A DNA stretch of 42,657 bases. It comes from a virus. A program made the translations under genes and the position numbers. The stretch covers positions 1 through 42,657 of IMG/VR virus record IMGVR_UViG_3300007960_000048. One strand, given 5' to 3'. The notes below the pieces were generated by a model, which had not been told where the DNA came from, did no database searches, and saw nothing but the letters and a program-made list of their open reading frames with translations. This document shows positions 1 to 42,657 of this stretch, piece by piece (the first letter of the stretch is position 1; every line of letters begins with the position of its first letter).

Positions 1-1404
1 CTCCAGGTTGGTGCAGCTGAAGTGCTCAGCGGTAACCCGATTTCTACTGCTGACGTCACTATCGACCACCTGCGCATCGGAGCACCTAATGAAGATCTGA
101 CTACTTACGCTCAAGCCACCTGGAATAACGCAAAGGGTACCCCGGTCCTGCCTAGCACGATTCTCGCAGAGTACACCCTCTACGGTGACTACCGGTTCGA
201 TACTCCCTCATTCGGTGTGGTTACGAACCAAGTTGGCCCTACTGGTGCATCCTCTGCTTTGACCGCTGCCTCGTTCTTCGATCTGGCGTCTGTACCAGGA
301 CACGTCAAAGCCGTACTACCGAACGTTGGTATCACCTTAGATAGCTTCCGTGCTGCTGCGGAAGACCAGGACCCTGCGTTCTTGATCACGGATGTAAACA
401 ATAGAACTTCGCAACTCGTCGGGTCTTTGGTTTCCGCTGTTCCTACTGACCCTAGTGGCAATACTGGCGGTCAAGGACAAGGAGTGGTTGGTTATCCCAA
501 CTTCGTTGGTCTTGGTGGCCTCGTCAGTCAGAACCAAGGTCAACAGCCGACTCCGCCCGTAGGTCCTAGTGCCGAGGAGCAGACAGAGACGTTTAGCGAC
601 GGGCTGCCGTTCGATATTAACGTCGGCACGTCCTTACTCTTTGAAGGAGGCGTGCCTGTTGGTTATTACGGTGTGCGTAAAACCCAGTTCCTGGGAGGGC
701 CGCCGGTGCCTCTCGCAGGGAGTTCATCAGTCTTCGAGCCGTCAGTAGGTGATGTGCTTTGGTTGTCGGTTGTCGACAAAACTGTCGGTACTATCGTCCG
801 ATGCACAGCTATCAACCAGTTCAATCTTACTAACGGTGACCCAGCTCGTCGCTACATATTCAAGCGCTACGACGGCCAGCAGCTGTTTGGCACTGAGATC
901 ACTGAGGAGATCTCGGACATCGGAGTCATCTCGGTTCGTCCAGCAAAGCTGTATGGCGTAGGTCAACACACGATTGACGGCAACGGCAACGTAGCCATCG
1001 CTGGTGTAGTGCAGACCAACGCTCAAACAGACATAGGGCAGGTGTGGTCGACTCGAGCACTAGAGTCATCCACTACGCTGACGGTGGCTGGGCAGCTAGA
1101 GCTGCCTGAGGACGTGGTGTCCTTGCGTGTCGAGGCTGGTGGATACGTTCGCTACGACGAGCCTGATACGCAAATGAACTACGGGTCAGGCGGCCACAGC
1201 CACGAGATCCTTAACGGCAGTGGCGGCCCTACTGGTCCCACTCTGCCTCGTGTCAAGGAGACGGGGTCGACCAGTGGTGGGGCGTTTGACACGGAAGACA
1301 TCCCGTTCACTCCTGTTGCTGCAGAGCACGACCACGGGTTCCTCGACACCTACCGGTTCCCGATGCCGCTTGCTCGACTCGTAACCCTCTGCCAAAAGCT
1401 CTGA
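1..1404 (+). CDS. Tail fibre / receptor-binding protein, 5' partial
   Basis: The reading frame is open from base 1, so the start lies outside the window; the GTG at 22 is only the first internal start codon. At least 467 residues are present. The protein is Gly/Thr/Val-rich and looks beta-structured, as in trimeric fibres. Its last 75 residues hold a GHSH motif, a Gly/Pro-rich stretch, an EHDH motif and a hydrophobic end finishing in CQKL. HxH motifs near the C terminus often bind a metal at the tip of phage fibres (family knowledge). The next gene has the same kind of ending (HTH, then CIKL), so the two look like relatives. It is probably a distal tail component; no enzymatic domain was recognised, and the receptor role is inferred. 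Confidence 0.6.
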   Translation, partial: LQVGAAEVLSGNPISTADVTIDHLRIGAPNEDLTTYAQATWNNAKGTPVLPSTILAEYTLYGDYRFDTPSFGVVTNQVGPTGASSALTAASFFDLASVPGHVKAVLPNVGITLDSFRAAAEDQDPAFLITDVNNRTSQLVGSLVSAVPTDPSGNTGGQGQGVVGYPNFVGLGGLVSQNQGQQPTPPVGPSAEEQTETFSDGLPFDINVGTSLLFEGGVPVGYYGVRKTQFLGGPPVPLAGSSSVFEPSVGDVLWLSVVDKTVGTIVRCTAINQFNLTNGDPARRYIFKRYDGQQLFGTEITEEISDIGVISVRPAKLYGVGQHTIDGNGNVAIAGVVQTNAQTDIGQVWSTRALESSTTLTVAGQLELPEDVVSLRVEAGGYVRYDEPDTQMNYGSGGHSHEILNGSGGPTGPTLPRVKETGSTSGGAFDTEDIPFTPVAAEHDHGFLDTYRFPMPLARLVTLCQKL

Positions 1405-1405
1405 C

Positions 1406-2521
1406 ATGGGCATTGCCGACATCCCGGACAAGTACGAGGCAACCGCCAATGACTTTGCGCGGTACAACCTGCTGAATAACGGTGGGTTTGACTCGTTCCC
1501 CGGCACCACCGCGCTAGTTGAGAACGTCAACCCAGCATTCAGCGGCGGCACCACAACACCGAAGCGCACGTTCATCGACCAGAAGCAGTACCGGTTCACC
1601 AGCTTCTCGTTCGCTCCGGCTGAGGAAGCAGGGCTCGAGAACCGCGTAGGGTCGTGGGACGTCTACGGGGTGAAAGGCAGTGTTGAGGTAGCGCCCACTG
1701 ACGCGTCTACCGGCTTCTCTGTCTTCGCTCGAGATGGTGGCAACTTTGCTCGTGTCACATTTAGCGCAGCTGGCTCGATCTACTTCGAGCAAGACTTCAG
1801 CGACTTAGCCAAGCTGCGCGGCCAGCCGATCATGCTGGCGTACAGCGGTGCTGCCGGTAAGAATAACGTCACCATCAACATGCGCTTGCTGGATGGCGAG
1901 GAGGAGGTCTTCAGCACACGCGACGAGTCCTCTACCTTTGGGCAGAACCGCCGCATCGTCCGCCAGGTAGACATCCCGGCTACAGCAGCGTCACTGAAGT
2001 TCCAGCTCGAGCTCGTAGGTACCGTAGGTTCCCGTTGTTCGATCTCAAGCATCACATCGGTGCTAGGACCTACGGGCAACACGCTCCCGTTCGTGCCCAG
2101 CATCTGCGATGTCACTGTACCTAGTGGCCTGGTGATCCTGTTCGAGGGCGATGCGTGCCCGCCGGGGTTCAGGGATGCCATGAACGGGGCAGAGGCGATG
2201 CTGCTCGGCGTCAACGGTGAGCACGCCATCCCTGATGCCGACGGCCAGGCACAGGTGCTGGTCGGTAACGACGAGCATGACCACAACCCGGAGGGGCCGC
2301 CCGACGCTTTTGGTGATGCGTCGTCAGTTCTGCATGAGACGCCAATTCCTATCCCATTCGGGTCTCAAGCCTTTGTACGCACCCCGCTATTCGGGACCTT
2401 GCCTCAGTTCCCAGGAGAGCAGCCGGCTGAGGTGCTAGGCACGCGCCACACGCACAAGCTCACGACCAAGATGACCTCAGTGCCTCCGTCATTCCCTGTG
2501 CGCGCCTGCATCAAGCTATGA
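1406..2521 (+). CDS. Tail fibre protein with carbohydrate-binding-like and collar-like domains
   Basis: A 371-residue protein starting one base after the upstream stop. Residues about 18-220 begin with NLLNNGGFDSF and form a beta-rich stretch resembling galactose-binding or CBM-like jelly-roll domains of phage fibres (the N-G-G-F opening is typical). From about residue 240 there is a tail-collar-like segment (P-x-G-x-V-I-L-F-x-G-x-x-C-P-P-G-F), then HDHNPEG and HTHKL motifs and a hydrophobic end in ACIKL, matching the end of the upstream protein. It probably binds a cell-surface glycan at the tail tip. That role is inferred from architecture and position. The stop overlaps the next start as ATGA. 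Confidence 0.6.
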   Translation: MGIADIPDKYEATANDFARYNLLNNGGFDSFPGTTALVENVNPAFSGGTTTPKRTFIDQKQYRFTSFSFAPAEEAGLENRVGSWDVYGVKGSVEVAPTDASTGFSVFARDGGNFARVTFSAAGSIYFEQDFSDLAKLRGQPIMLAYSGAAGKNNVTINMRLLDGEEEVFSTRDESSTFGQNRRIVRQVDIPATAASLKFQLELVGTVGSRCSISSITSVLGPTGNTLPFVPSICDVTVPSGLVILFEGDACPPGFRDAMNGAEAMLLGVNGEHAIPDADGQAQVLVGNDEHDHNPEGPPDAFGDASSVLHETPIPIPFGSQAFVRTPLFGTLPQFPGEQPAEVLGTRHTHKLTTKMTSVPPSFPVRACIKL

Positions 2522-2805
2522 GCTCCATCTACTACGACGTCCCCTACGTCACCTTCTTCTACTCGCCGTTTTGCCGCGCATGCGAGGAGGTGCTGCCCCG
2601 AGTTGTAGAGGAGGTCCAGCGAGCTCGTACGATGGTCATAGCCCGCATGCCTAACCTTGCGGAGAAACACCAGCTACCGGCTGTGCCTGCCCTACTGATA
2701 CCCAAGGGGGTGATGGGGCAAGAGCAGCCGGTTCTCATGATCGGTAGCAAGATCCCCGAATGGCTGGAATCGCTGCACCAGACCCCGACCACCACCAATG
2801 GCTGA
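2518..2805 (+). CDS. Thioredoxin-like protein
   Basis: A 95-residue protein with a thioredoxin/glutaredoxin pattern: a beta strand VTFFYS, then P-F-C19-R-A-C22 (the CxxC redox pair), a helix, and AVP57ALLI, where Pro57 fits the conserved cis-proline facing the active site. It is shorter than E. coli thioredoxin (about 109) and close to glutaredoxin size. The start ATG overlaps the stop of the upstream fibre gene, and its end overlaps the next fibre gene by 8 bases, so it is translated with tail proteins. It may assist disulfide formation or isomerisation during tail assembly, or alter host redox state. The fold is fairly secure; the role is a guess. Confidence 0.65.
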   Translation: MSSIYYDVPYVTFFYSPFCRACEEVLPRVVEEVQRARTMVIARMPNLAEKHQLPAVPALLIPKGVMGQEQPVLMIGSKIPEWLESLHQTPTTTNG

Positions 2806-5800
2806 TCTGACAATCATCACTACGGCGCTCCCCAACGCGTTCGTAGGTGAAAGCTACCGAGTCCGGGTTCAAGCGCGGCGCGGCACCCTCCCCTACCGCT
2901 GGACCGCCACTGGTCTGCCTGAGGGCATGACCATTGACCTCGATACCGGTACGCTCGCAGAGACGACTGCCGGTATCCTCGCCCCCCAAGTTGGTGTCTA
3001 CACGCCGACAATCACAGTCACTGACGCCGTTGGAGCTACCGCCCAGCTCACGCCCTCACTGACTGTTCGCCCGGCTAACTACCGGCGCCGCACAACGCTA
3101 ATGCTGGACCCCACGCTGCAGGCGCAGGTGGAGCGGTTCCCGGCAGACAGCGTGACTCGAGAAGAGGTCACTGGCCACTTCGCAGAAGGACCCCGTCGAA
3201 ACGTCCGCCTCGGCCCTGGTGGTGCCTTTGAGGCTGACGTGTTCTCGCACTGGGCAGGGCAGATCGGCTTTGCTAGTGGCGCATCAGACGCAACCATCCC
3301 TGAGTCGCCGAGCGCATCTCCCTCGAGCCCGACCCCGGCTAGCCCCTCGCCCAGCGCAGGTGTGTCGGTCGGTCCGGCGGTCATCAGCCTGTACGACGTA
3401 GTCAGGGACCTGCAGGACAACGCCAAGGTCCTAGCTGAGCCGGTAGTGCTCACGGTCACGGCCTACGACTCGCTGGAGTCACCGACCACACCGGTCCAGG
3501 CAATTGGCTTCACAGCCTCTGACGTCTACCTCGGTGACAACCTCGATGTTGTCCTGACGGAGTACACCAGCGGATCGGCGTACGATTCGCCGGACTTCTC
3601 AATCGGCTATCCGGCATTAGCTCAGTCTATCACACTGCCTGCTGACGCCAAGGTAGACGCCCTTACGGTGTACGGCAGCCGCCCCGCTACCGGCCAGGTA
3701 GGCGGGGTGACCGTCTCGATCTCTGAGATCGCAGGCTCACCGGCTGATACTGTTGCGATCAACACAGGGGTCTATGCCTCGCCCTTAGGTAGCTCGCCTA
3801 AGGTTGTGGCAGTCGGCTACATCTCGCCTAGCCAGTTCAAGACTGACGCAAGCCGAGCTGCTTGGGACGAGACGTTCGCAATCAGCGTCCCGCTGACTGT
3901 GCCTAACGCAGTCAGCCCGGCCAGCCCCGGTGTCGCTGCGTCGCCGATCATTCTGAGCGGCAGCACGGACTACTACCTGGTGTTCCAGAGCGACTACTTC
4001 CTGTCGCCCTCGAGCCCCGCGAACTACCTGCGACTGGCCGCTACGGTTGACTCCACAGTCACCAACGTCATTCCTGGTAGCACGGCCTCGGTCGTCACTA
4101 CAGGCGGCGCGTTGGTCAGCCCGCTGTACGCCACGAACGAGGCAGCGAGCCCGGCTCAGACAGTCACGGCAGTTGCTTACGCGCTGGACGTACTGTGGAA
4201 CTCAGCGACTGTTGGTGTTGTCACCATCCAGTCAACTGATCCGTTCAACAGCCCCACGGCAGACAAGTACTGGGTTGGCGGTTCCACGACCACAGCAGCG
4301 CAGGTACGTCAGCAGGCGTTCTCACTGATCGACGGGTACGATCGCAGCGGCGCAGGCCCTGTTGAGGATCTCACCAATTGGGATGAGGTTGTAGATGCCT
4401 ACGGAAACCAGGCCCAGATCACCCAGGTCAATATCGTTGGCGGAGCGGAAGTCAATCCGTCGGGCGGTGGTCAAGTCGATGCGGACGGCTTCCTCAGCAC
4501 GGGAGGCATCACGCTCCGAGTTGCGTGGACGCCCAACAGTCGTGGTGCTGTACCTCCGGCACCGTTCAAGGTTGTGGCCGGTCGTCGCCGTACCCTCGGG
4601 AACCTCGATGCGGATGCCCTCATCCGTACGGCTAACAAGACTGGGTCGACTGACGCTGCGATCCTAGCGCAGCTGTCTGATGCCATTCCGTCCAACCCGC
4701 TGCTGTCACTGGCTCAGATCGAGCCGGATGCCGCAGGCAACGTTGGGCTGACGGTTGCTAGCGGCGCGCTGGGCATCAACAAGTTCTCAGCTTCCTCTAC
4801 TGTTCAGCTGTCGTTCCTTGCGACACTTGTTGCTGAGCAGCTGGGCGGCTCGAGCACTTCAGTGCAGTTCGATTCGCTGGGTGCATTGACGCTGCTGGCC
4901 GGTGATTACCTGACTGTCACGCCTACGGCCAATCAGATTCGCCTAGACGCTGATCCGGGCGTTGCGACCATCAACAGTGTTGCACCTGATGGTTCGCAGA
5001 ACATTCAGCTGACGGCTGGCGAAGATGCTGCTCACGCGGGCCAGACCTTCGTCACCTTCTCGACCGGGACCAATGAGGTTGTTGTTGGTACCAACATCCC
5101 GGATGCCACTACGTCGCAAGCAGGACTGCACAGCACTACAGACAAGGAGCGCATCAACGCGCTGTTCTCTGGTGCTGCAGCAGTCAGCACTAGTACGACC
5201 GGCGGAGTATCAGGTGGTCACTCGCACACAGCGCGTTTCCTCACGCTGGATCAAGACATCTCCGGGTACTTGACGCTGACGTCAGGCATGACGATTGAAG
5301 ATGCACTGTTTTCGATCAACACTGCGCTGGCCTCGCAGTTCACCACGGCCAGCGAATCAGGTGCGCTGTCGACGCTTAACGAGACCTACATCCCTGCGTT
5401 CCAGCAGAGCTACCTGTCTGACAGCAGCCCGACCATCGTCTACGCGTCACCGGGGTACAAGCCGGGTGATCTGGTCACCAACTTGGTAGCCGGCACGGCA
5501 GGCACGACGTTCAGTGTTGTGACTACTCCGTTCGGCGATCCGGGCAACGCAGGCACGCTTTCGCTCGAGCTGGGCACAGCTAGCCCGTCACCGAGCACTT
5601 GGACAGTGCTGGAGCAGCTTGACATATCGCTGACTTACGGCAACGCGCTTACAGCTATCGGAGGATCTCCTCCTAACTACAGCGACGTGGCGACCCACAT
5701 GGGTAGCAACCCTGTGCAGCCCGGTGGCAGCCCCACGACCAAGATCGCTTTCCAAGCGGTTGACTATCTCGGTCTGGATAACACATCAGCGCCTGTGTTC

Positions 5801-7414
5801 GAGCTACGCGTTTCAGGTAATCCGGTATTCACGGACTTCCCGGCGCCCCTTGGCTTCAACCGGGTACGTATCTCCCATGACACCGGTTCGGGAGTCAACC
5901 GCACCAACAGCATTGAGATCTTCAAGGATCAGTACACAGGCGCGGCCGATCCGGTGATCAACACGGCGGAGCTGAGCATCGACAACGGTGTGGCTATCCG
6001 CTACGTGTCGGGCATCCCGCACGTCACTGCCTCGGAGAACTGGGGCCTCTACGTCGATGCGGACAACCTCTACAACATCACGTACCAGCAGAACCTGCTG
6101 ACCGTAGCGGATGCGAGCGACGGTACGTACTCGTTCGACCTGCAGTACTACCTGACCACGTATGCCAGCCCGCAAGACGCTACGTGGATCCCTAGCCCGG
6201 AAACGGTGTTCCTGCTCGGTACACCGACTGATCCGTACGACACGGTTCAGCCGATGACCGCGCTGGTGGCGTCGGACGGCTACACCAGCCGTGACCTGAC
6301 GATCAACTTCAACGATGTGTTCGTCAGCGACACGGATGTGGTGCTGAACTTCTCCGACCCGTATGGCTCTCCGTATGGGCGATTACTACACCTCGGACGG
6401 GCCGGCGCCTCTGTCGGTACGACTACTGTCGAAACCTTCGCCAGTGAGAAGTATCGAATCTACCCCGACACATGGGGTGGGACCGACCTCGTTAGCCCCG
6501 TTACCAGCCCCATCTTCACTTCGTTCACTACCCAGCCCGTGGCAGGGGACGTGCTCGAATCTGGCACGTACGGTTGGCCGAGTGGTGCGGAGCTCACGGC
6601 GCTAGGCACGGAAAGCACCTGGAATGTGACTGACGGCTCGCCGTCAGCTGAGGCCCGCTCGGGCAAGACGTTTGCGGTCAATCCGGGCACACGCACGTCG
6701 CGCCCGGCGCAGGTCAGCGACCTCGGCCTCGTACACCCCGGCTACAACACAGCTACGGAGTACGATGCACGCACGCAGATGCCTGCGCTGAGCAGCCCGT
6801 TCAACGTCTACGGCAGCTACGGTAGCCCGTCCTACGACTACTACACCGACTACTCGGCTCAGAGCTCAGTGGTCTACTACCGACTGTTCACCAGCGGCAC
6901 AGCGGCCAACCAGGGTCGTCTGCGGGTGTACGGCTACTTGCGGGATGCCTCCGCCTCTCCGGCGCTAACTTCATACGAGAGCTACAGCTCTCCGCTCAGT
7001 AGCCCTGACTTCGTTGGCAGCTGGTACAACGTCGGCCCCAGCGCTTCTCCGGTCCCGACCCTGAGTGGTATCAGCGCGGAGATCAAGTTCGTTGGCGACC
7101 AGAGCTCGGTGCACGCTGATACGCCGCTGGGTAACCCCGGCAAGACCGGCTGGCTCGACATGCTCACAACAGGTGCTTCCAGCCTGTACGAGTCTGGAGA
7201 GGACGGCTACGGTGCGGCAGACACAGGAGGCATCACGATTGGCGCTGGCTACGTTGACATCTACTGGCGGGCCGGTGCCTTCACTACCGGCAACACCAGC
7301 AACCAGGCAGTAGTCCGCATCGCACTTCACGGCAGCATCGGCCTGCGCACTGTTATCACCCAACTGCAGATGCTCAACCAATCCACTGACACCCCCTGGA
7401 GTAGCGGCGCGTGA
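2798..7414 (+). CDS. Giant Ser-Pro-rich tail fibre / virion structural protein
   Basis: A 1538-residue protein. Residues about 3-92 form a putative Ig-like domain (He_PIG type: LPNAFVGESYRVRV, LPEGMTIDLDTGTL, YTPTITVTD). A low-complexity Ser/Pro linker follows at residues 170-186. The rest is Ser/Thr/Gly/Tyr-rich beta structure with a GGHSH motif near residue 808. Ser-Pro dipeptides are scattered through most of it, about 38 by eye, but are scarce in the central third. There are no transmembrane segments and no catalytic motif. Context, flanked by fibre genes and overlapping both neighbours, makes it a long tail fibre or decoration protein. The Ser-Pro richness could mark flexible loops or O-glycosylation sites. 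The exact role is unknown. Confidence 0.6.
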   Translation: MADLTIITTALPNAFVGESYRVRVQARRGTLPYRWTATGLPEGMTIDLDTGTLAETTAGILAPQVGVYTPTITVTDAVGATAQLTPSLTVRPANYRRRTTLMLDPTLQAQVERFPADSVTREEVTGHFAEGPRRNVRLGPGGAFEADVFSHWAGQIGFASGASDATIPESPSASPSSPTPASPSPSAGVSVGPAVISLYDVVRDLQDNAKVLAEPVVLTVTAYDSLESPTTPVQAIGFTASDVYLGDNLDVVLTEYTSGSAYDSPDFSIGYPALAQSITLPADAKVDALTVYGSRPATGQVGGVTVSISEIAGSPADTVAINTGVYASPLGSSPKVVAVGYISPSQFKTDASRAAWDETFAISVPLTVPNAVSPASPGVAASPIILSGSTDYYLVFQSDYFLSPSSPANYLRLAATVDSTVTNVIPGSTASVVTTGGALVSPLYATNEAASPAQTVTAVAYALDVLWNSATVGVVTIQSTDPFNSPTADKYWVGGSTTTAAQVRQQAFSLIDGYDRSGAGPVEDLTNWDEVVDAYGNQAQITQVNIVGGAEVNPSGGGQVDADGFLSTGGITLRVAWTPNSRGAVPPAPFKVVAGRRRTLGNLDADALIRTANKTGSTDAAILAQLSDAIPSNPLLSLAQIEPDAAGNVGLTVASGALGINKFSASSTVQLSFLATLVAEQLGGSSTSVQFDSLGALTLLAGDYLTVTPTANQIRLDADPGVATINSVAPDGSQNIQLTAGEDAAHAGQTFVTFSTGTNEVVVGTNIPDATTSQAGLHSTTDKERINALFSGAAAVSTSTTGGVSGGHSHTARFLTLDQDISGYLTLTSGMTIEDALFSINTALASQFTTASESGALSTLNETYIPAFQQSYLSDSSPTIVYASPGYKPGDLVTNLVAGTAGTTFSVVTTPFGDPGNAGTLSLELGTASPSPSTWTVLEQLDISLTYGNALTAIGGSPPNYSDVATHMGSNPVQPGGSPTTKIAFQAVDYLGLDNTSAPVFELRVSGNPVFTDFPAPLGFNRVRISHDTGSGVNRTNSIEIFKDQYTGAADPVINTAELSIDNGVAIRYVSGIPHVTASENWGLYVDADNLYNITYQQNLLTVADASDGTYSFDLQYYLTTYASPQDATWIPSPETVFLLGTPTDPYDTVQPMTALVASDGYTSRDLTINFNDVFVSDTDVVLNFSDPYGSPYGRLLHLGRAGASVGTTTVETFASEKYRIYPDTWGGTDLVSPVTSPIFTSFTTQPVAGDVLESGTYGWPSGAELTALGTESTWNVTDGSPSAEARSGKTFAVNPGTRTSRPAQVSDLGLVHPGYNTATEYDARTQMPALSSPFNVYGSYGSPSYDYYTDYSAQSSVVYYRLFTSGTAANQGRLRVYGYLRDASASPALTSYESYSSPLSSPDFVGSWYNVGPSASPVPTLSGISAEIKFVGDQSSVHADTPLGNPGKTGWLDMLTTGASSLYESGEDGYGAADTGGITIGAGYVDIYWRAGAFTTGNTSNQAVVRIALHGSIGLRTVITQLQMLNQSTDTPWSSGA
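3305..3355 (+). repeat. Ser-Pro-rich linker tract inside the giant fibre gene
   Basis: Seventeen codons (residues 170-186) contain only Ser, Pro, Ala and Thr, arranged as a degenerate SP/SPS repeat. The tract separates the N-terminal Ig-like part from the large beta-rich body and is probably an extended flexible linker. Serine is encoded by a mixture of TCG, AGC and TCT, so this is not a recent exact tandem duplication. Confidence 0.7.
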
Positions 7415-8640
7415 GTGATCGAGCTAAGCGATATGGCGAGGTCGTAATCACCGGTGCGGCCCTCGGCGCAGTAAGAGGCTACTACAAGGGTCTCCGTCGT
7501 GCGGCCGACAACATCACCAAGGGCCTGCAAGGTCTTGACAGCAAGGTGGCGCGTCAAGCGGGCCAATCAGCTCGCTGGTCGGGAGCGTCACGGGCTGTTG
7601 CTAAGGCAATCAAGACTGACCCCGCAATGCGCTCGCAGTACTTAGCCGGTTCCCCTAGTACTCGCGCCCGAATCTCATCTAGCTACAACCAAGGTGCACA
7701 AGACTTGGGGAAAGCTGGGCTCAAAATTATTCGCAACAGCGCTCGCAACAACGCCATCAAAGGTGCTGCTGTTGCCGGGCTGATCTACGCCGCAGGCAGG
7801 TACGCAAGTCGCGTGAAGAAAGACACTACTGCCCGACCCCCGGGCGTCGCAGCTGACGGTCGGCTGGTGAAAGCAGCTGCAGTTCTCAGTATGCTCAAGG
7901 CGCTGCCGAAGCCGCCTTCGCTCAAGCCGATAAGGTCGATGCAGATGAACAAGCCGCCGAAGCCGATGATGGGTCAAGTCAGTGCCCCGAACCACCTACG
8001 TAACACGTTGAGCAGCAACAACATCACCAGCCGAGCTGCCGGCTCTCTCACTGGCGGCGGGATGCTCAAAGCGGCTGAGGAGGCTCCCTGGGACAAGAAG
8101 AACCCGAAGGAAGCCAAAGGTAAGAGCAAGACGCTGACGCCCGAGCAGAAGTCTCGAGCAAAAGCACGCGCTGCAGCTAACGGTCGGCCCTACCCCAACT
8201 GGATCGACAACGCGCACGTGGCCAAGACAGCGATGCTTCGTGGCTTCGAGGACGAGCTGCAGAAGATCGCCGCACGCCGCACCGACATCTACGCCTCCAA
8301 GTCGCTCATAGACGGCCACGCAGGCGGCGAAGAGGCGAAAGAGCGTAAGCGCAAGCTCAAGAAACAAGCGTCGGAGACACCTGCATGGACTCGCAGCGAA
8401 GGCAAGAGCAAGACGGGCGGGCTGAACCGCAAAGGTGTTCAGTCGTATCGAGAAGCTAATCCAGGCAGCAAGCTTAAGATGGCGGTTACCAAGGACCCGA
8501 GCAAGATCAAGCCGGGCTCAAGCGAGGACAAGAGGCGCAAGAGCTTCTGTGCACGGATGGGCGGGATGCCGGGGCCGATGCACGACAAGAGCGGCAAACC
8601 GACGCGGAAGAAGCTTGCGCTCGACAAGTGGAACTGCTGA
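7411..8640 (+). CDS. Basic virion-associated protein with a conserved phage C-terminal domain
   Basis: A 409-residue, strongly basic protein. Residues about 115-135 (AIKGAAVAGLIYAAGRYASRV) are a hydrophobic, small-residue helix that could be a membrane or membrane-inserting segment. A Lys/Pro/Met-rich linker follows. From about 248 there is an ARAAANGRPYPNWIDN stretch and then AMLRGFEDELQKIA (residues 274-287). The last about 65 residues (W-x-R-S-E-G-K-S-K-x-G-G-L-N-x-K-G, then R-R-K-S-F-C-A-R-M, ending K-L-A-L-D-K-W-N-C) match from memory a domain of unknown function common in environmental phage proteins. It carries five copies of the hydrophobic-x-K-x-A motif. Function unknown; the start GTG overlaps the upstream stop by 4 bases. 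Confidence 0.6.
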   Translation: MSDRAKRYGEVVITGAALGAVRGYYKGLRRAADNITKGLQGLDSKVARQAGQSARWSGASRAVAKAIKTDPAMRSQYLAGSPSTRARISSSYNQGAQDLGKAGLKIIRNSARNNAIKGAAVAGLIYAAGRYASRVKKDTTARPPGVAADGRLVKAAAVLSMLKALPKPPSLKPIRSMQMNKPPKPMMGQVSAPNHLRNTLSSNNITSRAAGSLTGGGMLKAAEEAPWDKKNPKEAKGKSKTLTPEQKSRAKARAAANGRPYPNWIDNAHVAKTAMLRGFEDELQKIAARRTDIYASKSLIDGHAGGEEAKERKRKLKKQASETPAWTRSEGKSKTGGLNRKGVQSYREANPGSKLKMAVTKDPSKIKPGSSEDKRRKSFCARMGGMPGPMHDKSGKPTRKKLALDKWNC

Positions 8641-8664
8641 GCTATCTCTATTTGATTGCTTGTG

Positions 8665-9579
8665 ATGGCGACGTTTACTAATCAGCAAGAGGCGTGGCTG
8701 TCATGGGCAGTTAAACGACTGCTAAACAAGGCGCACCTCTCTGAGGTTTTCTTCCCTGGTGAGGATCCTGCGCCGGCTGGTGGCACCACGTCGTTACCTA
8801 GCCACGTAACTGTCAGTGCGTATCAAACTGTTGGTGAGGAGTTGGAGATCCCTGCGCCAGCTTTGATCAATGGAGGAACGACTTCGCTTGTACGGCGCTA
8901 TGGCGACACTTCAGATCCGCCGAACAGCGGGCTCAAGCTCGTACAGATCCCTAGTGTCCCCGACAACCGGGGCTGGATCGCTGTCACAGGCGCGTCTGTC
9001 CTTACTCCGCCTCTTGCTACACAAGATCCAGGCGTAGGCTTCTTGGACTCGTGGGTGGACGGTGATAACCCACAAGAGAACAGCCAAGGTCAGACATACG
9101 CTGCGCAGCTGTGGTACGGCACACCGTCGCCTCGCTTCGGTGGTGAGCTGCTACCTGACCACCCGGCTGGTCCGCTGTGGGATCCGAGCACCGGCATCCT
9201 GGTGTTCACCAAGGACGACCCGTACGAGGTAGGTGTGCCGGAGGGCTCTGACTTCTGGTTCACCGGCTTCCTCTACATCGGGCAGAGCCTGGGCCAGCGG
9301 CTGGACGCATCTTCAGTCAGCGGGCAGGTTTGGAACAAGATCGAAGGATGTGTGCCTGGGAGCTTGCTTGGCCTGGGGAGCTCAGGGCAGGATGTAGCCA
9401 TAGACATCAACCCCGCTGTGACGGTGGCTGCCACCATGCTGGTCTTCCAGAACGGTGCGGCCCTGGTCAGTGGGATTGACTACACGATCGCCGGTGATGG
9501 GTTGTCTATCACGTTCACGCAAGACCGGCGTCTTCTCGAGGCTGGTGACGAGATCCAGCTTCTCTACCCGACGAACTGA
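8665..9579 (+). CDS. Virion structural protein with fibre-type C-terminal beta domain
   Basis: A 304-residue protein from the ATG at 8665; a longer TTG start at 8656 would add three residues and neither start has a clear ribosome-binding site. The N terminus (NQQEAWLSWAVKRLL) is helical and could dock to the tail. The middle is Gly/Pro/Asp-rich. The last about 55 residues contain M-L-V-F-Q-N-G-A-A-L-V-S-G-I-D-Y-T-I and then L-S-I-T-F, ending in G-D-E-I-Q-L-L-Y. That is the pattern of a small beta domain common in phage fibres and appendages (VFxNGxLxxGxDYTV...ITF...GDxIxxxY). Probable fibre or baseplate appendage; target unknown. Confidence 0.55.
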   Translation: MATFTNQQEAWLSWAVKRLLNKAHLSEVFFPGEDPAPAGGTTSLPSHVTVSAYQTVGEELEIPAPALINGGTTSLVRRYGDTSDPPNSGLKLVQIPSVPDNRGWIAVTGASVLTPPLATQDPGVGFLDSWVDGDNPQENSQGQTYAAQLWYGTPSPRFGGELLPDHPAGPLWDPSTGILVFTKDDPYEVGVPEGSDFWFTGFLYIGQSLGQRLDASSVSGQVWNKIEGCVPGSLLGLGSSGQDVAIDINPAVTVAATMLVFQNGAALVSGIDYTIAGDGLSITFTQDRRLLEAGDEIQLLYPTN

Positions 9580-9863
9580 TGACTGAAGAGACTCCTAGCC
9601 GGCCGCATCAAGTGACGATCATCTCCGGTGAAGTGCTGGACATCAAGCACAACGGCATCGATGCGCTCGAGGATGAGGCAGAGGTGGACTACACCGTCAC
9701 GTTCCGCATCCGTCGGCCCAAGGACTTCCTACAGACCACAGCGTTCCGGCTCTCGTCATCCAGAGACTGCGCTGTTCGCGCAATACGAGAGACGCTCGAC
9801 ACTTACGTGCGAGTAGAAGAACCTATCAAGGAGAAGGGCTCGGTAGCGCAACGCGAGCGCTAA
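9579..9863 (+). CDS. Hypothetical protein, small, probably virion-cluster
   Basis: A 94-residue protein whose ATG shares one base with the upstream stop (TGATG), so it is probably translationally coupled to the structural gene before it. It looks like one alpha/beta domain: two strands (VTIISGEVLDI, DYTVTFRIRR), then a helix (DCAVRAIRETLDTYVRV). No cysteine pair, signal peptide or known motif was recognised. It is the last gene joined tightly to this part of the structural cluster. Confidence 0.5.
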   Translation: MTEETPSRPHQVTIISGEVLDIKHNGIDALEDEAEVDYTVTFRIRRPKDFLQTTAFRLSSSRDCAVRAIRETLDTYVRVEEPIKEKGSVAQRER

Positions 9864-9900
9864 CATAGTCTCACCGTCAGGGGTCTACCACGGAGTGACA

Positions 9901-10185
9901 ATGCAATACCCTTTTGAAGACGAGGCCGACATCGACACCGGCTTCTGCATGGATTCCATCACGAGCGAGGATCTCGCCTACACGCTTGTTGGCATGGATC
10001 GAGACCAAGGTGAGATGCAGATCTGCTTGGTCTACGAGAGCGCGGAAGGCACACGCTCTCACATCTCGATGGACGCGCGCACCAGCGCTGCGATCATGCG
10101 CGCGCTCGGCCTCTACTGTCAGGCTGCGATGCAAGCGCAGCAGAAGTCGGTAGAGATCCCGGACGCCTGGCCGCCCACTGAGTAA
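9901..10185 (+). CDS. Hypothetical acidic protein
   Basis: A 94-residue acidic protein. The ATG at 9901 is preferred over the in-frame GTG at 9895 because a GGAG at 9892-9895 sits five bases upstream of the ATG. It is separated from the previous gene by 37 bases and followed within 20 bases by a strong terminator, so it closes a transcript. The C-terminal half is probably helical (TSAAIMRALGLYCQAAMQAQQK). The family was not recognised. Confidence 0.5.
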   Translation: MQYPFEDEADIDTGFCMDSITSEDLAYTLVGMDRDQGEMQICLVYESAEGTRSHISMDARTSAAIMRALGLYCQAAMQAQQKSVEIPDAWPPTE

Positions 10186-10203
10186 CTTCCACGCTGTGAT
10201 AAG

Positions 10204-10237
10204 AGCCCGTACTGCTTCGGTAGTGCGGGCTTCTTTT
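10204..10237 (+). terminator. Rho-independent terminator with UUCG tetraloop
   Basis: The arms AGCCCGTACTGC (10204-10215) and GTAGTGCGGGCT (10220-10231) pair over 12 positions, two of them G-U wobbles, around a TTCG loop closed by C-G. This is the extra-stable C(UUCG)G tetraloop. A T-rich run (TTCTTTT) follows. It lies 19 bases after a stop codon on the coding strand, so it should end the upstream tail-gene transcript. Confidence 0.9.
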
Positions 10238-10283
10238 GTGTCATGAGTAGTTTGTCCGCGTTCGTTACAAACCAAGGAGCAAC

Positions 10284-10487
10284 ATGTCTGGCGTTTACTA
10301 CGACGACAACTTCGGCCACTGGGCTGACATGGACGATCCTGACATGCAGGAGTTCTACGACCGCGTCGCTCAGGAGTCAGTCGAGAAGACTTGCGAAGGC
10401 TGCCAGCGCAAAGTCAAGCTGCTGCCGCAATACGCCTACTGCGATAGCTGCGCTACCAAGATCGAGAGAGGAGAGGACCTAGCGTGA
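10284..10487 (+). CDS. Small zinc-ribbon protein
   Basis: A 67-residue protein with two CxxC knuckles, C37-E-G-C40 and C53-D-S-C56, separated by a short basic stretch; this is a zinc-ribbon layout. The first 35 residues are acidic and aromatic. An AAGGAG ribosome-binding site at 10274-10279 lies four bases before the ATG, one of the clearest in the window and consistent with the first gene of a new transcript after the terminator. It could bind nucleic acid or a host protein such as a transcription or translation factor. Nothing more specific can be said. Confidence 0.65.
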   Translation: MSGVYYDDNFGHWADMDDPDMQEFYDRVAQESVEKTCEGCQRKVKLLPQYAYCDSCATKIERGEDLA

Positions 10488-10675
10488 AGCTGATCCGCAC
10501 ACAAAAGCAGCAAGAAGAAGAGGTGCTGCACCTCTGTGCCGAAACAGAAAGCGAGCGGCACTCACTACAAGAGTTCTGGGCCAAGCTCCAGAAAGGAAAG
10601 AATCTACATGGATCGTACGCAGATGCTCTAGCGTTCGCCGAAGTACTTGATGACTGCGCGGCACTCGATGAGTAA
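10484..10675 (+). CDS. Hypothetical small protein
   Basis: A 63-residue protein starting at a GTG that overlaps the upstream stop by 4 bases, with a GAGAGG purine run just before it. It is Glu/Gln/Lys-rich and probably wholly helical (QKQQEEEVLHLCAETESERH, then LQEFWAKLQKGK). It sits in a run of small non-structural-looking genes. Not recognised. Confidence 0.5.
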   Translation: MKLIRTQKQQEEEVLHLCAETESERHSLQEFWAKLQKGKNLHGSYADALAFAEVLDDCAALDE

Positions 10676-11738
10676 TACACCGATCTTTGACCAGGCGTGT
10701 CGGCTTTGCGAATGGCACTCTCGGCTCGATGAGCAGTACGGGCAGCTGCTGCGCAAAGCATCACTGTTTCACTTCGAGTTCGACCCCAACGAGGAGATGC
10801 GCAAGCACAAGGCAGAGCTCGCCAGTCAGGACTTCAGCATGTTCGCGTTGCCGTTTCCGGTGACAGCGGTGGAGGATCGGCGATCGTGTGTGGTGCTGTT
10901 TGACATCTCTACGCGAAGTCAGGGGATGGATCCTGGCAGTATCAAGCTCAGTGACATGCTTCCTGCGAAAGGAGAGAAGCGCGACTTCGGCACGGACAGC
11001 GTGCGCGGCTTCGCAGTGTTCATGCCGGCCGTGACAGGTGACGGGTTCATGGACAAAGACGCCGATGCCGACATCCTGGCAGACTTTCGGCGCATGTACG
11101 GCGTCACCACAGACAGGAGGGACTTGCGGGGCTGCGCTACTTACATCCTTAGCGGCGTGTTTCGCATGGCGGAAGGTGACGGTGATGGCCCCGGGCCGGA
11201 CTACAAAGTCGGCGTCGTCCCGTTCGGTATGCAGATGTACGCAAAGGACCTCGTGATTGTTGATCGTCCGCTGACTGAAGAGCAGATGATGGACGACAAC
11301 GATAGGTGGGCACCTACGCGGCAGGACTTCATCACCCACCCTACCACAGCAGTCGAAGAGCTTTGCCTGCTCAACAGCGGCGACCGGTGGTTGGTGAAAT
11401 CACAAGCAACTACCGGCTCTAAGCCGAAGAAGGGTGCTATCCGCCGTGGGTGGCAACGCCCCAACTACACCCTCTTGACTAGAAAGCAGATCCGAGAGAC
11501 ATTCAAGATCGATGCGTCGAGTGAGGCTGGCCGTCAGCTCACTCACGGTCATGCGCGCAGAGCGCACTGGAAGACTCTTCGTCATGAGCGCTATCGTCGC
11601 AACCACGACGGCACGCCTCGCCAGGTGTTCGTAGCGCACACCTGGGTAGGACCCTCATCCGCCACTGTCGAAAACAAACGCTACGAAGTTGTTCTCGACG
11701 CTCCCCAAACCGTGCAGCAGTCCCTTGTTCCGGCTTGA
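10668..11738 (+). CDS. Hypothetical protein of the accessory block
   Basis: A 356-residue protein using the ATG at 10668, which overlaps the upstream stop (ATGAGTAA); alternatives at 10650 and 10647 would lengthen it by 6-7 residues. The N terminus has C-R-L-C and a helical segment. The middle (about 90-230) is mixed alpha/beta and acidic. The C-terminal about 70 residues are basic and histidine-rich, with G-H-A-R-R-A-H-W-K-T-L-R-H-E-R-Y-R-R and then V-A-H-T-W-V-G-P. From memory, similar endings (GHWRTLRH...WVGP) occur in many phage and actinobacterial hypothetical proteins; function unknown. It looks non-structural. Confidence 0.55.
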   Translation: MSNTPIFDQACRLCEWHSRLDEQYGQLLRKASLFHFEFDPNEEMRKHKAELASQDFSMFALPFPVTAVEDRRSCVVLFDISTRSQGMDPGSIKLSDMLPAKGEKRDFGTDSVRGFAVFMPAVTGDGFMDKDADADILADFRRMYGVTTDRRDLRGCATYILSGVFRMAEGDGDGPGPDYKVGVVPFGMQMYAKDLVIVDRPLTEEQMMDDNDRWAPTRQDFITHPTTAVEELCLLNSGDRWLVKSQATTGSKPKKGAIRRGWQRPNYTLLTRKQIRETFKIDASSEAGRQLTHGHARRAHWKTLRHERYRRNHDGTPRQVFVAHTWVGPSSATVENKRYEVVLDAPQTVQQSLVPA

Positions 11739-11739
11739 A

Positions 11740-12108
11740 ATGGAAGACCCTGGAAACAACGCAGTCATCGTCACTGGCGGTAGCACCTACAGCGACACCA
11801 CCCGCGTCTACGAAGTGCTAGACCGCCTCAAACCGACCATGGTTATCCAGGGTGGAGCAGAAGGCGCAGACCATCTTGCCCGTGTCTGGGCAGCTGATCG
11901 CGCTGTGCGCTGCCTCACCGTTCCGGCGGACTGGGACAAGCACGGCCGAGCGGCTGGACCGATTCGCAACAAGGAGATGATCGATCTAGGGATCGCGCGC
12001 ACAATCGTGGCGTTCCCTGGCGGGTCCGGTACCAAGAACTGCGTCAAGCAGGCACTCCAAGCAGGACTCACAGTGCATGAAGTTCGCCACGAAGAAGCTC
12101 ACGATTGA
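11740..12108 (+). CDS. DUF2493 / SLOG-like nucleotide-binding-fold protein
   Basis: A 122-residue protein from the ATG at 11740, two bases after the upstream stop; an upstream TTG at 11689 would overlap the previous gene heavily and is unlikely. It has the full DUF2493 (YspA-like, SLOG superfamily) pattern: VIVTGGSTYSD, IQGGAEGADHLARVWA, PADWDKHGRAAGPIRN and VAFPGGSGTKN. These Gly-rich loops form a Rossmann-like pocket in relatives proposed to bind nucleotides or ADP-ribose-type ligands. In phages the family is common and its role unproven. Family assignment is strong, function open. Confidence 0.8.
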   Translation: MEDPGNNAVIVTGGSTYSDTTRVYEVLDRLKPTMVIQGGAEGADHLARVWAADRAVRCLTVPADWDKHGRAAGPIRNKEMIDLGIARTIVAFPGGSGTKNCVKQALQAGLTVHEVRHEEAHD

Positions 12109-12322
12109 CTACGAATGCTGGGTACTGCATTCGCCTTATCCAGACATCTCCTGGCGTGGCGCGGAGAAATGCGTGACCACTGAAGGTTCATCAGCACCGC
12201 TGATCTTTGCCTCTTTAGAGGAGGCTCTCGACTACCAAGACGAGCACGCGTTGATCGAGTTCGTGCCGGTCAAGCTCGCACTGGTGATGCCTCCTGTGCG
12301 GGGGCCACTAGGCGGTAATTGA
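12077..12322 (+). CDS. Hypothetical small protein
   Basis: An 81-residue protein that overlaps the end of the DUF2493 gene by 32 bases in another frame. The coupled arrangement and the sensible composition (Trp, Tyr, Pro, acidic patches) favour a real gene. It contains a short strand pattern (LTIDYECWVL) and an acidic helix (LEEALDYQDEHALIEF). Last gene of the small-gene block, followed by a hairpin. Not recognised. Confidence 0.45.
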   Translation: MKFATKKLTIDYECWVLHSPYPDISWRGAEKCVTTEGSSAPLIFASLEEALDYQDEHALIEFVPVKLALVMPPVRGPLGGN

Positions 12323-12335
12323 CAGCCAGCCATTT

Positions 12336-12375
12336 GGCGGGTCTACACTTGAGGAGACTCAGGTGTAGTCCCGCC
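12336..12375 (+). promoter_or_regulatory. Large hairpin upstream of a fibre gene
   Basis: Arms GGCGGGTCTACACTTGAG (12336-12353) and CTCAGGTGTAGTCCCGCC (12358-12375) pair over 18 positions with one T-T mismatch and one G-U wobble, around a GAGA (GNRA-type) loop. No T run follows; instead the GAGGT ribosome-binding site of the next gene begins at once (12376-12380), five bases before its GTG start. It could be an atypical terminator, an RNA processing or stability element, or a translational control structure. Confidence 0.7.
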
Positions 12376-12385
12376 GAGGTACCAA

Positions 12386-13333
12386 GTGGTTGATTTTACG
12401 CCGAGCTTTACGCTCCGCATCCGTGACGACGCAGGCGTCGGACAGGCCGTAGATGGCTTAGAAGCAGAGGTTTACAACCAGCTCAGCGAGCTGGTGTACG
12501 CCCCTACGTTCGGTACGTACTCGCCCGGTCTCTCGCCTATTCCCTCGAGCCCCACGAGCCCGTATCCCTCGATATCGGAGCTCTCAGACGCTGAGGGGAC
12601 GTATTACGAGGTCACAGGGCTCGAGCTCTCCGACTCTGATCTGTTCCCTGGCGCGCTGCTCAGCATTCGCTGGACGTGGCAGGACGCGACCTTAGCCGAT
12701 GGCTCGAGCTGGAACGCCTACTCGTTCTACCCGCTCCAGGCACGCCCGGCCACATCGACGGTGGTGACCTGGGAGCCAGCCACCGTGCCCATCACGGGTT
12801 ACCAGATCGAATCCAGAGCCCCTGGGGTCACCGACTACACGATCATCGGCTTCTCTGTTTGGCCGGTCTTCGTAGACGTCACGGACTACGGCACTGCTGG
12901 CGCGGCTCAAAACGTGGAGTACCGGATCTCGCGGCTGGAGCAAGACCTGTCTAGCCCGAGCTCAGCGGAGTTCGACACGCAGGTGCTCACCAGCACAGTC
13001 GCGGCCTACCGCACTGAGGAGCCTATCTGCGTTGTGAGCGGCCGGCTGGTCGATGTCACCGGCCAGTCTGATGGAATCGCACGGCCTCTTTTTTACGTGC
13101 ACGACAAGGACACTCCGCTGTTGGTACGGCAATCCTTGTTCAAGGAACATCGCGCCTTCGTCACCACGGTAGACGAGAATGGGGTCTTTGCGGCTCCTCT
13201 TGTCCGTGGTGCGTTGGTCACACTGGAGATCGCCGCCGCTGGCTACGCGTTGAAGTTCGTCGTGCCCGACGCAGCGCACGCGGACATCTCGAGTATCTCT
13301 GGAACCCAGCAGAACATGCGCCGGGCTGAATAA
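12386..13333 (+). CDS. Virion structural protein with fibronectin-III-like domain
   Basis: A 315-residue protein with a GTG start five bases after GAGGT. The N-terminal about 100 residues are beta-rich with a Ser-Pro tract (SPGLSPIPSSPTSP) like that of the 1538-residue fibre. Residues about 125-190 resemble a fibronectin type III domain (VTWEPATVPITGYQIESR, then VEYRISRLEQ). The C-terminal 100 residues resemble a carboxypeptidase-regulatory-like beta sandwich (VSGRLVDVTG, VDENGVFAAPLVRGALVTLE). The stop shares one base with the next gene's ATG. It probably connects to or decorates the following giant fibre. Confidence 0.55.
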   Translation: MVDFTPSFTLRIRDDAGVGQAVDGLEAEVYNQLSELVYAPTFGTYSPGLSPIPSSPTSPYPSISELSDAEGTYYEVTGLELSDSDLFPGALLSIRWTWQDATLADGSSWNAYSFYPLQARPATSTVVTWEPATVPITGYQIESRAPGVTDYTIIGFSVWPVFVDVTDYGTAGAAQNVEYRISRLEQDLSSPSSAEFDTQVLTSTVAAYRTEEPICVVSGRLVDVTGQSDGIARPLFYVHDKDTPLLVRQSLFKEHRAFVTTVDENGVFAAPLVRGALVTLEIAAAGYALKFVVPDAAHADISSISGTQQNMRRAE

Positions 13334-16300
13334 TGGCTGATCCCAAGTCGAACAACCTGAACCTCAACCTGCCGGACAAAGGCTCGAACAAAAACGAGTG
13401 GGATGTCCCGGTAAATGAGAACTTCCAGATTCTTGATGATCAGTTCTCTGGCGCAGGGGAGGTCGGGCACAGCCACTCTGGTGTGAACGGCCAGGGCCCG
13501 AAGATTGACCACGCCAATCTGAATGACGCGGGGACCAACACCCACGCGGAGATCGATACGCATATTGCGGATGCGTCGATCCACGGTCCGTTCACCGACG
13601 AGACCCTGGGCAAGGTCACCAATGCCGACAACAGTGACGAGTTCACTAACGTCACTGAGATCCAGTTCGCGAACACCTCTATTCAGGAGCTGTCCAGCGG
13701 CGTGGTCTTGGTCACCGCCCAGGCGCAAACAGCGGCTGAGGAGCTGCTCAATAACTCCACCACGTCTGCGGCAGTTGCTTGGACCGACAACTTCAACTGG
13801 CCCGTAGGCACGCTGCTTGGCGACCAGTGCTGGGCCACTGACGTCACGACAGACGGGCCGTCGTTTGCTGTGCGAAACAACGCAGGGTCCGGCGCAGGCA
13901 CTCGAGCTGAGCTGATTGTGCCTGAGGCGACTACTGGCGCCGTCACATCGCTTGCTGATTGTCACGTACCTCACGGCCTGGTTCAGCGCGTCACTGTCGT
14001 AGTCGACGACGTCAGTGACGGCGCAACGGACCTGGTGGCCACAGGTGATGCGGTCACGCTGAGCCTGGACCTGCTGAGCACTCCGCAGGTGGGAGGTGTT
14101 AACCGGCCTACCCTAAGAGGCGTTTCGCTGCTGATTAGCAAGGCCGCAGGTTCCAACCTGTTAACTTACCAGCTCAGCGTTGACACGAGCACAGGTCCGT
14201 CGCCCCAAGTCACTGTTGACTTGACTACGGCGATCGACACGCTGTTCACGCCGGTCACAGGCTACTCAGGTGACTTGACGCAAGAGTTCCTCGAGGGCTG
14301 TCACGAGTTCTCGGTGTCACGAGCCAAGGTAGAGTCGGAACTCGACAACGACACTCCGGCGATCACGTTCCACTACTACTACAACTACCGACTGGCCGCG
14401 ACCTTCACCTGCAGCCCCGCCAGCACCGCCACGGCGCAGCAGCGGAGCTTCTACTCGAAGGTCGACGAGCTCATCAACCAGGTGTTCGCTACGTCCAACC
14501 CGGTTGAGCCGGAATTTGGTCGCATCGGGTTTGGTGTTGGCTACGACGTCCGGACAGGCAGCGCGCTCCAGATGCGCGTGCGGTGCGTCACGGTCACCTC
14601 GCAAGATGACATCTTCTTGCCTACCCCCGGCGAGCTACCGACGACCGACATTGATCCCGGAGGTGGTGGGGAGCCGTGCTGCCCGCCTGGCACCACAGGT
14701 GGTGGCGTCGACGTAGGCGATCCGTTCGTCAACGGTGGCATCCTCGATGTCGGCGATCCTTTTGACTACGACGGCCCCAACATCTTCGGCACTACGTGGG
14801 TCATTGACTCTGAGGTTATTGCGCAGAACGGCAACGATGTTGGCTTCCTGGTGGTGGAGACCAACGTAGCAGAGCCGCGATCATTCACGGTGTTCTGCGA
14901 GCCGCCGGCGCCTGCTGCATCTCAGTCAGGCATCCCTTACGTACCAACTGCCACTGTTATCGGTGCAGGCGCTGCGGCACTGAGCGAGCTCATACTTGAA
15001 GGCAGTAACTTGCCCGAAGGTCAGTGGGACGCTAACAACAACGTAGCTGACTCCCAGCAGCTAGTGCAGGTCAGTATCTTCACCGATCAAGACCTGTACT
15101 ACAGCGGCGGTCAAGGCTGGATGCAGAACTCTGCCAACGCGCAGCTCATTCCGGCTGGCACACAGCTGTATCCGACCTACAACGGCCCGGGAGCGCTGGG
15201 CTTCCTGAGCGGCATGATCGTGTTCAGTGATCAAGAGATCACTATCGACGATACAGGTAGCCAGCGAAAGTTGATCTCAGCAGCAGCTACAACAGCGCTG
15301 TCGGTGCTGCCGAAAGGCGCAACGTTCACCATTAGGCTGACGCCCAAGTTCAATACGAACACTGCAGATTGGTCAGCAGAGTTCCCCGGAGCTTTGCGCA
15401 TCGCGCAGGGTAACCCATTTGACTACCCGGTCACGCTGACCAAGTTCAAGTACGACCCCTACGCCACTAATCCTAGCTGGGAGCCGATCACCAACGGTCT
15501 TACCGAAGGTGATGTAGTGCTGTTTGGTTTCTCCGGCATCGACATGCCGGTTGGCCAAGGGTACTGGAGTCAAGCGGGCGACGGACCGGTGTGGAGCATC
15601 AGTGACGCAAACAGCGTTCTACCGACAGACGGGCTACCGCCTAACGTATCTGCTCCGTACGTGTTCGCTAACCCTAACGCGCAGGTTCAGGCTAGCTTTG
15701 CTGTAATCAACATGCCGGATACAGCGATGGCGAACACAGTGCCTAGCGGTGCGCCGTTACCTGACGGCTCTATCGGCACAACTCAGTTCAACCCGGCTAT
15801 AGGGCCCAACTCTATCGGGTTCGAGAACAACGGGTTCTGGGGCACGTGGAAGATCAACAATGACTTCTTCACCGCTGCTCTTACTGGCGGAACAGACCTT
15901 CGCATTCGTGTCTTCGACCAGACCAGCAACGTTGAGTTCGGTGCGTTCGATATTGCTCTAGTCAGCGAGATCAGCGCACGGCCCCTAAGTTCAAACGGAG
16001 CCATCCTGATCGATCCGAGTGATGGTACCGACCCGATCACCCAAGCCGGCAACATCGTCACAGTCCTAGCGAGCCTTTCCCATAGCGACTGGGAGTCCGG
16101 TCAGACAGGGTTGTTTGAGGCTGATCTCGTGTCGGGCTTTGCTAACAACGGCACAACGCTCACTGACTCTGATTTCTCTGCTAATGGTTCCGGTGCTACT
16201 AAGGTCTTTGCCCTAGAGCTTCAAGAGCTTTCAGCGACAGAAGGCGAGAACATCGTTGTCACGTATCGAAACAAACTCGCCTTCGATCAAGGGCAAGCCG

Positions 16301-18699
16301 GCCAAGAGCTCACAATCAACTTTGGTCAAGTAGCTGCGGGCACTACGCCTGCAGAGCCTGCGATCATCAACACAGCGTCAGCTGGTGTGATCGAGAACGA
16401 TAGCTCAGCGGACAACCAGATCACGCTGAATGTCGAAGCTATCGTCGACGGAGCTTCGGTTGAGTTCTACGCTCCGGGCTTGGTGGTGACGTCAGGTGCG
16501 ATCACTACTGCAACAACACGACTGGATCCGACGTACATCAGCGTGGCCGGGGCTACGCCGGCTATCCCCGCAGGCGGCGCAGGGGATTGGGTCATTCCGC
16601 TCAATGTGATCGACCCCGATGATACGCTCGCAACGGTAACTCCTACAGGTGCGTTCGACATCGTCATTCGGAACCCGGATGGCCAGTACTCTAACGTGTC
16701 GTCTGCCGGTCAGATCACGTTCGATCAGGATCCGACGTTCAACAGCATTCAAGTGCTGCCTGCTGCTGACCACTTACCTGGTGAGCTAGATCTGTCGAAT
16801 GCTGCTGCCCCAGGAGCGGTGTTCAATATTGAGATCGACCTGATTGGTGCCGCTAGTAACTTTGATGGCGGCCCTCCGACGATCACCACAAGCGGCGGGT
16901 ACTTCAGTTCCTTCGTAGTGCTGCCTAACCCTGTAGGCAACGTGTGGACAATCTCCGCTCAGCTTAACGGCACTGCCGCTCTCGGCGATACGGCAGACCT
17001 AGTGATCACCAAGCAGCCTGCGCCAGGAGGTACCGGCCCGTCCACTGTGGCGTTGTCAGCTTTGGAGTTTGTCCAGTCCTTAGGTGTTGGCGGCGGCGGT
17101 AGTAACCCCGGTACGCTCGGCGCCACATTTGGCGGTGGCCCATTCACCAGCTCGGTTAACCCGACGTCTTTCAGCGGTGCACCTGCTGAAGGGTTGTACA
17201 GCGAGTTCACGATCGCTGGTCGGTTTGCACCTGAAGACGGCACAGGCAGTAACTTGACAGTTGACTTCGTTGACTCAACTGGTACTACCGTGGCTGCGTC
17301 AACAACGATCACAGCGGCAACGACGTCAAGTATCAGCGGCTTTGTTCGTTGGGCAGATAACAAAGCAGGCAAGCTGGTGACCACCAAGATCACAGACTCG
17401 ACGCTGTCGCAGACTGTGACGGCTGGTACGTCAGCCCGCATCGTCCAGCCCGCTGCTCCGCGTGTTCGCAGCGCTGTGCTGACACCTGCGTACGAAGGCA
17501 CAACTGGCGCAACGCTGACTATCTACGGAACCGGGCTTGTTCCCGGCTCAGTACCGTCAGGAGCCAGTGCGCTGAACTACTCGTACTCGCTGTTTGATAG
17601 CGGCGACGACACGGCGTTCTCGAGTGCTACCTTGACCTCGTCAAGCAGCACGCAGCTGGTGTACTCGGTAGACATCGCAGCCTCTACAGCGGGCCGCAGC
17701 TTCGGTGTTGCGATCAACTACCTTGGCGGCAACACGCTGCGTGCAGGAAACCTTGGGTTCATCCTTTCGCAGCCGGCTGGCGATCCGACGATCACAGGCT
17801 TGACGCTGTATAACGAGTTCGCTGATCCTGACGCAGCTACGGTTGTTGCGCCGGTTCCGAACACGGACAAGACAGCACTGCTACGCATACAGGGCACCAA
17901 CCTGGGTAGCGCCAACGTCGATCCTGGCGGTCTGGGCGATCCGGCTAGCGACCCTGGTGTGTACTTAGAGATCGTCGGTGAAGAGGATGACTCGGTCAGC
18001 TCTGACATCAAAGAGACGCCGCCTGGTCCTGGTTTGAGCGCCGCACTGTCCGAGGATCGGATTGAGGTGGTAGAAATTGTCACGCAGAGCACAGACGAGA
18101 TCATCGCGCGTGTTCCGGCATCAATCCCCTACAGCAACCTCCGAGCGCGGGTATGGCTCAACCGGCCTGCTACGCACCCTGACGGTGCTGGCGAGTGGGA
18201 CTTGGCTGCTGTGGACGCAACTGGTGCGGGGAATGCGCGAGGACTGACCTCTATCGGCACCACTGTTCGCTACGGGCAACACGCTCGTGGTCCTAAGGTG
18301 AATGTCGATCCGACCCAAGGCGCCACACAGCTCGATGTAGCGCGCTCGCTGCAGTCGCAAGTGGGCCCGGGCACTGAAGGTGGTTTCGTGACGCTGACCG
18401 TGCGGTTGCGCGAAGCAGTTGCCACCACTGAGGCCCCTGCCGTGACTGCGGTGGCCTCTGACCTCTACGGGGTCAAGTTCGAGAACATTGCAGTAACTAA
18501 GCTGGTGTCTCCGTTCGAGATCCAGATCACGATGAATGTTCCCGAGCCGGGCGTGAACAACACGTACCCCGATGCTTCGTTCACCACAGCGACACCAGTT
18601 GTTTGCGCACTTCAGTTCGCAAACGGCAGCATCATCGCAGGTGCTACGCTGGGCGCGAACGATTGGGGCGACACCGGTTCGTTCATCGCATACTCCTAA
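13333..18699 (+). CDS. Giant tail fibre protein (1788 residues)
   Basis: The N terminus (NNLNLNLPDKGS, NEWDVPVNENFQILDD) is the phage fibre attachment pattern, followed by GHSHSGVNGQGPKIDHANL, a motif common near the proximal end of fibres. A Gly/Cys/Pro patch (GGGGEPCCPPGTTGGG, about residue 452) and a short DVGDPF duplication mark a hinge. The remaining about 1300 residues are a series of beta-sandwich modules. At least two near the C terminus resemble IPT/TIG domains (PRVRSAVLTPAYEGTTGATL and PTITGLTLYN). No catalytic or depolymerase motif was recognised. It is probably a long side or central fibre contacting the host surface. Confidence 0.65.
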   Translation: MADPKSNNLNLNLPDKGSNKNEWDVPVNENFQILDDQFSGAGEVGHSHSGVNGQGPKIDHANLNDAGTNTHAEIDTHIADASIHGPFTDETLGKVTNADNSDEFTNVTEIQFANTSIQELSSGVVLVTAQAQTAAEELLNNSTTSAAVAWTDNFNWPVGTLLGDQCWATDVTTDGPSFAVRNNAGSGAGTRAELIVPEATTGAVTSLADCHVPHGLVQRVTVVVDDVSDGATDLVATGDAVTLSLDLLSTPQVGGVNRPTLRGVSLLISKAAGSNLLTYQLSVDTSTGPSPQVTVDLTTAIDTLFTPVTGYSGDLTQEFLEGCHEFSVSRAKVESELDNDTPAITFHYYYNYRLAATFTCSPASTATAQQRSFYSKVDELINQVFATSNPVEPEFGRIGFGVGYDVRTGSALQMRVRCVTVTSQDDIFLPTPGELPTTDIDPGGGGEPCCPPGTTGGGVDVGDPFVNGGILDVGDPFDYDGPNIFGTTWVIDSEVIAQNGNDVGFLVVETNVAEPRSFTVFCEPPAPAASQSGIPYVPTATVIGAGAAALSELILEGSNLPEGQWDANNNVADSQQLVQVSIFTDQDLYYSGGQGWMQNSANAQLIPAGTQLYPTYNGPGALGFLSGMIVFSDQEITIDDTGSQRKLISAAATTALSVLPKGATFTIRLTPKFNTNTADWSAEFPGALRIAQGNPFDYPVTLTKFKYDPYATNPSWEPITNGLTEGDVVLFGFSGIDMPVGQGYWSQAGDGPVWSISDANSVLPTDGLPPNVSAPYVFANPNAQVQASFAVINMPDTAMANTVPSGAPLPDGSIGTTQFNPAIGPNSIGFENNGFWGTWKINNDFFTAALTGGTDLRIRVFDQTSNVEFGAFDIALVSEISARPLSSNGAILIDPSDGTDPITQAGNIVTVLASLSHSDWESGQTGLFEADLVSGFANNGTTLTDSDFSANGSGATKVFALELQELSATEGENIVVTYRNKLAFDQGQAGQELTINFGQVAAGTTPAEPAIINTASAGVIENDSSADNQITLNVEAIVDGASVEFYAPGLVVTSGAITTATTRLDPTYISVAGATPAIPAGGAGDWVIPLNVIDPDDTLATVTPTGAFDIVIRNPDGQYSNVSSAGQITFDQDPTFNSIQVLPAADHLPGELDLSNAAAPGAVFNIEIDLIGAASNFDGGPPTITTSGGYFSSFVVLPNPVGNVWTISAQLNGTAALGDTADLVITKQPAPGGTGPSTVALSALEFVQSLGVGGGGSNPGTLGATFGGGPFTSSVNPTSFSGAPAEGLYSEFTIAGRFAPEDGTGSNLTVDFVDSTGTTVAASTTITAATTSSISGFVRWADNKAGKLVTTKITDSTLSQTVTAGTSARIVQPAAPRVRSAVLTPAYEGTTGATLTIYGTGLVPGSVPSGASALNYSYSLFDSGDDTAFSSATLTSSSSTQLVYSVDIAASTAGRSFGVAINYLGGNTLRAGNLGFILSQPAGDPTITGLTLYNEFADPDAATVVAPVPNTDKTALLRIQGTNLGSANVDPGGLGDPASDPGVYLEIVGEEDDSVSSDIKETPPGPGLSAALSEDRIEVVEIVTQSTDEIIARVPASIPYSNLRARVWLNRPATHPDGAGEWDLAAVDATGAGNARGLTSIGTTVRYGQHARGPKVNVDPTQGATQLDVARSLQSQVGPGTEGGFVTLTVRLREAVATTEAPAVTAVASDLYGVKFENIAVTKLVSPFEIQITMNVPEPGVNNTYPDASFTTATPVVCALQFANGSIIAGATLGANDWGDTGSFIAYS

Positions 18700-18725
18700 G
18701 CTGAAGTAGTCCAAGGACTAACGAA

Positions 18726-19358
18726 ATGAACGTCCGAACCCTCTACCGCGGCTACGTAGACGGCCTGGCTAAGCTCGCCAACATCGAGCTCAAGTGGGAC
18801 GCTACACAGCAGCGCAGCCTTCCTGGGCAGCAGATGCCGTCAGCCAAAGCCCCCAAGCCGCAGGGTGATCCTGCCGCTCAGCAGGCCCCTGCAGTGCCGG
18901 ACGAGGTTACGCAAACCGGTCCTGCCGCTCCCGAGCAGCCTGCAGACGCCGCTGTCGGTGCAGCGCCTCCGCCCGGGATGATGATCGATCCCGTGCAGGC
19001 AGAGAACCAGCGACTCCAGACGCTGGTAGAGAACGCAAAACTCAGACTCCAATACACGCAACTCGAACAGCAGATCGCAGAAGCTAAGAATCCGGCTACA
19101 GCCGGTGCAGCTGCGGCTGTTAAGACCCGGGCATCTGGGTCTAAGGGTTCGGCCGAACCGAAGGCTGAGGCCAAAGCAGCAGATAAGGCAAAGTCCGAAA
19201 AGGCTGAGCCGAAGGCGTCAGGTAAGAAGCCTGATGTGGCTGGTGCGGCGGCCAAGGCCACGGTTAAGCCGAGTAAGGGCAAAGCGGACGACAAGGACGC
19301 TAAGCAGGACAAAAAGCCTGCTGCCAAGACCAAGGACGGCCAGGAGGCCAAGAACTGA
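18726..19358 (+). CDS. Histone-H1-like Lys/Ala/Pro-rich protein
   Basis: A 210-residue protein in three parts. The first about 20 residues carry YRGYVDGLAKLANIEL, which resembles the GFxDELxKIA peptide seen elsewhere in the window. A Pro/Ala/Gln-rich linker follows. Residues about 93-122 form a short coiled coil (QAENQRLQTLVENAKLRLQ). The last about 85 residues consist almost entirely of Lys, Ala, Pro, Gly, Ser, Asp and Glu, like the tail of linker histone H1 or bacterial H1-like proteins, though with more acidic residues. AAGGA at 18713-18717 serves as ribosome-binding site. It may contact packaged DNA or act as a disordered internal virion protein. The role is inferred from composition only. 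Confidence 0.55.
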   Translation: MNVRTLYRGYVDGLAKLANIELKWDATQQRSLPGQQMPSAKAPKPQGDPAAQQAPAVPDEVTQTGPAAPEQPADAAVGAAPPPGMMIDPVQAENQRLQTLVENAKLRLQYTQLEQQIAEAKNPATAGAAAAVKTRASGSKGSAEPKAEAKAADKAKSEKAEPKASGKKPDVAGAAAKATVKPSKGKADDKDAKQDKKPAAKTKDGQEAKN

Positions 19359-20377
19359 TGTTCAAACTCGCCGGGATGGTGATCGATGCGTATGACGATC
19401 CTTCGTTCGTCAACAGCATCGACGCCCAACAGCTCTTCGGTAAGGAGCTCCCCCACCCTCACGAGATTGACTCGCTTCCCGACCGCGCCTTCGCCGTGAA
19501 GATCGCTGACGGTAGTGTCAATCAACGCCGATACCCGATCCACACCCGCGCAGCTGCGTTCTTCTCAGCAGCGTATCTCGAGAGCAACGCTGAGTCGCTG
19601 CCCGAGGATGTGGTGAAGACGGCTGCTTCGCGGATCAATGCAGCGTTCGAGCACTACGGCCTCCGGCCCAGCTCTGGACTGCAGAAGCTGGCAGAAGCAG
19701 CGAGCGATGCGGACCCGACCGTCATTCAAGTGGTGGTAGAGCAGGCCCCGGAGCAGCAGTGCGTTGGCAGCCTCGAGAAGGTCGCCGAAGTGCTGCAGGA
19801 TCAGTTCGTTCGCAACTACTCCAAGATGACTCCGCGTGATCGTTGTGAGTTTGCGGACGGCCTGCTCAAGCAGGCTGGAACTGCTGCCATCACTGACGAT
19901 CGAGTCTGGGACTACGTGCCGAAGCCGATTCTGGGCCCGTGGTTCGAGGGCGAGCTCAGAGACCGAAGCACCCTGACAGAGGGCACTGAGTTCTCGGACA
20001 TCTACACCAAGCTGGCTAACCACCAGCCGGTGCTAGACGACCCACAGGACGGCATCAAGCTCGCCCAAGAGATCGAAACGCTCGATCGTGCAGCTGGCCT
20101 TCGTCCCAAATACGGCCCGGAGATGCGCGACCCGTACCTTGCCTGCTTCGGTGGTATGGACCTGCGCAAGACAGCCAACGAGCTTCGGCGCATGGAGGCA
20201 CAGCACAAGCTGGCTCCTGCGGAGGGTCTGACAACCAAGGATCAGTTCCTGGTTGATCTTGAGAACAGGTTCCCGCGATGGGATACTTCGTACGTCAAGA
20301 CGGCCAGCGTTGCTCGAGATCTGAAGTCTGAGTTCGATGGGCCGTACCGCGAAGCCCTCGACGAGTACTTTGGCTGA
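19358..20377 (+). CDS. Hypothetical virion protein rich in the K-x-A motif
   Basis: A 339-residue, mostly helical protein whose ATG overlaps the upstream stop (TGATG); AGGAGG lies ten bases before it. Residues about 20-75 contain AFAVKIADGSVNQRRYPIHT and then FFSAAYLESN, a compact alpha/beta start. The rest is helical, with eight copies of hydrophobic-x-K-x-A (MFKLA, VVKTA, LQKLA, LEKVA, LLKQA, YTKLA, LRKTA, YVKTA). Position just before the portal, and the motif shared with the protease and scaffold-like proteins, suggest an internal head or head-assembly protein. No family recognised. Confidence 0.55.
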   Translation: MFKLAGMVIDAYDDPSFVNSIDAQQLFGKELPHPHEIDSLPDRAFAVKIADGSVNQRRYPIHTRAAAFFSAAYLESNAESLPEDVVKTAASRINAAFEHYGLRPSSGLQKLAEAASDADPTVIQVVVEQAPEQQCVGSLEKVAEVLQDQFVRNYSKMTPRDRCEFADGLLKQAGTAAITDDRVWDYVPKPILGPWFEGELRDRSTLTEGTEFSDIYTKLANHQPVLDDPQDGIKLAQEIETLDRAAGLRPKYGPEMRDPYLACFGGMDLRKTANELRRMEAQHKLAPAEGLTTKDQFLVDLENRFPRWDTSYVKTASVARDLKSEFDGPYREALDEYFG

Positions 20378-20973
20378 TGAAAGAGCTTGCGGGCGTATTT
20401 CGCGCCCACCACATACTTCCAGGCGTCTACCAAGAGCTGCTGAGTAAGCAGTTTGGTGGCGCCTGGTTGGAATGGGAGCCGGAGACGCTGTGGTCCGAGA
20501 TTGAGCGCGAGTTCCACGCTCAGTGCTCGGACATTGTGAAGAGCAAGATCATGGCTCTTCGGGCATTCAAGCTCACAGATCGATTCTTCACGGATGCCCA
20601 CGTGTTCGAGAACACGTGCCTGGCGATGAACGATCTGCCTTACGACATTGACTTGTTCGAGCCGGTCGCGGTCGAGGAGCTTGAGTATGCTCTTCGAGCT
20701 TTGCTGCCGCTCAAGAAGCGCACGTTCAGCCGTGAAGTGCAGGGGTACGTGCAGGCGTGCTGCCGACGCGACGGGCTGATCAAGTACCCAGCTATGCTTG
20801 CCTTTGCTCAGCCTGAACCAGACGCTGAGTACAAAGACCTTATTCGCGCGATTCAGCCCAAGCGGAATGACAACCCTGATCTAGAGGATGTCGTTCAGGT
20901 ACAGTCGAATCGCCTCTACAACATCGATCTGTACGTAGCCAACAAGATTGGCCAAATGGCCGTGCCTAAGTGA
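20377..20973 (+). CDS. Hypothetical protein upstream of portal
   Basis: A 198-residue protein overlapping the upstream stop by one base. Composition is helical with many aromatic and acidic residues (GGAWLEWEPETLWSEIEREF), and a basic C-terminal third. Its place two genes upstream of the polymerase and directly before the portal suggests a connector or head-completion role, but no sequence motif supports this. Unlike its upstream neighbour it lacks the K-x-A motif. Confidence 0.5.
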   Translation: MKELAGVFRAHHILPGVYQELLSKQFGGAWLEWEPETLWSEIEREFHAQCSDIVKSKIMALRAFKLTDRFFTDAHVFENTCLAMNDLPYDIDLFEPVAVEELEYALRALLPLKKRTFSREVQGYVQACCRRDGLIKYPAMLAFAQPEPDAEYKDLIRAIQPKRNDNPDLEDVVQVQSNRLYNIDLYVANKIGQMAVPK

Positions 20974-20976
20974 TCT

Positions 20977-22938
20977 ATGAGCCTCGAATCCAGTAACTCA
21001 CTTGGCAACCGGTCAGGCTCTGGCAGCAGAGGACGCGGGCTAGGCAACTACGCTCACCCGTTCTTCGACCCGAGCACCAGCTACATCCCGAACTCCGTCA
21101 AGGAGATGTTTCGGTGGTGCTTGTACCTCTACACGACGCACTCCGAGATCGCTCCGACGATCAACAAGAAGTGCTCGTATGTCATCACACCGCTGATCTA
21201 CGAGTCTGAGAGCTCGTACTCAACTAGAGCGTGGCGTGAGCTGCTCGAGCGCAACATCAAGCTGCGCGAGGCGGAGTACAAGCTGCTGCTGGACAACGAG
21301 GTTTACGGCAACGCCTTTGCGTCCATCTACCGACCGTTCGACCGGCACCTGATTTGTAAGCACTGCGGGCACAAGTTCATGGCGCGGACGCACAAGGACT
21401 GGAAGTACCGCGACAACCGATTCGAGGGTCACTGCCCTGAGTGCAAGACGCAGAACAAAGACTTCGAGGTCTACGATCGGCCGGTCAAGAACCGGAAGCG
21501 AACCAAGATCATTCGCTGGAACCCGAAGTACATCGACGTCCGGTACAACCCGTTCAGCGACAGCTCGACGTACATCTACCGCATCCCTCAGTGGCTGCGT
21601 AAGCGTGTTCAGGACGCCAACTCCAACCGCGATCTAATCCTTGAAACTCCGATGTCGATCCTCAAGGCGACGAAGGAGAAGAAGAACGTCAAGCTAGATC
21701 CCGACAACATCTACCACTTCAAGAACCCGAGCGTCTCTATGGAGGACGACGCTTTCGGGCTCCCGCCGCTTCTCCCGGTCTTCAAAGACGCTTGGCTCTT
21801 CCAGACGTACCGCCGGGCACAAGAAGCGATTGCGCTTGATCACGTTTTGCCGCTGACTGTCCTCACGCCCTCAGCACCCGCTGGCGGCCCCAGCCCGCAC
21901 ATGGCTGCGGACCTCGGGGACTGGTCAGACAAGATGATGAACATCATCCAGAAGTGGCGTCGTGATCAGAACGGTATCTACACCATGCCGTTCCCTGCGC
22001 AGATGCTGAACATCCGTGGTGACGCGCAGGCGCTCAATGTCCACAACGACATGACGATGGTGCGGGAGCAGATCACTGGTGGTCTGGACACGCCCCAGGA
22101 GTTTGTGTACGGCGGACTCAATTGGACTGGCTCGTCAATCTCGCTGCGTGTTCTGGAGAACATCTTCCTGAACAAGATTGAGCAGCTCGATAACTTCCTC
22201 AAGGACTTCGTCATCCCGCGCTTGACGCGCTGGTGCGGCATGCCGCCGATTCACCTGCGTCACCGTGACTTCAAGATGGCGGACGACGCGCAGCAGAAGC
22301 AGATCGCGCTGTCGCTGCGGCAAACGAACACGCTGTCCGATCAGACCACGATCGAAGAGCTCGGCTTCGACTTCGAGCGCGAGAACACGCGCAAGCAGAA
22401 GGAAGAGATCGAGCGCTTGGCAGTCATGGAGCGTCAGCAGCTGCAGGCTGCCAAGGTCCAAGGACAGGCCAGCGTGATCCAGGCTGAGTACGCTGCAAAG
22501 GCTCAAGTGGCCCAACAGAAGGCACTCGAGGCGGATATCCGCGAAGCTCGGGAGCAAGGCTACATCGCTGAGTACGCACCAAAAGGGGATCCGAACGCCC
22601 AAACTGGAGGTGGAGACCCCTACCAAGGCGGGACGCCTAATGGAGCACCTAGTGGTGCTCCTGATCAGTCCGCTGCGGCTGGCGCTCCGCAACAAGGTCA
22701 GCAGCCTGGGGACACGTCTTGGCAGGCTGATCCTCAGATGCTCGACACTATGTCGGACAACATGCTCAAAACGATCCCGCCGAACATGATCGAGCATGAG
22801 ATTGCCGTCCTACAGCAGACCAACCCGGCGCTAGCTGCTGCCATCAGGCGGCGTCAGAGGCTGATCCAAGATCAGGTGAACGACATCAAGCCGCTGCCTG
22901 AGCAGAAGCCGCCGCGCAGAGAGAACAGTCCGGTATGA
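20977..22938 (+). CDS. Portal protein with inserted zinc ribbon
   Basis: A 653-residue protein with the features of large phage portals: an N-terminal segment (NSVKEMFRWCLYLYTTHSEI), a wing with NEVYGNAFASIYRPF, the central PEFVYGG-like run (GGLDTPQEFVYGGLNWTGSS) followed by a helix that would form the stem, and a C-terminal coiled coil rich in Gln/Glu/Ala (about 455-525) ending in a Gly/Pro/Gln-rich tail. C127-K-H-C130 and C153-P-E-C156 form a zinc ribbon in the wing. Portals are dodecamers at one capsid vertex through which DNA enters and leaves. Size and neighbours are consistent, although the terminase lies 12.6 kb downstream. Confidence 0.8.
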   Translation: MSLESSNSLGNRSGSGSRGRGLGNYAHPFFDPSTSYIPNSVKEMFRWCLYLYTTHSEIAPTINKKCSYVITPLIYESESSYSTRAWRELLERNIKLREAEYKLLLDNEVYGNAFASIYRPFDRHLICKHCGHKFMARTHKDWKYRDNRFEGHCPECKTQNKDFEVYDRPVKNRKRTKIIRWNPKYIDVRYNPFSDSSTYIYRIPQWLRKRVQDANSNRDLILETPMSILKATKEKKNVKLDPDNIYHFKNPSVSMEDDAFGLPPLLPVFKDAWLFQTYRRAQEAIALDHVLPLTVLTPSAPAGGPSPHMAADLGDWSDKMMNIIQKWRRDQNGIYTMPFPAQMLNIRGDAQALNVHNDMTMVREQITGGLDTPQEFVYGGLNWTGSSISLRVLENIFLNKIEQLDNFLKDFVIPRLTRWCGMPPIHLRHRDFKMADDAQQKQIALSLRQTNTLSDQTTIEELGFDFERENTRKQKEEIERLAVMERQQLQAAKVQGQASVIQAEYAAKAQVAQQKALEADIREAREQGYIAEYAPKGDPNAQTGGGDPYQGGTPNGAPSGAPDQSAAAGAPQQGQQPGDTSWQADPQMLDTMSDNMLKTIPPNMIEHEIAVLQQTNPALAAAIRRRQRLIQDQVNDIKPLPEQKPPRRENSPV

Positions 22939-23366
22939 CCCGACGCAGGACCCTCACAGACCGAGTGCAGCAAGGCGTTGCACAACGACTGAAGCAGCAA
23001 GGAGCTATGCCCAAGCTCACTGCTGCGCTCCTGCGTATTGACTCTGAGGAGATGGACGTGTCGCGTGCTCGACGTATCGAGCTGCTCGACATGAACAAGG
23101 ACATTGACTGCCGTCGATGGCAGGTGCTGTACAACGATACGGCGCGCTACGAAGTCATCAGCGCTACTGAGAAGACCTCAGCTGCCGGTGACTACTTCAT
23201 CCGCGTCATCTACTTCGAGAAGGGCGATAACCTTCCGCTCTACAAGTCCCAGCAAGAGCTGCGCGAAGGAGATGACCAGGCAGAAGCACGGCGCGTCCTG
23301 AACAGCGAAGATGACGAAGAGCTGAACGAGCTTTTCGCTGGGTTGTCGGACGACGCTGATGATTGA
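22935..23366 (+). CDS. Hypothetical protein between portal and RNA polymerase
   Basis: A 143-residue protein whose ATG overlaps the portal stop by 4 bases and whose end overlaps the polymerase start by 8 bases. The N terminus is basic and helical (TRRRTLTDRVQQGVAQRLKQ), the middle is a probable alpha/beta unit (DCRRWQVLYNDTARYEVIS, YFIRVIYFEKGDN), and the last 30 residues are strongly acidic. Being coupled on both sides it may be a head-tail or polymerase-associated protein; a small polymerase cofactor is possible but unsupported by any motif. Confidence 0.5.
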   Translation: MTRRRTLTDRVQQGVAQRLKQQGAMPKLTAALLRIDSEEMDVSRARRIELLDMNKDIDCRRWQVLYNDTARYEVISATEKTSAAGDYFIRVIYFEKGDNLPLYKSQQELREGDDQAEARRVLNSEDDEELNELFAGLSDDADD

Positions 23367-26300
23367 GTCCGCGCACTTAGAGCGCTTCACGGAGCTCCTG
23401 GCTAAAAGCGAGGACATCGTCAAAGCTCAGTTCCCGGTGATCGGGGACAAGAGCACGCTTACTGCGTCCAACTTCCGTTGGCGCAAAGTGGGTGCTGACG
23501 TACTGCTAGACGTCAAGCGACAGCGAGACGTGAAGCTCAAAGAGGGCACGCTCAATGCTGTCCTGGTAGCTGACGTCAAGATCAAGAACGAGAGTGGCAA
23601 GGTGCTGGACGAGAAAAACCGGCATCCGATCTTGCTAATACCGCACCTTACGGCCAACGGCAGCTACCTGGTAAAGGGCAAGGAAGTCCAAGTCGTCAGC
23701 CAGTTTCGTCTGCGTCCTGGTATCTACACGTCAGATGCTAACGACAACCAGGTTGAGGTGTTCCTCAACACCACAGCGTCGAGAACGCTCAAAATCCTGC
23801 TTAACCGGGATACGGGTCTAATCCGGCTGCGTATCGGCTCCGGCTTCCATGTGCCGATCTACTCTGTGCTGCGCTGCATGGGGATGCGCGATGCTGAGAT
23901 CCGGCAGTTGCTGACGAACGAGCTCTACCCGACTAACTTCGAGGCTGCGGATCTGCGCAGAGACGTAGAGCGTATGTTGTCGAAGCTGCGGCCCTACGCG
24001 CAGAGCAACGAACTCGACGAGCAGATGAGGCTCGTCAGGGAGTTCATGGAATCAAAGCCGCTGGACCCTGCTGTCAACAAGCTGACGGTAGGCCGGCCGG
24101 TCAGCAAGATTGATCGCTCGGCGTTCTACGAAGGCGTCAAGAAAGCGCTGGCTGTTTCGCGCAAGGAAGCGCAGGCAGACGACAAAGAGTCTCTGGCGTT
24201 CAAATCGATCCACTCAGTCGAGGACTTCGTACCTGAGAAGATCCAGAACGCTGCTCCTGCCATTCAGCGCAAGCTCAAGTTCGAGCTGATGCGGAACCCG
24301 ACGATCGACTCTGTCATCCCGCCGATGACGTTCTCTGAGCCGGTCACCCAGTTCTTCACCACGTCGGAGTTCACGCGCTACAGCGACCAGAACAACCCGC
24401 TGGACATGGCCTCGGTCAATGCCTTGGTCACAACCATCGGAGACGGCGGCATCTCGAGCTCGCACGCCATTACTGACGACGTGCGCACCGTACACCCGTC
24501 GCACTTCAGCCTGCTCGACCCGCTGCATACACCTGAGGGCGATAAGGTCGGTGTGACCAACCACCTCTCGCTTGGTGCTATCAAGAAAGGGCAGACGCTC
24601 TTTGTGCCTGTCTACGTTGCAGCGACAGGTAAGCGCACCGAGGTGTCTGTTCAGGACCTCGACGGTACGACCGTTGCGTTCCCTGACCAGTACAGCAACA
24701 TGCCGGAGGACCCCAAGAAGGGCTTTGATGGCAAACCTAAGCCGAAAGACCCCGAGTCGGTCCGCGCACGTCGGCGCAACCAGATCGCTGACGTTAAGGC
24801 TAGCGAGGTTGACTACATCTTCGTGTCGCCTGACGCGTTCTTCTCGAGCACCACGGCAATGGTGCCATTCCTCAACAACAACCACGCGAACCGTGTGTTG
24901 ATGGGGGACAAGCACGTTGAACAGTCGGTAGGGCTTGTAGACCCCGACAAGCCTCTAGTGCAGCACCGGCTTGCAGGAGGTGGCTACGAGGAGCTGTTTG
25001 GGTCAGCGCTAACGCCTAAGGCTGTCGACATCCGCACTGGCGAGGCTCGTGGCGGTGTGGTGACTGAGGTCACTGACGACTACATCAAGATCCGACCTAG
25101 TCGTGGTCGCGTCTACAAAGTGCCGCTTAGGCATAACTATCCGCTGAACTCAAACACCTACTTGCACGACGAGCCGATCGTCAAAGTAGGAGACCGTGTC
25201 AAAGCTGGCCAGGACGTAGCGCGAAACAACTTCACCAAAGACGGTTCGCTGGCTATGGGGAAGAACCTCAAAGTCGCGTACACCGCCTGGAAGGGGTACA
25301 ACTTCGAGGACGGTATCGTCATTTCTGAGTCGTGCGCCAAGAAGCTGACCTCTACGCACAAGTATGAGTTCCGCGTACAGATCAAGAAGAAGGTACATGT
25401 CGGGCGTAAGAAATACCTGGCTGCCTTCCCTACTGAAGTCGCCAACTGTCCTGCTGACCTCTACACCGAGTCCGGCATAGTCAAAAAGGGTGCAACAGTG
25501 CCTCCGGGTACTGTGCTGATCCCCGCTATCCAGGAAGCGGAGTACCACCCGGAGTACGACTACAGCAAGCTGCACCGCAGTGCGGGCTTGAAGTTCGTAG
25601 ACATCTCAGAAGTCTGGGACAGTGCATATGAGGGCACTGTTGTTGACGTTGTGGAGTCACGTGGATTTGTCAAGGTCTACATCCACACCAAAGAGCAGAT
25701 GCAGGTCGGTGACAAGCTGTCATCTCGCCACGGATCTAAGGGCATCGTGACCTGCTTTGACGATCAGACAGATATTCTCACTGCCAATGGCTGGAAGCCG
25801 TTTTCAGAGCTGACGCTATCAGATAAGATTAGCGCGCAAATAGGCGGCCGTCTTGAGTTCGTCACACCAGAAGCACTTCATCGGTTCGATTACTCTGGGC
25901 CGATGTACGGAGTGGCCAACGACCACCTCGACTATCTGGTAACGCCAGACCATCGGGTGTGGAGCCGCATCGAGCACTATCGCGGTCAGACCGCTGAATA
26001 CAAGTTCCAGCGAGCTGATGAAGTCAAGGGACGTCGGTACCTGCAGTACGCAGCTAAATCTTCGCTTCCTGAACACACTGCCGCAGTGTTTGTACTACCA
26101 AAAGCAGCAAGAGCTAAAGGGCGTGACTGTCTTCGTAAGTTCAATACTGAAGACTTCGCCGAGCTGCTGGGATGGTATCTGGCTGAAGGCTGCTTAGCCG
26201 GTGGTCGGTACGGCGTCGCACAAGTGCGTCAGTATCGCATTCATATCGCCCAAAGCCAGGTAGCTAATCCCGACAACTGTAAACGTATCGGGGCCTTGCT

Positions 26301-29300
26301 CACCAAGTTAGGGATCACCTGGAAGTACCACTACACCGATAAATCTCGAGGGCACGGCTATTTCCGGTTCGCCAACAAAGCTGTGTACGAGTATCTGCAC
26401 AGCCTGGGTAATGCGTGGGAGAAGTACATACCTGAGCATTGGTTTCATACGTCTCAGGCAGCGCTCACACGACTTGTAGACGCGTTCAACTTGGGCGACG
26501 GCGCGAAACGGCCGAAGCACCAAGCTATGTGTATTTCGATAACCTCAGAACAGCTTGCAGTAGACTTGCACCGCGCCTGGGTTCTCACAGGAGGTAGCGG
26601 GGTCATTCGATTTGTTGCTGGTCGCAACGAGTATCGCGATCAGTGGTGCTTATCTCTGTACCGTGATCGCGTTGAGCAGGGGTTCCAGAACAAAGATCGA
26701 TACACCACTGAGTACAGCGGTGAGGTGTTCTGCGTGACAGTCCCTGGTGGTTTGGTATATGTCCGACGAAACGGTAAATGTCATTGGTCGGGAAACTGCA
26801 TCCTTCCGGACAACGAAATGCCCAAAGGTCAGGATGACCAGACCATTGACCTGCTAATGAACCCGGCTGGCGTGCCGGGGCGTGTCAATACTGGTCAGCT
26901 GTTTGAAGCAGCAGCTGGCAAGCTCGCAGAGAAGACGGGCAAGGTCTACTACGCAGACAACTTCAACGAGAAGGGCACTGCCGGCACACTGCAGAAGCTC
27001 AAGAAGGAGCTCGCAGACGCTGGAATCAGCGACGAGGAGACGATCGTTGATCCCACCACGGGCGACCAGCTCGATGACGTGCTCGTCGGGAACATGACCT
27101 GGTTCAAGCTGAAGCACCAGGTATCGAAGAAGATCTCTGCACGCGCCGCTACTGGTGAGCGTTACTCCGTTGACCAACAGCCGACCAAAGGCGGTGACGC
27201 CAGTGCGCAGCGTATTGGCGCGCTAGACACGTTCTCGTTGCTGTCCGGCGATGCCACCGCGTTCTTGCACGACGCGTTCGGGCTCAAGAGTCAGCGCAAC
27301 GACGAGTACTGGCGCGCGGTACAAACCGGGCAGCCGACCCCTCCTCCGCAGACGCCGTTTGTAGAAGAGAAGTTCATTGCCATGTTGCTCGCAGCTGGCA
27401 TCAATCTCGAGCAGTCAGGTAGCACTATCAAAGCTACACCTATGACTGACAACGAGATCCTGTCGATGTCGAGCGGCGAGCTGAAGAAGCCGCTGGTAGT
27501 CAACGCGAAGAACCTGAACCCTGAGAAGGGCGGGCTGTTTGATCCTGGCCTGACAGGCGGCATTGGTGGAAACCGCTGGAACCACATCACCCTCGAAACT
27601 CCGGTTGTCCACCCGTTGATGATCGATGCTGTCGCAGCAGTCGGCGCCTTCAAGACTAAGAAGCAGCTGCAGCAGATCATCGATCGTCAGCTGTTCGTGA
27701 CGCCCGACGGTCAGATCACTGAAGAAGCCGAGGGCAACATCACTGGGGCTGACGGTGTCCGCCGCATCCTGGATAACGTTGACGTAGAGAAAGAGATTCA
27801 GATCACCGAGAAAGCCGCTGCTGGTAAGCGCGGCACTGGGCTGGATAAGGCGCACAAGCGGCTGCGGTACTTGAAGGCGTTGAAAGTGTCAGGCATCAAG
27901 CCTGCCGACGCCTATGTAAACAAACAGCTCCCCGTGATTCCGCCCAAGTTCCGTCAGATTGCGGTGCAGCCTGATGGGACGCTGAGTGTTGCTGACGCAG
28001 TGCACGGATACCGGGAAGTCATGCTCGTCAACAACCAGATTCGCGAGCTGCGCCGTCTCGGGGTTGATGAGGAGAACCTACGTCCGCTCTACCAAGCACT
28101 CACGGGAGCCGTGGGAGGTGTGGTCGGAACGAGTGACCCACTTACTCGCGCACGCAACTTTCAAGGTTTCGTCTCACAGATCAAAGGGAAGACAGCTCCG
28201 AAGTATGGGTTCTTCCAATCGAAAGTGTCCGGTAGGGCGCAGGATCTTACGGGGCGGTCAACCGTAATTCCGAACCCGAAGATGCATCTCGATGAGGTCG
28301 GTGTGCCTCAAGAGATGGCAGCTCGGGTGTACAAGCCGTTTGTGGTCAAGCGGCTGCAGTCGATGGGCAAGACACCTATCGAAGCACGCAAAGCGATCGA
28401 AGAGAACGATCCGCTGGCCGTCAAGGCGCTCGAGATTGAGATGGAGCATCGGCCTGTGCTGATGAACCGCGCCCCGTCGCTGCACAAGTTCTCGATCCAA
28501 GCGTTTAAGCCGCGACTGATCCAAGGCAAGGCCGTTGAGGTCAACCCGCTGATTGTGGGTGGCTTCAACATGGACTTCGACGGCGACACGGCGGGTATCC
28601 ATGTGCCGGTGTCGGAAGAGGCGCGCAAAGAGGCGTTTGACCGGCTGCTGCCTAGCAAAAACCTGTTCAGCCCGCAGGACCACAGTCTCGTACATTCGCC
28701 GACCAAGGAGACTGCGCTGGGTGTGTACCTGATGACCACCCCAAAGGTCAGAGGCAACACGCCGTCAGTGAGTAACTGGGAAAGCCTGTTCCAGCTCTAC
28801 CGCGACAAGAAGGTCAAGGCGAACCAGGCGGCACGCGTGGGCGGGCAGGTGCACTGCATCGGCCAGTGGATCTACGCGCAGACTTTCCCGCAAGCTGTGC
28901 GGCCTGCGTACCGCTCAACGACACGTAAGCTCATGGACGCCGATCTGGAGCGTGCGGGGCGCGAGCTCTCGTCCGGCGAAGCAGCGCGTGTAATCACAGA
29001 GGTCAAGAACCTCGGCAACCACTACGTCACCGAAGTCGGCTTCAGCGTCAGTCTCCGCGACCTGGAAATCGACACGAAGAAGCGGGATGCGGTGATTAGG
29101 AAGGCTAAGCGCCGCAGCAAGACCGTCGGGTACGACGTAGCGGCTAACGAGGCCGTGGCGGAGCTCAGCTTGTTGCTAGACGCTGCAATCAACAACCGGT
29201 TCGTCGAGGCTGGTCCGCTGTCTGGCGCGCTGGGCAAGAAAGGCCAGATCCAGCAGATGGTGCTTAGCCCCGTAGGCACCCGTGACCACAAAAACCAGGT

Positions 29301-30525
29301 CGTACCGATCATCGTCGGCAAGTCCTACGCAGAAGGCCACGACCTTGGCGCCTACCTCAGCACAACGCCTGGTGCACGTAAGGGTCTGATCGACAAAGGT
29401 CTGTCTGTTGCTGATACAGGCTACTTAAGCCGCCTGCTGGTCAACTCGAACGTCGAGATGACCATCAAAGCGGATGACTGCGGAACGATGCAGGGTATCG
29501 AGATGTCTCTTGACGACAAGGAGATCTCCGACCGCTACGGTGCTGAGGGTGCGTACCGCAATCAAATCATCACGCAAGAGCTTGCACGCCGCTTGCGGCA
29601 GAAGGGCGAGAAGCGCATCAAGGTGCGTTCGCCTATGACGTGTAAGGCAGTTGGCGGCATCTGCCAGAAATGCTTTGGCCTCGACGAGAGTGGTAAGTCA
29701 CCTCGCATTGGTTTCCACATTGGTGCGCTTGCTGGGCAGACTATTGGCGAGCGTGCTACGCAGGTGACGTTGCGCGCGTTCCACACAGGTGGTGCGGTTG
29801 GCTCAGAGTCGAACCTTGGCTTTGACCGGATCAAGCAGATCCTGGAAATGCCGCAAACCATTAGAGGTAAAGCAGTTCTGGCTCAGAACGACGGTGTAGT
29901 TAACAAGATCGAGCCCGGTCCTACCGGGGGCGACTATGTCTTCGTGTCGGGCACTAGACATTTCATCCCGCAAGAGCTCGCAACCAAGGTGACGCGAGGC
30001 CAGCGGGTCAAAGCAGGCGATCAACTCAGCCGCCACGGCATCGTCGAGCCGAAAGAGCTGCTGGACCTCACAGGAGATCTGCCGCGCGTGCAGAACTACC
30101 TGATTGATGAGCTGGATAAGAACTACAGCGCGTCAGGCAGTAAGATTCGCCGCAAGATCTATGAGACTGCGATCACGCCTTTGACCAACCGGGCGAAGGT
30201 CACTGAAGCCAACGATGGGTCCAAGTTCGGTGTCGTGTCCGGCGACTTTGTGCTTACTAATCAGATCGAAGAGTACAACGCCAAGATTCGCAAGATGCGG
30301 GGCAAAGAGATCGAATACGAGCCGCTGGTCGCAGGCATCAAGGCCGCGCCTAGCTACAGCACCGACTTTGTCGGATCGCTAATCCACGAAAAGCTCCAGA
30401 AGACGCTCGAGCGAGCCCCCACCATGGGGTTGAAGACTGATCTGCAAAAAGGTCATCCCATCTCTCAACTGGCGCTGACTAATCTGCGCTCCATCGACTC
30501 TGTCAAGCGCCCTGTCAAGATATGA
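23359..30525 (+). CDS. RNA polymerase, fused beta and beta-prime subunits, intein-containing
   Basis: A 2388-codon ORF, about 2040 residues after intein removal. The beta part (to about 1360) has DQNNPL (343-348), VHPSHFSLLDPLHTPEG, WKGYNFEDGIVISES and G-D-K786-x7-K794-G, matching the two active-site lysines of E. coli beta (K1065, K1073). The beta-prime part starts near 1361 with EILSMSSGELKKP and carries NMDFDGD (1737-1743, the Mg-binding aspartates), a bridge-helix region (GARKGLIDKGLSVADTGYLS), zinc cysteines 2041, 2095, 2102 and 2105, and a trigger loop (QVTLRAFHTGG, 2135-2145). The N-terminal beta-prime zinc domain is not seen. No alpha, omega or sigma gene is in the window. It overlaps both neighbours inside the virion cluster, so packaging in the particle is possible but inferred. 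Confidence 0.95.
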   Translation: MIESAHLERFTELLAKSEDIVKAQFPVIGDKSTLTASNFRWRKVGADVLLDVKRQRDVKLKEGTLNAVLVADVKIKNESGKVLDEKNRHPILLIPHLTANGSYLVKGKEVQVVSQFRLRPGIYTSDANDNQVEVFLNTTASRTLKILLNRDTGLIRLRIGSGFHVPIYSVLRCMGMRDAEIRQLLTNELYPTNFEAADLRRDVERMLSKLRPYAQSNELDEQMRLVREFMESKPLDPAVNKLTVGRPVSKIDRSAFYEGVKKALAVSRKEAQADDKESLAFKSIHSVEDFVPEKIQNAAPAIQRKLKFELMRNPTIDSVIPPMTFSEPVTQFFTTSEFTRYSDQNNPLDMASVNALVTTIGDGGISSSHAITDDVRTVHPSHFSLLDPLHTPEGDKVGVTNHLSLGAIKKGQTLFVPVYVAATGKRTEVSVQDLDGTTVAFPDQYSNMPEDPKKGFDGKPKPKDPESVRARRRNQIADVKASEVDYIFVSPDAFFSSTTAMVPFLNNNHANRVLMGDKHVEQSVGLVDPDKPLVQHRLAGGGYEELFGSALTPKAVDIRTGEARGGVVTEVTDDYIKIRPSRGRVYKVPLRHNYPLNSNTYLHDEPIVKVGDRVKAGQDVARNNFTKDGSLAMGKNLKVAYTAWKGYNFEDGIVISESCAKKLTSTHKYEFRVQIKKKVHVGRKKYLAAFPTEVANCPADLYTESGIVKKGATVPPGTVLIPAIQEAEYHPEYDYSKLHRSAGLKFVDISEVWDSAYEGTVVDVVESRGFVKVYIHTKEQMQVGDKLSSRHGSKGIVTCFDDQTDILTANGWKPFSELTLSDKISAQIGGRLEFVTPEALHRFDYSGPMYGVANDHLDYLVTPDHRVWSRIEHYRGQTAEYKFQRADEVKGRRYLQYAAKSSLPEHTAAVFVLPKAARAKGRDCLRKFNTEDFAELLGWYLAEGCLAGGRYGVAQVRQYRIHIAQSQVANPDNCKRIGALLTKLGITWKYHYTDKSRGHGYFRFANKAVYEYLHSLGNAWEKYIPEHWFHTSQAALTRLVDAFNLGDGAKRPKHQAMCISITSEQLAVDLHRAWVLTGGSGVIRFVAGRNEYRDQWCLSLYRDRVEQGFQNKDRYTTEYSGEVFCVTVPGGLVYVRRNGKCHWSGNCILPDNEMPKGQDDQTIDLLMNPAGVPGRVNTGQLFEAAAGKLAEKTGKVYYADNFNEKGTAGTLQKLKKELADAGISDEETIVDPTTGDQLDDVLVGNMTWFKLKHQVSKKISARAATGERYSVDQQPTKGGDASAQRIGALDTFSLLSGDATAFLHDAFGLKSQRNDEYWRAVQTGQPTPPPQTPFVEEKFIAMLLAAGINLEQSGSTIKATPMTDNEILSMSSGELKKPLVVNAKNLNPEKGGLFDPGLTGGIGGNRWNHITLETPVVHPLMIDAVAAVGAFKTKKQLQQIIDRQLFVTPDGQITEEAEGNITGADGVRRILDNVDVEKEIQITEKAAAGKRGTGLDKAHKRLRYLKALKVSGIKPADAYVNKQLPVIPPKFRQIAVQPDGTLSVADAVHGYREVMLVNNQIRELRRLGVDEENLRPLYQALTGAVGGVVGTSDPLTRARNFQGFVSQIKGKTAPKYGFFQSKVSGRAQDLTGRSTVIPNPKMHLDEVGVPQEMAARVYKPFVVKRLQSMGKTPIEARKAIEENDPLAVKALEIEMEHRPVLMNRAPSLHKFSIQAFKPRLIQGKAVEVNPLIVGGFNMDFDGDTAGIHVPVSEEARKEAFDRLLPSKNLFSPQDHSLVHSPTKETALGVYLMTTPKVRGNTPSVSNWESLFQLYRDKKVKANQAARVGGQVHCIGQWIYAQTFPQAVRPAYRSTTRKLMDADLERAGRELSSGEAARVITEVKNLGNHYVTEVGFSVSLRDLEIDTKKRDAVIRKAKRRSKTVGYDVAANEAVAELSLLLDAAINNRFVEAGPLSGALGKKGQIQQMVLSPVGTRDHKNQVVPIIVGKSYAEGHDLGAYLSTTPGARKGLIDKGLSVADTGYLSRLLVNSNVEMTIKADDCGTMQGIEMSLDDKEISDRYGAEGAYRNQIITQELARRLRQKGEKRIKVRSPMTCKAVGGICQKCFGLDESGKSPRIGFHIGALAGQTIGERATQVTLRAFHTGGAVGSESNLGFDRIKQILEMPQTIRGKAVLAQNDGVVNKIEPGPTGGDYVFVSGTRHFIPQELATKVTRGQRVKAGDQLSRHGIVEPKELLDLTGDLPRVQNYLIDELDKNYSASGSKIRRKIYETAITPLTNRAKVTEANDGSKFGVVSGDFVLTNQIEEYNAKIRKMRGKEIEYEPLVAGIKAAPSYSTDFVGSLIHEKLQKTLERAPTMGLKTDLQKGHPISQLALTNLRSIDSVKRPVKI
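25753..26796 (+). mobile_element. Intein with LAGLIDADG homing endonuclease domain
   Basis: In-frame insertion of 348 codons (residues 799-1146). It starts with Cys799 (block A: CFDDQTDILTANGW), has block B T862-P-D-H865, and ends VRRNGKCHWSGN followed by Cys1147 as the +1 extein residue. Both splicing cysteines and the terminal Asn are present; the penultimate residue is Gly rather than His, as in some other phage inteins. Two LAGLIDADG-type motifs are intact: LLGWYLAEG (acidic E943) and LVDAFNLGDG (D1047). Flanking sequence rejoins as GSKGIVT-CILPDNEMP, a continuous polymerase motif. Parts of the insert look more AT-rich than the surrounding gene, as expected of later arrival. Confidence 0.95.
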
Positions 30526-30974
30526 ACGCATACGAAGCACTCTTGGCTCAACTTGAAAAGCTGGCAAACGTCAAGTTGACGGCCGGAACTGGATTCAATC
30601 GTGCGGTGCTGCCCGGGAGCCGAACTATACCAGGAGGATTTGTGAAACGAGGAGCTATGGAGAGCTACGTGTCTGAGCTCGCCAAGATTGCTGAGCATCA
30701 GTACACAACGACTGAGATCGACCGCGCAGGCCGTCGGCAAGACTTGGAAGCACAGCAGTTCCGCCGCGACTACAAAGGTGCTCCGGCCACTGGTGAGGAG
30801 CGCGAAATCGTTCGCCGCTTTGCGCAGAAGACGATTGCCCTGCCTCAACAAAAGGGCTTGAGGATCTCACTCAAAGACTGGGTGCAGCGCCTGATTCGCA
30901 TCATCGAGACGCGGCGTCCTGAGATTCGCGAGAAGATCATTGAGTCGCTGAAGGAGAGCGTCAAGCAGATCTGA
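30522..30974 (+). CDS. Hypothetical protein following the RNA polymerase
   Basis: A 150-residue protein overlapping the polymerase stop as ATGA. It opens with ALLAQLEKLANVKL and later has YVSELAKIAEHQY, both K-x-A motifs of the kind seen in other virion-cluster proteins. The C-terminal half is basic and helical (ISLKDWVQRLIRIIETRRPEIREKI). A strong AGGAGG at 30632-30637 precedes an in-frame GTG at 30642 (residue 41), so a shorter 110-residue product may also be made. No family recognised. Position suggests a virion or polymerase-linked protein. Confidence 0.55.
   Translation: MNAYEALLAQLEKLANVKLTAGTGFNRAVLPGSRTIPGGFVKRGAMESYVSELAKIAEHQYTTTEIDRAGRRQDLEAQQFRRDYKGAPATGEEREIVRRFAQKTIALPQQKGLRISLKDWVQRLIRIIETRRPEIREKIIESLKESVKQI
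30632..30644 (+). promoter_or_regulatory. Internal ribosome-binding site and GTG start
   Basis: AGGAGG at 30632-30637 is followed four bases later by an in-frame GTG at 30642, inside the preceding ORF. A second purine run (GAGGAG) precedes an ATG at 30657 in the same frame. This is a better ribosome-binding site than that of the annotated start at 30522, which depends on overlap with the polymerase stop. Either the true gene begins here or two forms are produced. Confidence 0.5.
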
Positions 30975-32410
30975 TGGACGCGGGCTACCCTTCAGGACTT
31001 GGAGGCAATAAGCCTGCTGTGTTGAGCACAGCGGGTCAGCAGCTGTACGCCTACCAAACGCGAGGGGTGAACCGGTCGCACCAGATGTTTGCTGGTGTGA
31101 TTCGTGGCTACAACCCGAAGACACGGGTTTACAACGTCACGATCGACCGTATCGGGGATCGTCTCTGCTCCGCTATGCGGCAAGGCGCAGAACGGCCGTA
31201 CTCGCAAGGTACGCGCGTAATCACTGCTCACTTCGTAGGTGCTGATTGGGTAGTGATCGGTGAGCTTGATGTCATCTCTGCCAATACAGGCACAGAGGCC
31301 AACACCATCGAAGAGCAGCTTGCTGACTCTGCAACCAACCTCGAAGGTGACCTCCTCAACCGCACAGGTCAGCAGATCAGCTTCCGACGAATAGACCAGC
31401 GCGGCATCGCTGAGTCGGCGATCTTCCCCGGTGACGCGATCATGCAGAACCGTGCGCGGCTCAACCAGGAGCGTGCGTTAGTGCGGGTCTACGACTTCGG
31501 AGACATCTTGCTCCAACCGAAGTCCCGCCGCACCTACTTCCTGATGCACTCCCAGGGAAACCGCATCCAAGCGTCGTGTCGGGACTGGTCGTTTGAGTCT
31601 GCAGGGTGGACGGACACCCACACCACGGTCACTGCCTCCGGGGCGACACAGGGGCGGGTGACGCACTTGAACCTGCTTCGGGCTCAGAGTCTTGCGCAAG
31701 ACGTAGACCTGCGGGAGTTCACCGGATTCGTGCCTCTGGTGATTGTCGATGATGTAGCGGGGCTGGGCAGCCTCCCGATCGTTGCTCGAGGGCGCCGCCG
31801 GCTGTGGGGTGGCCATCGCGTCGAGGAGATCGACAACGAGACCAACACCTACCGGATGCAGCAGCAGGCTGGAGAGCAGCTGCTGAGCCTGGAAATGGGG
31901 GAGTTGGCCGCAGAGAATGCGCCGCACCCCAGCACGGACTTTTCGAACCCCAACACCCCTGGAGGGGTGCAGGATGCTGTTGGCGGGCCTGTTTCAGCCG
32001 GCGTCCACTTCAAGGTTGGTGACAAGTTCGACATCACGTTCAACTCGGACTCCGGCGAGCTCAAGATCCAGGAGACGGGGTCAGGCACCCCGCATCAGCT
32101 GGTCATTGACTCCCAAGGCACACGGGTAGAGCGCGGGTCTCAGTTCTTCCGGTTGACTGACGAAGGGCTGGAAGTCACTGTCAACAGGACAGTTGTAGTT
32201 TCCCAGAATGGAGTAGACGTGACTGGCGACGTCGAGCTGCAGGGCAACATGAACATTCAAGGGAATGTGACCGCCCAAGGAAATGTCACAGCTGCCGGCT
32301 TGGTGGCGGACGCCTTGGGGGACCTGGTCGAGATCCGCACCAGCTACAACGCACACATTCACCCGACGCCCGAAGGTCCGAGCGGTCCCACAAGTGTCCC
32401 GATGACCTGA
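30974..32410 (+). CDS. Baseplate spike protein (gp45/gpV-like)
   Basis: A 478-residue protein starting on the base that ends the previous stop. The N-terminal part (about 35-100: GVIRGYNPKTRVYNVTIDR, GTRVITAHFVGADWVVIGEL) fits the OB-fold of phage membrane-piercing spikes. A long central region follows. The C terminus has four six-residue G-N-V-type repeats (418-441), typical of a trimeric beta helix, then SYNAHIHPTPEGPSGPT with H461-x-H463, the iron- or metal-binding apex pattern of P2 gpV and Mu gp45 tips. It should sit under the tail tube and pierce the outer envelope. A contractile tail is suggested but not shown, as no sheath gene is in the window. Confidence 0.75.
   Translation: MDAGYPSGLGGNKPAVLSTAGQQLYAYQTRGVNRSHQMFAGVIRGYNPKTRVYNVTIDRIGDRLCSAMRQGAERPYSQGTRVITAHFVGADWVVIGELDVISANTGTEANTIEEQLADSATNLEGDLLNRTGQQISFRRIDQRGIAESAIFPGDAIMQNRARLNQERALVRVYDFGDILLQPKSRRTYFLMHSQGNRIQASCRDWSFESAGWTDTHTTVTASGATQGRVTHLNLLRAQSLAQDVDLREFTGFVPLVIVDDVAGLGSLPIVARGRRRLWGGHRVEEIDNETNTYRMQQQAGEQLLSLEMGELAAENAPHPSTDFSNPNTPGGVQDAVGGPVSAGVHFKVGDKFDITFNSDSGELKIQETGSGTPHQLVIDSQGTRVERGSQFFRLTDEGLEVTVNRTVVVSQNGVDVTGDVELQGNMNIQGNVTAQGNVTAAGLVADALGDLVEIRTSYNAHIHPTPEGPSGPTSVPMT
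32225..32296 (+). repeat. Hexapeptide repeat region of the spike
   Basis: Four consecutive six-codon units encode GDVELQ, GNMNIQ, GNVTAQ and GNVTAA (residues 418-441). The six-residue period with Gly-Asn at each turn indicates an intertwined beta helix that forms the rigid needle just before the metal-binding apex. Confidence 0.75.
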
Positions 32411-32428
32411 TAATGGGTCTAAGCAGCT

Positions 32429-32788
32429 ATGACCAATCTCACACAGTACTGGGTCCGCGTTGAACCCGCGTTCGACAGCACCTCAAGCGTCAAGACGACG
32501 CAGCTTGGTGTGATAGGCGTTACAACCAACGCTAGCTACAGCATCACCAACAAAGGTCGCATTCCTGTGATCCTGCGTATCCAGGTAGCCGGCGCCGGCG
32601 GTACGTGGGCTACGTTGATGCCCGGAGAGACCGGAGGCTTCAACGCCACTGGTACGTCCGCCCAAGCAATCACGTTGGATGCATACCGTCGCTACGCGCC
32701 CATCTTCGTTTCTGTCAATTCTGACAAGTTCTCACCAGGAACCGATCCGCAGCACATTGGTGTACTGCAGGTGACACGCAATGCCTAA
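32429..32788 (+). CDS. Small virion structural protein
   Basis: A 119-residue beta-rich protein with few charges and no cysteines, 18 bases after the spike gene. Its end overlaps the next start by 8 bases. Pattern: strands around YWVRVEPAF, QLGVIGVTTNASYSITN and PVILRIQVAGAGGTWATLMPGETGGF, consistent with a single beta-sandwich domain, perhaps a decoration or baseplate protein. No family recognised and no K-x-A motif. Confidence 0.5.
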   Translation: MTNLTQYWVRVEPAFDSTSSVKTTQLGVIGVTTNASYSITNKGRIPVILRIQVAGAGGTWATLMPGETGGFNATGTSAQAITLDAYRRYAPIFVSVNSDKFSPGTDPQHIGVLQVTRNA

Positions 32789-34463
32789 GCTCCGGGGACA
32801 AGCGCTGTTTGCTGAGGCCCCGAGCTTCGGCGACTTCGAGAAGTCGGCATCCTCACGGCTGTCACGTGACTCAAAGAACTGGCCTGAGGAGGTCATGGAC
32901 GTGCTGCACCAAACGCAGCCGTACTTGGCCGACTACCACATCAACGTCCGCATGAACAAGACGGACTCTGATAGTGGGCACGGTGTCGGTGCGATCAACA
33001 TTGACGACAAGGTAATCATCCCTGTCGTGATCTCTGATTGCCGCCTAGCACCGCTAGACGTGTTCATTAGCAAAGAGGACGTGCTGCCGCTCACACGTCC
33101 TGCGCTGGAGGAAGCGCTGCAGCGTGACGACCCGATCGGGGAGCCGGTGAAGCCGGGCCGTTCAGGTGAGTCGTCCGACGCATCGATTGCGTATCTCACG
33201 TTGCCTCCGTTTGACGGCAAGTACGCTTACGCATCGCTTAGCTACGCTGACGATCAAGTCAAGCAGGCTATGGCGTACCTCAAGCCGAACCAGCTGGAGT
33301 GGGGTCTGACGACCAGCCGCGCTTTCGAGGACGTGCTGCGCAAGTACGCAGCAAACGCCACTGAGCCTGTCGTTGAAGACACGCGAGCAGCAGCAGCCGT
33401 AGTCGATGTAGAGGTCAACCCTGCTCAGCTGATCCAGGAACCGGGCATATACAAGGTCGCTACCGCTGATGGTGAGCGAGCCGGCTTCGTAGCGCACAAC
33501 GTCTACTACTTCGACTTGGACGACCTGCGTGAAGGTGTCCAGGCGTTTGTGGGCCTCGACAAAACTGCCGCGTTTACTGATCGTCCCCTGTGGGGCTCTG
33601 CGTACGACGGCGTGCCGGAGCTTGAGGAGGACGACTGGAGCGGTACCGGCGTCTTTGTGTTCGTCAAATCGGCGGACACCATCGTCACCGAGCCCGTGAA
33701 CATTCGCGGTTCCGCCGGCAATGACTACATCGCTGAACTGCGTGGCGATAAGTCAATCAAGTTCCGCAAGACTGCTAGCGAGCAACCGTTCCAGCGTGTT
33801 GAAGGGGATGTGGACACCATCCTGCTGAACGACGACTGGATCTTCTTGAAGCTCGCAGACAAGGCACAGCCTGTGGACTACCAGCCCACAACCAGCGACG
33901 TGCCGGCAGCCCAAACGATCACAAAGGTAGGCGGCTACGCCCGCATGCCTGACGGTGAGACAGTCAGACTGCGTGAGTTGGCTGACTACCTCGGACGGAC
34001 GTATGAAGATGCCTTCGCAAAAGAGGCCGCTAGCCGGCTGATGGCTGATGGCGTAGTCAGCTACGTAGAGCTGCCCGCTCCGGAGGTTAAGCCGATCGAA
34101 GGCATGCCGGTTCTCTCGAACGAAGAGAAGGCAGCTCTCTGGAAAACGGCAGCTCTGGTTGAGCAGGCTATCTACCAAGCTGAGCGCCAGCAGCTCATCA
34201 AGTGTGCTGAAAGCGCAGAAGAGCTGAGCCGACGCACAGTAGACGCAGTGCTCAGCCTCAACTTCTTGAACGAGCAAAACGTCCTGAAGTTCGTGGAGTC
34301 GCTGGACACGATGCGAGACGCTCGTCGCGCCGTTGCTCAGTTACTGATTGCAGCACGCGTTGGCCTTGAGGTTGACTCGTCTCCGATCCGTACAGCGCTG
34401 TTTGCACTAGACGCTGTTATCCGCGACCTGACGGAACTGAAGAACATTACTTACAGCGGGTAA
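32781..34463 (+). CDS. Hypothetical virion protein rich in the K-x-A motif
   Basis: A 560-residue protein, ATG overlapping the upstream gene by 8 bases. The N-terminal 45 residues include SFGDFEKSASSRLSRD. Residues about 55-130 (NVRMNKTDSDSGHGVGAINI, VIPVVISDCRLAPLDVFI) and about 215-370 (IYKVATADGERAGFVAHNVYYFDLDD, DWSGTGVFVFVKSADT) look like beta domains; the C-terminal 150 residues are helical. It has about nine hydrophobic-x-K-x-A motifs (for example FEKSA, LDKTA, FRKTA, FAKEA, LWKTA). No enzymatic motif. Probably an internal or head-associated virion protein, inferred from motif and place. Confidence 0.5.
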   Translation: MPKLRGQALFAEAPSFGDFEKSASSRLSRDSKNWPEEVMDVLHQTQPYLADYHINVRMNKTDSDSGHGVGAINIDDKVIIPVVISDCRLAPLDVFISKEDVLPLTRPALEEALQRDDPIGEPVKPGRSGESSDASIAYLTLPPFDGKYAYASLSYADDQVKQAMAYLKPNQLEWGLTTSRAFEDVLRKYAANATEPVVEDTRAAAAVVDVEVNPAQLIQEPGIYKVATADGERAGFVAHNVYYFDLDDLREGVQAFVGLDKTAAFTDRPLWGSAYDGVPELEEDDWSGTGVFVFVKSADTIVTEPVNIRGSAGNDYIAELRGDKSIKFRKTASEQPFQRVEGDVDTILLNDDWIFLKLADKAQPVDYQPTTSDVPAAQTITKVGGYARMPDGETVRLRELADYLGRTYEDAFAKEAASRLMADGVVSYVELPAPEVKPIEGMPVLSNEEKAALWKTAALVEQAIYQAERQQLIKCAESAEELSRRTVDAVLSLNFLNEQNVLKFVESLDTMRDARRAVAQLLIAARVGLEVDSSPIRTALFALDAVIRDLTELKNITYSG

Positions 34464-34466
34464 GCC

Positions 34467-35543
34467 ATGGGAGAAGCCGATAAGGCTTACTCCCGCGTCC
34501 AACTATGCAAAGAGTTCGGCATCACAGACCGGACGCTGCGAGAGCTAGAAGGCTCTGGACAGCTAGAGCTGAGCTGGGAAGCAAAGCACGGTCTGTTGAG
34601 GACGAAGCTAACAGTCGCCAATCGGCGTCTGCTACACGGCGCGGGTAATCATATACATTCATTTGGGTCCGCTACGCAGCGCACTCGGGTATCTCGTGTA
34701 CCTTTCCAACGCTTTCTGTTTCTGCGGTTTTTACAGCTCCCGTTAGACGACGTTTACGACGAACTGCTTGAGTACAACCTCGCATCGTCGCGGTTTCCTA
34801 AGTCGCAGCTAGAGCGGCATTACGTCATCTTCCTGCGGAACCTGCCGGACAAGCTGAGAGTTTGCGTCAACGCAGGCAAAGAACCGTCAACCAAAGTAGA
34901 GACCCAGCAGCTGCGCACAGTGCTGGAGACCTGCGAGATTGACATCTTCTACGACAACCCAGAGCGTGTAGACGGCTTTTGGTTGTTGACGCACCCAGAG
35001 GAGAAGTGGACGCTCGAGACACTGCTGGCTACGACCTCATCACTTGAGGAGATCCAGGCAGCGGCAGAGAGCATGACGGGTATGTCCGTTAACCCCGACC
35101 AGTTGCTGTTCTATCAGCAGCTGTTCTCGGACTACTCGTTCCTGAACGGCGAAGAGCTCAAAGCCCACCTGAAGCGTCTCAAGCCGTCCGTGCGCAAGCT
35201 GCTGTCCATCGGTATCGGTAGCGATGTCGATTCGGTCATGGCTCAGCTTGGTCTCCATGACGGCGAAGCAGGAACCGAAGCAATGCTCAGCACGCTGCAG
35301 CTCAGCCTCATGCGGCGGGTCTACCTAAACCGCGATGCATCTGACGCCGACTCGCGCGCCATGTTCGACCGCGACTTCAAGGCGCTCATGCTCTTGGTTG
35401 ACCGCGCAGAGGATCCCAAGCGCAAGCCGGTAGGCCAAGCTGAGGCAGAGTCTGTGTTCGATCGTTTCGAGATCCGAGAAGACGACGTCGACGACAACCT
35501 CTTCGAGATCCCTAAAGACAAGGGGGCTGAAGACGTTGGCTGA
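34467..35543 (+). CDS. Candidate small terminase subunit / HTH protein
   Basis: A 358-residue protein starting three bases after the previous stop. Residues about 8-38 (YSRVQLCKEFGITDRTLRELEGSGQLEL) form a helix-turn-helix of MerR/excisionase appearance. The remainder is helical and Leu-rich, with an acidic C terminus (REDDVDDNLFEIP). Its stop overlaps the large terminase start by 8 bases, the usual place for a small terminase, which recognises the packaging site and oligomerises. At 358 residues it is larger than most small terminases, so a separate DNA-binding regulator is possible. Confidence 0.45.
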   Translation: MGEADKAYSRVQLCKEFGITDRTLRELEGSGQLELSWEAKHGLLRTKLTVANRRLLHGAGNHIHSFGSATQRTRVSRVPFQRFLFLRFLQLPLDDVYDELLEYNLASSRFPKSQLERHYVIFLRNLPDKLRVCVNAGKEPSTKVETQQLRTVLETCEIDIFYDNPERVDGFWLLTHPEEKWTLETLLATTSSLEEIQAAAESMTGMSVNPDQLLFYQQLFSDYSFLNGEELKAHLKRLKPSVRKLLSIGIGSDVDSVMAQLGLHDGEAGTEAMLSTLQLSLMRRVYLNRDASDADSRAMFDRDFKALMLLVDRAEDPKRKPVGQAEAESVFDRFEIREDDVDDNLFEIPKDKGAEDVG

Positions 35544-37314
35544 ACTTCTAGGAACTGCTCCGCCCACTACACATGCACAGCTGCTGCGTGACGTGGCGGT
35601 CACGCTGGCCAACAACGACCTCGAGGCGATCGATTGGTCGAAGTACAACCAGCAGGCAGAGCAGATTGCTCAGGAGAGCCAGCACGTCGCGGCTCACCGA
35701 GTCAAGAAAGACCTGGGCGGACCTAAGGCGGTTTCTACTGTCTCTGGCTTCGTCAAGAACTTCTTGACTGTCGACCGCGAGCCGTTTGACTTCACAGGCA
35801 GAGAGTACCTGTACGGCGTCTATGACCTGCGCAAGCAGTACCCAATGGGGTGTCGTAACGTGCTGATGCTGGCTGGACGACAGGTTGAGAAGTCCACGTC
35901 CCAGGCAGCGAAGTCCATCTCGTTGGCTGCGATGTACAAAGCGTACAAAACGCTATACATCGCGCCTCGATGGGATCAGGTGTCCGTGTTCTCTACGCAG
36001 CGATTCCGCGCAATGTGTGAGGACTCACCGGACATGGGCCTGTGGGTGCAGCCCAGCAAGACGCTGTGGCAAGTCTCGTCCCGTGAGTTCACCAACGGTG
36101 CGTTTTTCAACTTCCGGTCGTGCTACCTGTCCGCTGACAACGCTCGAGGCATCACCTGCGAGCACCTGTTGGTAGACGAGATTCAGGACATTGTCTCCGA
36201 CGCGATTGAGGTTCTCGAGGAGTGCCAATCCCACGCCAAGGACCATCGCAAGTTCCGGCTGTACGCTGGAACACCGAAGACAACATCCAACCTAATCAGC
36301 CGAACTTGGACTAGAACCAGCCAGTTCGAGTGGCTGATCAAGTGCAGCGCATGTAATCACTGGAACTATCCAGATGACGAGATCGTTGCGGACGATGCTT
36401 ACCGCTGCACGCGCTGTCGAAAAGAGATCGAACCGCGAAACGGCAAGTGGGTTCCCAGCCAGCCGAGCTACTTAGACCATCGCTGGGGCTTCCGCATCCC
36501 GCAGCTGATCGTACCGTTCCAAAGCCACGCCAAGGTCAAGGCCAAGCGCGAAGAGTACAGCGCGCGTCGGTACTTCAATGAGGTGCTGGGCTTGCCGTAT
36601 GACGAGGGTCAGCTAGTGCTGACCGAAAGCGTCATGCGGAATGCGTGCGAAGAGCGGGAGATGAGCCAGTTTCGTGCTATCCGCGAAATAGCCAATCGCG
36701 GCGTCCCGGTATTTGCCGGCATTGACTACGGCTCAGGAGAGGGAGACAACCCGTCGTACACCGTGATCACAATTGGTCACCGTGACAAACAAGGCGTGTT
36801 CCACGTTCTCTACATGAAGAAGTTCACTGGTACAGAAGTGAACCTCTCTAAGCAGGTAGGAGCGCTCAACGAGATCATGACCCAGTGCAACGTGCGCTGG
36901 TGCGGAGCTGACTGGGGCTTTGGTGCGGCTCAGAACGCCCGACTGGTCGACGAGTTGGGGTGGAACTGGTACGGCGCTGAGCGGCTGCTGATGCAGATGC
37001 AGTACGTCCAGCAGGGCCTCCTGGCTAAGTGGCGCCCTGACGCTGAGCGCTACTCGATCGACCGCAACCAGATGATCGAGCTGATTGTCGACAAGATCAG
37101 AACTGGCAAGACGCGCTTCTTCAACTTCATGGACCTGAAGCCGTTTGTGTCTGATTTCACCGGTATCTACATCGAGTTCGACGAGCGGCGGAACACCTAC
37201 AAATACGACCACGAGGTCCCGGACGACGCATTCCACAGCCTGGCGTACGCTGAGGCGGCTTGTATGCAGTACTACGGCGAGCTCACAACCACCCTGCTGC
37301 CCAACCTGCCCTAA
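35536..37314 (+). CDS. terL: Terminase large subunit (packaging ATPase-nuclease)
   Basis: A 592-residue protein with a TTG start inside the end of the upstream gene. ATPase domain: Walker A-like G114-R-Q-V-E-K-S-T121, Walker B HLLVDE (D214, E215) and a coupling-motif candidate LYAGTPKTTSN. A zinc ribbon (C270, C273, C291, C294) is inserted between the domains. Nuclease domain: FAGID397YG, GAD459WGFG and PD563DAFHS supply the acidic residues of an RNase H-like fold. The enzyme drives DNA into the prohead through the portal and cuts concatemers. The full length is intact. The Glu at 118, where many Walker A loops have Gly, recurs in some large-phage terminases. Confidence 0.93.
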   Translation: MAELLGTAPPTTHAQLLRDVAVTLANNDLEAIDWSKYNQQAEQIAQESQHVAAHRVKKDLGGPKAVSTVSGFVKNFLTVDREPFDFTGREYLYGVYDLRKQYPMGCRNVLMLAGRQVEKSTSQAAKSISLAAMYKAYKTLYIAPRWDQVSVFSTQRFRAMCEDSPDMGLWVQPSKTLWQVSSREFTNGAFFNFRSCYLSADNARGITCEHLLVDEIQDIVSDAIEVLEECQSHAKDHRKFRLYAGTPKTTSNLISRTWTRTSQFEWLIKCSACNHWNYPDDEIVADDAYRCTRCRKEIEPRNGKWVPSQPSYLDHRWGFRIPQLIVPFQSHAKVKAKREEYSARRYFNEVLGLPYDEGQLVLTESVMRNACEEREMSQFRAIREIANRGVPVFAGIDYGSGEGDNPSYTVITIGHRDKQGVFHVLYMKKFTGTEVNLSKQVGALNEIMTQCNVRWCGADWGFGAAQNARLVDELGWNWYGAERLLMQMQYVQQGLLAKWRPDAERYSIDRNQMIELIVDKIRTGKTRFFNFMDLKPFVSDFTGIYIEFDERRNTYKYDHEVPDDAFHSLAYAEAACMQYYGELTTTLLPNLP

Positions 37315-37375
37315 CTCTTGCCCGCCAGGGCGCCTACGATTGGTATGAGGGCGATTTTAGCGGCCCTGCTCACCC
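37315..37375 (+). promoter_or_regulatory. Intergenic spacer with possible extended -10 promoter
   Basis: The 61 bases between terminase and the next gene form the widest gap in this head cluster. They contain TGGTATGAG (37341-37349), resembling an extended -10 element, with TTGCCC 20 bases upstream, too far for a good -35. A short AGGGC/GCCCT stem lies just before the next start. It may be a secondary promoter or only a spacer. Confidence 0.2.
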
Positions 37376-38542
37376 ATGAAAAACATCGAGATTCAGTTGC
37401 TGGCTCAAGACGCTGCGCGGACCTACGTCCGTGACGGCGCTAGCCTCAATGAGTCAATCGCCAAGATCGCCCAGGACAAGGGTCTGACGCGCTTGGAGAT
37501 CGGCTCGCTGGTGACAGCCGCCAATCACGCCACCAGTGACGGGCTCCGCAAGGTGGCAGCCAAGGGCGGCCAGGAGTTTGACCTGGCATCTACAGATGCC
37601 GTCCTCGAGCTGCTCGGCCCGCAGGACAAAGGGGTGTCCGTACAGGAGATCCGTAAGGTCGCCTCTTCGTTCATCACTGGGCGGGGCTCGACCCTCGACC
37701 GCGACCTGGACCGGATTGATCCGAAGTCTAAGGAGCTGTACGAGGCCGAGAAGCGCGCAGCCCTGATCCACCTGGAGAAGGTCGCATCTCGCGCTGACAA
37801 CTACGGGCGTATGATCAATGCGCGCTCCATCGGTCTAGCTCAGGACTTCCGCGAGGACATGACTGAGCTGATGAAGCTCGCCACTGAGTACGTCTACTCA
37901 GCGCGTGGGCGGCTGGCCGACATGCACAAATACGCTCAGTGCTTGACCCCGGACAGCCCCGGCCGCTGGACCCCGATCTTCCAGGCGGTTCAGAACGAGA
38001 TGCGTAAGCATGCGCACCCCACTAACGTCGCCCTGGCTGACGCCACTGAGCTTGCCGCCGTCGACGACTTCGATCGCTCAGGCGGTCGTCTTGGTGGGCC
38101 GGACGTGACAGTCATCAACGGTCGGGCGGCGCTCTACGGCACGCTGACCGAGGTCAAGCGCAAGATGGACCTCTCGGAGAACCTCAACGATTGGAAAACC
38201 GAGGTCGACAACCTGAGCAGCACTGTTCGTGACATCCAGCAAGTGATCATGGACAACGAAACCGCTGAGCCGCAAGTTCAGAAGTTCGCAGAGTCGCTAG
38301 ATGCTCGCACAGCCACAACCGATGGGTTTGCAGCTGTAATCGACGCGGCAATAACAAAGACAGCTGCATCTCAAAGCGGTGTCGATTCTGTGATGAAGGG
38401 CTACAAGCCTACGTCACTAAAAGACGTACTGAGCTCCGGTGCAGACAAAGCAATCACACGGGGGTTCGGTCAGCTGACGCGTGACTACATCCCCGGTACC
38501 CACCAAAGCAAAGCAACGCCGGCGGCGCATAAGAGCAAATGA
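37376..38542 (+). CDS. Hypothetical head-cluster protein, densest in the K-x-A motif
   Basis: A 388-residue, largely helical protein between terminase and protease. It carries nine hydrophobic-x-K-x-A motifs: IAKIA, LRKVA, IRKVA, LEKVA, LMKLA, MHKYA, MRKHA, VQKFA and ITKTA. These are spread over the whole length, about one per 43 residues. The C-terminal 60 residues are basic with Ser/Gly/Thr (KPTSLKDVLSSGADKAI, ending AHKSK). No known domain. If the motif is a protease site, this protein would be cut into many peptides, like scaffold or internal core proteins. The start has no clear ribosome-binding site. Confidence 0.55.
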   Translation: MKNIEIQLLAQDAARTYVRDGASLNESIAKIAQDKGLTRLEIGSLVTAANHATSDGLRKVAAKGGQEFDLASTDAVLELLGPQDKGVSVQEIRKVASSFITGRGSTLDRDLDRIDPKSKELYEAEKRAALIHLEKVASRADNYGRMINARSIGLAQDFREDMTELMKLATEYVYSARGRLADMHKYAQCLTPDSPGRWTPIFQAVQNEMRKHAHPTNVALADATELAAVDDFDRSGGRLGGPDVTVINGRAALYGTLTEVKRKMDLSENLNDWKTEVDNLSSTVRDIQQVIMDNETAEPQVQKFAESLDARTATTDGFAAVIDAAITKTAASQSGVDSVMKGYKPTSLKDVLSSGADKAITRGFGQLTRDYIPGTHQSKATPAAHKSK

Positions 38543-39249
38543 GCGGAGTATTCACTGAGTTTGCCTGCCTCTACGGCACGCACCTCTCTCGCGATCAGCG
38601 GGCAGATGTGTCAGACTTCGGCGTAAAGCTGGCGCGCGCGATCAGCGAAGATGACAGTGAGGCTGTTGTCGACCTGGTCAAAGAAGCTGCGCAGCAGATC
38701 GAGGATCCGGATTACGCAGAGAGCTTCCTAGGCTTCTGCCAGGAGTTGGCAGACGACTGCGACCGGCTTGAGAAGACTGGCGCAGCTAGCACGCTGCTGC
38801 CGGCGCTCAGGAACCCGACGAACATTGCGAACGCGATCAAGTTTGTAGGTGCGGGTGCGGGCCTTGCTCTGGCAGCAACGCCTGCTATCAGCGCCAGCAT
38901 CCGTAAGCGCCAGCGTGGGCGGCAGATTAACGAGTCCGTCAAGCAGATCGTCCACGAGAACCCAACGCTGCGCGACGATCCCAACGCCCACCATTACTTC
39001 CGAATCATCAAGAACTTCGCTCCTGATGTAGCGGCGGATCCGCTGCTGGCGGGCAACGTGATGCGGGATATGCAGACCTTCGGTCCCCGCGCACTGACAA
39101 CTACGCGCGTCAAGGACCTGCTCAGTCTGCAACGTGATTACGGGTCCTACCGTGATGAGAGCACCGCGAGGTTGCCTGAGCTCGGTAAGTCAGTGGCCAG
39201 CCTGTCGAGCAAGGCGATGGAGGGCTTCGCGGGCCGCAAGAAGAACTGA
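38539..39249 (+). CDS. Hypothetical head-cluster protein with hydrophobic segment
   Basis: A 236-residue protein overlapping the upstream stop as ATGA. The first 85 residues are helical and acidic (SRDQRADVSDFGVKLARAIS). Residues about 95-118 (ANAIKFVGAGAGLALAATPAISAS) are uncharged apart from one Lys and Gly/Ala-rich, a possible membrane-inserting or packing helix, followed at once by a basic cluster (RKRQRGR). The C terminus is basic (GRKKN). This could be an ejected or internal protein that meets a membrane. No family recognised. Confidence 0.5.
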   Translation: MSGVFTEFACLYGTHLSRDQRADVSDFGVKLARAISEDDSEAVVDLVKEAAQQIEDPDYAESFLGFCQELADDCDRLEKTGAASTLLPALRNPTNIANAIKFVGAGAGLALAATPAISASIRKRQRGRQINESVKQIVHENPTLRDDPNAHHYFRIIKNFAPDVAADPLLAGNVMRDMQTFGPRALTTTRVKDLLSLQRDYGSYRDESTARLPELGKSVASLSSKAMEGFAGRKKN

Positions 39250-39584
39250 TGGCCGAGTATCAGTACACCGCCATCACCGACCCGGGCGGTGCTCCTCCCG
39301 TCTATCGTCAGCAAGACGAATCAGATACTCGTCGAGCAGGCCCGCAAACCGGTCATCTCGAGAATCGAGAAAGCTACCAGCGCAAGCACTCTCGCAAGCA
39401 CCGCAACTATCGAGGCGTAGAAGGGCCGGCTAAGTACGCAATGCTCTGCGGGTTCGCTGACGAGCTCAGCAAGCTCGGGTCGAGCCGAGGGAAGGCTATT
39501 GGGTCACTACTACGTGCTAACGAGGACATTGTGCGCGCTTACAGTTCGCACAGGCGTAGGATGAAAGAGCGCAACAAAAAGTGA
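39249..39584 (+). CDS. Small basic protein with the GFxDELxK peptide
   Basis: A 111-residue, strongly basic protein overlapping its neighbours by 1 and 4 bases. The N-terminal 55 residues are polar and disordered-looking with a His/Arg/Lys cluster (YQRKHSRKHRNYRG). Residues 64-77 read AMLCGFADELSKLG, nearly the same peptide as residues 274-287 of the protein at 7411-8640 (AMLRGFEDELQKIA). The end is a basic helix (SSHRRRMKERNKK). Directly upstream of the protease. Possibly an internal DNA-contacting protein; inference only. Confidence 0.5.
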   Translation: MAEYQYTAITDPGGAPPVYRQQDESDTRRAGPQTGHLENRESYQRKHSRKHRNYRGVEGPAKYAMLCGFADELSKLGSSRGKAIGSLLRANEDIVRAYSSHRRRMKERNKK

Positions 39585-40954
39585 GCTTCGCAACCTCAGG
39601 CAAGACGTTCGATGTAGGCGGCTACCACGATTGGGGCCCTGACTACAGCCTTGTGCACGGCTCGACGTTCGACAAGATCGCATCTGCTGACTCAACACCT
39701 GAGTCGCTACTGCGTGTAGCTGAGCAGCTGAAGCCGCGCCAAGACGGGCGCTACGTCCTGTTGAACGCGTTAGGTGCGTGCGAGACTTGGGGCCATAACC
39801 GCAACGGGGACGCATTCCCGGAGTGGAGCCTCAAGGCTATGGATCCGCCTAGCGACATCGCACGCTACATCAATGATCGCGTTCGGAAGAAGTACCCGAA
39901 CATCGTCATCCCGCCCAAAGAAGCGTACGGCGAGCACACGTTCCCGCGTTACGCGCACGTCTACAAGTTCCACGAGAACAAAGACCCTGCGAAGTCGATC
40001 GGCGATGTGATCGCCAGCGCATACAACGACAAGATGAAGCGGGTCGAGCTGATTGTGTTCGTCCGCACAAAGCACGCGCCTGACGTCGTCAAGATGATTG
40101 ACGACGGTACACCGGTCCCGTGGTCAATGGGCGCTAAGCTGCCTTACGACCGTTGCAGCATCTGCGGCAACCCGGCTAAGCAGCGCGCCGACTACTGCGA
40201 CCACCTAAAAAACTGGCTGGGGAGGATGCTCCCTGATGGTCGCCGTGTTTACGCGTACAACGATTTCCCGCGCTTCTTCGATATCTCCCGGGTGCTCACA
40301 CCGGCCGATCGCAGCGCGTGGTCGATCCGCAAAGTAGCCAGCGCTTCGCTGTCCAAGAAGTCCGAGATACGGAAGGACATGCCGATGGAGCCTGTGGCTA
40401 AGTCAGTTCCTGCCAAGAAGTCGGATACCGACCCCCGCCTGGTCGACTTCGTGAAAAAGTCAGCCCACCAGGACCTCACATACATTAAGCCGCTCCCGGC
40501 CGGTGTACTCGAGAAACTGGCCAACGCTGGAGCACAGGAAGCCCTGCGCGCTTGCGTGTCGTTAGGGATCTATCTGACGAATGACGAGTACGAGAAAGTG
40601 GCTGGAGAGACTCAAATCTCAGATCCGTTGCCGCTGGCTTCTCCTAACCGCACACTGGTAATGGCTTTGGAGCCGCATCTGGAGAAGCGGTCGATGTTCG
40701 ATCCGTACTTCACCAGGCGCACCGCGAGCCAGCTCTCTCATTTCGCCCTAGTAAAAACTGCGTCTGCCTACGGGCACGATCGGTACCGTAACCTGCTGCG
40801 TCAGATAGACTTGGAGAAGTTTGCTGCGCTACAGGAGAGAGACCCGATCATCCGCTTCGCGTTGCAGCGAAACGGCGTAGACGCAGCTTTCACTGTACCC
40901 CGAGCATCGAGCTCGGTTCCCAACTGGATGCCATTCCTGGCAACCGCAATCTGA
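39581..40954 (+). CDS. Prohead (capsid maturation) protease
   Basis: A 457-residue protein with a GTG start overlapping the upstream stop as GTGA. N73-R-N-G-D-A-F-P80 is the N-x-N-G-D/R motif of phage prohead proteases (T4 gp21-like and relatives). A histidine-rich stretch (YGEH119TFPRYAH126VYKFH) and PWS182MGAK supply candidate catalytic His and Ser of the herpesvirus-assemblin-like fold. An insert C192-S-I-C195 with C206-D-H208 looks like a small zinc finger. The C-terminal about 200 residues carry most of seven K-x-A motifs (IRKVA, LEKLA, YEKVA, LVKTA and others) and may be a scaffold-like or self-cleaved tail. Its place before scaffold-like genes and a capsid candidate supports the call. 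Confidence 0.75.
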   Translation: MSFATSGKTFDVGGYHDWGPDYSLVHGSTFDKIASADSTPESLLRVAEQLKPRQDGRYVLLNALGACETWGHNRNGDAFPEWSLKAMDPPSDIARYINDRVRKKYPNIVIPPKEAYGEHTFPRYAHVYKFHENKDPAKSIGDVIASAYNDKMKRVELIVFVRTKHAPDVVKMIDDGTPVPWSMGAKLPYDRCSICGNPAKQRADYCDHLKNWLGRMLPDGRRVYAYNDFPRFFDISRVLTPADRSAWSIRKVASASLSKKSEIRKDMPMEPVAKSVPAKKSDTDPRLVDFVKKSAHQDLTYIKPLPAGVLEKLANAGAQEALRACVSLGIYLTNDEYEKVAGETQISDPLPLASPNRTLVMALEPHLEKRSMFDPYFTRRTASQLSHFALVKTASAYGHDRYRNLLRQIDLEKFAALQERDPIIRFALQRNGVDAAFTVPRASSSVPNWMPFLATAI

Positions 40955-40961
40955 ACCAACC

Positions 40962-41369
40962 ATGTCACAGAACATCGAAGACCTGTTCAAGCGGTTCGCA
41001 GCTGAAGCTGACGAGGTCGAGAAGACCGCCTCGGAAGGTTCGGACGCGGCTACCGAAGCGACCACCGCTGACGAAGACACCATGGACAAACTCGCGGAGG
41101 ACCTACAGGCCGCAGGTCGTGAGTTTGGCGAAGCTGCTGTTTCGCACATGATCGAGAAGCTCGCTGCTGGCGTTCCGGCTGGCGGTCGCGGTATCGCCAT
41201 CCCGGAGGGTCCGGTCCACGCTACGGCGAAGAAGATCGGTCTGCTCAAGGGCGAAGCCCACGCACCGGGCGACGATACCAGCGTTCGTGCTGAAGAAGAC
41301 GGCGCGATCTCGGGCAACCCGGCACCGGTCGTCAACCCGCAGCGGAACCTCCCCAAAGCGGGCGCCTGA
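40962..41369 (+). CDS. Scaffold-like small acidic protein
   Basis: A 135-residue acidic protein seven bases after the protease gene, with no ribosome-binding site (CCAACC before ATG), so coupling is likely. The N-terminal half is helical (IEDLFKRFAAEADEVEKTAS, then EDTMDKLAEDLQAAGREFGE) with K-x-A motifs VEKTA, MDKLA and IEKLA. The second half is Gly/Pro-rich and flexible (PAGGRGIAIPEGP). Position between protease and capsid candidate, small size and acidity fit a scaffold or inner-core component. Confidence 0.45.
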   Translation: MSQNIEDLFKRFAAEADEVEKTASEGSDAATEATTADEDTMDKLAEDLQAAGREFGEAAVSHMIEKLAAGVPAGGRGIAIPEGPVHATAKKIGLLKGEAHAPGDDTSVRAEEDGAISGNPAPVVNPQRNLPKAGA

Positions 41370-41405
41370 TCTACTGTCCGCCGCAACCTCAAGCGCACTG
41401 AACCA

Positions 41406-41906
41406 ATGACCTCATTCAGTAACTACCTGGCTGAGCGCCGCGAAGCTCAAGTCGAAGAAGAGCTGCTGGCCAAGATCGCCGCAGTCGAAGAAGCCTGGGC
41501 CGGCGATGAGAATCGCATTGCTCGCCTGTCGGAGGCTACCGATATCGTCAAGCAGGCCATGGAGGAAGGCTCGCTTTCGTCCGACCTGTCGCGCTCGGAG
41601 CAGTTCTCTCTGGCCGTTGACCTTGTCGAAGCCTCCTTCGAGGACGACGAGCAGGTCAAAGAGGCCAGCGAAGAGGGCTACTACGAAGACGTAGAAGAAG
41701 GCCCCGACTTCGGCGACGAAGAGCTCAACAAAGAGGCGGCGGAACAGGTCATCGGCCTGGGTCGCGTCCTCGGTCAGCGCCTCGCTGAGCTTGGTGTCAC
41801 CGTCGACGATCTCGAGAAGATTGCCGAGGACGAGCAAGAGGCTTTCGGTCGCCACCTGGCGCAGCTGACTGCTGAGATCCTGGGCGAAGACGAAGAGAGC
41901 CGCTGA
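41406..41906 (+). CDS. Scaffold-like acidic coiled-coil protein
   Basis: A 166-residue, very acidic and helical protein. It begins with a Glu-rich helix (AERREAQVEEELLAKIAAVE), continues with EDDEQVKEASEEGYYEDVEE and ends with a predicted helix of LxxL pattern (VIGLGRVLGQRLAELGVTVDDLEKIAEDEQ). K-x-A motifs: LAKIA, IVKQA, LNKEA and LEKIA. Acidic helical proteins next to the protease and capsid gene are typically scaffolds or core proteins removed during maturation. No direct family match was seen. Confidence 0.5.
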   Translation: MTSFSNYLAERREAQVEEELLAKIAAVEEAWAGDENRIARLSEATDIVKQAMEEGSLSSDLSRSEQFSLAVDLVEASFEDDEQVKEASEEGYYEDVEEGPDFGDEELNKEAAEQVIGLGRVLGQRLAELGVTVDDLEKIAEDEQEAFGRHLAQLTAEILGEDEESR

Positions 41907-41920
41907 CGCTCTACTGAGCG

Positions 41921-42133
41921 ATGCAGTTCTCTTCCCTAGACGAGCTTCTCAAGGTTGCCGTTGAGGCAGGCAAAGCCCCTATCGAGGCTGAGCCTTCCTC
42001 AGCGGAACAAGAAGAGGAGCTCACCCGCGAGATCGACGAGACTTTGGCAAAGCAGGCGGCTTCGACCGAGTCGAGCCGTACCGGCGTAGCCAAGCTCGCG
42101 CTTGCAATCGACCTCCTCTCCAAAGCCACCTGA
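41921..42133 (+). CDS. Scaffold-like very small protein
   Basis: A 70-residue acidic helical protein 14 bases after its neighbour. It begins QFSSLDELLKVAVEAG, close to the DELxK peptide found in other proteins here, and has three hydrophobic-x-K-x-A motifs (LLKVA, LAKQA, VAKLA) in only 70 residues. It may be a fragment-like member of the scaffold group or a short internal protein. Confidence 0.45.
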   Translation: MQFSSLDELLKVAVEAGKAPIEAEPSSAEQEEELTREIDETLAKQAASTESSRTGVAKLALAIDLLSKAT

Positions 42134-42135
42134 AC

Positions 42136-42504
42136 GTGGGTAAGACCGTCCAAGTCCGAATCGACCTGCTGGAGAGTCTTCGTGACGCTCTGTGCAAGCA
42201 GGCTGCTGAGCGCGATAGCGCCCGAGCCGAGGTTGCGGCCCTTCAGCAAGATCTGGAGGTTTATCGCGGCGTTATGGCGCTCGTGGAGGACGGATTGGTT
42301 GATCCTGCGGACATGACAGAGAAGGTTGCGGAATACCGCACCAACCCCGAGAGCATCGCTCTCGTCAAGCAGGCCGCTGCTCTCGGATTCGGTTCAGCAG
42401 ACGTCGGAGCACTGGACCACACTGGTACTGGTGACTCTGCGTCTGGTGCATCGGCCGAAGCCCGGCTGATCACTGGACTTCGGACAGCACTCAACCCCGA
42501 GTAA
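42136..42504 (+). CDS. Scaffold-like coiled-coil protein
   Basis: A 122-residue protein with a GTG start two bases after the previous stop. The first about 55 residues form a heptad-like helix (VRIDLLESLRDALCKQAAER, then ARAEVAALQQDLEVYRGVM). K-x-A motifs LCKQA and LVKQA are present. The C-terminal 40 residues are Gly/Ala/Ser-rich. It lies immediately upstream of the capsid candidate, matching the position of a scaffold or capsid assembly protein. Confidence 0.45.
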   Translation: MGKTVQVRIDLLESLRDALCKQAAERDSARAEVAALQQDLEVYRGVMALVEDGLVDPADMTEKVAEYRTNPESIALVKQAAALGFGSADVGALDHTGTGDSASGASAEARLITGLRTALNPE

Positions 42505-42510
42505 CAAACC

Positions 42511-42657
42511 ATGGCTACTAGCGAAATTCGCAAGACGCAGAGCACGGTCGCGCTCAACGCGAAGCTCACCAGCGTCAACCTGCAGGCCGTCAAGTACGAC
42601 GGCTCGTTCGACATCGCCGAAGGTGAACCCTTCGTCGTTGCCTCCACTGGCTACGCA
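42511..42657 (+). CDS. Probable capsid protein, 3' partial
   Basis: Only the first 49 codons are in the window, open to the last base. The ATG lies six bases after the previous stop, without a clear ribosome-binding site. The visible N terminus (TSEIRKTQSTVALNAKLTSV, then NLQAVKYDGSFDIAEGEPFV) is uncharged beta-type sequence, unlike the acidic helices before it. The major capsid gene normally follows protease and scaffold, so position suggests this, but a decoration or other structural protein is possible. Confidence 0.4.
   Translation, partial: MATSEIRKTQSTVALNAKLTSVNLQAVKYDGSFDIAEGEPFVVASTGYA

Follow-up and report, generated by a model that had tools for sequence, protein, structure and literature searches.

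Hydrophobic-x-Lys-x-Ala sites in the head proteins of an RNA-polymerase-encoding phage as the probable recognition sequence of its prohead protease

The head proteins of this phage carry many copies of a short motif, a hydrophobic residue followed by x-K-x-A (h-x-K-x-A), which is very probably recognised by the prohead protease that the phage itself encodes (39581..40954), an enzyme of predicted T4 gp21/herpesvirus fold. From the 175 open reading frames of the window (the entire 42,657-nucleotide stretch analysed), 34 were chosen as likely genes. In twelve of their products the initial annotation had counted by hand about 54 occurrences of [LIVMFYW]-x-K-x-A; we find 55 in 3242 residues, against 7.5 expected from residue shuffles, and ten of the twelve are individually enriched (shuffle p<0.05). 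The remaining 22 ORFs hold 7 matches, with 10.1 expected. The low counts reported earlier for the polymerase (two), portal (one) and terminase (none) proved exact, the 2388-residue "polymerase" being an RNA polymerase chain that joins beta and beta' and carries Rpb2/Rpb1 Pfam domains. A 183-kb contig contains the whole window at 99.995% identity, and when the count against shuffles is extended to it the genes outside the window stand at background (48 vs 40.6).

The form of the motif was examined in 470 head-module proteins, obtained from 488 by removing 3 with at least 1100 residues and 15 that were redundant; because orthologs remain in the set, its counts are not independent. The enrichment of h-x-K-x-A persists after correction for composition, which the initial annotation had named as a possible source of the signal: the motif stands at 3.8x, compared with 1.13x and 0.85x for the permuted forms A-x-K-x-h and K-x-h-x-A, and 1.02x, 0.86x and 0.97x for the substituted forms h-x-R-x-A, h-x-K-x-S and h-x-E-x-A. 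An unbiased gapped-triplet scan of the head-module proteins also ranked the motif first (859 vs 231, z 41), with z at most 6.2 in four shuffled sets. Information is limited to about nine residues, with almost none in the flanks and little helical hydrophobic periodicity; judged from sequence, this span is like a protease subsite footprint. The small or polar residue said to follow the alanine is confirmed, hxKxA[SAGE] standing at 6.55x and hxKxA[VILP] at 1.42x. A cut directly after the lysine is possible, but a hydrophobic-x-K that precedes S, A or G and lacks alanine at +2 is at 0.93x, compared with the 6.55x above, and a cut after the alanine appears most likely. Glu-type rules show no enrichment in the same proteins ([LI]xE[AGS] 1.04x, 295 vs 283; [LI]xE 1.14x; AxE 1.03x; SxE 0.99x), so that a Glu-type rule left no sequence trace in these phages, a comparison that tests the trace of the rule rather than the enzyme. 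Copies of h-x-K-x-A are biased towards N-terminal parts, with a peak of 5.5x at residues 26-30, and cluster near N-termini and in probable scaffold proteins. M-x-K-x-A at residue 1 shows a weak excess (18 of 1528 proteins, 8.3 expected), an arrangement that makes little sense as a cut.

The motif is conserved in the relatives examined. All 20 related head modules fetched are enriched 2.3-4.9-fold, and enrichment is also seen in Salmonella phage Arash and Vibrio phage D69; the modules belong to 24 records that gave a capsid match among 30 searched, themselves drawn from 56 RNA-polymerase loci. In the 100 of 181 kb covered for Arash, copies number 41 (8.4 expected) in the structural proteins of the head region and 18 (15.0 expected) in the remaining structural proteins. 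Whole-contig ratios are 0.81-1.15 in seven contigs from RNA-polymerase phages that gave no match to the protease profile, and the whole T4 genome, taken as a control for h-x-K-x-A, has 1.05. Relatives of the RNA polymerase chain are carried by 56 IMG/VR loci, three or more being 100% identical to the window, and ratios for these polymerase-centred loci span 0.22-3.36, probably because many of them contain few head genes; one locus (L030) is at 0.22, yet its head module (L111) is at 3.3. Another, L077, is at 2.34 on a 14-kb locus without the protease and at 1.11 across its whole contig. Counts in the head regions of phage G, Tonenili and Pupper are 16 vs 7.5, 10 vs 6.0 and 4 vs 3.4, the protease being the conspicuous protein in G.

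The protease (39581..40954; this and all features below are on the plus strand) is a 457-residue protein matching the head maturation protease family phrog_18299 at 1.6e-5, as do its counterparts in Arash (2.1e-6), D69 (6.6e-7) and a related module, L120 (0.012); phrog_2774, of unknown function, scores better for the window protein (2.7e-13), and no Pfam family exceeds its cut-off. A predicted catalytic core, approximately residues 36-248 (39686..40324), is modelled confidently, with block-mean pLDDT of 83-97 over residues 41-240, and includes an insert with C192, C195 and C206. Residues H131, S182 and D234 are invariant in the 20 aligned sequences of one of two alignments (the other holds 18; 22 orthologs in all) and are candidate catalytic residues; S182 lies opposite T4 residue 140 in a non-significant alignment. 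With VIA-align the model gave Z 9.6 to the VZV protease (115 residues, 2.9 A) and Z 9.2 to T4 gp21 (130 residues, 3.2 A), both above the 6.9 of unrelated MCE-domain rows in the same comparison; a Z of 7-8 is common among models without a clear match. A Foldseek search of the PDB returned nothing at E<=0.001, the best match being gp21 itself at E 0.06, and hhalign of the protease with T4 gp21 was not significant. The predicted fold is of the T4 gp21/herpesvirus type.

Seven motif copies, mostly C-terminal as first described, occur in the protease at residues 30, 249, 291, 310, 337, 390 and 411. Two of them coincide with the start and end of the modelled core: FDKIA at residues 30-34 (39668..39682), which ends a disordered segment (1-35), and IRKVA at residues 249-253 (40325..40339), with disorder from 253. 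Of 19 orthologs, 18 have K.A at the matching column for each of these two sites; the other five sites are kept in 0-6 of 19. Such conserved sites flanking the core fit the earlier suggestion that the protease cuts itself, as far as sequence can indicate. Strict motif sites are also found within the catalytic core in 11 of 22 orthologs.

The major capsid gene starts at position 43088, past the end of the window, and its product matches phrog_2522, major head protein, at 7.9e-6; a Pfam search of the capsid proteins gave no PF07068 match. Within residues 15-40, K-x-A is present in 24 of 25 distinct capsid proteins. A conserved basic-L/M/I-R-E anchor was found in 17 of the 25, and in the 16 of these having K-x-A the lysine sits 12-13 residues upstream of it. 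The hydrophobic residue of the motif is absent in 11 of the 25, and one more has K-x-G.

Between the protease and capsid genes lie four small site-bearing genes, all scaffold candidates. The product of 40962..41369, a gene that by inference is placed like T4 gene 22, has 3 copies vs 0.30 expected; that of 41406..41906, which is acidic, has 4 vs 0.16; that of 41921..42133 has 3 vs 0.20; and that of 42136..42504, the last before the major capsid gene, has 2 vs 0.17. Upstream of the protease, 37376..38542 encodes a core-type head protein of 388 residues with 9 copies (0.94 expected), which iterative searching groups into a loose family with 38 members, among them Arash gp220 and gp221, both annotated as structural, and the 236-residue head-region protein of 38539..39249, whose single copy (0.43 expected from shuffles) is not an individual enrichment. 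A second core-type head protein (19358..20377, 339 residues, family of 13) has 8 copies vs 0.54, one of them at residue 1 (MFKLA). The Lys/Ala-rich protein of 18726..19358, whose single copy is N-terminal (residue 14), is likewise not enriched on its own (1 vs 0.87). A 150-residue protein (30522..30974) has copies at residues 11 and 53 (2 vs 0.34, p 0.03), and a basic protein of 409 residues (7411..8640) has 5 vs 1.44 (p 0.014), the last of which, LKKQA at residues 316-320 (8356..8370), stands just before a DUF6321 domain (331-407) found by domain search.

The head-region protein of 560 residues encoded at 32781..34463 has 10 copies, with 1.00 expected by chance in the whole protein. It was aligned with 19 orthologs, the alignment holding 20 of the 24 non-redundant members longer than 450 residues (from 27; Arash and D69 left out). 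Its best-kept sites all fall in low-confidence stretches of the model: FEKSA at residues 19-23 (32835..32849), which 14 of the 19 orthologs share at that column, ends a disordered segment (1-23); LIKCA at residues 472-476 (34194..34208), same-column in 10 of 19, lies in the segment 460-495; and a third, at 412, is kept to within four residues. Five sites fall in a beta domain, some 150 residues long, that is modelled with confidence, and sites in this domain are kept in column in 0-1 of 19 orthologs. The proposition that sites are restricted to disordered linkers is true only in part, copies being found in folded domains as well. Neither this protein nor the 37376 product had a match in the phage collection at E<=0.1.

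The T4 system offers the closest layout for comparison. T4 gp21 shares the predicted fold and the gene order protease, scaffold, capsid, and the T4 rule, like the motif here, is crowded in the scaffold and occurs near the N-termini of the capsid protein and IPI-III and near the end of the protease: eight copies occur in the scaffold gp22, IPI-III have one apiece at residues 8-17, and there is a capsid site at 63. The T4 enzyme, unlike ours, recognises L/I-x-E, not h-x-K-x-A, and the window protease exceeds it in size, has a Cys-rich insert and a long C-terminal part, and shows no significant sequence match to it. Counted in the same way, [LI]xE[AGS] occurs 24 times vs 7.7 in ten T4 head and core proteins and 102 times vs 91.4 in 236 other ORFs. 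Only gp22 and gp23 are individually enriched and a blind scan missed the rule, so that enrichment by itself points to cleavage only unevenly. The prohead proteases of T4, phiKZ, 201phi2-1 and SPN3US cleave after Glu, according to the available portions of PMC5694885 and PMC9026906, and SPN3US is described in the available part of PMC10052503 as having many copies of its rule in propeptides, a P1' preference for Ser and C-terminal autoprocessing. The giant phages thus resemble the present lineage in having a short linear rule, and SPN3US also in its propeptide copies and autoprocessing, but differ in cleaving after Glu, AxE and SxE being at background here.

Herpesvirus proteases cleave Ala-Ser bonds. 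Herpesvirus assemblin has a fold like that predicted here, but [VLI]-x-A-S is at 0.94x in our proteins, and a lysine is needed two residues ahead of the presumed P1 alanine. A detectable relative of the window protease is gp19 of Bacillus phage G (E 1e-14; 38 kb of this phage covered), with 7 motif copies vs 0.79 expected. These include copies near its start (41/48) and end (246/272) and, unlike here, in mid-protein as well, at 91, 121 and 159; the phage G capsid protein, gp27, is without the motif.

The proposal of the initial annotation that the motif marks prohead protease sites is supported by the N-terminal sites of the capsid proteins, the conserved sites flanking the protease core, the T4-like layout and the lack of enrichment in the contigs without the protease; the cutting itself, its assignment to this protease, the exact bond, and the identity of the scaffold proteins are inferred. 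On this model scaffold and internal proteins rich in sites would form the core on which the prohead, enclosing the protease, is assembled. The enzyme would release its own catalytic core by cutting at two conserved sites, near residues 34 and 253, and would then be expected to remove some 25-30 N-terminal residues of the major capsid protein and the N-terminal targeting segments of internal proteins, the scaffold and core proteins being cut into short pieces that would exit before DNA entry. The rule would read [LMFI]-[EQV]-K-x-A, with the cut after Ala and S, A, E or G as the next residue.

The motif might instead be a tag for multivalent binding that is not itself cut, its role being to hold internal proteins, the protease and the capsid N-termini against the scaffold or against one another. 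This we consider unlikely, and the weaker of the two explanations. Clustering near N-termini and many copies per protein would suit such a tag, as would M-x-K-x-A at residue 1 of some proteins; copies within folded domains and within the protease core, which do not fit well with cutting, would also suit it. Against it, the best-kept sites are those flanking the protease core and the one at the start of the 560-residue protein, the strict lysine (no arginine) and the small or acidic preference after the alanine read like protease subsites, and in the T4 tag the targeting residues (4, 7) are distinct from the processing residues (8, 10), according to the available part of PMC9026906. A dual use, in which the motif may dock proteins on the protease or scaffold and only some copies are then cleaved, would account for conserved boundary sites plus surplus copies in folded domains, but seems to us quite improbable. 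Also doubtful is a combined address and cutting code, in which a multi-copy signal would load proteins into the prohead and then be cut after Ala at exposed copies, with a lineage-wide switch of specificity (perhaps including phage G) from a Glu-type rule.

A simpler origin, in Lys/Ala-rich amphipathic helices or internal repeats, might be entertained given the Ala- and Lys-rich make-up of certain of the proteins and the internal repeats seen in some (Arash gp223 is one), but permuted and reversed motifs are near background, the flanks are nearly free of information, and there is no enrichment in other genes of the contig or in other phages. Readings based on composition, helices or repeats are ruled out by the permuted-motif controls, the unbiased scan and the protease-less contigs, and we regard them as extremely improbable.

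With its fused beta-beta' chain and its terminase and capsid genes, the contig may represent a phage of the mReC kind, the RNA-polymerase-encoding Caudovirales for which Weinheimer and Aylward (2020), in the accessible portion of their work, describe beta and beta' RNA polymerase subunits distinct from cellular ones and report a capsid family, PF07068. The words "protease" and "cleavage" are absent from the main text of PMC7481178 as available, and a literature search with most subscription journals outside its scope returned no paper naming an h-x-K-x-A rule. If cleavage at this motif is borne out, a lineage-wide Lys-x-Ala rule would represent a distinct specificity within the same fold, different from the rules of the well-studied T4-type and giant phages. 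For a large, little-studied lineage known mostly from metagenomes, it would allow capsid, scaffold and core proteins, and perhaps ejected internal ones, to be listed from sequence alone and mature N-termini to be predicted exactly, and it would open to testing how specificity has evolved within the phage/herpesvirus protease family.

The motif [LIVMFYW]-x-K-x-A (h-x-K-x-A, where h is a hydrophobic residue), which the initial annotation had noticed in twelve proteins of the window, is real and strong. The twelve (starting at 7411, 18726, 19358, 30522, 32781, 37376, 38539, 39581, 40962, 41406, 41921 and 42136) hold 55 matches against 7.5 expected when each protein is shuffled, with two showing no enrichment taken singly, while the remaining 22 ORFs examined hold 7 against 10.1. 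The window, a record of just 42.7 kb, sits within a 183,184-base IMG/VR contig (identity 99.995%), on which we ran the proposed shuffle-controlled whole-genome count over 169 called ORFs. The 34 window-overlapping ORFs hold 62 matches versus 17.8 expected and the 135 beyond the window 48 versus 40.6, so the motif is a property of the head module. An extra site-rich protein (181 aa, three copies) lies downstream, at window position 51083.

In the 2388-aa chain (23359-30525) the beta and beta' subunits of an RNA polymerase are fused. Its SSRHGSKG block (residue 788) and NCILPDNEMP (residue 1146) are set apart by an insertion some 350 residues long, and Pfam divides its Rpb2_6 domain into two stretches; by motif the insertion resembles an intein. 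Judged by gene content, the beta-beta' relatives, the terminase (matching phrog_675) and the capsid gene just beyond the window end (matching phrog_2522 major head protein) suggest the mReC lineage. The lineage is that of PMC7481178, and the capsid family named there is absent from our Pfam scan output. The relatives known as isolates are Salmonella phage Arash and Vibrio phages D69, D148 and D181, of which Arash and D69 entered the motif analysis. D69 also encodes a protein with a long EVEA repeat (22747-23409 of its locus, L022).

Among the relatives examined, the motif is lineage-wide, with observed/expected ratios of 2.3 to 4.9 in all 20 relatives with a fetched head module, and of 2.6 and 2.7 in the 50-kb stretches analysed from Arash and D69. 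When every gapped triplet in 470 head-module proteins was scored de novo, it came out on top (859 versus 231, z 41), with four shuffled sets reaching maximum z values of 4.8-6.2. Lys cannot be replaced by Arg (1.02x, background), nor Ala by Ser (0.86x) or Gly (1.06x), and reversing or permuting the five residues brings the ratio close to background (0.85-1.24x); the overlapping forms hxxKxA (1.91x) and hKxA (1.98x) are raised too, probably because they share letters with the motif. E, Q or V is preferred between the hydrophobic residue and Lys, D or E immediately ahead of the motif and two residues past Ala, and S, A or E directly following Ala. The small or polar residue noted earlier at this last position was borne out (hxKxA[SAGE] 6.55x versus hxKxA[VILP] 1.42x), and because small and acidic residues are favoured there the cut bond most likely follows Ala. 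The preference resembles that for Ser at P1' in SPN3US (PMC10052503). A cut after Lys is possible; Ile follows Ala in some capsid proteins.

As a positive control, the T4 rule [LI]xE[AGS], looked up rather than recovered de novo, gave 24 sites versus 7.7 across ten proteins of the head and core assumed to be gp21 substrates, and 102 versus 91.4 in 236 other ORFs. Scaffold gp22 carries many sites, each IP protein has one at residues 8-17, the capsid protein has one at residue 63, and further sites lie at the end of the protease, the same layout as that of h-x-K-x-A in mReC. Only gp22 and gp23 are individually enriched, Alt barely (2 versus 1.67). In the triplet scan applied to these ten T4 proteins the T4 rule did not stand out, and the mReC signal is therefore stronger than T4's; Glu-type rules occur at background level in the head modules of mReC phages. 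The protease profile had no hit on seven contigs that carry distant relatives of the RNA polymerase, and the whole-contig motif ratios of these seven are 0.88, 0.85, 0.98, 1.11, 0.92, 0.81 and 1.15 (T4, 1.05), versus 1.38 in an mReC relative with the protease and 1.88 in the window phage. Proteins with at least 3 sites at p<=0.01 number 0-3 in the protease-negative contigs, 7 in that relative and 8 in the window phage.

Two of the seven sites in the prohead protease (39581-40954, 457 aa), at residues 30 and 249, keep their alignment column in 18 of 19 orthologs despite a mean column identity of 23%; the other five are conserved in 0-6 of the 19. The AlphaFold model has pLDDT below 50 to residue 35 and again from 253, with block means of 83-97 over 41-240, so that the two conserved sites delimit the ends of the predicted folded core, in support of the self-cleavage suggested earlier. 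This core matches VZV protease (Z 9.6) and T4 gp21 (Z 9.2; unrelated rows 6.9). Foldseek places gp21 top among PDB matches at only E 0.06, and among the BFVD matches are phage G gp19 and numerous entries that bear the name prohead protease. H131, S182 and D234, invariant in the alignment, are candidates for the catalytic triad. Between the putative catalytic Ser and Asp strands lies a conserved CxxC...C (residues 192-209; Cys 192, 195 and 206) that looks like a zinc-knuckle-like insert.

In the capsid protein, K-x-A occurs within residues 15-40 in 24 of 25 distinct sequences (strict form in 13), its Lys 12 or 13 residues ahead of a conserved basic-L/M/I-R-E anchor in the 16 measurable sequences. 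Orthologs of the 560-aa head-region protein (32781-34463) conserve site 19 in 14 of 19, site 472 in 10 and, allowing a four-residue shift, site 412 in 12. Across a set of 1528 proteins the motif is most enriched at residues 26-30 (5.5x), against 1.7x past residue 200. In or near the head region of Arash, 14 proteins with a structural or capsid label have 41 matches versus 8.4; elsewhere, 25 with a structural or spike-tip label have 18 versus 15.0, the split being by gene position and "structural protein" the depositors' label. Among six others checked one, gp225, encoded ahead of the capsid gene, has 6 versus 0.6. The product of 7411-8640, a basic protein with a motif copy ahead of a C-terminal DUF6321 domain, could be a DNA-associated internal protein freed by cleavage.

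Placement in capsid and protease, the T4 layout and the background ratios in protease-negative contigs all support the initial proposal of a prohead protease site, and we consider cleavage very probably the best explanation of the motif. Several observations sit in tension with it. Five sites of the 560-aa protein lie inside a modelled beta domain (same-column conservation in 0-1 of 19 orthologs), and 18 of 1528 proteins, versus 8.3 expected, begin M-x-K-x-A at residue 1 (for example window 19358, L042:3312 and L070:3700 in relatives, and G001 74857, window -14919). The two non-enriched named proteins and the 11 of 25 capsid proteins missing the hydrophobic residue are further tensions. Strict sites lie inside the catalytic core in 11 of 22 protease orthologs (in head modules L110, L115, L117, L118, L119, L120, L121, L123, L125, L126 and L128), though not in those of the window phage, Arash or D69. 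Such sites may reflect self-destruction, as in T4 gp21, folded sites left uncut, or a second, binding role.

Under the cleavage reading the core would assemble and the protease then release itself, the capsid and internal proteins would shed N-terminal segments, and the scaffold proteins would be cut to shreds, as happens in T4 (PMC9026906) and, where propeptides are concerned, in SPN3US (PMC10052503). The machine is of a known kind, but we found no description of its proposed recognition rule in the open-access literature searched. Phage G gp19 (L133:14841-15743), a distant protease relative, carries 7 motif copies versus 0.79 expected, and phage G gp38 carries 3 versus 0.24; from the gp19 copies, the rule may extend past mReC.
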